DNA of 64,000 bases from Tribonema minus (Eukaryota; Sar; Xanthophyceae; Tribonematales; Tribonemataceae), in assembly GCA_017506865.1 (NCBI GenBank), contig JAFCMP010000514.1, positions 1,054,001 through 1,118,000 on the forward strand. Direction: 5' to 3'. Below are positions 1 to 64,000 of the stretch, in pieces. The position numbers were made by a program, and so were the translations under genes. Position 1 is the first letter of the stretch, and every line of letters starts with the position of its first letter. The notes beneath the pieces were generated by a model. That model searched no databases. It saw only the letters and a list, made by a program, of their open reading frames with translations, and was not told the DNA's origin.

Positions 1-1152
1 TCACTCGGTGTAATTCGCCATGCTGCTCTAAGTACCTGCCTTGCTATATTTATTATTCCCATGGCCTGAGTGAACTCACTACTCTGTAGTGTACTCTAGG
101 CTAACGGGTGACATGCACTGCTGGCCGACCTCGTTTGTTGAACCATTAGATCGAACCTTCGTCAAATTGAAGTTTTCATTGCCAAGTTGAACAACTTGAA
201 GGTGCCCGACATCAATGCAGCATAGGGACCTGGGGCAGGAAGTCATTTGAACTCAAGAGGTGATGAACAATTGAAGTAATCGTTCCTGATGCACCTCGAA
301 TGGTACCATTTGAATGTTCGACCGAGCTGTCAGTCACTGTGATCGGCTCTAAGCTTAGCCTATTGGTAAGTGTTGTATATCTGACTCCGGAGTTCCGCCC
401 GCGTTGGGGCGCGGGCACCAAAACGAAATCCTGATTTCAGATTGTTGTGGGCCTCTGAGCAGCCTGGGGCAGGTACTTGACATGAATCTCATACAAAAAT
501 GATGTTCTGTCAGCTGACGCTGCCACAGTCACTGTGTGGGCGCGCCCACCAGTCACGGTGGTCCAGTGGTCCCACTGTAATGTGAAGGCACGGTGACCTC
601 CGTTCCAGGCGCTGACATGATATGATATGCCGCAGCGGCTGCCTGCGCTGGCAGCCACAGTCACGGTGCCACATTGCAATTCCAACCATAACCTCAGAGA
701 TGCGTATTTTGACTCTGAGTGACAAGCTTCTGCATGCATGATGCACATTCCAGAGTGACGCTTGGAAGGCCCTGGTGTATGCAATGGCGGCGCTGACATC
801 AGCAGCACTCAGTCTTGCACGTGATGTGCCACAGTCACTGTGGTACTGCACAACAGCAACATCAGCCCTCAACAGGCGCTGCTGCAGCGGCTGGTAGCCT
901 GAGCAGATGCCTGCCAGTGGTGCGCGCCGTGGCACGGGCGCGAACTGCGCCACAAGCAGAACTGGGCGCGGCGCCACGATTGTTGCGGCCCAGATTGCAG
1001 CCCAGCTGTCATGACAGTGTGACTGACAGCGTTCCGCAGTCTTGGGCTAGTCTCAGCACCTTTGCCGACACAACAGGACTTCGGAGCGCTGCACAGCAGC
1101 AGGCGGTGCAGTGCGCTTGATGAGCGCTGCTGCTCACAGCCTGAGGCAGTGC
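1..1152. other. No gene recognised (downstream of gene 1)
   Basis: Only short overlapping open frames with no recognisable motif or consistent splice sites are present. Composition is mixed, and AT-richer than the adjoining exons. It most likely holds 3' flanking or intergenic sequence beyond the minus-strand gene that occupies 2-15 kb. Confidence 0.5.
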
Positions 1153-1573
1153 TCAGCTGCGCGTGCTGCCAACGATCCTCGCTCCGGAGCGCTGCAGCGC
1201 GGAATCAGCCGCCCCCCCCTTGCGCCGCACCCCCCACGACCCGCCGCCCCCCTCCCCCGCCATGTCCCCCCACCGCTTCTGCGGCTTCGGCAGCGTGCCG
1301 CAGTACGCCGGCGGCAGCGGCGCGCGCCGCCGCAGCAGCGCGTTCGACGCCGACGCCGCACTGCCCGCGCTGCTGCCGCCCGTCCCGGGGCGCGACCACT
1401 CGTCCGCTGCAGTGTCGGCGCTCGCGACATCATCGCTGTCGCCTTCGCCGCCGCCGCCGCCGCCCCCCCTGCTGCGGCCGCCGCTGGCGCAGGTGCTGCC
1501 GCCAGAAGGCGCGGCAGCGGCGGCGGTGGGGCGCGAGAAGCACAGGCCGCTGAAGCTCACAAAGTCACGCTCG
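1153..1573 (-). other. Candidate last exon of gene 1
   Basis: An open minus-strand segment starts after a pyrimidine-rich acceptor (CTTCACCCACAG) and ends in TGA at 1153. Its Gly/Ser/Ala/Asp composition matches the exons of gene 1. It needs two bases from the preceding exon, but the best donor of that exon (at 2131) supplies one. An alternative donor near 2294 (GATTG then GTATGG) would supply two. The opposite strand also has an open frame here, starting with an ATG at 1261 and ending at a possible donor near 1578, so strand choice rests on collinearity with gene 1 only. Confidence 0.35.
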
Positions 1574-2130
1574 CTGTGGGTGAAGGCAGGCGCCACCGTG
1601 ACGGGGTCTGCGAAGCGTATGCACGAGACAGCGTGGAACGGTTATGCATCAGCCATGCGGCATGGGGACAGTATGCACAATGTAAAGGACAGGCAGCAGT
1701 TGAGACGAATAGGTCAGGCTTGCAGTTCCATGCGTGCCACCTACTAGGCAACCGGCGGGGGCAGGGTCAGGGCGAGGCGAGGGCATTGGATAAGGGTGAG
1801 GGTTATAGGGCTGCAGCAGTAGCCGGCTTGCGGATAGGTGGAACTTAGGTTGACATCAACCGCAGTTCACCCGTGCATCGCAATCTTATCAAGTCGCTCA
1901 GGCTGAGGGTGCGTAACGTGGACTCTGCATCGTCAGAGACGTGCTGCGGTGCGGCTGATGAGCACTGTCTTGAGATTACTACATACATACCCTTCACCGC
2001 CGCCAGAAGTCCGAGATCATCATGATGGCAGCGCTCACACGCTGGTACTACGCTCCCTCACCATGTACGCAGCGCCGCCATCGAGCACGCCGCAGCAGCT
2101 AGCTGCAGCGGCTTCCGGCATCTCACGCAC

Positions 2131-5100
2131 CTGCGTCAGCCAGGCCCAAACCGGATGACTGGCTTGCAGAACTCCCGCCGCTGCCACCGCCGCCGCCGCC
2201 GCTGCTGCGTTGCTGCCACCGCCCCACACCGCCCCTGCTGTGCGGAGGCCGAAAGAAGCGCGCATTCGGCACCACGTGCGCGCCCATGCCATACCAATCA
2301 TGCACGGCGGCGGCGAAGGGCGTCAGGTGCTGCGTCTGCGGCGGCAGCCGCTGGCGCTGCTGCTGCGGCTGCTGCGGGGCTGTCGCTGAGCACTGCTGCA
2401 GTGTTGCTGCAGAGGCCACCGACGCCTCCGACGCAGCGCACAGCAATGACGCGCTGCTGACCAGCGTTGGCGACAGCGACGCGTCAGTTGCCGGCGCTGT
2501 CGCTGCCGCCTCGCCTCCTGCTGCTGCTGCCATCGTCGCCTTGAGCTGCTGCTGCTGCTGCTGCTGCTGCTGCGCCAGCGTGTCATCAGGGGCGTGCGCC
2601 GCCTGCGCTGCAGCGACCTTCAACGGCGCTGGCACCACCACCGCCGCCGCCGCTGCGACGGCGCCGCCGGCACGCGTCACCGGCCGCACCGCCGCCGCCG
2701 CCGCTGGCAGCGCATCCATTGTCGGCAGCGGCGTCCGCGCGTCGCGCGCCCACGGCGGCGGCATTCCCGCCGTCATGCGCGCAAGCTGAAAGTCGCCGCC
2801 GGCCCAGTATGGCGCAGCTGCAGCGCCGGCTGTCGCTGGCGGTGGCCGCAGGTAGGCACCCTCGGCGCTGCCGCCGGCGCTGGCGCATCTGTTGGCGGCG
2901 GCGGCAGCGGCGCCGCCGCTGCGGCGGTGCCAGGGTCCCGGCGGCAGCGCTTGTAGCGCGGAGAGCGGGCTCAGGTGCTGCGTGGGGCACGTGCCAGTGA
3001 CGTGACACAGATTTGAGACATGGAAATGAGATGGCTCAAGATTGTGCACAAGTGGCGGATGCGGTGGAGAGCTCCATGTTGATTGAGAAAGGTGCCGCTG
3101 TGAGCAGTGGGGCGCCCAAAAACCACTGCTTGACGCCGCTGCTGGTTCAAACTACCAGTGCGGTGCGCTGCCACGAACGTTGCCAGCCCCCGCACACTGG
3201 CATGCATTAGCAGCGGGCCTGTCTCGCCATCAACATCAGCCTGTCGGCTACGCAGCTGACCCTTCTGCGTCACATGACAATACTACACACACAAAAAAGC
3301 AAAAGTCACCGCAAACACCTCAAGCCCATCAGCACCACAGCCGTTTGAAACAAAAAACGTTGGCTCATCTTGAAGATTACAACGGCCGAAGTCTCAGTGC
3401 TCACCACGTGCTGCGGGCGCGGCACCAGCGGCAGCAGCGCCTCCGCAGAGAACACCGCATGGCACACGCGCAGCGGCGGCGGCGGCGGCGCCACGCGCAC
3501 CGCCGGCGGCGCCGCGCGCGCCGCCGCCGCCGCTGCCGCCACGGCCGCGCTCTCCGCCGCGGCGGCGCGCGCCGCGGCGGCGATGCGCTCCTCGCGCCGC
3601 GCCTGAATGCGCCCGCGCTCGCGCTCCCGTTCCTGCGCCCTTTCGATGGGCGACAGAGGGGCCGGCCTGACAGGCACAGAAGGGCTCGGGCTGGCGCAGG
3701 GGGATTCGGTGGGGGAGGTGACGCTCCCATGCGGCCGTGGCGGGAAGTGAGGGCCCGCCGCTGCCGCTGCGTGCCCCCCGCCTTGCGCCGGCAGCGCGCA
3801 GTAGTTGGGCAGCACCTGAGGTGCGCGAGCGTGCGACAACGGCTCGTGTTCAAGGCGCTGGGCAGTACTGCCTGTGCACGCTCGCTGCGTATTCTACTTT
3901 TGAGCGGAAGCGGCAGCACATAAATGCAAGCGACAACACGTAGCAGGGCCGACGCTGCCCACGCGCGATGCGACGCAATGGCCACTGGCACGATAGCGAC
4001 TGTCGTGACGGGATCCGTCCGAGTTCACAAGGGGGACAGGCCTTGGAGTGTGAAGTGCGTTTGCAGAGAGTGCGGGTGCAGCGCGTGCGTTGCAACTTTG
4101 ACTGGCGCCGTCCACTGGCAGCAAGTGCAGGGACACAGCTGCAGCAGAGCAGTAGCTGGTAGGCTAGCGTACAAACCGAAGCACAGACATCCTTACGGAG
4201 CTCTCAGTTCCTGGAGGAAGCAAACGTACACTGGCACCGAGCACAGCAGCACAAGCTCTGATGCGCAATCAGGGCCAACTTTCGCAGCAGCGCTCACCTG
4301 CCAGCCCCCCCCCAGGAACCCCGCGGGCCGCCACGGCGGCAGCCCGTCCTTGGGCACGTACTGCCGCACCGCCTTCCGCTGCAGATACAGCAGATCGCCC
4401 GCGACGTCGCTGTGCCGCCGCACGCGTGCACCGCGGGCGGGCCGCCAGCCGAACCCCACGCCGCGGCACTCCTCTGCCGCCGCGCCGTCGGGCTGCGCCG
4501 CTGCCGCCGCCGCTGCCAGGTGCAGCGCATCGCCGTCGCTGCGGCGCCGCGCCCTCTCCGTGCACATGCCGTGCTGCTGCTGCACCGCCGCTGCCGCCGC
4601 CGCCACCGCCGCTGCCCTGGCAGAGCGCGGCAGGCCCCTGAGCGCTGCTGCGGATGACACACCTGCCCCCGCCGCCGCTGCTGCCGGCGGCTTGTAGCCC
4701 GAGGCGCGCCACGGCCTGTTCCTGTCTGCGGAGCCAGCCATCGCTGCTGCGGAGTCCGCAGAGTCACCAACAGCATTGCCAGCGGCGGCGGTGGCGGCGA
4801 CTGCGCCGTCAGCAGCAGCAGCAGCGGCGGCGGCGGCGGCAGCTGCAGCGGCACCGCCCTTCCTGCGCGGTGGCGGCTTGGCGTACCGCGCATTCACCAT
4901 GTCCACCATGAGCAGGGGGTTCAGCTTTATGCGCAGACGGCCTTCATTGACAGGACCTCCCCCCTTTCCTTTTCCCTCCGTGCCACTCTCGTGCGGGTGC
5001 GAGTCGGAGCTACGGATCCGCAGCAGCGCCACCTTGCACGTGGCCTCAGCAGCCTCCGCTGCCGCCGCCGCTGCTGCCGCGGCGGTGGCGGCGGCAGCGG

Positions 5101-8100
5101 CGCGCTCGTACAGCTGCTGCGCCTTGCTGCTGGAGCCGTTGTTGGGGCCCAACAAATCGCCCACTCGCACGGCGCCGCCGCCGCTGCCGCCACCTGACTG
5201 CCAGATTCCGCCGTCGGCAGCGGGAACGACCCATGGCGCAAGGTGAGACTGCGCAGCACCGGGAGCATTGGTGGCAGCGGCACCACTTCTGCCAGGCCCT
5301 GCTTGCGCGCCTGACCCAGCCGAAGCGGCTGTTGCTGTTGCTTCGGCGGCGACGGCAGCGGCAGCGGCGGCGGTGGCGGCGGCGGCTGCGGCGGCGGCAG
5401 CGGCAGCGGCGGCGTCGTCCGCCGCTGCGGCCGATTCCGGCGCTGCTTCTAGTTGAAGTTCAATCTGGCCACGCGCTGCCTCGCGAAGCCGACTGAGCAC
5501 TGCCCCCACGTCGCACTCCTGCAAACGGCAATGTCATGATGCAGTGGAAAGTAATCGAGCGTTGCGGAATGAGGACCACATCCGACACATGGTAGAGTGA
5601 CAGATTTCGGCTCCGTGCACAAACTGCACTGCCAAACTGCTAGTGTTAAGCGTACATGCACCAGTTGCACAGTGTAGGGGGCATGTCTCATGGAACCCAC
5701 AAGCGAATCAGGGACAACGAGACAGGACCCCCGCGCCCTGAGCACAGATGTCGCGTACACACACACACAAGAAGACCACACCATCACAGCAGCGCTCAGC
5801 GCCGCGCTCTTCCGCCAGCGCGTTCACCTGCAGCATCTCCACGACCTCGACGGCGCCGCGCGGCACGCCGCACTCCGCCAGGAAAGCCCCCAGGTCCCCC
5901 CCGCCGCCCCCCTCCATCGACGCCCCCGCCGCGCCCTGCGGAATCTCCACGAGCTTGTCGTACTCAACGGGCGCGGCGACGGCGGCGGCGGCGCCGGTGC
6001 CGCTGACGAGCTCGCCGAGCGCAGCGCTCAACTGTTTGCTGATTAAATCGCTCGCAGCTGCAGAATTGCCGCCGCTGGCGCCGCCTCTGACGTCCGCGGC
6101 GCTGCCGACGTGGGACAGGCTGCTGCTGCCGCCACTGCCGCCGCTGCGCGCCGCCGCTGCTGCGGGGCTCCCGTCAACGCCGCTGGCGGCAGCGGCGGCG
6201 CCTGTCAAGCCTACAACGTGAACCTTGGCAACGCGGCCCTCGCTGTCCACGTATACATCGACGTGGTGCCAGGCCGGCGCAGCTGCTGCCGGTGTTGCTG
6301 CAGCGCGCCCTGGGCTGGCGCTGCCGCTGCCATGGCCCTCAGCATTGCTGACTGCGGCGTCACCGTCTTGCGCGCTGCTACTGCTGCCGCCGCCATCATC
6401 CTCAGCGCTGCCGCCACGCGAATCGCCCGCAGCACTGCCGCCACCGCCGGCCACCGACCCGCCGCCACCACCACCAATTTGTGCCGCCTGCGCTGTTGAT
6501 TGCGCTGCGTCGTCGTTTTCGTCGGTTCCCGCGCCAGCCACTGCCGCAGCGACGCGGGCCTGCGCCTCCTCTAGCGCCATTTCTCCGCCCGTTCTCGCGA
6601 CAATCAACTTGGCGGCTGCGTCCAGCAGTGCTCCGCCGCTGCAGCGCTTGGAGACGTCCGCGCCGGCGGCGCCCTCCGCCGCTGCTGCCACCGCCGCCGC
6701 GTTGGACACCGCAGCCTGGCGGCAGATGTCATTGCGGCATTGCGTTTGGGGGTGGTTTACTGAGTGCACTTTTAAATTACTTGCATTGTGAGGGGTGCGT
6801 GTCTGCAGCTGCATGCAGGTGTATGCGGTCTGCCATTCCGATTCTGTGTGTACCAGCTCATCCTGGCCCTTGGCCATATCACTCCGGGTGTAGGATGATG
6901 ACTTGTGCGGCACGAGTCATGGCATGCGTCGTCAGTCCAATGCGCTATGTAACCGCCGGAATGGAGTGCGCGATTGGGAGTCAAACCGTAACATCACCAG
7001 CCTTCACTGTCTAACCCTAACCCTAACCTCAACCTTAGCCCTAATCCTAACCGTAACCCTAATCGCATCCCTGACCCTAATGATCGGATGATCATTGTTA
7101 GCATCTCTGTGGCCAGCGCGGGACGCAATGGGCACACGCACAAATTGCCGGACCGCTGCAGGCTTATCTCGCTTGCGCTGCGGCTAGCACTCACCCTGCA
7201 CACACAATTTCATTGGCTGCTGAGCGTTTCACACAACAGCTTCAGCTGCAGCTTTGTACTTGAAGTAGCGTACTATGACAGCACAGTGGTGTTAGGAAAC
7301 TGCTTGGGTATGCGTCGCACTGACAGCAGAATGACGCCCCACGCAAGTTCACATTCCCACGCACAACGCCGCAATCAGCTGCATGCATGCGACTTGCAGC
7401 AGCGTGCTGAGCGATGCGCACGCCGCGCCAGCAACAATTTCATATTTTAAAATGCTTCAACTCATAGTATCATGATCTCATACATCAACACAAACTTGAA
7501 GATTCTCACCCTGAAGACGTCACTCAGTTGAAGTTTGTGCTCGCCCAGCAGCTGCCTGAGCCGTGCGCCCGCCTTGCCGACGGTGCGCGAGTCTATCGTC
7601 AGCTTGGAGAGGCCGTCGCCGCGGCACACTATCTGCGCCGGCACCTGCGCAGCGCATAGAGGCAAAGGTATGTAGGTATGTAGCGTGTGAGGTTTTGTTC
7701 TGGGGTACTGAGACATGAGGGCAAGGCGTCGACACCTGCGCAGCCAAAGGCATGCAGGTCTGTAGGCGTGTAAGTTCTTGCTTGGGGGTGTTGACACATG
7801 GGGGCAAAGGCGCCGGCACCTGCGCAGTGCATGGGGGTGAAGGCATGTATGTATGCAGCGCATGTTTTTTCTTGGCAGGGGTATTGAGACACGGGGGAAA
7901 CGTTTGCCCCCCAGTCTCGACAGCAAAGGCGCCGGCACCTGCGCAGCGCATGGGGCGAAGGCATGTATGTATGCAGTGTGTGGTGTATAGCACGGGGTGT
8001 TGAGACATGGGGGCAAAGACAGGCATCCGACTGTGCACAGCGCAGGGGGCGAGTGTGGTGGTAGGGGGGTTGTGCGCATAGTGCGCACCGCAGAGGGTGT

Positions 8101-8457
8101 ATGTGGTGGTGGTGGAGGAGTTGTGGCCGTTGAGACGTGGGGGGCAAAGAAACATGTCGCGGCGAATCACTAAGACGTGTGGGGGGGTTGTGCGTGTCAA
8201 ACAAGGGGGGGGAAGGCAGGCACCATTGGGCATGTCATTGTCAACCAGGAGTCTGGCACGTCCGCCTGATCTGCTCTACAAGAGTAATGGGGCCCGGCAT
8301 GCGACGCTCCTGGCGGTGACTATGTACCAGCCGCTGCACCAACATGAGTCCGCTCAATTTATTCATCATTGTTGAAGTATGCGCATCCACCCTGAGTGCC
8401 GATGCGCTGAGCACTGAAACACGCTGATGATCACCTGCTGGCTCTGCGCCGCCTCCT

Positions 8458-8488
<31 letters not shown>

Positions 8489-8878
8489 CGCGCCAAACGT
8501 GTACGCCGCGGCGTCCGCCGCCGCGGCAGCGCCGCCGCCACCGCCGCCGCTGCTGCGCGGCAGCATGAACTCGCCGTCCAGCAGAACGCTGCACTCAAAG
8601 CTGGTCACCGCCTCAATCTCAGCATCGTCGTCTCCAAATATGTCACCATCGCTCAGCACACAAGGATCAGCGGCGGCGGCGGCGGCGGCGGCGGCGGCGT
8701 CTGCGCCACCTACGTCCGGCGCGCCGCCGCTGCCGCCGCGCAGCGCATCGCCACTCATTGCCGCTGCTGCGGCCTCGGCGCCATCCGCAGCGGCGTCAAC
8801 AGGGGCATTCGTGGGGGCCATTGCGTCTGCGTCAGCGCTTTGCGTCGGTCGCCGCCGCAGCGGCGGCAGCGCGGCAGT

Positions 8879-8909
<31 letters not shown>

Positions 8910-9466
8910 TCGGCGCTGCGCGCATGCCTCGAGGCCAGCAGCGACGCTGCTGCCTGCAGCGTCGGTGCATCATTGACGGCAGCAGCGCCAGATGCAGCCG
9001 AGCTACCAGCACTGCTGAGATACTCTGATGCGGCCTCGCGGGCTGCATCAGCAGCAAGGGGGTCTCCGCTCGCAGCCCCAGACGCCGAGACCGCCTGCAC
9101 GCCTTGCCGCTCGATGACATCATCGGCGACGCGCGTCCCTCCTGGGCCCTCGTTAGCAGCGAAGTTGTCGCCTGCGGATAGGTCAATTGCAGCAGCAGAT
9201 GCAGTGGCAGAGGTGTCCCGGACGCCACTCTGCGCGAGCGCGCTCGCCGCAGTGGGTATGTATACTTCCACCACGCCTGAACCCCCATCCACAGCGCCGC
9301 GTGCCGCTGCGCCACCGCTCCCTCCTTGCGTTTCCACCGCTGCAGCAACGCTGCTGCTGCCACGCAGCTGCGCTACGCCGCTGCCGCCGCCACAGCGGTT
9401 GGACTGCGCGTCTCCTTCCTCATCGCTGCTGCAGTAGGACCCGGAGTCAAGCCCGTCGGCATCGTC

Positions 9467-9498
<32 letters not shown>

Positions 9499-10760
9499 CG
9501 CGCGGTCGCGGCCGCTTCCGTCGCAGCTTCTTCTTCTGCTCCGCCGCCACCGCCGCAGCCACCACGGCGACGACGCCCTCTCGGGGCGCCGCCTGCGCGC
9601 CTCTGCTGCGCCGCCTGCCGTCGGCGCGCGCTTCAGAGCTGCAGGTGCTGCCGCCATCGCCGCTGCCGTCGCCGTCCGTCTCGCCCGAGTGCTGCCGCGA
9701 TCTCCGCCGTCGCCGCCGCACGCCCCCCCCCGCCCTCTCCCTGATTGGCGGCGGCGCCCCGCCACTGCCGCCGCCGCCGCCGTCATCGCCACTTGCGCCG
9801 AGCGCATACTGCCGCACCACCTCCCAGCTGTTGGAGGCGTGGCCCGCAACGAATGCGGGAGCAGTGCCGCCGCCGCCGCCGTCGCCGCCGCGCGCCGCCG
9901 CCGCCGCTGCGTCTGCGCTGTCCGGCGCCCAGTCATCTGCGTCAGAGGCCCGCGGCGGGCGCCGCGACGCGCGCCTGCCGAGCCTCTGCGCCACCGCCGC
10001 ACCGCCGCCGCCGCCGCCGCCGCCGCCTTTCCAGCTGGAGTCGGCGCTGCTGCCTTTCCAGCTCGAGTCGGGGGTTAAGGGAGACATGCCGCCGCCGCCG
10101 CCGCCGGGCCGGAAGGCCGGTTGTCCCCCTTTGCCTGGTGGCAGGCGGTTTCTGTCGTCGGCGTTGTTGTAGTAGTCGCCGTCGCCGCCGCCGCCGTACG
10201 CTCCTAGGCCGCCGGCAGCGCCTGCGATGCGCAGCGGTTTGGCAATGCATTTTTGAGTGCAGAGGTGACGTAGTAGTGAGAACGTGCAAGATGCTGTGGC
10301 GGTGTCATGTAGAAGTGATCGTCAGTGCGCATTGAGCCGCTTTCAAGTAACCACAAGACACACGTACATTCTGGTACCAAGCTGGACGTCTACCATCCGG
10401 GCTTCTTCGCGCCCTCAGCGAGAATCAATAAAAGGCACATGTACATACATACCTGCGGGCCGGAACGCGGCGCGCGCGGACATGCGCCGCCCCCTGCCGT
10501 CGTCATACGGGTCCGTCATCGGCGCGTCGCTAGAGTCGCTCGCGGCAGGCTTGCCGCTCATCGGGCGCGCTCCCGATCGCGCAGCGCCGCCGCCGCCTAG
10601 CTGCACGCTCATCCGCCGCCCCGTAGCGGAACCGCCGGCCGACGCAGGCGGCGTCCCTATGCGGCCAGCGCCGTCAGTACGCGAGCCTGATGAGACAGTG
10701 GCAGCGGTGGCGGCGGCGGCGGCAGCGCGGGATGAGGTGGGCGAGGCGGCAGCGGCGGCA

Positions 10761-10793
<33 letters not shown>

Positions 10794-13700
10794 TCGCGCG
10801 GAACCTGCTGCGACGAGCGCCGCTTGGCCCTGCGGCGCTGCTGCTGCGCGGCACCTGCGCGTTGAGCGCCGGGCGCTGCTGCCATGTCGTCGACGCCCTC
10901 GCTGTCATCGTCGACGTCGCTGTCATTCTGCCGCCGGTCTCCGGCACTGGTGTCCGCAGCAGCGGCGGCAGAAGCGGCAGCGCCGTCGCGCGCTGCTGCC
11001 GCGCTGCCGCTGCGCTGCGCAGAATCGCCGCGATCCGCTGCAGTTGACGCGGCTTCTGCTGCAAAATTAGCGCCGCCGTGGTCGCGGCCTTCACCATCAT
11101 TGTTGCTGGCACTCGCATCGCCGCCAGTACTGGCAGCGCCCGGCGCACCGCCGCCGCCGCCGCCGCCGCCGGCGGCAGCGCTGCCGCTCAGAATGCCCGC
11201 AGCGCTGTTGCACCGGCGGCGCTTCCTGCGCTGCTGCGTAGGCAGCGACGCGAAGCCTGCGAAGCTGGCGCGCGTCGCGTGAGCGGGCGCGCGGCCCACC
11301 GCCAGCAGCCCCGCTTTGATGCGCTGGAGCTTGTCTTGGAGGCTGTCCATGCGCGCGAAGGTGGCCACAAGGTCCACAGGGGAGTGCACGCCATCACCGT
11401 CTGCAGCAGTAGAGGCATCGTCGGCGGCGGCGGCGGCGGCGGCCGCTGCGGCGGCGGCGGCCGCTGCGGCGGCGCGCTCTTCCGCCGCTGCCGCCGCCAG
11501 CAGCGCGTCAGCGGCGGCCTGCTGCGCTGCTGCCGCCGTCCGCTGCGCTTCCGCTGCGTCCGACACTGCACCTTGTGCGAGATTAGACTCATCGCCAGTC
11601 GGCTGCTGCGCCTCCGACTCCAGGTCAGCGGCACCGCCATTGGCGTCAAATGCGCCTGATGCGCCGTCCGCAGCAGCGCTGGCTGTGGCACCATCATCAG
11701 CCGCAGCGGCAGCACCGCTCAACGCCGCGTCTCCACCGCCACCAGCTTGCGCTTCAGCTACCGGATCACCACTGCTGCTGCCTGCCTCCCATCCACCGCC
11801 GCCGTCGGCGCCAGCGCCGCCCTGCTCTCCTACGTCTTGCAGCGCAGTCTCCTCGCCGGCGGCGGCAGCGGCAGCAGCGGCAGCAGCGGCGGCGGCGGCA
11901 GCGGCCAGGTCGGCCGCGTCGTCCTCCCCCTCCTCCTCGCGCAGCACGTCGTTGCTGCTGCCGCCGCCGCCGCTGCCGCCGCCGCCGGCAGCGCGCGCCC
12001 GTCCCTCCCAGCGCTCGCGCATCTCGTGCAGGCGGCGCACCTGCGGCAGTGCTCAGAGCGAGGGCAGCACGAAGGGTGAGAGCACGGCTTCGTAGCATGT
12101 CGGCACTAACTCCCTCCTCTGAGCAATAATGGTGATCCCGCACCCGGCAGTGCCTGTACACTGCGTCGCAGTGACAGTGAGCTGTACCGTGACTGTCGGC
12201 ATGAGCTTCCTCTGGCAGTCTGCCACAACTTCAACTTCAACTGTTCCTGCGGCAAGCGTCGCAGCCAGCCGCTGCGCAGTGCGCGCGCCACAGAAAGCCG
12301 ACTCTCCACATGGAAAGCGGACGATGTGTGTGCACACCCAATCAGATTTGCCCGCTCCTGGTCCGAGCGCTGCTGTAACGCATGCAATGCGCGCGCGCGT
12401 CATCACCTGCGACACGTGGCGCGAGCCCAGCCCACAACTTCAATGCCAGCAGCGCCCGTGGCACGCACATCTCATTGTGAACACGCGCAGTCTGCAAGCG
12501 CAGGCAAACAGCTGGTCGCGGCCGTTCGAGCGCTGCTGCAGCGTACGCAATGCGTGTGCGCGTGCCGTCACCTGAGACATGTGGGTCGAGCCGAGGCGCC
12601 CCGCCGCGCGCGCGCTCTGGTAGCCCGCCATGACCTCCGCCATGTCGACGTCGCGCGCGCAGGCGATCTGCGAGTCACGCTTGTAACCGGCGGGCGACGC
12701 GGCGGGGTCGACAATTGTCTCCAGCAGCAGCCACAGGAATGCTGCGTACTCCTCCTCGTCGATGTTCTGTGCGTATGCAATCAAGAAGGGGGAGTGGGGT
12801 AGATGATGCGTTTGGCTTTCGTGCGCATGTTGTCAGCTGAGGCGCGCAACAGTGAAAACTCTGTTTTGTCCATGTGCATGTCACCGGTTGCACTGCATAC
12901 TCCTCCTCGTCGATGTTCCGCTCACGCGTGCGTGTGCGAGGAACGAGGAGGGAAGAGGGGGGTAGAGGACAAGTTTGGGTTCCGTGCGCGTGTCGTCAGC
13001 TGAGGCGCGCGCAACAGTGAGGATGCTGCGTTTGGCTGGTGAGTGTGATCGTCTCCAGCAGCAGCCACTAGAACGCGGCGTACTCTTCCCTGTCGATGTT
13101 ATGCGCGCGCAGCGGCGGGAGCGAGCGACACAACCACGAGAGTACGTGCACGTTTGTCGCCCGAATGCGCAACAGTGACAATAGCCCGTTTTGCCCATGT
13201 GCATGTTACCGGTTTCGCGGCGTACCCTCCTCGTCGATGTTCTGCGCGCGCAGGGGCGGAAGCAATGCGGCCACTACACATGCGTGCACGCCGCGTAGAG
13301 CAAACACCCATGCCTCGAACGCCAAAAGGCTTGCACACGGAAGTCTTTTCACTCCTGTGGACATGGCGGCACTGGTTGACTCGTGGCCAACTGCCGGGGC
13401 AGCGGCGACCACGGTTACTGGTGGACGGCATTCAATTCGACGGCTCACCACTCCTTGTCACCTACTTTGAGCTCTACAATCTTCTGATTCGTCTCCATAC
13501 ATACATACCTCCGTCCAGAGGTCGGCGAGCTCAAACAGCGAGCGCAGGAACGACGGGAAGTCCATGCGCCCGCGCGTGCGCCGCGTGTCGCGCGCCCAGT
13601 CCGCCTCCGCCGCCGCCTGCGCCTCCTCCTGCGGCGTCTCCGGCACGAGCGCGTGGTGCAGCTTGCGGCTCAGCAGGTAGTACTGCTCCGCGTCGATGAC

Positions 13701-14019
13701 GTCCGTGGAGTCGTCGGCATTGCGTGCAGCGGCAGCGGCGGCGGCAGTAGCGTCGGCATCGCCGCTGCCGCTGTTCCGCGTGCCGCCACTGCTGCTGCCG
13801 CGCTGGCGGCTGCCGCTCCTGCCGGCGCGCGCGGCACTGCTGCTGCTGCTGCTGCTGCTGCCGCGCGTGTCGCGCACGCCGCCGTCGCCGCCGCGCTGCG
13901 CCACGCCGCCGCTGCCACGCGAGCTGCGGCTGCTGCCGCCGCCCCCGCCTCCGCTTCCCCTGGCGCCGCCGTCGCTGCCGCGCTGAGCATCGCCACTGCT
14001 GCTGCCGCGCGGGCTGCGT

Positions 14020-14069
<50 letters not shown>

Positions 14070-15237
14070 CCCGCCCTTTGTGAACACGTCAATGGCATCG
14101 CTGCTCACCGCGTCGTCGCCATCGTCGCCCGCGTGCCGCCCCAGCGGCGGGTACGACCAGTACTCCTCCACGATCTCGCGGATGAGCGGGCTGGCGCGCA
14201 GCGCGTGGCGGCGGCGCAGACTGACGGGCGTGTTGAGCGCCGCGTTGCCCTGGCGCTTGTAGGGGATGGGGGGGTCGGCGGGGTCGCGCACGATGACCAC
14301 GCGGTCGTCGCGGATGTGCTGCCGGATCTGGGGTAGGGTTAGGGTTAGGGTTAGGGGGGGGGTGGCAGGGCGGGGGTGTTGCGGTGAGCGTATGCTGCAC
14401 TGAGCATTGGAGCATGGGGAAAAACGGTGTGAAAGGCTGACGGTCCTGTGATGAGCACGTGACACGTGGAGTGTGCTGGTGCACTGTTCGAGAACGAAAT
14501 TGGCTCAGCGTCCCATGATGTGTTTTGATGTACCACCTCAGCAGCAGCCATCAGGTCCTGCACACTCTTTTTGCTGGAAGCAGATGCGCACACTACAGGG
14601 TCGCCTATAGTCAGATCTGGGATGTGGCATAGGGCGCACACATGCGCAAAGCGTGGATGGCATCCGGTAAGTAAACTTGTCTCACCGTAGTATAGCGCCA
14701 GCATTTCTTGCAACCAGTGGTGAACACAATGCAGGGCCGTCTGGTCCTGAACGACAGACAGAGCTTGAGAAGCACTTAGGTGTTGTCCATGTGCATGCAC
14801 AATTCTACCACCATCACTCGCCTCAGGCGCTGGTGTGCAAGAATTCTGGGCAACTGCTCGTGCTGACTGGGTCTACACGCACGTACCTCGTCCTGCTGCC
14901 TCGCCACCTCCACTCTGTCCGCCGGTGTCAGGGGTGGCAGCCCCACAAGCCGGCTGTCGGCGGCATCGACGCCCCTCTTGCCCTTCTTTTTCTTCCCCTC
15001 CGGTGAGTCCTTTCTAGGCGTAGTTCCTCCAGCTCCCGCAGGACCACCACCGAAATTGAACGGCGCTTTCCCTTCCTCTGGTCCCCCCGATCGCGACGGG
15101 GCCCTGTGCATGTGGTCTGCCATGATCTTTGCATACTGCACGTGCTTGATGCCCACGTCCTCATCAACCTGTATCTCCCCCGTGGCAACAGCGGCATCAA
15201 GCTGCGATACATACGATTCCTCCTGCTCTTCATCCAT
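2131..15237 (-). CDS. Giant low-complexity protein, conserved N-terminal region, function unknown
   Basis: Ten exons read leftwards: 15237-14887, 14327-13509, 12766-12572, 12040-10453, 10221-8435, 7644-7510, 6715-5828, 5518-4298, 3815-3405 and 2977-2131. All junctions have GT-AG borders and matching phase, giving about 2,747 residues before the unresolved 3' end. The first 400 residues look conserved: an acidic start (MDEEQEESY), then IRDDRVVIVRD, RQGNAALNTPVSLRRR and a segment ending FELADLWTENIDEEEYAAFL. I associate that last pattern with large uncharacterised proteins of ciliated protists, but only from memory. The rest is Ala, Gly, Ser and Gln runs separated by ordinary-looking islands, such as residues 1581-1625 and the Trp/Arg-rich end of exon 8. 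No catalytic domain or membrane segment is visible. The start is the first ATG of the acidic exon. A flagellar or scaffold role is only a guess. Confidence 0.7.
7011..7080. repeat. Interstitial telomere-like array (CCCTAA)n, degenerate
   Basis: About eleven CCCTAA-type units with substitutions lie in the intron of gene 1 between exons 6715-5828 and 7644-7510. This is the longest degenerate TTAGGG-type tract in the window. Confidence 0.9.
7645..8165 (-). repeat. Tandem copies of the 3' splice site of gene 1 exon 6
   Basis: The intron upstream of exon 7644-7510 is a tandem array. Read on the minus strand, units carry CTGCGCAG followed by the first bases of the exon (GTGCCGGCGC). Clear extra copies have their acceptor boundary at 7735, 7819 and 7938, about 84-119 bp apart, and more diverged units run to about 8165. 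The unit also carries the block GTTGAGACATGGGGGCAAAG on the plus strand. Only the copy at 7644 continues into the open exon. Confidence 0.85.
10385..10440 (+). mobile_element. Remnant of a retroelement 3' tail
   Basis: About 55 bases in the intron of gene 1 match the minus-strand 3' flank of the retroelement at 37224-38880. Both contain TTCGCGCCCT followed by AGCGAGAAT and an A-rich end. The copy is oriented plus, opposite to gene 1. It is probably a severely 5'-truncated insertion of the same family. Confidence 0.65.
12767..13260 (-). repeat. Tandem copies of the 5' edge of gene 1 exon 3
   Basis: The intron upstream of exon 12766-12572 holds three decayed copies of that exon's first bases (plus strand TCCTCGTCGATGTTC) with the adjoining acceptor, at boundaries 12917, 13100 and 13241. 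The copy around 13048-13110 also retains the CTCCAGCAGCAGCCAC block of the exon interior. Shared intron blocks such as CATGT(C/T)ACCGGTT show that the unit spans intron plus exon edge and is about 140-185 bp long. Confidence 0.85.
13435..13503 (-). repeat. Dispersed intronic element (GAGCTCTAGGTGACAAG family)
   Basis: Immediately downstream of the 5' splice site of gene 1 exon 2, the minus strand reads GGAGACGAATCAGAAGATTG, then a degenerate form of the family motif TAGAGCTCTAGGTGACAAGG. The same word order recurs in introns of PRMT10 and LON and near 53.1 kb. Confidence 0.7.
14331..14357. repeat. Interstitial (TTAGGG)n
   Basis: Four near-perfect TTAGGG units lie directly upstream of the acceptor of gene 1 exon 2. 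On the coding strand the CCCTAA units form most of the polypyrimidine tract of that 3' splice site. Confidence 0.95.
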
Positions 15238-16006
15238 GCTGCTGTGGATCACTGATCGCTACTCTGCTCACTATTGATCACCTGCAGCAGAAGAGTTGCC
15301 TTGGTTGGCAACTAGAGATGCTCAGTGTTTGGGGCCTCCGCCGCCATTGTCGGTGTCTATCGCTACCAATGACGATGGCATGGCCATGGCAGGCATGCAT
15401 GAATGTGCGGAGGAGTGTTCCCCACAGTTACAGAAAAATCCGTTCCCCCGAGAACTCAACGGGTGCGCATTGGCCTCGTACATGTTGCACCACGCTCCCT
15501 CCTGGATCACGTGACCTCTCTGTGGCACTGCTAGCTTGCAGCCGATGACAGCTGCTTGAAGTTGTGGGGCCTGCATGAAGATTTGCACAACGCTTTCTAA
15601 AATAATGGGCATGGGAATGCATGAAAGTTGCACATGCATGTGTATGTATCCTGCTGGCAGTGTCAAACTGGTGCACGTCAGGCACTGCAGCAGCGATGAT
15701 CACTGTGTGATTATCAGACATGTACGTGGTCACAGAGTAACATTTATATCAGATGCGTTGATCTTGCTGCAGGCCTTGTTGAGGACACCGGGCTGCTTGC
15801 TTCAACGAAAAAAGTCTATTCGCATACACCATGAGCAACTCGTCTGCTCTTGTGAGTACACAGCTGCTGACTCGGCTTGGCTGGCAGCAAACGCAATTCC
15901 GCGGCTTTGCATGCTTGCGCTTCCCCGCCATCTACGCCAGATGCTGTATGTCAGCGCCGCTATGTACTACAAGTTGCTGGCAGCCAATGACGCCGCTGGT
16001 CGTTGT
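15238..16006. other. Intergenic, no gene seen
   Basis: This lies between the start codon of gene 1 and the stop of the next minus-strand gene, so it should contain the gene 1 promoter. No TATA box or known element stands out. The open frames here are short and featureless. Confidence 0.6.
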
Positions 16007-18826
16007 TCACAGGCGCACATCGGAGCAGGGAGCCCCCCTCATTCGCTTGTAATCGTCATCGATGACGCCTTCCCCTGTAGCATCACGCTTGAGTGCGCGG
16101 CGGCTGTAGTCCTGGTCCTCTCGTCGCCGTTTCTTGATAGAGCCCTCACCGCCGTGGCCACCGCTGCTGCTGCTGCTGCTGCTGCGGTCGTAACGACCAT
16201 GACGTCGTCGTGGCGACCTTGAACTGCGTGTGCCGGAGCGCCCGTGAGCACTGCCACAATCGCTGTCACTTGACTGGAAGTCCTTCCGCCGGTTCTCAGC
16301 AAGGCAGCTGTGTGTACGCCCGCTGTCGCTGTCCATGCTTCTGCTGCTGCTCCGTGCTCGCCTCTCGTGCTTGAAACTGGGCGCAGTAGGCTGAGCACTG
16401 CTGCTCGAAACTGCGCTGCCGCCGTCGCGGCGCTCCGCTTCCACCGCGTCCGCTGCAGTGCTGCTGCGGGGGGCAGGCACGTGACACTGTGCGCTCTGGC
16501 TGGTCATGAGATCCAGGATCGGCGCGAAGCGATGGCGCCATTCCTCCAGTTTTGCCGCGGCCTCGTCTGCTTGCGCGCGCAGGGGCGCCTCCGCCTCCTC
16601 TGCAGATTTTCTGGTCGCTTCGTGGCGCTCCAGCTTTTCCTCGGAGTCGCGCACGAGCTGCAAAGGGCAGAGGGAGTGCAAGTGCGCAAGGGTCAGCGGG
16701 GGCGGATGCTCCACGTGGCTTGATTGAGTCTGCACACCACTGCATTGCTGTGTGAATACTGCACTTCGCATGTGGGCGATGCAGTGGCAACTCAAATCTG
16801 TAGCATCGACTGCTGAACTGGACTCAGCAGCGGCTCCAAGGTGCAGTAGTCCAATGTGAGTACAGCAGTACATACATCAGGCCACGTGCAGTACACTAAT
16901 ATCCATTTGCAGCCTGAGAAATGCTGCTCAGATCAATGAGCAACATTCAAGAGCAATCAACTGGGGCAGCACTCATGATCCACTGGGGTCACACGATGAG
17001 CGTACCTCCAGGAGTCTGTCACGCCGCTCGCGCTGCGACTCCGTAGCCGCCACCGCATCCAACTTGCGCGCGAGCAGAGCTGTCAGCTCCGTCTGCTTCG
17101 TCAGGTGGGCTTCCTCCAACTGCTGCACCTGCTTGAAAAGCTACTCCACACAGGAGCTCAAAGGCGCTAGTGGCTCAGGTCGGGCATGCGGCGTCTCGCT
17201 TGGTGCTGATGCAGTACGTGGCAGTGATGGCGTGCCAGTGCCCTGTGTCGCCGTCGATGCTGCCGCCGGTGACGCGGGCTCTGAAATGGGGAGGCAGAAT
17301 GGCGCACTGGCATATGACTTGCAGTGACAGAAAGCGTGCCCGCCCCTTCTTGTACATACATGCTGTTGCACATATGTACATGGCATCATGTGCATCATGG
17401 TGTTGTTCCATGCTGACAAGCCTTGGTGTCTCACTGCAGCATATGGCACAATGATCGTTGTACAGTACCTCTTGGCGTGTGGAGCCTGCATAGCCCAGAT
17501 TACATCCGCACCAGCGCATGTGCTGACAAAACCTCATGATGGCTGTAAGTGAGGTCTTGTCAGATTCATGGCACCATGAACTCTTGCCACAGTGCTCATT
17601 GAGCACAATGTGCGCAGCAGTATGATTGTATGCAAAGCCTGCTCTGCTTCCGTGCGCTGTGCATTACAGTGCGATCATTGATGACTCGCATATTGTATGC
17701 AGCCATTGTGTTGCAGTAGGTGGTGATTATGTGCAAGGGACATCATGGCTTGCGGACATGCAGCAACTTGACCTACTGCGCAGCTCAGAACGCACATAAA
17801 CACACACACACAGAGACGTGTACATCCAGCCCTGCAAGAGAACTGCACGTCACGCGTAGGCAGCAAGCATGACCAGATGCAGCCCCCGCAGTGCCTGCCT
17901 CTGCTCACCGTCTTTCACCGAGATGCAGCCTACAGAAGCCTCTCTCTCCGCGCTGACAGGCAGCACTGGGGCGCTTTCGGCAGCCGATACACCAGCAGCA
18001 GGCTGAGCACTGCCTTCCGCTTTGCCAGGCCGTGTGGCGCCATGCACGTGCAATGCCGGACCCGGCCAGGCCGTGTGGCGCCATGCACGTGCAATGCCGG
18101 ACCCGGCTCCACCTTGGCAGCGTCGATTGGCCTTGGAATCACTGGCTCCACAAGGCGTTCACTGATGACGTGGTCGCTGTGCGACGCCTCCGATTCTGAG
18201 CGCTTGATGACGGCGGCTGCGGGGGGGACAGCGGTAGTTACGTTGCCCCCAGGTAGAGCCAGTCGCAGCTCGTGAAGGTCCCTGCTGCCGCCGCTCCTGA
18301 CGCTGCCGCGATCGTCACTTGCGCGGTCGCGAACGGCGCCACTGACGCTGCTGTCCTTAGCTGCGCTGCGCTTCAAATTGTGGTCGCCATCCCTCTCATC
18401 GCCAAGAGGCGCTTGATGATTGGTTTTTGTGATGGAGGTGCGGCGGTCGGTTTTGGCACCTGCAGCAACATTAGCAGCCCTTGATGGGGCAGCAGCTGGC
18501 TCAGCGTTCTTTCTCCGCGGCAGATCTCGATCGCAGCTGCCTGTGCCAACTGAGCTGCAGGCGCTGTCTGCAGGTGCGCTACACGCAGCAGACGCGGTAG
18601 CTGCAGAGTCGGCGGGCGCTTCCGCAGCCCTCTTCTTGAGCGGAATCCTGTAACCCGCCATGCTGGTCGTGGCTGAGGCAGTGCCGTTCTCCGTTGCTCG
18701 AAGCGGCGAAGCACCGGCGGCATTATTGCTCGCGGCGTTGCCACCGCCTTGCGCGCTGGCAGCAGCGGCACCGGGCAGCTGTGACAGCAGCTGTTGCGGC
18801 GGCGGCAGCGGCAGCGGTGGCGGCAT
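16007..18826 (-). pseudogene. Coiled-coil / RS-rich protein gene with two coding lesions
   Basis: Three exons fit by phase: about 18826-17909, 17280-17006 and 16657-16007 (stop TGA). The first encodes a Ser/Ala-rich basic region. The second and third encode a heptad-like coiled coil (VQQLEEAHLTKQTEL; LVRDSEEKLERHEATRKSAEE). The tail is rich in RS and KKRRR, as in nuclear splicing-type proteins. Two defects interrupt it. A 41-bp perfect tandem duplication (18025-18106) shifts the frame, and removing one copy in the reading makes the frame run on to the donor. An in-frame TAG at 17141-17143 falls inside an exon whose phases fit on both sides. Either the gene is decaying or this allele or assembly has errors. 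The N-terminus is uncertain; the first ATG of this frame (18826) follows a TGA in the same frame. No family recognised. Confidence 0.55.
18025..18106. repeat. Perfect 41-bp tandem duplication
   Basis: Two identical 41-bp units, each beginning CCAGGCCGTGTGGCGCCATG, lie head to tail at 18025-18065 and 18066-18106. The length is not a multiple of three and the unit carries no splice-site pair on the coding (minus) strand, so it breaks the surrounding frame. Confidence 0.97.
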
Positions 18827-19454
18827 CGTCGGCGGTGATGCTGGTGCGCTGTTTGCGCATCAGACGAGGGTCGGAGACTCTGCGCACCAGCGTCATGCGC
18901 AGGTCTGTCGTTGACGCGTTGCCTGCGCTGAGCACTGCGGCAGCGGCTGTGGCAGCAGCTGATCTGGCTGTGAGCCCCGATGCTGCCAACAGCGGAACAC
19001 CGGCCATCGCGTCTGATGGGCTGTTGCTGTTGCTCTGCGATGCAGCGGACGTGGGGTGTGTGTGAATCGTTGAGCCTGGGAGGCAGCCGCCGCTGTTGTT
19101 CTGTCCCCAGCTAAGACTGTGAGGTCGGGGCCCCCGCTCATCAGCTGGGACGCCCCTGCCGGCGCCGCCGGTGCAGCTGCTGCCGCTCGCTGAGCGTACC
19201 AGGTTCAGCCGACGGCGACGGTCTGGCGAGCCTGAGCAGCGCTGCTGCTGCTGCTGCGCCTGTGCGTGCCGGTTGCCAACGCCGCCATCATCATCATGCC
19301 TGCTGCCGTTAGCAGCCCCGCTGCTGCCGTTTCCGCCGTTGCGAACAAAGTGCTGGCAGCTGTAGAAGCCAGACTCGCCGCTGCCTCCACCGCGCAGCCG
19401 AGTGCCAGAGGCGTTCCGTGCGTCGAATGTGTACCTGGACAGTGGGTTGACATC
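18723..19454 (-). other. Coding-like open frame upstream of the RS-rich gene
   Basis: A 240-codon open minus-strand frame with Ser, Gly, Gln and Arg bias contains DLRMTLVRRVSDPRLMRKQR. It overlaps the start of the 16007-18826 gene in another frame. It could be the true 5' part of that gene, separated by a further frameshift, or chance. No splice pair joining the two was found. Confidence 0.35.
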
Positions 19455-21238
19455 TCACAGCTGCATTCGTCGGTGGGCCGCACGCAGGAGACGCAGGTCG
19501 ATTCCCTCCTCTGCCTCCGTTGCGTCGAGGAGGGTTGGCACACGTAAGATTGTGCTTCTGGAATGATTTGTTGACGACCTCGCCGCAGAACCTGGTGCAA
19601 GAGCAGCGCAGCGCACAACATGTCGATGAGCTGGATGGCGACGATGGGCTGCCAGCAGACATGTGCATGAGGCATGAAGACATATGCTCGTAAGAAGATT
19701 GTCAATTTAGGCTGCACAAGGACAGAGTATTAGGTTTGCGAGTGACTGCAAAATAGTGCAGTAATTGATGATGCCTGCCTGGACCTGAAGCTGCTCGTCG
19801 CATGAAGTTGGGGGAGGCCGATATGCCTACTACTACTACCGGTTAGTGAATGCTTCGTTCGGGTGTAGGTGACTACGAGCGCCTCCATTTCGCACAGCGC
19901 GGACGCCATGAACAGGCACATACCGACAATTCACCAACACTGAAGCAAGCAGAAACTTGCAGCTCGCATTGTGACGATCGACGTGTCCATCGCCAGTGCA
20001 GCATGTCAATCGAGATATGCCGACGATACGATCCACTGCTTTGACGAACCTGCACCTAGCGAAACCTGAGAATGCGAGCACGGCAATATGACCTGGTTGC
20101 TGCCTTACGAAAGCGACGTGCACTACGCCTACGAATCACTCATCATCCATATATACACGCCCTGCAGCGCCTTGGTTGGGCAGGCAGTGGTGTTCCACGC
20201 AGTGAGGCTGTCGCCGGCGGTTTTGCTAGCTGGTCCATAACGGATAGCCACTATGGACGGTGCTCGCTGGTGTTGCCGCTGGCTGGGCGAAGCGCTCAGC
20301 AAATGTTCCTTTGTTGATCAATCGGACGAACTTCAAGTAAAAAAAAACCGGTGGAACCGCGCTGTGTGTGCTCTCGACACTCACTTCCGCAAGCTCCTGA
20401 ACTCTGCCACAAGTACACTTCATTCCGAATCCTTTGGAGATTGTTCGTAGTTAGAGAGGCATGGCAACGTCGTCTACATCGCCGCGTGTACAGCGCCCGA
20501 GCGAGAGCGTTGGATCTACATGTGAGCTGGGCTTGCGCGCTTCGCTTCTGCTTGGGCAGCTGGCGTTGAAGCTTGGTGCTGGATTGCAAATATTTTGGTC
20601 AACCAGAGCCTTGGAACTATGATCATCCAGCACAAACGTTTGCACAACCTCAGCTGCTGCTCACACCGTTGCTGCTCGGGCCTCCAGCCATGTGCAAATG
20701 TGCGGGGGAGTGAAGCACTGCAGACATTGCAAAGCATTCGCAACATGCATCGACAGGTGTGAGGAAATATGAACGTCAAGAAGCACACCGCATTCAACAA
20801 ATGTCAGCAGGCTCTCTGCTATTATTTGCGCACAGCGCAGGGCACACTGCGCGCGCGCAACAACGGAGCACCCCTAACTAACCCAACCCGCCATGTAGTT
20901 TGGGACATTGCAGGTGACGAAGGGTAGGGCTGTGTGCCGTGACACACGCCGAGGTGGCTCTGAGATAAAACGGGGCTCGGCACTTGTGATTCCATAAAGC
21001 TCGCAGCGCCAGCACGAAAGCCCAGATCACGTGCGCATGCGTCAACAAACGCTGCGGCAAGAGACTCGGGGGGCGTGAACACACCACAGTGGTAAACTTG
21101 GCGCTGCCCCCCTGAAAAACTCCGCATGCCGAAGCTGTAGCCATGTCGCCGTATTGGGGGGGAGGGGGGTAAAAGCCGGGGCTGGCACGAGCTGCAGTGC
21201 CGCGCCCCCCTCTCCACAACAGCGTCGCCAAGTGCGCC
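19455..21238. other. No gene recognised
   Basis: This stretch is AT-richer and has no open frame with recognisable features and no consistent exon borders. It separates PRMT10 (stop at 21239) from the RS-rich gene and may hold their 3' and 5' untranslated regions respectively. Confidence 0.5.
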
Positions 21239-24200
21239 TCAAGGCATCGTGTACGTCGCCTCCTGCATCGGGCCCAGGTTGGGCTCCTGCGAATTGCCGT
21301 GGCGCCGGTGCTTGACGCCGACGTCGTACAGGCGAATGTTCTCCTTCTGCCGCGTGAGCGCGAGGGTGCCCTCTACGGCGCCGCCGCGCGGGACCCAGTG
21401 GGGGACCTGTCAGGGGGGCGTAGAGTGGTAGGATGGAATGTATACTGCGCGCTTGTGTACCTTGTGGTGCGAATCATCAGCACTGTCGCCATCGCTGCAA
21501 GAGAGATTTGGCGCATGCATGCCCACCGCAGACCGCAGATGCTGCTCACCAAATAGGCACCAGAGCGGTGTCGACGGACGTGAAGAAAGGACTCCCCTGC
21601 GTCACATGACAGCTCGCAATTGACTCGCAGTGGATTTGAAGCAGAGATCACAATGTTCAGACCGGGCTGTTGAGACATGCTCGGCATCCTAATACATATA
21701 CTGTACACTCAGAGCTTGTTGACCGCTATGTACTGCTGTCGTTCATGTGACATGACACTGCTGCAGCTCCATTGAAACAACTGCCACACATCACCGTAGG
21801 CACCATGCTGTTGCGACCTGGCTTTACTTGGTTTGGTTGCTGGTGTGCTGTGGAGTCTGCCCAGCCTCTGACCGTGATACTGACACACTACACACTAGAG
21901 TACTCACACAGGCCCTCAAGCTTCAGTTCAGGCCTTCATTGGCTTTGGACTATACTCCTGCATGGAACCCCCCCCCCCCCCCCCTCAAGAATTGCATTTT
22001 AACTTCAACACTTTGCTTTTCACGGCATGCGACGCACCTCCAGGTAGAAGACCTGCTGTCCCCAGTGCGTGTACCCGTTGTCGGGTGCAGTGCTCAGCAG
22101 CACGGGGACGGGCAGGGGGTTCGCCTCCGTCCCCCTGAAGTCCGCCGTGAACCACCCCGCGAAACCGCTCACACGGCAGTCGTGCTCCACGTTTATTCTG
22201 AAGGGCGTCTCCTCCACGCCTTGGACGTCCTGGAGAATGTACGCAAACGTAGAGCCGATTGCCAATACGTAGCTGTTGGTATGGGGTGAGGGGGTTAGTC
22301 AGTGAAGCGACATGCTCTTGAAAATCCAATGGCAGTGCAGCTTGTTGCGCAATTTGGAGCACCCTTTGTCAAACACTGTAGCATGCTCTAGTGACTGGAA
22401 TGATGTTTGTGACCACTTTTAAATCTGCACAATCAATGTCTGCATGCAATCGCAGCTGATCTGCCGATTCTGCACGCACAACAATTATATAGCCCGCCAA
22501 TTGGGCAACAATCATACACTCCGCCAATTGGGCAGCTCTGTATGTCAAGAGTGTGACTGCACTTCAATAGTAAGAACTACAGTGTATGTATACACAACAA
22601 AGGTGGCTGCCACGGCCCGCGCATAGTCAGCATGCAGCCGGGCACGACTCCATGCGGTAGTGATCACTATTTCAAATGTTGATGCGACTCGTACGAATGG
22701 CCTATTCTGCAGCACACTGTTTTGTGCTCATGTGTCCAGCGGCATCATACTTCAGAAGTATATTCCTAACATTGTTATGCTGCGTTAAATGTCAAAGTGC
22801 AGCCTACGCGCTCTTGCTAGTTGCAATATAAAGACTCACACCATGTCCTAGCCGAATATTGTTGCCACAAGGGCAGTGAGCTTCTCTGATCACTTGTTTG
22901 AGGGGCTGTTTCCTGGAAGTTATGAATAGCTCCAACTTATGTATGAACAATAGTTCTGATTACTGATGCGCTTCACAATAGCCCCAGTACCTGGTTCGTA
23001 AAAACACTGCACGTGTCATTGTACCAGCACAGGCAGCTGGAGTGAAATGTAATGAATATGAAATGTCCAAGCGTCACAAAACCCCTCACCACCCCTGACA
23101 TCATCTCCAAAACCCAGCACTATCTCATTCGCTGTAAATAGCTTTGGTGTGTTCTTGCTGCCAAAAGTGATGCCCTTAACTTCTGTGGCCTTCATTGTCC
23201 TGTTTGATTAGTTTCATTACATACGAACAAATCTGCATGGTTAATATCACGCATGACTTTCAAGACACAATAATACCTTAAAGTACAACACCTCACACCC
23301 CCCCCCCCCCCACCTGGGTGGTTCATGACATGAAGTTACCGCTCAACAGCAACTTTGGGCATGTGCGCAGAGTGCTAGACCATTTGTGAAGTCTGCCACG
23401 TGCACTTGTCATCTGCATGGGCCTGCACATGGGCTTGTTTTGCTTAAATGCGCAATTGATTGATGTGTCCCACAAAAAAACATACTTGAAGTATGATTGA
23501 TGTGTCCCCCCCCAAAACATACTTGAAGTATGTTCTTGTGTAGCCTCACAAAAAAAAGTACTTCAAGTATATGTTTGTGTGTAGGCTCACCTCCAGGGTG
23601 CAGGTGTGCTTGTCAAAGTGCTTGATCACGGCCCCCGTCCCAACGCACTGGTAAGTGTCACCTAACGCTCTAGTCTACGATCTTTTGATTCGTTTCCATA
23701 AGTGAATTGTGTAGCCTCACAAAACGAAGTACTCCAAGTTTATGTGCTTGTGTAGCGTCTAGACTCACCTCCAGGGTGCATGTGTGCATGTCAAAGTGCT
23801 TGATCATGGCCCCCTGCCCAACGCACTGGTCCGGCTGCAGCTCCGCCCAGAACGAGGAGAGTATGTAGTATCCCTTCTGCTCCTCCTCGTATACGCCCTC
23901 CAGCACGTTCATGTCGCAGTCATAGTACTGACGCATCTCCCGCTTGAACCGATGCCATTCCTGGTGAGGGGAGAAGCGGCAGAAGCGCAGCATGCACATG
24001 AGAATTGAACAATTTTGAAACAGTTATTGGAGCCAACGCATTTTATCGTCTGCAATCAAGATGGCCTTACCGTCATCGTTCCAGTGCATCGCTTCAACGA
24101 CAACAACAGTGCCGTTACAACATTAAGAGTTAGTTGCGCAGACAGGATTTGCAAACCAGAAACCAATTACACTCTGAAACAGACCAAAAGCCAATCCCAC

Positions 24201-25528
24201 TCTCTCTGAAGCAAGACTAAAAAAAATTGTAAAGTAATCGTAATAATTGAAATTGATGATGTTTTGATACAACGAATCATTATCATGTCACAAGGGTGAC
24301 ATTTGCAAGTATTGTGGCTGCCGCAAAACATCACATCAGTCCGAGTACAACATTGCAGAGGTCGTCCGCGCCTGCTTCGTGTAATACATTGACATTGAAT
24401 TCTCATCAGAGGCTGCCATCAGTAACGCTGCGCAAAAGCCGCCGCAGAGCACAGTAGCACCCGCCAGATCCACAGAACCAATTCGGCTTGGTGTTCTGAA
24501 CTCTTACTAGCCACATGACGTGAGGTGTTGCGCATCGCTCTGCATGATTGCGCCAGATGGCAATAAGGGTCTTTCTTGCTTCGTGCTTATATGGTACTTT
24601 GTATGTGGCTTGTGTTGTGGACCACGCAGTAGTTTTGTTGTGGCGCACCAAGTCAACTCAAGAACAGGAGGACATGCGCACCCTGAGTGCGCATGGGTAC
24701 TCCAGCAAACTATAAAAGAAACAGATGAAAGGCTCTCATGCCAGACTTCATGACAGCTGAATTGTGTGCGGCAATATTGGCATTCACTAGACCGACACAA
24801 TCCGACACAGATTTACCCTACCCCGTGCGCATGGAACAAAGATCGACCGAGCGCCACGGGCTCACCTGTGTTGACTGTAGGTATTCTGCAGCCTTGGCGA
24901 GGCGGTCCTCCTCATCGCTCACAAGCCCCCAGTACATGGTGGCATGGGAGGGGAACATGAGCCCCCCCGGCGCCAGCCACCGATCCCTCGCCCTGACCAC
25001 CGAGTCGAGCATGCTTTCTCGGAGCAGGAAATACCCCATCCACTCCGAGATGATGATGTCGACGGGGCCATCTAACTGGAGAGCCTCCACAGACGACTGG
25101 ATCACCTCCACGATGTCCGAAGCGCCATTGGCCTCGATCAGCTTGCGGGCATGCTTCGCCATGTCGGTGTACTCGACGGCGAAGACTTTGGCGGCGCCTG
25201 CCTTGGCGCACCACAGAGCCAGGATCCCACTGCCCGTGCCCACGTCCAGAACCCTCTTGCCCGCGAAGAGGCCGCGATTTTGCATGATGGCTCCGTGGTA
25301 GGCCTGCATCCGCCTGTGGTCTGTGAGCATCTGCTTCTGGTGGTAGAGGGAGGCATAGGAGCAGAAGTAGTTGGCGAAGTCCGCTGCCTTCTCTTCCTCT
25401 CCTCCCTTCATGACCACCCTCAGCGCTTTGCCACCGTGGTCGTCTTCCATCGCGGACACCTCCTCCGGCGCCGACGGTGAGTGGGCTGATCCATTCATGG
25501 GCGGGCCATTCTGGTGCAAGGCTGCCAT
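21239..25528 (-). CDS. PRMT10: Protein arginine N-methyltransferase 10 (PRMT10)
   Basis: Transfers methyl groups from S-adenosylmethionine to arginines of protein substrates; plant PRMT10 is a type I (asymmetric) enzyme acting on histone H4. Four exons, 25528-24866, 23960-23769, 22229-22038 and 21406-21239, keep phase 0 at every junction and give 404 aa, close to the family length. Visible features: SAM-binding motif VLDVGTGSGI (93-102), the double-Glu loop SEWMGYFLLRE (161-171) with both acidic residues, and the THW loop (339-341). The dimerisation arm between them is short, as in the plant PRMT10 branch. The start is the first in-frame ATG (MAALHQNG). It is divergent from LON. Exon 3 could begin further upstream after a weak acceptor, but only GACGTCC after CTCCAG keeps phase. 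Confidence 0.93.
23589..23655 (-). repeat. Copy of the 3' edge and donor of PRMT10 exon 2
   Basis: The intron downstream of exon 23960-23769 contains a second copy of about 60 bases of that exon's 3' end followed by GTGAG. The boundary is at 23591, 178 bp from the real one at 23769. It lacks the rest of the exon, so it cannot replace it. Confidence 0.9.
23655..23700 (-). repeat. Dispersed intronic element, short copy
   Basis: On the minus strand, GGAAACGAATCAAAAGATCG followed by a diverged TAGAGCT..TAGGTGACA block. It belongs to the family seen at 13.4, 26.8, 32.5, 36.7 and 53.1 kb. Confidence 0.65.
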
Positions 25529-25735
25529 GCGAGAGCGGTGCGTCCTGTGCGGTGGGGCAGCTGGCGTGGTGTTGCAGGGACTGCGAGGCGGGGCAGGCAA
25601 GTGATCGAGCGCTCTGCCTCCTCTTTCTCTTTGACTGACTTCGTTTTTCTTCGCTACCGCGGATCCTGACTTCCAGTTTTGAAGTTGGTGACTCGCCCCC
25701 CCCAGATCGCGCCGTGGACATCAACACTCGTGCAC
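25529..25735. promoter_or_regulatory. Divergent promoter region PRMT10 / LON
   Basis: Only 207 bases separate the two start codons, so both promoters and 5' untranslated regions must share this stretch unless an upstream untranslated exon exists. It has pyrimidine tracts and no clear TATA box. Confidence 0.6.
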
Positions 25736-28700
25736 ATGCTTCGGCTGGCGTCGAGGAATTGTGTAGCGGCGAGGCATCGCCACTTGCTGGCCAGCTCACA
25801 GCGCTGCTTCTGGGGCAGCTGGAACCGCGACAAGGTTAGTGTCTCACACGTTGACTCACACTCCCTGTGTGATACGGAGTTGCCCTGTACACCTCTGACA
25901 TGCGTGTTGGATAGTGCATGTGCCCGTGGATGCAGCAGCAGGAATTAATCCAGTGCATCGTGATCATGCTGTGTTCACCATACTTTCTGTGTGCGATGCG
26001 CTTCTTGCACGTCAGCCCCCGCCATCGGACAACGGCGCGCCAGACAATGCACGCAGCGATGGCGGCAGCACCGGCAGTGGAGGTTCTGGTCAGGAAAACT
26101 CTCAGTCAGCATCGCCTCCTCCAAGCAGCAACACCCCGATGAAAATCGGAGGAGCCCCTCACTACCCCTGCCTGATAGGGCTGCCGGTGCTTCGCCGGCC
26201 GCTGTTTCCCGGACACGTCCACCCTTACCAAGTCAAGCATCCGGATGTTCTGGATGCAATCATTAAAGCCAAGGAGGAAGGCAACCCATACCTTGGCGTG
26301 TTCCTTCGCAAAGACAGCGCCAAGACGTTCGGCAGCCATGCAGGCCACGAAGCGGGAGCTGAACTTGTGGGTGGAGACGAGTCTTACCCAGAGCTGATCA
26401 CAGATCCAGACGAGATCTACCACGTCGGCGCGCTGGCGCAGGTCCACCACATCACGTCGCTGGAGACAGGAGCGCAGCTGCTGCTGTCGAGCCGCCAGCG
26501 CATCAAGTTCAGCAAGGTGGTGTCGTTGGGCCCGCCGTTACAGGTACGCACCCCAGCGCACTAGTTGTGTTTGGTAGCAAATGAGCGCAGCCAGAGCCAT
26601 ATCGCACATTGATGATGCTCAGCAGAGCTGCAGCGGCGCCAGGCAGCCGCAGTAGTGATGATGTGCGCCTTGAGAGACTTACGGCGTGAAGTGCTGTCAC
26701 CCTCGATGCCGCACTGCCGAGGAACTTTGAAAGCACGACAAACGGCACTTCACTGATGAAAACCGAATCAAAAGATCGCAGAGCTCTAGGTGACAAGGGA
26801 TGGATAGCCGCAAGTGCCTTTCACCAATAACTGGTGTTGCTGAGGCTAATGACAGTTTTTGCACGTGCTGCATACCTCTGCCACTGCCTGGGTGTAGATT
26901 CTAGTCAGTGATAGCGTACTGCCGCTGCATACTATCTGTGCCAGTGATGATGGCTGCAGTGTACGACCACCATCACCATGTTTGCGTACCTGCGGTATGT
27001 ACTGCGCAGGTGGAGGTGGAGAGCTCGCTGGTGGGGGACCCTTATGATGCCAGCTCGGACGTCATCAAGGCGTACTGCCAGGAGATTCTGGCGACGATCC
27101 GGGACTTGGTTAAACTCAACCCGCTACTGCGGGAGAACATCACCTTCTTCACGCAGACCATCAACATGCAGGTGAGGACACTCTTTGCCACTGACATTCT
27201 GGGGAATGCATTTAAAGACCATAGGGCGGCTGTTGCGTATCACAACGATTTCTGTTTGGTGCATCGTACACGACATGCTGTGACACTTATGCTTCGGAGT
27301 ACGCAGAACATCATATTAGACTGTTGCGGTTGGTGATGACTGCAGTTCGCTGTATCGTTTGGTCCAGCTGTGGAACACCCGTGTGCAGTAAGTCACGTCC
27401 TGCAGCCACCACCAGCAGCGTCATATTGTGTAGAGGCCGTTGGTGTCAAGAAGCCAGCGCCGACGCTGACAGGCTCAGAGCGCGTGATTGCTGCTCTGCG
27501 GAGCCCCCATGTGCAGAGTCTGCGACAGCAGCATCGACTTCAGTGCTGACTCAGCACTTCAATTTGCGCATTGCGACTCCAAAGTTGAACTCAAACTTTG
27601 TGTTGCATCACATTGAAGCGGGCGGCAAGCGCTCACATGTCCTGAATGGTGCGACTGGCACGCAGCGCAGGACCCGTTTCTGGAGGCGGACTCTGCGGCG
27701 ACCATCACCACGGCGGACGGGCATGACTTGCTCAGCACTTCAATTGCACACACTGCGACGTCAAAGTTGAAGTTGACCTTTGTGCTGTACTACATTGAGC
27801 GGGCGGCAAGCGCTCACATGTCCTGAATGGTACGACCGAAACGCAACGCAGGACCCATTTCTGGTGGCGGACTTTGCGGCGACCATCACCACGGCGGACG
27901 GGCATGACTTGCTCAGCACTTCAATTGCACACACTGCGACGTCAAAGTTGAACTTGACCTTTGTGTTGTACTACATGGAGCGGGCGGCAAGCGCTCACAT
28001 GTCCTGAATGGTACGACCGAAACGCAACGCAGGACCCATTTCTGGTGGCGGACTTTGCGGCGACCATCACCACGGCGGACGGGCATGACTTGCTCAGCAC
28101 TTCAACTGCACACACTGCAACGCCAAAGTTGAACTTGACCATTGTGTTGTACTACATTGAGCGGGCGGCAAGCGCTCACATGTCCTGAATGGTACAACCG
28201 AAACGCAACGCAGGACCCATTTCTGGTGGCGGACTTTGCGGCGACCATCACCACGGCGGACGGGCACGACCTGCAGGCGGTGCTGGAGGAGATGAACGTG
28301 GAGGAGCGGCTGCGGATGGCGCTGGAGCTTATTAGCAAGGTTTGTGAAAGGGGAACAGGCGTATGGAATAGAATGTGAAGTTTTTGCGGAGAGATCTTGG
28401 GAAGCAGCAGCGTAGTGCCATTACGTGTTGTCTGACTCAGGCCAACAACATGAGGCACGTAGCTGAAGCAGAGCCCTAGCTGGTAGGCGATACAGAGAGG
28501 AGCGGCTGCGGATGGTACTGGAGCTTATTAGCAAGGTTCGTGAAACGGAAGTGGTGGCGCGTCGTGTATGCGTGCGCTGCGCAAGTATGGGTGGAGTAGC
28601 AGTGCGCCAAAATCGCGGTGCTCTTCGTGACATGCAGTGGGGGAGTAGGTACATGGTACATGCTTCAAAGCAGTGCCCGATGCATTTGTGCAATGTAGTA

Positions 28701-31700
28701 CATGCCTTGCAGCTTTGGACTGGTACTTCATGGGGTTGTGTCGTATGCGAGGAGCAGCCACCGCTGCTGCTGCTTAACGTAGCCATGGAAAGGGTCTAGC
28801 CATGGTAACGATCTAGGAGCAGCATCAACGAGTCACAGTCAACATGAAAATGAGTCAAAGTCAGACGTGCAACCATCTTGCAAGGTGTGGTCTTATTTTG
28901 TGGATGCTGTAGGTGTCCAGCTGCAAATGAAGCCACTTGCATACTTCAGAAGTAATTGAGGTCTTATTGATGGACAGCCATGGCGGCGCACTTGGAAGGC
29001 ACGCAGACGCAGCTGGCGGTGTTCATTGTCATGTCAAGTGCGAGCATGTGCATGCGGTTCGGGCATGACGGATTTGTGCGCAAGTCAAAGCACTCTCTGA
29101 GAAAGCTGGTGGGGGCTCACCTGGTCCCAGAAGTCTCAGCCTTTGAGTGTCGTGAGGGAAATTGTAGTGTATTCCGATGATGTAGACGCCAATGTGCACG
29201 CATCAATTGCCAAGTAATGGCCATACGTGCTGCAAGGTGCTGTGCGATGTTCAGCTCCAGCTTGCTGCCAACTTCAAATGCTGGCACACCTCGCCAGTTC
29301 CTTCAGCCCTAGTGCAACTGCTAGGGCTAGCCTAGGGTTTTTCCCATCCCTACTTCAGCATCCTTAACGTAGCCATGGAAAGGGTCTAGCCATGGTAACG
29401 ATCTAGGAGCAGCATCAACGAGTCACAGTCAACATGAAAATGAGTCAAAGTCAGACGTGCAACCATCTTGCAAGGTGTGGTCTTATTTTGTGGATGCTGT
29501 AGGTGTCCAGCTGCAAATGAAGCCACTTGCATACTTCAGAAGCAATTGAGGTCTTATTGATGGACAGCCATGGCGGCGCACTTGGAAGGCACGCAGACGC
29601 AGCTGGCGGTGTTCATTGTCATGTCAAGTGCGAGCATGTGCATGCGGTTCGGGCATGACGGATTTGTGCGCAAGTCAAAGCACTCTCTGAGAAAGCTGGT
29701 GGGGGCTCACCTGGTCCCAGAAGTCTCAGCCTTTGAGTGTCGTGAGGGAAATTGTAGTGTATTCCAATGATGTAGACGCCAATGTGCACGCATCAATTGC
29801 CAAGTAATGGCCATACGTGCTGCAAGGTGCTGTGCGATGTTCAGCTCCAGCTTGCTGCCAACTTCAAATGCTGGCACACCCCGCCAGTTCCTTCAGCCCT
29901 AGTGCAACTGCTAGGGCTAGCCTAGGGTTTTTCCCATCCCTACTTCAGCATCACGACGATTCAGGAAGAGCGAGAGTGGACGGACCTGCTCTTGCATTGT
30001 GACCCCCCTTGCATCAGTGCTCAACCTCAACGCTCAACCTCCGCTCACGGCACCACCGCAGGAGCGCGAGCTGAGCCGCCTGCAGAAGGAGATTCAGAAG
30101 CAGGTGGAGGAGAAGATGACGCTCCAGCAGCGCAACTACTTCCTCATGGAGCAGATGAAGAGCATCAAGAAGGAGCTCGGGCTGGAGAAGGACGACAAGG
30201 AGGCGCTGCTCAACAAGTTCAGGGAGCGCATGGAGGCGTGCGAAGATCTGGGCAAGGATGCGCGCAAGGCGAGCCTAACTTCAACTTACCTGAGTACTAA
30301 TCTCAACCCTAACCCTAGCCTTAACGGCGAGAACGCCCTGTTCAACAAGTTTAAGGGGCGCATGGAGGCCAGCAAGGACCTGGCAAACTACGGACGGCGA
30401 GTGATTCAGTCATCCCAAAACTAGCCCTAATCCTAATCCTAGTTGTAATCGTAATGGCGACGTAGCGCTGACATGAAAGCAAAATTGAACAGCACAATGT
30501 GCACTTCAAGCATCACGACGCAGTGCGCGCAGCAAAGATAAGCATATTCCACGCCTCTCCACACATCGCGCCTGCGTCAAGCTACGTCCAACCCTAAATT
30601 CAAAGAAAGAACTAACCGTAACCCAAAAAGTATTGATCGTCATGCTCTCTACATAGGCATGCAACATGGCAGCACCGCTGTTACATTCGTTGGGCGAGCT
30701 TGCCTTCCGCGTCTCCCTGCCACATTCGAAAGCCCACATGTGCTCCTCAACACTGTTGAGCAGCGTTGAGCGATTGGGGGGTTGGGGTTGGTGTCAGGAT
30801 TGAGGTTGGGGTTAGGGTTAGGGTTGGTGTGAGGGTTAGAGCTGGGCTGGCCTGCCTCCTAACGCAGACCCCTGAAGCCCTCCAACCACTCCCTGAACTT
30901 GTGAGAAGCGCGCGTTGTTGCCATACGCATTACGATGATGACTTATGGCCAGGCTCGCCTTGCGCGTGTCCTTGCGCTCCTTGATTCACTCATGGTGGGC
31001 GGTCACAATTTCAAGTGGTCGTAATACCGTCCCTAACCCTAACCCTAATTGCAACTCTCATGGCGAAGTGCTGCTCAGCAAGTTCAGGAAGCGCGAGGCG
31101 AGCCTAATGCAAGTGTTATTGAATAGAGCAAGGAGGCGCTGCTGAACAAGTTCAGGGAGCGCATGGAGGCGTGCAAAGATCTGGGCAAGGATGCGCGCAA
31201 GGCGAGTCTAACTTCAACTTGACCAGAGTACTAGTGCTAGCCCTAAACCCAACTTCAATGGCGAGAAAAAAGTGGCGAGTAAGCCTCACTTTCATGGCGA
31301 GAACCCTGTTCAGCAAGTTCAGGGAGCGCATGGAGGGGTGCGAGGATCTGGGCAAGGAGGCGCGCAAGGCGAGTCCAACTTCAAGCGGTCGTAACAACCT
31401 CTAACCCTACCCTAACCCTAATTGTAACTCTCATGGCGAGGGCTGCTCAGGGAGCGCGAGGCGAGCCAAAGAAAGACACGTGCACGGTGTGCGTGCAGGG
31501 TGTCCACGTTGGTGTCACCGATGGCGAACGTCATTCGTGACCATCTCCATTGCACGCAATGGCGCTGTTGCTAATGCCTGAAGTTCTTGATCTACGCACA
31601 GTAATTATGGCAATCAGCTTTGCAATGATGTAAGCAGTGTGTCACTGAAGGACTGCACATTCATGGCTTCTGGCAGGTAGCGGTGAAGTTTGTACCTGAC

Positions 31701-34700
31701 ACAAGTCATGTGTTGTTGTGGCAGCAAGTTCCATGCTGCCCGGGCATAGGGCACCAGGCACTTCAACTCACCAGATTCAAACTTCTACAAAATACACACT
31801 TCCTTTCTTTCTTTCGATTACTGCTGATATACACACACCGAAGTACAAGTAGTTACGCCAGGACCATCTTCAACTATGTGACTCTCCACTTCATCTGCGG
31901 CGCTGCCCCATTCAGGCCATGGAGGAGGAGCTCGAGAAGCTCTCCTCGCTGGAGAAGAACTCGCAGGAGTTCAACACCACGCGCAATTACCTGGACTGGC
32001 TCACGTGCCTGCCGTGGGGGAAGACGTCGCAGGAGAACTTTGACTTGAAACGGGTGAGCGCTGCTTCGCTACCGCATTGCTCAACAACTGCGATTTGTGA
32101 GGGAGCAGTTGGCGCGCGCCCGTTTGCTGGCTGGCGTCTGCAAGGTGGTGCATTTTTCAGGCATTTTTCAGGCCGCTTCTGCAGCTTGTGTAATGCTACA
32201 TTTGAAGCACTTTGGGAGGTTTTAAGGTTTTCCCGTGCAGTGATGCAGATTGACAGGTATATTATCGCCGCCGCTGGAGTTTATGCAGGGCTGGTGGTTA
32301 CATTGCATGGCGCATCTGCTTCAGACACCAAGTCAGCTGGACAAAGGCAATATGCTGGCATGAGTCACACTGCAACGGCAACTGGAATGTCTGGTCAAAG
32401 CTGACTTTGTTCGTGCACAGCTGTAATGAGAAGAGACAAAGATGTGGTCGATACAACGCATCGCTAACAGCGCCCAGATGAGCATTGTTGAAACCGCTCG
32501 TTGAGCCACCACCATTATCAATGGAAATGAGTCAAAAGTAGAGCTCTAGGCGACAAGGTGTGGTTAGCCGCAAGTGCCTTGTCGCACACACTGACACGGT
32601 CCTGCGGGCTGCTAGAAATGGAATGCAGATGACTTTTTTTAGTGCGGTCGGCAACCAAGACTCACAAAAGTATGCTGGGGCGTGTGTGTGCTGACCAACG
32701 TGTCAGGTGCTATGTCTCCACGCAACGCAACCCCCCTAGCCCTAACCCTAACCCTAGTGCTCAGCCCTTGCATTGCCGCGTGAGATAGAGCCTGCGCCCA
32801 ATCGCAAAGCATGATGCGATGACACCAGTATGCTGAGCGATGCTGACAGAACCCCCCTCCACCCCCCTGACGCTGTGGCCCAACTGCGAATGTTGCACGA
32901 TGGCTAATCGTGCGCTACAGACCCTAGGTATGAAACCATGAAGCGTCCGCCAGTGCAGCTCATGCAACAGAACGGTTTTGAGGCAAATCTGCGGCTCTCA
33001 TTACGCTGTCGGGGCTGAACAAGTGCTCGCGCACACCGTTGCTGCATGTGCCGCCAGCGCAGCAGCTGCTGCTTTGTGTGAGCGCTGCTATTTTGCCGCT
33101 GCTGACACACTTCACTTGCTGCTGCAGATGTTGGTACTGCTGCCACTGCAGTCGTCGCTACCGCCGCCGCCGCCATTGCTGCTGCTGCTGCGCTGCTGCT
33201 GCTGCCACTCCTCATACAGAGCCATTTACATTCTAGTGATGTTTCAGGCGGCAAGCGCCCTGCCACCGCGCAAGCGGCGCTGGGTGCTGCTGCCACTGCT
33301 GACAGTCCTGGTCGTGCTGCCATTCGCACTGCCGCTGCTGCTGCCTCTGCCGCTGCTGCTGCCACTGCTGCTGCTGCTGAGTCGTGCTGACGCAAGCGCC
33401 GCGCCGCTGCCGCCGCCGCCTCCCACAGGCCAAGCAGCTATCAGATGATACGCAACTATCCACTACCTTTTGACACGTTTCTGCTGCTCTGGCAGCCACC
33501 AGAGGGTCTGCACGCGCTTCCTGGCCTGCAAGCACTCCTCTATATTGCGCACACATGACTGCTGGTGCTGCTGCTGCTGCGGGTGCTGAGGTGCTGACGC
33601 AAGTGACTTGCCGCCGCCGCCGCCGCCTCCCGCAGGCCAAGCAGATCCTCGACGAGGACCACTACGGCCTCGACGACATCAAGCAGCGCATACTGGAGTT
33701 CATCGCCGTGGGCAAGCTGCGCGGAACGGTCCACGGCAAGATCCTGTGCTTCGCGGGCCCCCCCGGCGTCGGCAAGACGTCAATCGGGCAGTCAATCGCG
33801 CGCGCGCTGAACCGCGAGTTCTTCCGTTTCAGCGTCGGCGGCCTCACCGACATTGCGGAGATCAAGGCGAGGCGCGCTCGCAAGCCTGCAATACATAGTG
33901 TGTCGAGGCGCGATGGCGAGCCTGCAATGCTGTGTAAGCCTGCAATTTTGTGTAGTGAAGTGGGTGCGCTAGGCGACGCGCCTGCTGCAGCGAGGACAAC
34001 ACGTTTTGACAAAAGAAAAGTGTCAACAAGCGTTGACTGATTTGTATGACTTTGTGTGATCGCAGCGCCGAGTCGTGGTACCCTGCTGCGCCCGGTGCCC
34101 CTCATACACGGCTCTGTGAAGTGTAACTGTCACCAGCGCAAGCGCCACTAGCAATAAGCCGCAGTGGCGGCGCCTGCGTGGCTTGGCACAGGCAGATTCG
34201 CGTGGCCTCGCATGGACGCGACGCACACAACGCCTCTCATTCAGCTGTGCACAAGCACACGTCGGCGGCATACACCGTGTGTATGTGGTCGCAAGACGCT
34301 CACTCTCAGCAGCCACATGTGTGGCTGACGTACTCGACCAAACGCTTCTCACTCTTCATACGTCTTAGCATCCCCCCCCCCCAACCAAACATGCTCCCAC
34401 GCTCTACCTCTTTGCTTCCCCCCCACCACCACCACACACGCATCACACTCAACCTCTTTTGTCCCCCCCCCCCCCCCTTCCCCCCCCATTCCCCCCCTGC
34501 GCTACCATTCCAGGGTCACCGCCGCACGTACGTCGGCGCCATGCCCGGCAAACTCATCCAGGCGCTCAAGACAAGCGGCACGACGAACCCCCTTATTTTG
34601 ATAGACGAAGTCGACAAGCTCGGGCGGGGGTACCAGGGGGACCCCGCCAGCGCGCTGCTGGAGGTGCTGGACCCCTCGCAGAACAGCGCGTTCGTGGACC

Positions 34701-37700
34701 ACTACCTCGACGTGCCCGTCGATCTGTCCAAGGTAGGTATGCGTGTGCACTGTAGATTGCGTATCAGTGCAAGCTCGTCGCGCTGCTAATGTCTCGTAGC
34801 TGGGGGCCGTGCCCGCAAACGCCGCCCCCCCTTTCTGCAACGTTGTAACTGAGCCGGTAACTTCGGGCCACCACTTTGACGTGCCCGTCGATCTGTCCAA
34901 GGTATGCATGTATGCGCCGCATGCGATACGCCTGACGATGGAGCATGAAAGTGGTTTGTTGTCAATTCGGTTTTGGTATAAACGGAACCGAAGTGCTGCA
35001 TTGAGTTCGGTCAAAACTTCGGTGACCGTAGCGAGCCGAACCCGAAGTTCGATTTCGGTTTGGCTCTCAGCGAATTCCACTGAACCGAACAATTTCGCCA
35101 GTACATCACGGATTAGCACACGCTCGCCCTGCATGCATGTGACGCCGGCACTGGCTGGGAAAGGTGCATTGCGAATCTTCTGTGTCCATATTGTCAAAGT
35201 GTCAGAGCTGCGCACCTTGCCCGCAAGCGATGCCGTACTCCGTGCATTTGTGTAGCTGAGCCGGCGGCTTTGTGTGCAACCTCGTTTATCCTCAGTGCTC
35301 GTGCGGCCACGTACTCTTAGGGTTAGGGTTAGGGTTAGGGTTCTGGCCCCGCTGGGAGGTAGCGTTATACTTTTCCAAGTGCTCATGAGAGTGAGAATCA
35401 TGCGCACACCGGATTGCCAATGCGTCGCCAAGCTGCGGACCACCCGCTGAGGCGTCAGCGCAAGCGCGCAGGCCAGGGCTAGGGCTAGGGTTAGGATTAG
35501 GATTTGGGTTAGGGCAGGGTTAGGGCAGGTTTGGGGGATCACCCGCAGGCAGCGGCAGGCGGTAGCGCAGGCGCGCAGGCCAGAGCACCGCAAACGAGAA
35601 GCAGGCATGGACGCTGACTAGAAAGGGATACCCCTGAGCAACTGCTTGAATGCCTGTTCACAACAAGCAGCTGAGCAACTATGTCATCATGTGCAGGATG
35701 CCGACTTTTGGGGACGCACAACATCCGCACAAATCTACGTCTCATCAATGTGAACTTATATATATGTGTATATGTGTATGTGCACGCTTCAAAGCGCGGC
35801 AGCCACTGTGTGGGGCCCTTCACTTTTCATTTCTACTGCACATGTCATGAACTTCAAGCCACATGTGCTGGATAATCTGACAAACCTGCACTGCCATGCC
35901 ATGCTTCACTAGGCACTCTTCATCTGCACCGCCAACGTCATGGACACCATTCCTGGCCCACTGCGGGACCGCATGGAGACCATCTGGCTCAGCGGCTACG
36001 ACCTTCCTGAGAAGGTATGTACTTTGAGAAGTATGTTGTGTGTGCGCCATGCCACTCAATGGCTGCGTTTTTGGGCGCGTAATCATATAACAAGTTGGCG
36101 AGTTGGTAGGCAAGCGGCATTCTGCTGTCATCGCTGCGGCATCAGCAGGCAGCCAGTCCAGAGCTCAGTCAATGATCACGCCCACTGATGTTGTGACAAT
36201 GCATCACGTCATGTACTTCACGCGTTCGTGCAAGGTGATGGGAGCCGTTTGCGCACAGGTACTTGACTGCTGCAGGAGTACTAGTACACTGCACTCGCAG
36301 CACTGTCCGATTCGAGGGGCCCAGATGTGGTGGCTTCGCCGCCACCAATCAAGCTGTCATATTCTTGCCTTGTGCACGCGACAGCAGTGATTGACAGTGG
36401 CTGCATTAGCATCAGTTTGTACCAAGTTGTGGCAGAGTTCTGATTGTTGCAGGCGGCTGTGGTGGACTTTATACGCCAGCTCGCCACATCATGCACAGAT
36501 GTCTGGCGAACTGCTGCTCACCTGGCACGCCTGTTGGACACTACCTGGCCTGATGTTCCTTTCTGACTGCCGTTGCCCCTATCTGCCGTTGTGCGTCTAT
36601 CTCAGCCTTGTTCATCGCATCTACAGGCTGCCTGCTCTCATATATTGCAGCTGATGGATGACAAGGACTTGTGAAAACGAATAAAAATATTGTAGAGCTC
36701 TAGGTGACAAATTGTGGTGCGACCCGTATTGCAGGTTGCCATCAGCGAGCAGTATTTAATACCCAAAGCGCTCGAGGAGGGGGGGCTCGCAGAGGGGGAA
36801 GGCGTCCCAGAATCACTCAAGATCACGAGCGAGGCCGTTGAGAGCCTGATCAGGTCAGCACCTCACATTTTCCAACAGCTCCAGTGTCTGCCATTGCTAG
36901 GCGAAATGCGATCTGGATTGTTGGCATTTGAGGTTGTGCAGTGTAACGTTTCAGCAACGCAGGTGACATATGTGTCAAAAGCTGCGCATTATCATATAAT
37001 TTTGGTTGCATGGAAGTCTGAAGCATTGTATATTGTATCACCTGGGCGTATCAACACAGCACGGTGATTGCGATGTCAGTCAGTACACATTTGTCAAGGT
37101 CGGGTGTCACATGTTGTCGATACTAGCTCAGAACACTAGCTATTGAGAAGCCAGCCTTCTATACGAGAACCTAGACACTTTGCTGCCACAGTCTGGTCAG
37201 CATCATTGCTACACTAAGCATATGGTCTGGTCGTACTTTTTGTTAATTCTCGCTCAGGGCGCGAAAAAGCCCAGATGATTGGCATCTAGCTGTAAGGAAT
37301 CTACATGTCGTATGACAGTCTGAAAGCGTCGCAACGACAACCACTCAAACGCCGCCGCCGCCAAATGGCATCTCGGGGTCCTCCCCTACGTCCTCCTTCA
37401 TGTGCCCCCCCCCCCTGGATTCTGCCATGTGTGTCATGACACGGCCAGAGTACGCCATTTGGAGCGCTGCCGACAGTGCCGAGCGTAAGCGCGCCAGGGC
37501 GATGCCCTTGAGAGCTTTAGGGCGCGCTCCTCCGGGCACTGACATCCTGCTGGCATACTCCGTCGCCACAGCCTCCAGCAGCTTCCGCCCCTGCTCCCCG
37601 ATGCTGCCAAATGACCCTATTGCCAAAGTGGCAAGTTTGTAGCAATTCTGATCATAATGACCAGAATAGTGGGTAGTCTTGGCGGCCTCTTGGTCGCGGC

Positions 37701-40700
37701 AGCATTGCTCGGGGTCTGCTGCAGTCTTCGCCGCCCGCGACGCCACCTGTGCCTCGAAGCAGGTAACGTCCACCATGAGCGGTAGGTGGCGTGTCGGGTC
37801 GTCGTAGCCGGTCACCGGGAAGGCGTCGGCAGGCAGCACGATGTCCATCCTGCGACTCCCCGGCGGCTCGGCGGACCTCAGAAACGGCGTGTAGTCCTCG
37901 TCCACCAGGCCCGTTTTGAGGTATTGCCGCAGAATGCGCTGCGTGGCCCTCTTGACGCTATTGTGGACGATGGTGTCGTGCGCCTTGACGCGTGGCGCTT
38001 GACACAGCTGTGCATGCAGGGTGCCGCCCGGCGACTTCCCGCACAGCTTGCAGCCTGCCGTCTGCTCCTCTACTCCGATGGCGCGTTTGACGGCCAGCTG
38101 CCAGGATAGGCCATCGAACGAAGCCGTTGTGGAGTACATGGGCTCGTTGAGGAATGCCATGCCGATCGAGTGCATGTGGCGCTGCGACCGGAATCGAGCA
38201 AGTGCTTGCGTGCGTTGCGTGACCTGCGGCAGCTGTTGCAGGTCCGCCTCCACCTTATCTGCAAGCTCGGTAGCGACGGCATCTGCAAGCGCACTCTGAT
38301 TGGGGCGCTTCAGGCTACACTGCAACTGCAGAGCACTGGCGTCAAGTACGCAAGCAGCATCCGCACCAGTGCCACCACCTGCTGTCGGCCGCAGCGGCGG
38401 CTGCTGCGTAGGTGGTTGCTGCTGCAGTGGCGTTAGCGCTGGTGGCAGTATATGTTCCAGCTTGTCACCTGTTGCTGCACGTAGAGATGTGGCAGCTGTG
38501 GCGATCGTCCGCATGAGGGGCAGGCGCGCCACCTCTGCTGCTGCTGCGCCTTGTAGCATCGCTGGTGTGGAACGCGCAGCGCCTGCATTAACGGCTGCCG
38601 CTGCTGCGTGCGCTGGTGCTGCAGCTGCGCCGCCTGCCGTTGCTGCTGCTGCCAGTGGTGTTGCTGCTGCCGCAGGTGTTGGTGCAGCACCTGCCGCATT
38701 GGCCGCTGCCACCGCCATTGCCGCTGTCGCAGCCGGCACGGTTGCGGCGCCGCCTGCCGACGCTGCTCCTGTTGCAGGTGCTGCAGCAGCCCTTAGGCTA
38801 GTAGGGCCTGTAGCAGCTGTGTTGCCTATGCCCGCAGCCACTGCTGTTGATGCTGCAGTTAGTGATGCCGCCGAGGCCACTTGAGGTGCAACATGTGCTG
38901 CCGCTGCTGCAGCAGCCTCTGATGCTGGAGCAGCTGCTGCTGCCGCCGCTGCTGCTGCCGCCGGAGTAGTTGCGCCGTGCGCCGCCGCTGCTGCTGCTGC
39001 CGCTGGTGCCGCCTGTGCTGCCGCCGCGGCCCCTGATCCAGCGGCAGCTGCGTCGTGTGTTGCCGGAATGGCTGCGCCTAACCCTAACCTAACCCTAACC
39101 CTAACCCTAAGTCTGGTCGTACATCTTCTCCTTGATTGCGAGTACGTCGTCCCGAGGCGCGGGCTGCTGCTGTTAACGAGCCATCAGCTCATCAGGTTCG
39201 CACAAACACCATTACTTGCGGTTATCAGCCAGTGCCGATCGAGCATCCAGTGTTGGTGACACACAACTAGCAACACACACAAACCGTACCGCCGGCCGCG
39301 GAGGTCTTCACCCCTCGCCGTGTAGCATTCCTCGCGTAGTCAGTACCTTCACTGCTGCGAACTCATCACTACTGGACAACAAGGGTCGAGCTCCATCGGC
39401 GCAACCAGAGGAGACTGCTGCGGAGTACCAACCGTGGTGCTGGCACTCGTTTGCAAGCGAGAGTGTAATCATGCGTCACATTCCGCGTTGCAACTGCTTT
39501 CGCTAGAGTGTCTTGTTAGATCAGTGGCAGATCGTTTGATTTACACTCAAAAGGTCGTGAGATCGAAACTCACACGAGACAACGCCTTTTTTGTCTACTT
39601 TTGCCCCCCATTCCCCCCTTCTGGACAGACACTGTACACTTTTGTGAACTACCAGCGATTTCAAGGCTAGTGGCAGCCAATGATTGTGCATCGTATCTGT
39701 TGCTCATCATGTCATCGCAACAAAAAACCGTGAGATGCATTTGCTGCCCAAACTATCACACAGCAGACTCGGTAATCCTTTTTGGCACTGGCATTGCCGA
39801 CATGTGAAATTTACAGCATCTTGGTCATGGGTAAGCAGAAACTCAACCACAACGCCTGTTTCGACTATGCAGGTGGTACTGCCGCGAGGCCGGCGTGCGC
39901 AACCTCGAGAAGCACATAGCCAAAGTCGTGCGCAAGCTTGCGCTAGAAGTCGTCAAAACACGCGAACTCGCGGCCGCCGCCGACGCCACCAGCGACAGCG
40001 GCGATGCCGCAGCTGCTGCGACAGAGGCCGCCGAGCCGCTGGCGCAGCCTGTCATTGGCAAGACCGCAGAGGAGGATGCGAAACTGCTGGAGCGGCAGGA
40101 CTGGGCGGTTACGCCCGATAATCTCAGCGACTACGTCGGCAAGCCGGTGTTCACCAGCGACAGGCTGTATGAAGAGGCGCTGCCGGTGAGTCTTGATGTG
40201 CAGCGCCGTTTCTCTTGGGGTATGTATCAAGAGGAGATGCTGTAGAGTTTGCTCCATGGCACCGTGTGCGGCGCGCATGATTTGCGGGTACGTGACAACG
40301 TGCATTGGTCGGTGCTGACGTTGACGTAAAGATGATACGCTGATCTAGCGGCTTGAAGACTTGAGACGGTTCCACTGCCGCACCCTGTGGTCGAATGGAG
40401 CTGCCGCTTTCATCATCTCACTCACTTCTGCGCCGCAGCGTACGCGTCTGTTCAGCTTGCTACAGATTAGGAAGAGTAGGGTCAGGGTCAGGTTTGGGGT
40501 TGGGCTTAGCCCCAAACCAACTCCTGCAGAGTAGAGTATATGATCGCGTCCCATGCGCCATCTTTGCGCACGCAACTGACTTCTGCCCCCCCCCCCCCCC
40601 TCTCCTCCCCCCTCCTCCCCCCTGCGCCCCCCGCCGCAGCCCGGCGTGGTCATGGGCCTCGCCTGGACAGCGCTCGGCGGCACGAGCCTCTACATCGAAA

Positions 40701-40781
40701 CGAGCGCGGTGCTGCCGCGCGCCGCGCAACGCTCCTCAAACGCGCCGAAAGACGCCGCCTCGACTGACACCGCTGGCGGCA

Positions 40782-40813
<32 letters not shown>

Positions 40814-42302
40814 AGCGGCGCGCTGCGCGTGACGGGCCAGCTCGGCGGCGTCATGGTGGAGTCGTCGCAGATCGCGCACCACTTTGCGCGGCGCGAGCTC
40901 GCGCGCCTTGCCCCCGCGAACGACTTTTTGGAGCGCGCCGAGGTGCACATGCACGTGCCCGAGGGCGCGACGCCGAAGGACGGGCCCAGCGCGGGGGTGA
41001 CCATGGCGACGGCGCTGCTGAGCCTCGCGCTTGCGCGCCCCGTGCGCGCGGACGTCGCCATGACGGGCGAGGTGTCGCTCACGGGCAAGGTGGGCGTCAC
41101 TTACTTGAAGTTCTCTGCGTTGTCGGATAGTATGTGTTGCGGTCGCTTGTGCCTGTGCTCAAGTATGGGGTGATTGCTGAGCGTTGTTGACAGCGCTGCT
41201 GAGCCTCGCGCTCGCGCGCCCCGTGCGCGCGGACGTCGCCATGACAGGCGAGGTGTCGCTCACGGGCAAGGTGGGGCGTCACTCTATTGAAGTGCTCTCG
41301 TGTGTTGTCGGATAGTGTGTGTTGCGGTCGCTTGTGCCTGTCCTTGTGCGTACGCATTGGTTGCTGAGTGTCGTTGGCGGCATGAGCTTCCTGCTGTCGC
41401 GCCTGCTGCGCACCAATGTGGTCATGTTGAGCAAGTATTGTCACAGTCAAGGCACGCGAGCAGTGGTGTCACAATTTGTCTCGTATGGGCGATGTTAGAC
41501 GTCGATGGTTTGCGTCCAGTTTACCCTGTCTTTGGATGCATTTGTAGCGGTTTGTTTGGGCATTGGTGCTTGAGTCCTGTGTGTCGTCACCTGACCTGCG
41601 GTCGCCCTGCTTGCCCTTGTGCGTATTGACGGGGTTAGGGTTAGGGTTAGGGTGAGGGCTCGTGAGCGTTGCCGTGACAGACGCTGAGGCGGTTGCAGGA
41701 CATTGTGACCTGCTCGCCATCTCACCATGATTCAACTCTGCGCTGCTCACCTGAGATTTCATCAAGGGCTGACTGCGATATTGACTTGACTCATGATGAC
41801 CGTCAGCACACTCAGACAGTGGTAAAGGCAGCGTTGAGCATTGCGCACCGCCCGCCCGCGTGCTCCGTGCATCGAGCAGAGAGGCCACGGCGTGTCTCTG
41901 CTCGCGACTGCAGTTATCTGAGGACAGCGTGCATCTGCGCCTTGCTCTTCACCTTGGTATTATTCTCGACACGTTCGTGCTTGACACACGCTTCGCGCAC
42001 GCACCCAGTACATACATTGATGGACTTCGCTATTTTCTACAACAAAGTCTTGCACTGCTGCCGCGACGCTGCAGGTCCTGCCCGTCGGCGGCATCAAAGA
42101 GAAGACCATCGCGGCGCGGCGCGCGGGCGTGCACTGCCTCGTCTTCCCCAAGGGCAACAGACGAGACTACGACGAGCTGCCGGACTACCTGAAGGACGGG
42201 CTCGATGTTCACTTTGCGGCGACATATGTAGACGTGTACAAAGTCGCATTTGCGCCGCAGGCCGCTGAACAGGAGGCTGCAGCGGAAGCTCATGCCCCGT
42301 AG
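25736..42302 (+). CDS. LON1: Mitochondrial Lon protease (ATP-dependent serine protease)
   Basis: Degrades damaged and unfolded proteins in the mitochondrial matrix. Thirteen exons: 25736-25834, 26016-26543, 27010-27171, 28214-28339, 30062-30268, 31916-32053, 33636-33866, 34514-34732, 35913-36014, 36735-36853, 39873-40185, 40640-41089 and 42075-42302 (TAG). All phases agree, giving 973 aa, normal for the family. Residues 1-33 are Arg-rich without acidic residues until the end, a mitochondrial presequence. Then the N-terminal substrate-binding domain ([15 protein letters not shown]), a coiled coil (306-374), AAA+ module with Walker A GPPGVGKT (461-468) and Walker B LILIDEVD (524-531), and the protease domain with catalytic Ser865 in DGPSAG and Lys906 in VGGIKEK. 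Gly/Ala inserts near 660-690 and 790-810 are species-specific. Introns 5 and 7 start with GC rather than GT. Two other transcription units lie in intron 10. Confidence 0.96.
26755..26830 (+). repeat. Dispersed intronic element (GAGCTCTAGGTGACAAG family)
   Basis: The copy in LON intron 2 reads ACCGAATCAAAAGATCGCAG, then AGCTCTAGGTGACAAGGGAT and AGCCGCAAGTGCCTTTCACC. It is the most complete copy together with the one near 53.1 kb. Confidence 0.8.
27655..28213 (+). repeat. 181-bp tandem array of the 5' edge of LON exon 4
   Basis: Three extra copies of the exon 4 start, each preceded by a CGCAG acceptor, begin at 27671, 27852 and 28033. The real exon begins at 28214. All three spacings are exactly 181 bp. 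The units carry about 60 exon bases, then an intron segment with TTGCTCAGCACTTCAA and AGCGGGCGGCAAGCGC. The oldest-looking copy is the first. Confidence 0.95.
28494..28550 (+). repeat. Copy of the 3' edge and donor of LON exon 4
   Basis: GAGGAGCGGCTGCGGATG followed by the rest of the exon 4 end, AAG and GTTCGTGAAA is repeated with its donor at 28535/28536, 196 bp after the true donor at 28339/28340. The same exon therefore has both edges duplicated into its flanking introns. Confidence 0.9.
28773..29952. repeat. 590-bp direct tandem duplication in LON intron 4
   Basis: Units 28773-29362 and 29363-29952 are nearly identical; only about three to four differences are visible (for example GAAGTAATT against GAAGCAATT). 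Each contains a 66-codon open frame starting MAAHLEGTQ. The frame has no recognisable domain and is probably not a gene. Confidence 0.95.
30301..31460 (+). repeat. Decayed copies of the 3' edge of LON exon 5, with TTAGGG-type repeats
   Basis: The intron after exon 30062-30268 repeats the exon end (AAGTTCAGGGAGCGCATGGA, then GATCTGGGCAAGG and GCGCGCAAG with GCGAGT). Clear copies lie near 30340-30385, 31143-31207 and 31309-31378, with shorter scraps near 31075 and 31445. The copies keep the unusual GC donor. CCCTAA repeats occur between copies at 30302, 30425, 31031 and 31401. Confidence 0.88.
30806..30838. repeat. Interstitial (TTAGGG)n
   Basis: Three perfect and several degenerate GGGTTA units lie in LON intron 5. 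This orientation is opposite to the CCCTAA tracts in the same intron at 31031 and 31401. Confidence 0.9.
32520..32590 (+). repeat. Dispersed intronic element in LON intron 6
   Basis: AGAGCTCTAGGCGACAAGG followed by GGTTAGCCGCAAGTGCCTT, a diverged copy of the family at 26755 and 53068. Confidence 0.75.
32737..32757. repeat. Interstitial (CCCTAA)n
   Basis: Three consecutive CCCTAA units lie in LON intron 6. Confidence 0.9.
34870..34912 (+). repeat. Copy of the 3' edge and donor of LON exon 8
   Basis: The end of exon 8 (GACGTGCCCGTCGATCTGTC, then CAAG and GTATG) is repeated with its boundary at 34901, 169 bp after the real donor at 34732. Confidence 0.9.
35317..35342. repeat. Interstitial (TTAGGG)n
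   Basis: Four perfect TTAGGG units lie in LON intron 8. A second, degenerate GGGTTA tract follows at about 35474-35528. Confidence 0.95.
36665..36715 (+). repeat. Dispersed intronic element in LON intron 9
   Basis: GAAAACGAATAAAAATATTG followed by TAGAGCTCTAGGTGACAA, just upstream of the acceptor of LON exon 10. The 3' part of the element is missing. Confidence 0.75.
37224..39150 (-). mobile_element. 5'-truncated non-LTR retroelement in LON intron 10 (antisense)
   Basis: A minus-strand open frame (38880-37345) ends with the C-terminal part typical of LINE-type polyproteins. It has a zinc-knuckle-like CX2CX8HX3C ([17 protein letters not shown]), then His and hydrophobic positions and a restriction-like endonuclease pattern (RRMDIVLP ... 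LMVDVT). The reverse-transcriptase core is absent; the N-terminal third is only Ala-rich repeat, so the copy is truncated and probably dead. Its 3' flank (minus strand, about 37275-37224) resembles 10385-10440, and a further diverged copy of that tail starts at 39111, directly beside a TTAGGG array (39077-39110). Confidence 0.75.
39077..39110. repeat. Interstitial (CCCTAA)n beside a retroelement tail
   Basis: Five CCCTAA-type units, one with a missing base. GTCTGGTCGTAC follows directly, and this is the same word that ends the 3' flank of the retroelement at 37224. On the minus strand the tail therefore runs straight into TTAGGG repeats. Confidence 0.95.
39510..39581 (+). tRNA. trnV-UAC: tRNA-Val (anticodon UAC)
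   Basis: All four arms fold. The acceptor GTCTTGT/ACGAGAC has one G-U pair. The D-stem is GATC/GATC with loop AGTGGCA. The anticodon stem is TTTGA/TCAAA with loop TTTACAC, giving UAC at 39542-39544. The variable loop has five bases. The T-stem is GTGAG/CTCAC with loop ATCGAAA. The A-box (TAGATCAGTGG) and B-box (GATCGAAAC) are close to the polymerase III consensus, and a run of six T follows at about 39586. Position 54 is A instead of the usual T. The gene lies on the sense strand inside LON intron 10, so it would be transcribed separately. CCA is not encoded. Confidence 0.87.
41193..41340 (+). repeat. 181-bp-spaced copy of the 3' edge and donor of LON exon 12
   Basis: About 78 bases of the end of exon 12 plus about 70 bases of intron (41012-41160) are repeated. 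The donor is at 41270/41271 against 41089/41090, exactly 181 bp apart, which is the same period as the exon 4 array. The copy keeps the codons for [10 protein letters not shown], but the rest of the exon is absent. Confidence 0.95.
41631..41654. repeat. Interstitial (TTAGGG)n
   Basis: Three perfect units plus a partial unit in LON intron 12. Confidence 0.93.
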
Positions 42303-43525
42303 CGCTGGCGTCTGCGCTGTACAAAGTGCTGATATAAAACAAAATTTGGGGTGTTTGAATAATGTTGGTACGGGCTCGCTCATGTGTTTGGTGCACTTGC
42401 TGTGACAAATCGGCGGGCGCTGTGTTGTGCTGCGCTTGCCACTGTGATTTGCCCATTCAACACTGCTTTCTGCAAACTCTTTGATGCTTGCACTGAATGC
42501 TTCAGGCATTGAAGCATTGCTGAGCAATGCAAACCATGTGGCAACACACCACGCTGTTGGACTCCTGCCCGAAAATCCACCAGCCTCAACGTAGTCCCCG
42601 TGTACACGGGTGCTTTCAAAGGCAATGGGCCAATGGCGCTTGGCCCCGGAGGGGTGCTCTTCTACGATTCTCGAGATATTGTAAAATGCGACGCAGCGCA
42701 AAACCCAATGATATCCTCAGCTGCTGTAGCAATTCTGTGGCAATCACAATTATTGCATACGCGTATATGGACAGGATGAAACCTGCGAGTGGCTGGCGCT
42801 GCACTCACACTTCTCACCCCTTGGGTAACCGCTTAGGTTAGGCTATTTGCTGAATAGCCAATATCGCGGCCGATTCGTGGCATGGATCAGCCAAGTATGC
42901 AACTTCAACTTTGCACATCATCTGTGATTGACCAACGCCAACAGCATGTTGAAACTCAAGTCGCCGAGACGAATATGGTGTGACATGCATGCCTTGCCTA
43001 GTGTCGTGTAGACGCCACATGTCGACTGCTGCACCTAGAGACCCTGAATGGACCACTCGTGACATGCCTTCTTTTTCCAGACTTTATGTCGCGTGGACAT
43101 TCACAACTGCCACATGTGCATGCACATCGCGACCTCACCGAGTCGGATCGACGGGCCTTCTTCTGCTGTGCGTGATGAGATCTACGTTGCCCAGATCCGG
43201 TAATCGCGATCGATTTGATTCCCCGCCATGATTTCGAGGTCTCATCTCCGCCAAATTGAACACAAACGCGGCAGGCTAGCGGCAGGCTTTCACGGTGCCG
43301 ACAAGACACCGTCGCGCCTGTGCTGGTGCCTCGTCATCTCGCATACAGCCGCCGCTTGTTTTCTGGTTGGCGATACGATACACGCACGTCAAAAATCTGA
43401 TTGCGAGCACACACACGGAGGAGCACAGCGGAGCTAATTGATAGAGGCGACAGCAGCAGCAACAGCAGCAACAGCATACTCTAGCGCATCTCGCAGCTCT
43501 TGCAACACAGCACCTAGTCGCCGCC
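42303..43525. other. Intergenic between LON and the TMEM45-like gene
   Basis: No gene seen. It should contain the LON 3' untranslated region and the promoter of the next plus-strand gene. A TGTAA occurs near 42675, about 370 bases after the LON stop, a possible but unproven polyadenylation signal. Confidence 0.55.
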
Positions 43526-46500
43526 ATGACGCTGATAGGGCACATCGGACCTGGACTGTTTTTGGCAACTTGGGGGCTGTTCATCCATGCGCAGGCGTGC
43601 CGATGCCGCTTGCTGATGGCGCCTCGCACTGTATACATGATCAAAGTGAGTGGCCGTGACTTCCTTTGCTGGTGGCTGTTGGGGGGACACGTGCATGTAA
43701 AGCTTGGCGATGAGACGCCTTCAGGTCATGCGGAATTTCAAAGCTGCTCTCAAGTCATGCATGCGCTATTGCGGCAGCCAGTGGGTGCCTAATTGAGCCC
43801 GCTTTGCAAGTGGCTACCTTGAGCAGTTGTGTGGTCGAATTTTGCAAATTCAGCGAGCTCAGCGGCATCCCGAGCAAGCGATTCGATGTAGGTTGTCCAA
43901 TGAACAATCAGCAATGTGTGTGAGACTTGAGCAAGCTCACAACAGCAAGCCCGGTCAAGCTCACTGCTAGTTCACAAAAGCAGTACCTTCGCTGGCTCTG
44001 TGCCAACAGGTCTTGATGCCAACACAATGAGGTTTGTGCAGCCCAGCTATGGTCCTATGCAGCTGCAATCACTGCAGCAGCAGCTGCTGCAAAAGGCTCA
44101 TGCTCATCTGAATCACAATGCTGCTGCAAGAAGGACTGCAACTGACACTGCACGATGTGCTGTGATCAGCTTCGACAACATAATGTTAAACTATCAGATG
44201 CTGCAATGTTTTCAGATCGTACGTGGCTTCTTTGAAAAAGGCACTTCGTGGCTTACCGGGCGTTGGCGAGTGTCTTGGCACCAATGCCAATGCTGCTCGA
44301 TGTTCAACAACCGCTGGTTGAGCGGCAGGCGTCACAGACATTACGCTCGTTTTGCGAACCCGCAAGTTCAGTCGCAGTTCGTGCGGTTCCATGCGCAAAG
44401 CGGCGTCCTCCCCCGCCAACAGGGAAGCCTTCATATGATTATTGTAATGCCGCCCGTGTGATGGTCGCATGTGTAGTGTTTGCGGTGTGGCGGCACATGT
44501 GCGTGTTACCTTTACTTCTCAAGAGCTCAGCGCACGTCAATTACCTGTCGTGCATCAGCACCTGCCACACTGCTCCACAAACACGTGACCACTCGACCAC
44601 TCAAAGCAAGTACTGTGTGCATTGGCCCATTTTGCAAGGAGTCGTCGCAACTTCACGATCATGTGCGCATGTCCCCCCCTACCCCCCCCTCCCTCTTCCT
44701 CACAGTTCTATGGAGCCATGGCGTTTGTGGTGCCGGCGGCGACGATAGAGCTGGCGCAAAATTTCGGCGCAACTCACATGCCCAATCTGCACCACTTCAC
44801 GCTCTACGCCATCGGCATGTTTGACGTGAGTGCAGTTATGCAATGCATAGAGCACATCCACAGAATGTAAATCAGTCATGTCTTTGTAGCTGCAACACAT
44901 CGCGGGATGCAGCAGCTTCCCCATGTGTTTGTTGCAGCGCACACATGTACAGAGAATAGGTGCCTCACACAAAGTCATGCATTTGCATGTTGATCAAACG
45001 AACAGCGACTGCACCATGGTGGCTGTGTTGAGTGGTGGCTCGGGAGCTGCGCGCATGTCTTCACGTCACACAGTTGAAGTTGAACTTGCGGCCGGCTGGA
45101 GATGCTCAGATCTGGTGTCAGTTATAAGTGCACTCCTTGCCAGATAGAAGTACGTTCACAACCGTTCAACATAGTCTGTGTGATTGATGCAGAAGCTTGC
45201 TGGTGCTCCCTCTCCCCCCCCCTATGCAGGGGCTGTTGAATCTGGCGATGGCGAAGGGCTTTCCCGTGCCGGTGCCGCTGGGTGGAGTGTACGAGGCAGC
45301 TATGCTGGGGTGCTTTGGCATACTGTTCCAGGCGCACAACACGGGGGCTGCCATGTTTGTGGGCTTCCACAAGTGAGGGTTAGGGCTAGGTTAGGGCTAG
45401 GATTAGGGTTAGGGGTGAAGGCGTGTGGGAGGCAGCCATGCTGGGGTGCTTTGGCATACTGTTCCAGGCGCACAACACGGGGGCTGCCATGTTTGTGGGC
45501 ATCCACAAGTGAGAATATGGTCATTAGTTGGATGGGGCCAGGGCTTGGGTTATCTTACGGTGTGGGTTAGGGTCAGTGTCTCAAGGTGGTTTGCGAGGTC
45601 TAGGCCCATGGCGACATCAAGCGTCGCTACATACAGGAGGTGCTTGCTGCATTCTTACTTTCACGCTAGGCTGCGGAGTCTGGCTGTTGTACGTGCAATT
45701 TTCCAGAAGCTGCTGGCAACGTCACTCTTGAGAGCGAAGTCAGCAGGTGCCTTGCATGAGACGTTGATCGACTCACCGTATGTCTTCCACTTGTACGTCA
45801 ATGTTAACCCCAACCCTAACTTCAGAAGGTGGCGCGGCATGCACCTGTTCACTCAGGGCCACGCAAGTATGCGACCCTAACTCCAACCCTAAGTACGCAC
45901 TGTCCGCCATATGCGTACAAGTCAGGGCCCGCGCTATTGCCTGCTCCCCCCCCCCCCCCCGCCAGCCGCTGCTGTGCTTTGCACTGCTGCTGATTCGTTG
46001 GCTTGGTATATATGTACAGTAAAAATACTATCTGTCATCCATGCCTACAATTCAGAGCACATGCCATTGCCCGACGCACAGCGCCGGGGAAGCTGCCGCC
46101 ATCGCCTGACACCCATCACCTGCTGCCCCCCCCCCCCCCCCCCCCTGCCGCAGGTTCATGACACCGTTGCTGTGGATTGGAGCGCTGCTGGTTTTCTTGC
46201 TGGCAATATCGCACGCCGCGCACGCGGAGTCGCGCGCCGGCACGCGATACATACCCAACCAGGCCGTGCAGGTGCGCACTTGAAGTAGAGCTTGAAGTAG
46301 AGCGTGCAGTTGCGGTGCGTCGCCTGTGAGAGATACGTACGAATCAGGTGCACACTTGAAGTAGAGCTTGAAGTTACGTGCAGTTGCGGCGTCGTGTGTA
46401 GGAGATACATACCCGACCAGGCCGTGCAGGTGCGCACTTGCAGTAGAGCTTGAGGTAGAGCGTGCATTTGCGGTGCGTCGCCTGTCAGAGACATGTACAA

Positions 46501-48923
46501 AAAGCAGGCTGTGCAGACGCGCACCCAAAGTAGAGCGTGCGTTGCGCGCAGTTGCAGTGTCGCCCGCAAGCGCAACATCAGCAAGCACTTCAATTCTGGT
46601 AACTTCAACTGTTGACACTCCAACACAGTGGTGCGTGCTGTGACGTACCCTTGTATCACAGTAGTCGTGCAGTGCTCACAACTGCTCATCCTCTAGTGCG
46701 ACGCAATATCGGTGCTAAAGCACACTCGTCTGGCGACGCAATGGGTGACCATGCTTTCGTGCTCGCGATGGCGATGCTCGTCAGCGATGCATGGCCAGAT
46801 GAATGAATTACCTAATGAAGCAACCTAATCACCCCATTCGCCCCACAGTTCATGCTCGCGCTGGCGATGCTCGTCAGCGGCCGAGATGAATGAATTCTCT
46901 AATGAATCAATCAATTCACCCCCCTCGCCCTGCAGTTCATGCTCGCGCTGGCGATGCTCGTCAGCGGCCAGTGGTTCATGAACATAGGCTTCGGCTACTA
47001 TCTCTACGGCAACAAGGGGGGGCTGTACGGGACCAAATCGGGGCTGCCACTGGCCGGCAGCAGCGACGGCGGCGGCGGCGATGGCGACATGCAGATGAAG
47101 GGCATGGATGAGGGGGAGAGTGCGACAGCAGAGCTCAGCATCTACCTGAGCTTTCACGTGGTTCTCGCTACGCTGGTGAGTGATGCGTCCGTCAGTTGCG
47201 CAGTGCTGTGCGCGTTGGTATTGGGGCGAACTTAGCGTGGCATCGCCTCTGTAGCTGTTGTTGGGACTGCCGCGCTGCGCTGTCAACCACATAGGGTAGG
47301 TATCGCGGTGATGCATATGTACATACCCAACGGTTACGCCCTGTTTGTGTCACATGCTCGCGACTAGTGCACATTGTTTGAGGTGTAGATGTAACCAATG
47401 CGCGATGTTCTGACCCGACACTCGGGCCGCAAGCAGACAATTGAAGCGGAAGGATCCACCGCATGGGTTTCCCCAGCAATCGAAACATTGAGCAAGCTGC
47501 CCTTGGCTCTGACACCATGCAGTGCTACCATCACTAACCAACACTCCGCCTTGCTCAAAACCGTCACGCCGCGCAGCTGCTCTGCATACAGTATGCGACG
47601 CTGCGCCACATGGTAGTAGTGTTTGTGGGCGGTTAACTGCTGTAACTGTAACTACGAGCAGACACGAGCCACAGCTGAACACGGAATAAGCCTACATCAT
47701 AACAGCAACTACCCTATCTAAATCGATCAAACACCAACGGTTTCCCTGCTTGAAACTGTCGCGCCGCGCTGCTGCTCTGCATACAGTACGCGTCGCTGCG
47801 CCACGTGGTTGCAGTTTTGTGGGCGGTTGTAACTGTATTCGTGAACAGGCACGAACCACAGCTGACCAAAGAACAAGGCTACATGTACATACTTCAATAG
47901 CAGCGACCTCATTAGTAACCATCACCCCCTGCTCAAAACTGTCGCGCCGCGCAGCTGCTCTGCATACAGTACGCGACACTGCGCCACGTGGTATCAGTGT
48001 TTGCGGGCGGTTTGTAATCTGCTGCAACTGTAACTGCGAACAGACACGAGCCACAGCTGAACACGGAACAAGCATACACCATATGTAACAGCAACGTGCT
48101 TATTGGAATCGATCAATCACCAACGGTTTCCCTGCTTGAAACTCTCGCGCCGCGCAGCTGCTCTGCATACAGAACGCGACGCTGTGCCACGTGGTTGCAG
48201 TTTTTTGGGCGGTTGTACTGTATTCGCGAACAGACACGAACCACAGCTGGCCACAGAACAAGGCTACATGTACATACTCCAATAGCGGCGACCTCATGGG
48301 TAACCATCATCCCCCTGCTCAACCCTGTCGCGCCGCGCAGCTGCTCTGCATACAGTACGCGACCCTGCGCCACGTGGTAGCAGTGTTTGCGGGCGGTTTG
48401 TAATCTGCTGCAACTGTAACTGCGAAGAGACACGAGCCACGGCTGAACACGGAACAAGCATACACCATATGTAACAGCAAGGAGCTTATTGGAATCGATC
48501 AATCACCAACGGTTTCCCTGCTTGAAACTCTCGCGCCACGCAGCTGCTCTGCATCCAGTACGCGACGCTGCGCCACGTGGTTGCAGTTTTGTGGGCGGTT
48601 GTAACTGTAGCTGCGAACAGACACAAACCACAGCTGACCACAGAACAAGGCTACATGTACATACTCCAAAATAGCAGCGACCTCATCAGTAACCATCGCC
48701 CCCTGCTTGAAAATGTCGCGCCGCGCAGCTGCTCTGCATACAGTACGCGACGCTGCGCCATGTGGGCATGCTGGAACCAGAGGACGAGCAAGAAAGCGCC
48801 GCCGCCGGCAGCTCCTCCAAGGATGCCAGCTTCCAGATGCTCCCCCTGGCGCGTTCCACAGACTCAGAGCCGTTCCTGCACCGGCCCGCCAGACCGAGTC
48901 CCCTGGACTCTACCGAGGTTTGA
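43526..48923 (+). CDS. TMEM45 / DUF716 family multi-pass membrane protein
   Basis: Six exons, 43526-43645, 44706-44825, 45230-45372, 46154-46271, 46936-47175 and 48744-48923 (TGA), join in phase to 306 aa. The family signature is present in order. The N-terminal GHIGPGLFLATWGLF matches GHxxPGxxF..GLW. LHHFTLYAIGMFDGLL comes next, then FQAHNTGAAMFVGFH, where family members have a histidine-bearing helix. QWFMNIGFGYYLYG and a final LSFHVVLAT helix complete it. About seven hydrophobic segments are visible. Residues about 206-240 form a Gly/Asp-rich loop between helices, and the last 50 residues are a polar tail. The molecular role of the family is poorly known. The first intron is assumed to join MIK to FYG; a missed exon is possible but phase does not require one. 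Confidence 0.85.
45376..45515 (+). repeat. TTAGGG-type tract and a copy of the 3' edge of TMEM45-like exon 3
   Basis: Directly after the real donor (45372/45373) comes a degenerate GGGTTA tract (45376-45416). A copy of about 75 bases of the exon end follows, with donor GTGAGA at 45508/45509, 136 bp downstream of the real one. The copy has a single obvious change near its end (CATCCACAA for CTTCCACAA). Confidence 0.93.
46272..46560 (+). repeat. Copies of the 3' edge of TMEM45-like exon 4
   Basis: The exon end GATACATACCCAACCAGGCC, then GTGCAG and the donor GTGCGCACTTG, recur. There is a good copy with boundary 46429, a partial one at 46347 and a diverged one near 46520. The intron part of each unit repeats TTGAAGTAGAGCTTG and GTGCAGTTGCGG. 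Confidence 0.88.
46755..46935 (+). repeat. Copies of the 5' edge of TMEM45-like exon 5
   Basis: TTCATGCTCGCGCTGGCGAT, then GCTCGTCAGCGG with a CCACAG acceptor at 46848/46849, lies 87 bp before the true exon start at 46936. A more diverged copy lies at about 46755-46790. Use of the first copy would run into a stop (GAATGA) after ten codons. Confidence 0.9.
47570..48743 (+). repeat. Six-copy tandem array of the 5' edge of TMEM45-like exon 6
   Basis: The unit carries GCTCTGCATACAG (acceptor) and the exon start TACGCGACGCTGCGCCA. Extra exon starts are at 47592, 47787, 47970, 48173, 48356 and 48559, ahead of the real one at 48744. Spacings are 195, 183, 203, 183, 203 and 185 bp. The alternation suggests a two-unit higher-order repeat of about 386 bp. 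Only the last copy continues into the open terminal exon. Confidence 0.95.
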
Positions 48924-48993
48924 GCCAAGTGTCGCGCCAGCGTTTGGCGGTTTCTGTGTGACGGTCGCCTGGGGGGCTTGGGGGGAGGGGCTT

Positions 48994-48998
48994 TGTAA
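48994..48998 (+). terminator. TGTAA polyadenylation signal
   Basis: TGTAA occurs 71 bases after the TGA of the TMEM45-like gene, the usual green-algal signal at the usual short distance. A five-base word can occur by chance. Confidence 0.5.
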
Positions 48999-51117
48999 AG
49001 CGCTATGTCTTCACAGCCCTGAGGTGCGGGAGTCCCAGCTGTGTGATTGGGTGACAGTTAAAAGTCCCTACTTCAACTTCTGGGGACGACGTCCCCTCGC
49101 TGCTGCCGCGCTCTATGCCAAACGCGATCGCCCTGCGCGATGCGTTCCGCCAAACATCGGCAGACTCAGGGGTTGTGTGCACTGACACAGTGCACTGTAT
49201 TGTAGCGCGCGGCTTTGCACCCGGCAGAACCGGCCCCTCCTGCGCTTTCAATCCTGCAGGAACTGTCCAATGTAGAATCCTGTGGCTTCGTACCGGGAGG
49301 GGGGGGGGGTTATGTATTGCGGCAGCAGCAGGCAGCAGCGCTCCACACCGTGGAGCACAGTCATTCTGAGTGTGTCTTTGTCGCAAAATTCTGGCAGGCT
49401 AGCCATGCACCTTGTTGAAAGTGCACAGACCGAAAGGAACAGTGCCAGCCCACTGCAGCTGCCGGCGCTGCTGTGGAGGCTGCGCGTAGTCACACGAGCT
49501 TTTTTTGGTGCGTAAGGCGGTCCTTCTGGCCACATTGCATGTACCAGGCTTGCATACACCAACAGCACTATCGATATGGCCCGCTTACACGGTCTTGTGT
49601 TTCAAGTTGCAATTTTCAAAGGCAAACCCTTCTTGTGCTGGCTGCTGACGATTACCCTATCACTTACCTTAACCCTAACCCTAACCCGCAAGTACCCTAT
49701 CACGGGGGGCTATCGATGATGCAGTGCTCATCTGCATGTTGCATGTCGTGTTGCAGCCATCTGTGCTTCAAATTGGCACGCCATCAGTGTTGTGGTGTTG
49801 CACTGTTGTAATATGGGTGCGATTACTAATCCTTCCAAAGAAAAGTCAATTACAGCCCATGCTGTAGCACGTCGTTCCCCCAGGAATGTCAAGTTGAGAT
49901 CACTGAAGTTGGGAGGAAGAACAACCCTCAGCTCTTACATTTCTGCTTGTGGCATTCTGCACTGTGCGGATGCACAAGGACTTAATATGCGCTGATCCTG
50001 TGTCAAAGCAGCACCTCAGGAACGAACAAGATACACAGACACTTCCTGCTGAGCTTGCGATCGGTTGCGGCAATGAATGTCAAGGCTTTGTGACTTTCAT
50101 ATGTGCGTGAGCTCCGCAAGAAGTACGCTAGGCATACACTGCTAAACCAGTTGCTTTTCTGCACATGGCATAGAAATGGTACGTATGGACTTGTATTTAT
50201 AGAAATGTATTCATAGAAATGGTACAAGTGTTACGTTGATAAAAGGCGAGTGACATGACAACTGTTGAACTGAGTGTCACCTGCCAGACACAGCTCATAC
50301 CCGAATCTGTCAGGGTGCACGCAGGCAGGGGAGCAACAGCACATGACTATGTTTGGCTAATTACAAATGGACGTGTGATACATTACTTATGTATGGCAAC
50401 TTGACCAACTGGCATCGAATGAGTTGGGAAGCGGTGAACAGGGGTTGTGAGAAGCAGACTTGGGCGCACACGATTTGCCACGTACGCGACATTGGTGCGC
50501 AAGCGCATGTGCCAAACGCTCGGTGTCACAGGCCTGCTGTGTTGGTCAACGCAGCAAGACCCAACTGTGGCCATTCAGCCCACGACACTGAGGGGAGGGG
50601 GAGCAGATAACGGGAGGGGGGGGGGGGGGGGGGGATAGCGACAATCAAGATACGCATGATTGTTCGAGCACACTGGCGCTCGATACGGAGGGGCGGACGC
50701 AGTTGCTGCGTCCATGTGTCACATGCGCCCACTACAGCAGCGGATACCGTTCGCCGCCTCTAGTGTAGCACGTGAACCTCAAGTAGGTTGCGTCTGACTC
50801 ATCGATTACAGCTGCACTCGCTTCCTTTTTGCGTTTGCGCTACAAATAATGGTGGCCATGATGGCACATCTTCAGCATACCTGCACAACAGGCGCTGCTA
50901 CTCAGCTGCTGCTGCAATACTACCAAGCAGGTACAGCACACGGCTGCTGCTGCCTCTGCTGCTGCTGCGAGTGCTGCTCTGCATCCGTTAAGCGTTGCGG
51001 TCTTCTTAATCCTGGCAAACACTAAGGAACTGGCTCTACAACCGCAGGCCGCGCTCATGTTGAGCGCTGTCACATTGCCGCCTTGCCATGAGCACCGCCG
51101 CTGCTGCCGCTGCTGCA
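48999..51117. other. Intergenic between convergent genes
   Basis: No gene is supported. It contains CCCTAA units at 49669-49688 and a long G run at about 50617-50635. The 3' ends of the TMEM45-like and TBC genes face each other across it. Confidence 0.55.
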
Positions 51118-54100
51118 TCACCGCCCAAAGAAGGCGAGGCCGCTGCTGCCGCTGCCGCCGCCGCCGCCAACACGCGATGTTGCCTCTGGCGTGGCGAGCA
51201 CTGCTGGCGTGGCGGCAGCAGCAGCAGCAGCATCGTCCGCCGCTGCAGCAGCAGCGGCGCGCACCGCCGCGGCGGCGCCGGCGTCGCCGAGATAGAACTC
51301 GGCCTCCAGCTCACGGAGCAGCGCTGCGTCGCAGGGGATGGCGCGCGAGCGCGCGAGCAGAGCGTCCGCGCGCAGCACCTGTGAAAGTGCACAAGCATAT
51401 GGGGTTGTGTCAGGCGCGCAGTGCGCTGTAGCGATGCATGCGGTGCGAAGCGAGTAGAAGCAGTTGGTGGATCGCCGGTGGTAGCGGGAGGCGCGGCGGA
51501 TTCACAGTCATTCTGTTGCAGGAACGTCACCTCTGCTGTTGCAGGAACGCCACCTCTGCCACGAAGTCGTCGGGCGGTGATGGCTGACGCACGGCGGCGA
51601 CTGAGATGAAATCTCTCGTGACATGACTATCACTCTACACTTCACAAGAATAGTACTTCAAGCAAGTATGAATTGTTTTCTGGAAGTACAAAGGTGGCTT
51701 CCCGGAAGAGGCGTCGCCTCCGCCAATTCGTCGTCAGCGGCGATGGCGGACGCGTGGCGCGCTAATGACATGCATTCAAACTTATCATGATAGTAATTTG
51801 TCTACTGTAAGAAACGTCACCTCAGCCAGAGAGTCGTCGTCGGCGATGACGGATGCGCGGCGGCGTGCGCTCGCTGGCAGCACATCGACTAAGATACCCC
51901 CTAACTAGAACCCCTGATGACATGACGATCACTCTGTAGTTATCATGAACACTTGTTCATTTCATGAATGAAAGCAGGTTCTTTCTGGAAGAGACGTCAC
52001 CTCCGCCAGGGAGTCGTCCGCGGCGATGGCGGAAGCGCGGCGGCGCGCAAATGACATCACTCCCAGCATGATACTTTCGAAGTATGGTACTGTTGTAATT
52101 TGTATACTGCAAGCGGCGTCACCTCTGCCAGGGAGTCGTCGGCGGCGATGGCGGACGCGCGGCGGCGCGCGCGCGCCGGCGATGCCCCAAACAGCAGCGC
52201 GCGCGGGCAGCGCATCGCGCGCAGCACGCCCTCCATGGGCAGCGGCGTGAGCTGCGGCGCGAGCTCGATGAGCACTGCCGCGGCGACGCGCAGCAGCGCG
52301 GGCCAGCGCTCGGCGACAAAGAGGTCCAGCACGCGCGCCGCCGCCGTGCGCCTGGGGCGTTGAGGAGTGAGATAGGGGGGTGTGAGTGTGTGTGCGTGAG
52401 GGGTGGGGGTGTGGGGGGTGAGGGGTGAGGCAGGGGGCGCCGTGCGTCTACGCATGTGCAAATGAATGAAGGGGGTGGGGGGTCATCCGAACGTGTCGTG
52501 GCACTGAAAGAGCGTGATGTGACGGTACTGCTCGAAGTGCACGGGCACCTCTACAGGAAGTACTTCTACCCAGCAGTCGAGGTAATGCGCATGGCTGAGC
52601 CGAGATTACAGCGCAGCATAGCTTATCCGCTCATGTTGTGGCACTGGCAATGCGTGATCAACAGTTACATATCTGGAGTACCTGCGCACTTTTACTTCAA
52701 GCACGCAGCAGCACGGCTCAGCAGAGGCTACAACGCGGCGTGGCTCACCCAAACGTGTCGTGGCACTAAAGAAGCGTGATTAACATACGCTTCTTGAAGT
52801 ATATTCACTTCAAGTACACACAAAGTATATACACTTGAAGAACTTCAGATACACAGGCCGCATGGCTGCTCACCCGAATGTGTCGTGGCACTGGAAGAGC
52901 GTGATGAACCATCGACTCGCAAACATGCCCAGGCTGACACCGACCACCGCTAGGTGCGATGTGAGGTCTGGCGCGTGCGTCTTGAGCAAGCGCTGCAGAG
53001 ATTATCAGCCGAAAGTGCAATAGTGAAAGGGGGGGTAAAGAAAGGGGGGTCAGATCATGCAGAGATATGAAAACGAATTCAAATATCGTAGAGCTCTACG
53101 TGACAAGGGATGGTTAGCCGCAAGTGCCTTTCACCATAAACATACGAATTGTGCAATCGGGTGTGTGTGTAGGGGGGAGGTCAGCAATGTGAGTCGGCCG
53201 ACAAAGGCGCACCGATTCACCGCCCTCTGGCTGCAAGAGCAACCATGAACGTCAAAACCTGCACCAAGAGGTGTTCAAATCAGTAATCACGTTCAAACTT
53301 CAACCCATTGTGTACCGTAAGTGACACGGAAACATTGCTAGAGCAATGGAAACAGGGCTAGCATTTGAAATGGTTGAACAAGCCACCTCCAGCGCAAACA
53401 AAGCGCAAACTCCAAGCAGCGCAGCACTTCGCACCCCACAAACTCAGGTGTAGTCATTATTATACACTCGATGACAAATGAAAAAAAAAAGTGTTCAAAG
53501 GACATTTGGAATAGCGCAGCACTGCTGCAACGCACCTCCAGCGCGAACAGCGCAAACTCCAAGCAACGCAGCCCAGGTGCTGCAGCCCACCTACAAAGCA
53601 AACTTAGCAAGCACTCAAATACGGCAGCACTGGTGCTGCAGCCCACTTTCAGCGCAAAGAGAACCAAGGACTACACAGTGCTGTGACTCACCTCCAGTGC
53701 AAACAGCGCAAAATCCAAGCAATGCAGCACCTTGTTACATAAACTCAGGACTTCGGAGTAGTCATTACACGCTTGACAACTTACTCATGTTCAAACAGTA
53801 CTTCAACTAGAGCAGTACAGCTGTGACTGACCTCCAGCGCAAACAGCGCAAATTCCAAGCGGTGCAGCCCAGGCGCCCACACCCCCTCCATCCCCAGCCT
53901 GTCGCTGATTCCCACCAGCGCCCAAAACGCCGTCTCCTCGTCGCCCCCCGCCGCCTCCAGTAGCGCCAGGCCAACAAAGTTCATGCCCTGAGCAGCGGTG
54001 CAGAAGACGGCATGTGAGAAGGGGGGGAAAGGGGGTGTCCAGGGCGACTACGCAAGTCAGCGGGGGGGTGTGGCTATTGCGCCGCAGCAGCAAGACGCAG

Positions 54101-57100
54101 CTGCAGCCTGCGGCGCTAGCGACGCGCGCATGTGGACTCTCAAATTGAGCGCTTTCTTCCGCATGCGTCTCGAGTCCGCCGTTTCAAGCGCACACGGTTC
54201 AGGCGGCGAGCGCGGCGCGGTGACGCACCTGGCAGTAGCTGACGCGGCGCCAGCGCACGGCGAACGCGCGCAGCGCGCGCCTCAGGCGGCAGCGCAGCTC
54301 CGTCTGGTGCGCGCTGTCGCCTGTGGCGCCTCCTGCGCAGTCACCATCGCCGCCTCCGAACACTCCAAACTCCGCCGCCGCAGCCTCCTCCATGTACCCC
54401 GCCCGCAGAGCGCTGCTGCCGCTGCCGCCGCCGCTGCCGACGTCGAAGTGGCCTGCTTCGTCCGCATTGCCGTCGCCGCCGCCGCCGGCGCTGCCCACGC
54501 TGCTGCTGCCAGCGCTGCCGACGCTGATGTCGGCGGTCGTGCCGCTGCCGCGGTGCGCGCCGCGCGGCAGCAGCGCCGGGCGCGTGCGCGCCAGATCCGC
54601 CTCTATCACCTTGAAGCTGGCCCACACCTGCTGCTGCGCTTGGTCCAGGGCAGCTGCCGCGCCGCCGCTGCTGCCGCCGCCGCTGCCGCCATCACTGCCT
54701 GCAGCGGCGGCGCTGCCATCGCCGCTATCGCCGCCATCATCTGCGGCAGCTGCGGCGCACGCGATCGCATCCGCCTCCGCGCAGAGCTGCGCATACACGC
54801 CAGAAACGCAGCCGGCGGCGGCGGCAGCAGCGCCGCCGCGAGGCGTGGCAGCGGCGGCGGCGCACGACGCCGCGCCCAGCCACGCCGGCCTGCTGAAGAG
54901 GATCTGGATGTAGAGCGCGGCGCGGCGCTGCGGCGGCAGCGCTCCCGCCCTCAGTCGCGCCACCAGCAGCGGCGGCGAGTTGGCCACGATGCGCCGCCAC
55001 CGCGCGCACACGCGCGCCGCCGTGCACAGGTCCGCCAGGTCCAGCAGCGGGGACGCCGCGGCAAGAGCGCGCGCCGCCGCCGCCGCGCCGCCGCTGCCGC
55101 CAAGCAGCTGCAGCGGCAGCGCCGTCCTATCTGCGCCGTCCCGCAGCTGTAGCTGTTCCTCGTCGTCCAGCGCCGCAGCTGCCGCTGGTAACGCTACGAC
55201 ATCCGCTCCCGCCGCCGCTGCATCAGCCCCCGCCGCCGCCGCTTCGTGTTCCGCCATCAGAGCCGCGGCGGCGGCGCCGGCTGCGGCCGCGGCGTCGTAC
55301 GCCGTCGCCGCGCGCGCACGGCTGTCGCCAGGGCTGGCGTTCGACACCGCGGGGCTGGCTGCGATAGTGAGCAGCGCGCCTGTCTCCTCTCGCCCCGAGC
55401 CCAGCTCCATGCGCAGCGGCGAGGCGCCGTAGTCGAACGCGCGCGCGGCGGCGGCGGCGGCGCCGCTGCGCCGGTGCAGCGCCGGCGGCGACGACAGCGC
55501 GCGCACGCCCGCGCCGTCGCTGCTGTCGAGCGTTGACAGGCGGCGGCGCGGCAGCGCGGGGGGCAGCGCGCGTCGCGACAGCGGCGGCGCGCCGTTGACG
55601 GCGCTGCCGCCGTCGCCCGAGGCGGAGCACGAGCGGTGCGGCCGGCGGCGGTAGCGCGGCGGCGACGGCGGCAGCGGCGCCTGCGGCTGTGCTGTGGCGG
55701 CGGTGGCGCCGTCTGCGCTGACAAAGCTGCGGCTGCGCCCGCGTGAGCTTATGCTCGCTGCGACAGCGGCGGATGTGCAGCAGCACGATGGTGAACGCAA
55801 AACGCGAGATAGGTGTCAGGCGCCAGCAGCTGCACACGTGCGGCGCTATGCTCAAAGCTACTGCAGCAGCGGCATCACGCGGCAGCACTGGTGCTGAGCG
55901 GGCTCGGCCCTGAACGGCGTCAGCAGCACCGTGCGCAGCACCGCGCGCACGGCCGCTGCAGCGTGCGTGATGCGAGCGCCCGCGCGTACCCTCGTTGGCC
56001 GCTGCAAGCTGTGCCACGAAAGCGCTTCAAGTTCACCTTGAAGTTCACACTGCAAAAAAGCGCTCGCTCGCGCTCACGCTCACCCTGCCGCGCCGCGCTG
56101 AACCCCGCCCACTCGTCCTCGCTCACTGCGCCGCTGTCGCTGCTGCTGCGCCGCCTCCGCCGCACCAGCGGCATCGGAGACTGCCAGTCCACGGGACCCC
56201 CCTCCCACCCCGGCGCCGCTCCCTCTGTCTCCGCGAGGCTCTTTTCGACGGCGGTTTTAGGGCGCGGAGCGGGGGTGCGCGCGAGGAGCGCAGAGGCAGC
56301 CTGCGGTGTGGACGGCAGCGCTGCTGCGCAGCAGCGGCGGGCACGAGAGAAAGAACTTCGGTAACTTGACCTTTGCATGATTAAGACGGCGGCGGCGCGT
56401 TTGGCGAGCCGGCAAAGGGCAAGCCGGCAAAATGTTGCTGCATTTCAAGCACAACTGTTGGATGTGCAGGCTGTGATGCCGTGCGCGGCGTCACGTGGCC
56501 GCGCCGCTTGCCGCCCCTGAGCGCTGCTGCGGCTCGGTGTGAGGAGCCGCCACGCCCAAAGTGCAGGGCCCACTGATGTCTGCAACTTCAAGGAGCAGAT
56601 GACAGCGAATGACCAAAGTGGTGCGGCATACTTCAACTTCATCAAAGTACTCAACGTGCAGTCACATTGTTGAGAGTGCTACGCGGCCGTTTCAAGAGCG
56701 CGACTCAATGCGTTCGTCTGCCCGGTAGTGCTGTTGTGGTCTGGCAGTGGTTGCGCCGCAAGCTGCAGCGCGTTCTCAGACTTTGCAGACTTGCATTGCA
56801 CACCTCACTCACCTTTGACATCAACTGTCACGGCGGAGCTGGAAGCGTCCACTACGACCAGCAGCTTCTGCGTTGCTGCAGACAGGAATGTCACCTGCAG
56901 GGGCACGCGCAGCAGTGCACAGCAGCACATGGGGAAGCGTTGTGAGGCCTGACAATAGCAATTGTTCATCGTATCCAGCCTTTGGCGATGTGTTTGGGGC
57001 ATGGCAGAGCAAGGGATACATCTCAGATAGTGCAGCACTCTTTGAAGTGTAGTGACTTGAAGTGTAGTGACTTCAACCACTGATGCTGCTATGCACAGTA

Positions 57101-59670
57101 ACCCATGGAGTTCATTATTTTTTCAAGAAGCAGCTACGAAACTTCAAGTGCAGATGCGCCGCCTTGGCCTGCTCGAAAGACAAATTTGAAATAACTTGCA
57201 AGCATCTACGTTGCCTACTAGTATCAACACAAGTGTCGAGCCTCTTGAAATACAATGGTGGCATGTTTGGCCATACGATTTGCTTAGCACGTTTGGTGCC
57301 TGCCCTAACATAAAAATGGACCATGTTTCCATGGGATTGCGGTGGGGCATGGCCCCATTTCGGACGCCTTGAATCTGCTCATAGCCATGACCTCACACCT
57401 TGCATGCACTCTGCACAGCATACTGCGTGCGTTCAAGTACAATTGCATGCATACCCTGGTGGTCCGCTCCCAGATGACAAGGTCTCACGCGGTACACAAG
57501 CGGTACACAAGTGGTACACAAGCACCCCATGCCAGAGTACACAAGAGTACACAAGAGTACAGTGCCGCACCTGCAGCTCCAGCATGTCCTTCAGCACCCC
57601 CAGCAGCGCTCTGCGGTGGCTATCCAGATACTCCTCCAGGCTCGCAGCCACACCAGGCGTATGCACATGGCCGCTGCTCCGGGGAGTCAGAAGTCCCAGA
57701 CCACCAGCAGTGCCGGCGCCGTGCGCGCCGTTGCTCTGTGCTGCGCTGTTGCTGGGGCTGCTGATGCCAGCAGCGTCCCTCTGCGCGCATGGGAGGGGCG
57801 AGTGGGTGGCGCACGCGTCTGTGTGAGTGATGTGCTCGACGGCAACAGATGACAGCACCGTGTGCAAGAGCATGTTTGGATGAGTAGACGCATGAGCCAT
57901 GTACTGCGCATTCTGCTATATGAATGCCATCATATTTGCAGTACATAAGAGTCCACCCCAGCTCTACAGCAGCGGCCCCACCTTGACAGTGCTCTGCAGC
58001 CCCAGCACGAGCTCCCGCGGCGCGAGCACATGCTTTAGCCCTAACCCCACTTATGACCTTGATCCTGATAACCCTAACCCCAACTCTACAGCAGCAGCCC
58101 CACCTTGGCAGCGCTCTGCAGCCCCAGCATGTCCTCCAACGGAGCGAGCACGTGCTCTACCCCTACCCCTATCCCCTTACGACCCTGACCCTGACGACCC
58201 TAACCCTGATAAACCTAACCGCGCCTTGGCAGCGCTCTGCGGCCCCAGCACGTCCTCCAGCGGCGCTAGCACGTGCTCTACCCCTAACCCTAACCCTGAT
58301 CACCTAACCCTGACAACCCTAACTCTACATCTAATAGATAATTCAGTACCCCCACCTTGGCAGCGCTCTGCGGCCCCAGCACGTCCTCGAGCGGCGCGAG
58401 CACGTGCGCGAGGACGCCCCTCTCCAGCGCCGCCATGCACGCCTCCAGCTGAGCCGTGCCCCTGCGCGCAATCCAGGCACAAACGCAGGACATGCAATTA
58501 AAATGCTGCATTACGCTGTGTGCAACGAACGCAGGACATGCAATTCAAATCCTGCACTACGCTGTGTGCAATTCAAATCGTGCATTACGTTGTGTGCGAC
58601 GAACGCAGGACACGCAATTCAATTTCCGCATCACGCTGTGTGCAGCATCATTCACTGCAGAGCGCGTCAACATTACAGCAAAGTAGAGCCTCAACCGAAG
58701 CGATACCTGGCGTACGCGCAGCCGGCGGCGGCGGCGTCATCGTCGGCGCCGAGCATGCCGTCCGCGACGCCCAGGGAGGTGTTGAGGTTGTCGCCGATGG
58801 CGGCCATGTGCGCGCACATGTCGCGCGCGGAGGCAAGGAAGGCGTGAACCTGCGTGAGCGAGCGCGTTTCGGGGGTGGGGGTGAGGGGGGTGGGGGGGCT
58901 CTTACTTCAACACATGCAGCAGAGCTCCCGCAACGTTAACACATCGCAGTCCCGGAGGCACGCATTGCAACGGGATGTGGGGGGGGGGGGTTGTCTGCGG
59001 GAATCGTGTGGTGATTGTGAATGTTAAGTCGCACCTGAGACACGGTCATTGCACTATGTTCCTTCTGAGCATTGTCCGAGGGAGACCAGCTTTTCCATTG
59101 TTCAAACAGGCGCAGGAATTTACTTGGACATGCTGAGGCCGGTGGCAGCGCCAGGGCCGTGCATAATCAAGGATGCAATTGTGTCATGCTGCATGCACGT
59201 ACAATGCACTGCAAACCTGGGGTACTTCGGAAACTTCTTCTTACAAAGTGAGTGCACTTGCAATGGGAGTGTTCGAGTCAGTGTATTCTGTGACAGCGTC
59301 TTGCAGGAACTTACTTGAAGCAATCGATACTATCAAACTGTAACTTAGAGTCACGACAGCAACACAGCTCGAGCGGCTTGCAGCTGCCGCATCCCAGCAG
59401 GCCAGAATCTTGGGCACAAGCGAGTAAAAGACACACTGGAGCATTTGCCACTTGGTGTGACAAGCCATCATTTGAGTAAAGCGTGACAATGCTACCATGA
59501 CATGCTCGCTGCCGCCTGCCATTGCAGCAGCGAGTGTTGCTGAGTCCCAGCAAGCGTTTGTCGCATCTCACCTCGTCTCTCAGATTGAAAAGCGCGCTCT
59601 TGGCGATGCTCACTCGCTTGCTGTCAGATTTGGCCTTGGATGGCAGCAGACCCTTCCATAGAGCGTGCAT
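51118..59670 (-). CDS. TBC-domain Rab GTPase-activating protein with BAR-like and F-box-like regions
   Basis: Predicted to stimulate GTP hydrolysis by a Rab GTPase. Eleven exons: 59670-59572, 58849-58707, 58461-58356, 57780-57571, 56894-56813, 56437-56084, 55712-54229, 53987-53832, 52992-52874, 52351-52123 and 51378-51118 (TGA). All phases agree, giving 1,080 aa. Residues 1-213 are helical and BAR-like (LLGVLKDMLELQVTFLSAA); this is tentative. Residues 553-577 resemble an F-box end (DLCTAARVCARWRRIVANSP). The TBC domain follows (about 585-990) with the arginine finger IEADLAR (Arg707), the glutamine finger YCQGMN (Gln826), FITLFQCHDTF and VLDLFVAERWPALLRVA, so catalysis should be intact. Exon 56437 uses the acceptor AATGCAG. 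If GCCGCAG at 56527 is used instead, the upstream part ends at TAA (56383-56381), two bases before an ATG at 56378 that could start a separate 847-aa TBC protein. Confidence 0.8.
51526..52122 (-). repeat. Copies of the 3' edge and donor of the 52351-52123 exon
   Basis: The plus-strand word GTCACCTC(T/C)GCCAGGGAGTC, then GTC.GCGGCGATGGCGGACGCG, marks each copy. Boundaries are at 52001, 51821, 51718 and 51554, with a scrap at 51531, downstream of the real exon end at 52123. Spacing is about 100-180 bp. The copy at 51718 has lost the GT (reads GC). Confidence 0.9.
52480..52873 (-). repeat. Copies of the 3' edge of the 52992-52874 exon
   Basis: CGAACGTGTCGTGGCACTGA and CAAACGTGTCGTGGCACTAA (plus strand) repeat the exon end ahead of boundaries at about 52749 and 52487, 125 and 387 bp from the true donor. 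Confidence 0.85.
53068..53140 (+). repeat. Dispersed intronic element, antisense to its host gene
   Basis: GAAAACGAATTCAAATATCG, then TAGAGCTCTACGTGACAAGG and TTAGCCGCAAGTGCCTTTCA. It closely matches the copy at 26755. It is the only copy oriented against its host gene. Confidence 0.8.
53380..53831 (-). repeat. Three copies of the 3' edge of the 53987-53832 exon
   Basis: CACCTCCAGCGCAAACAGCG, then CAAACTCCAAGC (plus strand), is repeated with boundaries at 53692, 53536 and 53387, spacings of 140, 156 and 149 bp from the real boundary at 53832. Confidence 0.92.
57975..58355 (-). repeat. Three copies of the 3' edge of the 58461-58356 exon, with TTAGGG-type repeats
   Basis: CACCTTGGCAGCGCTCTGCG, then GCCCCAGCACGTCCTC (plus strand), recurs with boundaries at 58225, 58104 and 57982 (131, 121 and 122 bp apart). 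CCCTAACCCT-type tracts lie between copies in every unit, so the telomere-like repeat appears to be part of the duplicated unit. Confidence 0.93.
58480..58700. repeat. Short tandem repeats related to the IFT52 3' end
   Basis: The block ACGCAGGACATGCAATTCAA, then ATCCTGCATTACGCTGTGTG, recurs about three times. Its distal part (CATTCACTGCAGAGCG, then ACAGCAAAGT, then CAACCGAAGC) is also found at about 59970-60085, where it overlaps the last codons of IFT52. Confidence 0.8.
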
Positions 59671-60068
59671 CTTGCCGACGGTGCTCACTTCGGCAACAGG
59701 TGCGTGCCGCAGCCCACCAAACCGCGCGCTCGGAGCTGTCGCAGCTGCACCACGCAAACTGAGCTGGATCGCAAGCAGGAGCCAGAATCTTGCAGACTTG
59801 GTCACCAGCGCTTGCCTCCCCAGTCGACTCAGTGCTGAATGATCCGGTGTGTGTTCAAGTGAAGGACCCATGCAATCGACTGGCCACAAGTGCCAGCTTG
59901 AACACCACTAATAGCCTGCGAACTTCAGCTCTTACATGCAAGCAGAGAGTGCGCAATCCAAGCACGAATGCAGGAGGGGGCCATCACACATGCAATTCAA
60001 ATCCTGCATTACGTTGTGAGAGCAACATCATTCGCTGCAGAGCGCCTCATGTACAGCAAAGTTGAACT
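59671..60068. other. Intergenic between IFT52 and the TBC gene
   Basis: 398 bases. The right half (59966-60068) is a copy of the 58600-58700 repeat. It should hold the IFT52 3' end and the TBC-gene promoter. No TATA box seen. Confidence 0.6.
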
Positions 60069-63000
60069 TCAACCGAAGCTCAACACCTCGCTGCCGCCCT
60101 CGGTGCGCTGCACCGCGCGCGACGGCGCGTCGTAATCCCCCGACTCCCCTCCCTTCCCCTCATCGAAGCTGCCCCACTTGCGCCCCGCCGCCGCGGAGCC
60201 CAGGGGAAGGCGCGCCGCCCCCCCGAGCCCCCCGCCCCCCCCCTCCCCCTCTCCGGCGGCGGCAGCAGCAGTGCTCGCCACGCTGAGCGCCTGCAGCAGC
60301 GCCTTCTGACCGCCGACGTTGTTGGCGTGGCGCTGCTGCTGCTGCTGCTGCGCCCGCGCCGCCGCCGCCGCCGCAGACTGCGCGGAGAAGCTGCCGTCCG
60401 AGGGCGCGGCGTTCTCGGCCGAGGGTCGTGGGGTCGTGGGCGCGAGCCCCCCCTCTGCGCCGCCGCCGCCGCCCCCCTCCTGGTTGAGCATCTTGAAGCG
60501 CACGAGGCGCCGGAAGATGTGGTGCAGGATGTGCTTGGGCTCTGCGGGGGAGCCCTCGGGGAGCTCGCCGATGACGCCCAGGATCTGTCGAGGGGGGGAG
60601 GGAGGGGGGAAGGAGGGGGTGAGGGGGGGGGGGGGGCGACTCTGACAACGGCATGGTTACATGTGACGCGTTGTGTGTGCCCCGCGTATTTGTGACTTGG
60701 TGCGGTTGTGAGTGCCCCCGCGGTGTGGTTTCCTGTGGTGGGGCGGAGTGTGCCTGTGTGAGAGTGTGGGAGGGGTGGGGGTGGGGGACGAGGCACCAGC
60801 ATTGCAGCGGCAAACTGGCACATGTCTCTGTAGCAAGAACAGCGCTACTGGATGTCGCCACCGCCGCCGGCGCACTTGCGCATAAGGTACTCTCAGCTCT
60901 GTGTGCTTGAGGGAGCAGCTGGGCACTGAGTGGTGCTCGCAGAGGCCTGACCAAAGACATCATCACCCACACCGCCATATATAAACGCAGCGCTTCTCTT
61001 GTTTTGTAGAAAGCGCTACAGCGGTACGTCACCTCCCCACTCTCCTCCATGTAGCCATCGCGATCGTCGCTGCCGGCGCGCGTTTGGATCCATGCAATGA
61101 CAACGTCACCACCCGCACTTCCACAATACAGCAGCTCTTACGCTTCGTAACGAAGCACACAACAGCGTAGCGGCAGCGCAGCATCACCTCTCCGCCCTCC
61201 TTGATGTTGTATATACTCAAGGGCATCGCTGCCGGCACACTTATCAGTGAGCTGCAACGACAACACCACCACCCGCATCGCCACCTACAGCAATTATCTT
61301 CTTCGCTTCGCAACATAGCACAGCGCAGCGCAGCGGAGCATCACCTCCCTGCCCTCCTTGATGTAGACCTCAAGGTCGTCGCTGCCGACGCACTTGTTGA
61401 ACAGATATGACGACAACATCGTCACCCACTCTTCCTCAAATACAGCACCTCGTTCGCTTCGTAACATAGCTAGTACAGCACAGCACAGCGCAGCGCAGCT
61501 GAGCGTCACCTCGCCGCCCTCCTTTATGTGGTATTCGAGGTCATCGCTGCCGGCACACACGTTGAACACATGCACTGTATTATCACCACCCACACTTCTA
61601 CATATACAGCACCTCGTTCGCTTCGTAACACAGCACAGACACAGCACAGCACAGCATAGCGCAGCTGAGCATCACCTCGCCGCCCTCCTTGATGTAGTAC
61701 TCGAGGTCGTCGCTGCCGGCGCACTTGTTGGTGAGCTGCGCCAGCCGTATCGCGTCTGACGCAAAGTGCTCGTCCAAGTCGAAAAGATCCAGCGGCGGCG
61801 GCGGCGGTTCGCGCGGCGCGGGGGGGAAGACCGCAGGGTTGAGGGGGGGCAGGGGGCACTCGAACGTGGGGGGGATGAGCGTGAGGGGCTCATGCTTCAC
61901 GTCCAGCTGCTCGTACAGCGCCACCGCCTCCGGTATGACGTCCATGTCGAACTGCAAGATGAAGTTTGGTCAGGGGGCAGGCGGTTGGGGGGGGGGGTAA
62001 TGATGGGCATGGCTTACAGATACGGTGTGCCTGTAGGTATGCGTGTATGCATGTATGAGCAGCAGTAACGCGACACTGCCGGTGCGATGCAGCTCCCGAC
62101 ATGGACATCGTTTGCAACTTCTGCAGGGCAACGGACAGCGGCAAGTGCAGGTCAATGAGAGCATGGCAGCAGCTGTCGTGCTCCGTGCCTGGCGCCGCCT
62201 ACAGCGCCGCGCCCTAGAAAAGAGTCACCTCGTGATGTCCGCGTTGAGCGCTGAAGCGCAGACGCGATCGTGCTGTGTCGCACGCTCATGCTTTTCTGTC
62301 CACGAGGTGACGCAGAGGCTCTGGCAGGCCCCGCGCTGTTGGAGGTAATCAGGTACGGTGTCTGCCTCGTGTGAATGGGCAGGACCGGAACGTGCCGGCC
62401 CCACGGCCCACTTGAGCGTTGCTCAACGTCCTGGATGCCCCAATCGGTTTCTTTGGACTGGTCTGCACTCATCTGCAGTGATGATGAATCCATGCATGAG
62501 TTCAGCAGTGCTCATCATAAACGAGTTAACATCAGAGCTCTGCGCGGCAGCGCCTCCGCCTTGCGAACGTTTCATGTGCATTCATGTGTGAATTGTGCCT
62601 GCCTTGACAAGTTCTCGTTGAAGAGCTTGGTGAAGTCGCTCGACAGCTCCTCCGTCTCCTTCATTTCCATGTCCAGTTCATGTGTCATTGGAATTCATGC
62701 ATGAATTCAGCAGTGCTCACCTTTGAACAAACTTTCATACCAAAAAGAGCTTGGTGAAGTCGCGTGGCAGCTCCTCCGTCTCCTGCATCTTCACTAGAAG
62801 TTCATTTTGATTTCATGATGAATTCAAGTGTGAATTCAGCAGTGCTCACCTTGAACGAGTTCTCGTTGAAGAGCTTGGTGAAGTCGCGCGGCAGCTCCTT
62901 CAGAATTGCTTGGTGATGTTGTCATGCCATATTCATGTTTGAATTGAGGGTGCTCACCAGAAGTCCATTTTAATTCATGATGAATTCATGCGTACATTCA

Positions 63001-63146
63001 GCCGTGCTCACCTTGAACAAGTTCTCGTTGAAGAGCTTGGTGAAGTCGCGCGGCAGCTCCTCCGTCTCCTGCAGGCAGCAGCGCAGCCTGTCCGCGAGCG
63101 CCTCCGAGTTGGGCACGCGCGTGTACTCGCTGATGTCGTACTCTCG
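60069..63146 (-). CDS. IFT52: Intraflagellar transport protein IFT52, C-terminal exons (partial)
   Basis: IFT52 is a core IFT-B subunit needed to build cilia. Three exons are in the window: 63146-63012, 61951-61676 and 60584-60069 (TGA), all phase 0, giving 308 residues. The conserved IFT52 C-terminal order is plain: PRDFTKLFNE, then YEQLDVKHEPLTLIPPTFE, then PPLDLFDLDEHFAS, LAQLTNKC, DLEYYI and, in the last exon, ILGVIGEL with HILHHIFRRLVRFKMLNQE. In other species the protein stops soon after this. Here a Gly/Ala/Gln-rich tail of about 130 residues follows. The N-terminal exons lie beyond 64000. The presence of this gene implies a ciliated organism. Confidence 0.93.
61030..61675 (-). repeat. 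Four copies of the 3' edge of an IFT52 exon
   Basis: ATCACCTCGCCGCCCTCCTT, then GATGTAGTACTCGAGGTCGT (plus strand), is repeated with boundaries at 61510, 61345, 61188 and 61033. Spacings are 166, 165, 157 and 155 bp from the true boundary at 61676. Each unit also repeats CTTCGTAACA and CAGCACAGCGCAGC. Confidence 0.95.
62600..63011 (-). repeat. Three copies of the 3' edge of the 63146-63012 IFT52 exon
   Basis: GTTCTCGTTGAAGAGCTTGG, then TGAAGTCGCGCGGCAGCTCC, recurs at boundaries 62850, 62721 and about 62603, each preceded by a GCAGTGCTCACC-like donor and ATGAATTCA words. Confidence 0.93.
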
Positions 63147-63425
63147 CTGCATTGCTCAGCAGAGGGGGAAAAAAAAAATGGCGTTAAGGGTGTGTGTGTG
63201 ACACCTTCGAGTTGGGCACGCGCGTGTACTCGCTGACGTCGTACTCCCGCTGCAGCGCTCAGCGTAGGGAAAAAAAATGATGTTAAAGTGTGTGTTCTCT
63301 CGATGCATCGCTCAGCGGAGAAGGAAGAAAAATTCTCCCGTTAAGGGTGTGTGACACCTTTGCGTTGGGCATGCATGCGTGTACTCGCTGATGTCATACT
63401 CCCGCAGCAGCGCTCAGCGGAGCAA
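63147..63425 (-). repeat. Copies of the 5' edge of the same IFT52 exon
   Basis: GTTGGGCACGCGCGTGTACT, then CGCTGA.GTCGTACTC, recurs at boundaries 63249 and 63404 (103 and 155 bp apart), with the acceptor GAGCGCTGCAG and an A-rich run between units. Both edges of this one exon are thus duplicated outward. Confidence 0.92.
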
Positions 63426-64000
63426 CAACAAACAACGGTGTTCAAGGTGTGCGGAACGGCTTCATATTGAGGGTTAGAAAGCAAATAAATACTTCTGATG
63501 GGGAAGGAGAGTATGCTGTCATGCCAATGACTGGCAGGTACATGCATGGCCAGTGTTAACCATGCAATGCACAGGCTCATAGCGTTTAGAATTGCGTAAA
63601 AGCTGCAGTTCAGACAGTGTACGTAAGTGTTCCTGTAACTGACTGATGCGTACATGACCAGTGCCAATGGGTGCATTACACGACTCCATGGCTTCAGAGG
63701 AGCGTATCAAGTGCTTTTAAAGGAGCTTGTGCTGCCGCGACTGTGACTACCAGACACGCGCAAGGCCAGTGCTAAATGTGCGCAGCTTAGGGTTAGGGTT
63801 AGGGTCGCAGGAAACGCTGCATCGGAAAACATGTGCTGCCACACATGACAACATGAACTCGAAGTGCTACACCATCTGGCCTCATCTGTGGGCTGTGCAG
63901 CCTTTTCCCCAATACGACAGTTCACCGTGTCGAGAGTGCATGCCACCATGCCTCATTCTGGTCCTGCAAAACGTATACTGTGCCGTATCAGTGCTCTCTG
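63426..64000 (-). other. IFT52 intron sequence continuing beyond the window
   Basis: No exon with IFT52 features was found here. It contains a (TTAGGG)3 tract at 63787-63805. The next upstream exon must lie beyond the window. Confidence 0.6.

Follow-up and report, generated by a model that had tools for sequence, protein, structure and literature searches.

Introns can arise by tandem genomic duplication: the copying of an exonic segment with AGGT yields a new intron, as described in PMC3443670 and for RdRp of potato in PMC4974935. In human genes of segmental duplications, internal tandem repeats are reported at exon-intron boundaries, together with 27 intron modifications (PMC2812944). For C. 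reinhardtii and V. carteri, repeat density is given as highest in introns, the repeats becoming commoner towards intron ends (PMC3887541). In human and mouse cells, small tandem duplications are described as the outcome of break fill-in followed by end joining (PMC8355091).

In the window, by which we mean the whole 64-kb stretch of Tribonema minus DNA analysed here, exon ends are repeated in the adjoining intron, and the repeated segment takes in the splice site and the intron flank. An earlier note on this DNA had claimed as much for about 20 exon edges, and direct alignment confirmed it for a subset of these in LON, IFT52 and other genes: the LON edges, the IFT52 donors, the donor 23707-23830, the donor at 45.28-45.51 kb and the arrays at 7.6-8.0, 46.75-46.97, 51.7-52.2 and 53.4-53.9 kb. 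A copied edge has one to six decayed direct copies (decoys) in the neighbouring intron. When the window is compared with itself, 84 direct matches have an offset below 1.5 kb and 47 a larger one. Protein family matches cover LON, IFT52, a RabGAP-TBC stretch near 52.9 kb and a PRMT_C stretch near 22.1 kb; the labels TBC, PRMT10, TMEM45-like and gene 1 are those of the earlier note. Frames without a hit gained no identification from family scans, one structure-sequence search found no match and ab initio coding scores were uninformative. The features are the following.

7610..8035, - strand (as displayed): array in which GCGCAG/GTGCCGGCG stands four times, taken to be gene 1 acceptor edges
23536..23830, - strand: donor edge 23707-23830 with copy 23536-23652, labelled PRMT10 exon 2; the PRMT_C match near 22.1 kb is on the same strand
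27550..28274, + strand: LON acceptor-edge array, four head-to-tail 181-bp units, each of about 120 intron bases, the acceptor and about 61 exon bases
28214, + strand: LON acceptor, with copies at -181, -362 and -543
28497..28548, + strand: decoy of LON donor edge 28340, offset +196
28773..29952, + strand: young exact head-to-tail duplication in a LON intron, 590 bp twice, 99.5% identical
30324..30383, + strand: decoy of LON donor edge 30269, offset +128/132
31129..31267, + strand: decoy of LON donor edge 30269, offset +933
31306..31384, + strand: decoy of LON donor edge 30269, offset +1100
33352..33437, + strand: copy of the flank of LON acceptor 33636, with 9 exon bases only and excluded from the count of spanning copies
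34865..34917, + strand: decoy of LON donor edge 34733, offset +169
41189..41426, + strand: decoy of LON donor edge 41090, offset +181, with about 80 exon bases
45284..45513, + strand: donor edge and copy, gene labelled TMEM45-like
46756..46969, + strand: acceptor-edge array, CACAG/TTCATGCTCGCG..., region of the gene labelled TMEM45-like
51690..52187, - strand: donor-edge array of four copies, gene labelled TBC, with the RabGAP-TBC match near 52.9 kb
53365..53888, - strand: donor-edge array of four copies, gene labelled TBC
61019..61722, - strand: IFT52 donor-edge array, the real exon end and four decayed copies at 155-166 bp spacing, a donor motif in each
62570..63073, - strand: donor-edge array of the upstream IFT52 exon (63000-63146), several copies
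63101..63451, - strand: IFT52 exon 63000-63146, repeats covering its acceptor edge near 63146, from self-comparison pairs and sequence inspection

The LON exon start at 28214, which fits the LON protein, sits in the last unit of its array, and the real donor at 30269 is a GC donor. Spanning copies occur at 5 of the 17 LON edges kept; left out as undefined were its first exon or exons, the donor side of the 39873 exon and, for the exon that ends at 41089, the acceptor.

Outside the window we examined 71 kinesin exon edges in 19 gene regions and found a copy at 19 of these edges. There were 83 possible kinesin edges, from which we dropped 4 whose matches are themselves copies, 3 at locus L050 with unclear splice sites and 5 that lack a clear splice-site call. 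Pooled with LON, about a quarter of the sampled edges (24/88) are copied, in 12 of 20 genes, these 20 gene regions being a non-random sample, the strongest matches of 46 according to our grouping of the match table. The earlier note had proposed that introns be aligned to their flanking exons with a shuffled-pair control. In the sampled genes this gives an excess: copies at 24 of 88 edges, compared with 3.9% (68 of 1760) for unrelated introns, and 1 of 88 in inverted orientation. On this comparison we rejected chance or composition as the source of the copies. Units that span the exon-intron boundary are what defines the boundary repeats described in human genes, and these 24 edges have them.

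By eye, the protein match tables contain seven clear partial copies, each with one end in common with the neighbouring exon match; ambiguous overlapping pairs with differing ends, e.g. on contigs C101, C312, C190, C434, C527 and C4, were left uncounted. In the match tables of HSP70, Aldedh and proteasome proteins a clear partial copy was not found. Contig C14 was inspected for telomere repeats over its first 200 bases, which gave nothing useful. Exon-edge copying is common in the genome sample, yet it is not general to all genes. The earlier note spoke of "almost every gene", which 12 of 20 genes and 24 of 88 edges do not bear out, and of copying as the rule, which is contradicted by the same edge count and by the three match tables just named.

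Spacing lies between 82 and 196 bp for 45 of the 52 copies, with a median of 144.5. Local pairs of at least 40 bp are mostly direct (297, versus 28 inverted), and TRF run on 190,518 bases found 19 arrays with a unit of 54-183 bp. Same-strand head-to-tail units of at least 10 bp, the mark of tandem repeats and minisatellites, are present, though not all pairs are head-to-tail. Among the seven closest pairs (at least 93% identity), four are: two doublets, of 590 and 101 bp, and two arrays, with units of 181 and 108 bp. The other three pair short, sharply bounded blocks (57-94 bp) across spacers that are unrelated; on a plain head-to-tail model they need fast intron turnover, and gap openings in aligned pairs are few (0.074 per mismatch). 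Where the first 40 exon bases match at 90% or more (23 copies), similarity over intron bases 40-80 is only 0.68, the random value being 0.60. Two clean duplication junctions were examined; at that of the 590-bp duplication in the LON intron microhomology is absent.

Local duplications (threshold 20) cover 0.11-0.33 of introns, 0.21 of the last 50 exon bases and 0.016 of exon interiors (1057 points), against a null of 0.005. Coverage is flat from the edge into the intron and lends no support to copying centred on splice sites. The process suggested in the earlier note therefore stands in part: segments with splice sites are copied recurrently, introns become longer and decoy splice sites arise, also beyond the window, but copying centred on the splice site is not supported, coverage being similar inside introns and at edges.

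The reading we hold to be probable is that short tandem duplication is frequent in gene bodies, that its products are lost in exons and that they are tolerated in introns and over single splice sites. It builds on observations: the copies themselves, their direct orientation, spacing and spread beyond the window, their neutral-like decay and their scarcity in exon interiors. Gene bodies would undergo frequent duplication of short segments, spaced mostly 80-200 bp apart. If the unit falls inside an exon, the protein will be broken and the duplication lost. If it falls inside an intron or over one splice site, it will be tolerated, in the latter case since the exon body keeps one intact site at its border. 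We infer that splicing uses the exon-proximal site, i.e. the first copy at a donor and the last at an acceptor, the remaining copies becoming intron. With repeated rounds introns would lengthen and arrays would grow to as many as six decoys, which would then drift neutrally. Exon definition, which requires the partner site at exon distance, may hide the decoys by letting the spliceosome pass over them, and the duplications presumably arise from break repair by end joining.

The decay of the decoys agrees with this. Originals differ from copies at 13.2% of exon and 17.7% of intron positions; copies differ from each other at 20.1% and 24.5%. These figures are close to those for one drifting partner versus two and hence consistent with neutral drift of decoys. 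Copies that share an array are non-independent. Splice dinucleotides are mismatched in 5 of 50 and 6 of 52 comparisons, against 21% and 18% over the remaining intron side. Such rates would follow from constraint on the real site alone; decoy sites are neither kept nor purged. As judged from the letters of the DNA, the decoys look like neutral leftovers, and the copied splice sites are apparently intact and unused. In anchored comparisons identity is 0.84 on the exon side and 0.76 on the intron side, the exon side being better at 18 of 24 edges. We considered selection on the better-kept exon half and rejected it, since copy-copy rates are close and constraint on the real exon explains most of the difference. 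Another candidate, that weak real donors attract arrays, was also rejected: donor scores are alike with (13) and without (27) arrays (p 0.50).

Duplication could instead be targeted to exon edges, through positioned nucleosomes, breaks linked to transcription or splicing, or GC-rich exon DNA; alternatively, edge-centred blocks might be copied and pasted nearby. In 35 complete introns, 15 of 27 clusters touch an edge (10 donor, 4 acceptor, 1 both edges), where uniform placement predicts 22.6% (p 2e-4, or p 0.037 if edge pairs are detectable for twice as long). Longer survival of exon-containing pairs accounts for only part of this edge excess. Within 600 bp of edges the share is 19/36, rising to 15/23 at 80% identity or more and to 10/12 at 85% or more, with simulations at 0.19-0.40. 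The last share differs from a simulation-derived 0.39 (p 0.002); the expected shares of 0.33, 0.34 and 0.39 were chosen by us from the higher simulation runs. High-identity blocks with sharp bounds at exon edges and a narrow spacing around 145 bp also speak for targeting. Against it, coverage has no peak at the edge, and donor and acceptor edges are copied at similar rates (13/40 and 11/48, p 0.35). Exon interiors, possible sources for copy-paste, are almost never copied (0.016). In addition, the simulations behind these figures were run on random sequence at rates that we guessed, any cluster that overlapped an edge array was counted as part of it, and numbers are small. We regard targeting in this form as rather unlikely. 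Edge-touching events are nevertheless about twofold over the passive expectation (at small n), and a weaker form of edge bias may hold. One may tentatively suppose that duplication in units of about 145 bp is biased to exon-intron borders by an exon-, chromatin- or splicing-linked process, that it multiplies borders genome-wide and that it is a main route of intron growth; we think this doubtful. If it were true, there would be many natural tests of spliceosome choice among near-identical sites.

Could the copies have a function, either as exon ends used alternatively or in mutual exclusion, or as decoys kept for splicing regulation? Splice dinucleotides are retained in most of them (AG in 20 of 26 acceptor copies, GT or GC in 23 of 26 donor copies), the exon portion of some is almost the same as the real exon, and donor position +5 has no mismatch in 24 copies, a hint of retention. 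However, the dinucleotides change as often as they should if constraint were confined to the real site, and each copy comprises part of an exon and a single splice site; a mutually exclusive exon would be whole, with both splice sites and a selected frame. Substitutions fall on all codon positions (10.8/12.7/16.0% at positions 1/2/3 between original and copy, 17.9/20.3/22.2% between copies), with a mild third-position excess, and the frame is broken in 17 of 52 decoys, for which we reject constrained alternative exons. A function of this sort is very unlikely.

Introner-like mobile elements and tandem duplication of exonic AGGT are both described as sources of introns (PMC9860276; PMC3443670), but for these arrays either source is barely credible. 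Introners are near-identical introns dispersed over many genes. Genome searches with three arrays returned the arrays themselves, one adjoining unit and two short matches (39 and 51 bases): 27550-28213 matched only itself, 61019-61670 matched itself and the adjoining unit, and the third, 47529-48765, is an array without an assigned exon edge. Apart from the two short matches the three are locus-specific, and we rejected dispersed elements. In each array it is the adjoining exon edge that is copied, and only 1 of 27 clusters in the 35 introns touches both edges, as would an intron lying between two copies of an exonic segment. Assemblies are known to be weak in tandem repeats and one 590-bp pair is 99.5% identical, yet an assembly or sequencing artefact is the least credible explanation of all, since most copies differ by several to 30%, have indels of their own and occur on many contigs.

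If a quarter of exon edges are accompanied by copies of themselves, most with intact motifs, splicing must pick among near-identical competitors in many genes. The arrays would then be a natural experiment on exon definition and on the order of transcription, and exon-edge duplication offers a concrete, datable route to intron lengthening. Decoys are also a hazard for gene prediction; protein-level searches score some of them as extra exons.

How does this compare with the systems mentioned at the outset? Intron gain by tandem duplication, as presented in PMC3443670 and PMC4974935, likewise involves short tandem duplications in genes that double splice-site sequence; unlike the gain in PMC3443670, in T. 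minus existing introns grow and existing splice sites multiply. Introners, as characterised in PMC9860276, share a large effect on the introns of a whole genome; they copy themselves into many genes, whereas the T. minus arrays searched are locus-specific. The fill-in and end-joining duplications of PMC8355091 resemble ours in being short, tandem and nearly blunt in their joins, a likeness seen at two clean junctions in T. minus; they were shown in human and mouse cells. The green algae of PMC3887541 have repeat-rich introns as well, more so towards the ends; that survey deals with units of 1-50 bp only, so that exon-overlapping units of 80-200 bp fall outside its search, and its account of introns does not mention edge copying. 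The human boundary repeats, which as set out in PMC2812944 are also tandem units across exon-intron boundaries, concern a limited set of recent primate genes; those of T. minus affect about a quarter of the sampled edges and are mostly decayed. Exon-edge copying is of a kind already known; its scale and its place are new.

The copying of exon edges (exon-intron borders, donor or acceptor) as direct repeats into the adjacent intron is a real, widespread and unusual feature of the Tribonema minus genome. The window, GC-rich DNA at positions 1,054,001-1,118,000 of contig C511 in an assembly of 158 Mb and 554 contigs, contains the following genes, found by homology, and LON copies:

near 22.1 kb, minus strand: PRMT_C stretch
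about 26.2-42.3 kb, plus strand: LON
27550-28274, plus strand: LON acceptor array, four units of 181 bp
30269, plus strand: LON GC donor with three copies
41090, plus strand: LON donor edge with a copy at +181, alike at 58/60 exon bases and 55/60 intron bases
near 52.9 kb, minus strand: RabGAP-TBC stretch
about 61-63.2 kb, minus strand: IFT52

The ends of the LON exons were set from an alignment with E. coli Lon, the reading frame and GT/GC-AG sites, and copies spanning the splice site are seen at 5 of its 17 edges. IFT52 has two donor arrays. These two genes thus bear out the claim of the earlier note that exon edges are copied with their splice sites into adjacent introns, and copies also line up at the array sites it had labelled PRMT10, TMEM45-like, TBC and gene 1. 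IFT52 was matched to a PDB chain named Osm-6-like protein, which we take to be the Chlamydomonas protein. Two LON introns (30269, 33867) apparently open with GC rather than GT, and a tRNA-Val(TAC) gene (39509-39583) lies between two LON exons on the same strand. Telomere-like interstitial TTAGGG/CCCTAA arrays occur at 7011-7081, 30778-30839, 35317-35342, 35475-35526, 39077-39110, 45376-45414 and 58174-58220, some of them adjoining or within duplicated units.

How far does the copying extend? Searching the genome for kinesin domains yielded 132 exon matches, and 20 gene regions were retrieved from these. On an initial count, 18 of the 83 kinesin edges (including four from rows that are copies themselves) scored at least 24 against their own flank, compared to 1.3% in unrelated flanks. 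After splice-site assignment, 71 kinesin and 17 LON edges were retained. The earlier note had proposed aligning introns against their flanking exons with a control, and on these 88 edges such an alignment gives a clear excess: 24/88 have a spanning direct copy no more than 1.5 kb away, versus 68/1760 (3.9%) with unrelated flanks, and 1/88 has an inverted one. Excluding LON, the kinesin figure is 19/71. The 24 edges carry 52 copies, one to six each, and in 12 of the 20 genes one or more edges are copied. Edge copying therefore reaches far outside the window, yet it is not universal, which does not support the suggestion that it is the rule.

Protein match tables, judged by eye with far lower sensitivity and with several ambiguous overlaps omitted, gave seven clear partial copies at six exon edges among 355 matches in six families: kinesin (2/132), CCT/Cpn60 (4/56) and tRNA-synt_1 (1/28, in the table only), with no clear partial copy in HSP70 (0/80), Aldedh (0/14) or proteasome (0/45) matches. 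Those in kinesin (two) and CCT (four) were also seen at the DNA level. Proteasome-domain matches recur at several places on another contig (C223:32962-65868), suggesting tandem gene copies. Two Aldedh matches with identical profile range and nearly equal scores lie 36 kb apart on opposite strands of a third (C521:151125-151286 and 187317-187478).

Local pairs of at least 40 bp are mostly direct (297, against 28 inverted). The spacing of successive LON and kinesin spanning copies is 82-196 bp in 45/52 cases, with a median of 144.5 bp, about the size of a nucleosome. Four of the seven closest pairs (at least 93% identity) are head-to-tail: a 590 bp unit (two copies, 99.5%) and a 101 bp unit (two copies, 97%), both with junctions lacking microhomology, and arrays of 181-bp and 108-bp units. 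The remaining three pairs consist of short blocks (57, 94 and 70 bp, 94-96.5% identity) separated by non-aligning spacers of 42 to 688 bp; two of them sit at the ends of kinesin exons and the third at a donor in the window. Tandem duplication is therefore clearly at work, but it does not fully explain the short sharp blocks. In several older arrays, units joined head to tail can still be made out, each with an exon piece and an intron piece and with uneven middles. Positions 47529-48765 hold a long array whose units measure roughly 183/386 bp, and two short similar stretches occur on other contigs.

Is the copying centred on splice sites, as the earlier note had it? Duplication coverage over all 88 edges (threshold 20) is 0.21 across the 50 exon bases nearest the edge; in the intron it is 0.11-0.24 up to base 700 and 0.19-0.33 between there and base 1200, and exon interiors show 0.016. 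It is about as high through introns as at edges, which speaks against such centring, and the profile matches the prediction of uniform duplication with purging within exons. Event counts point the opposite way. In 35 complete introns (median length 679 bp; six core-Reinhardtinia species have medians of 198-343 bp, PMC8226300), 15 of 27 clusters reach an edge (the donor in 10, the acceptor in 4, both in 1), where 22.6% are expected. When only the 600 bp next to edges are counted, the edge share is 19/36 overall, 15/23 at 80% identity or more and 10/12 at 85% or more; three simulations of uniform duplication, with guessed rates, gave 0.19-0.40, and an earlier pair with other settings 0.19-0.42. 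Part of this excess arises because pairs holding constrained exon survive longer, and part because overlapping clusters were merged. A bias toward exon edges is possible, not proven.

New introns from duplicated exonic segments do not fit, donor and acceptor arrays being separate save in 1/27 clusters; dispersed elements are ruled out, the three arrays searched genome-wide being locus-specific; and the copies are not whole duplicated exons.

Under neutrality, two copies would differ about equally in their exon and intron halves, while a constrained real exon and a free copy would differ less in the exon half, at most about twofold. Mismatch between original and copy is 13.2% in the exon half and 17.7% in the intron half; between copies, 20.1% and 24.5% (aligned columns only, copies within an array being non-independent). 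Exon-half changes at codon positions 1/2/3 are 10.8/12.7/16.0% and 17.9/20.3/22.2%, respectively, and 17/52 decoys have a frame-breaking indel within the aligned exon part. Splice dinucleotide bases are mismatched in 5/50 and 6/52 cases, about half the rate elsewhere on the intron side. Contrary to neutrality, donor +5 is identical in 24/24 copies, and the 23 best-exon copies lose intron similarity faster than twofold (0.83 over bases 0-40, 0.68 over 40-80; random 0.60). On the whole, selection seems neither to retain nor to purge decoy splice sites. If they are not purged, inner splice sites must cost little. Exon definition may let decoys go unused, because a donor decoy lacks a matching upstream acceptor and an acceptor decoy a matching downstream donor.

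Edge copying is best read as a known type of mutation, short tandem duplication, that would occur at unusual frequency and whose products selection would then filter; a preference for exon borders is possible but unproven. Human introns have reportedly arisen from tandem arrays (Zhuo and colleagues, 2007), and the Puchta and Bennetzen groups are said to have described tandem duplications at nicks and patches. Among the titles and opening lines of abstracts listed by a full-text search that lacks most subscription papers, none reports that exon edges are copied into introns across a whole genome; the nearest published cases among the matches listed are PMC2812944, PMC3443670 and PMC3887541.
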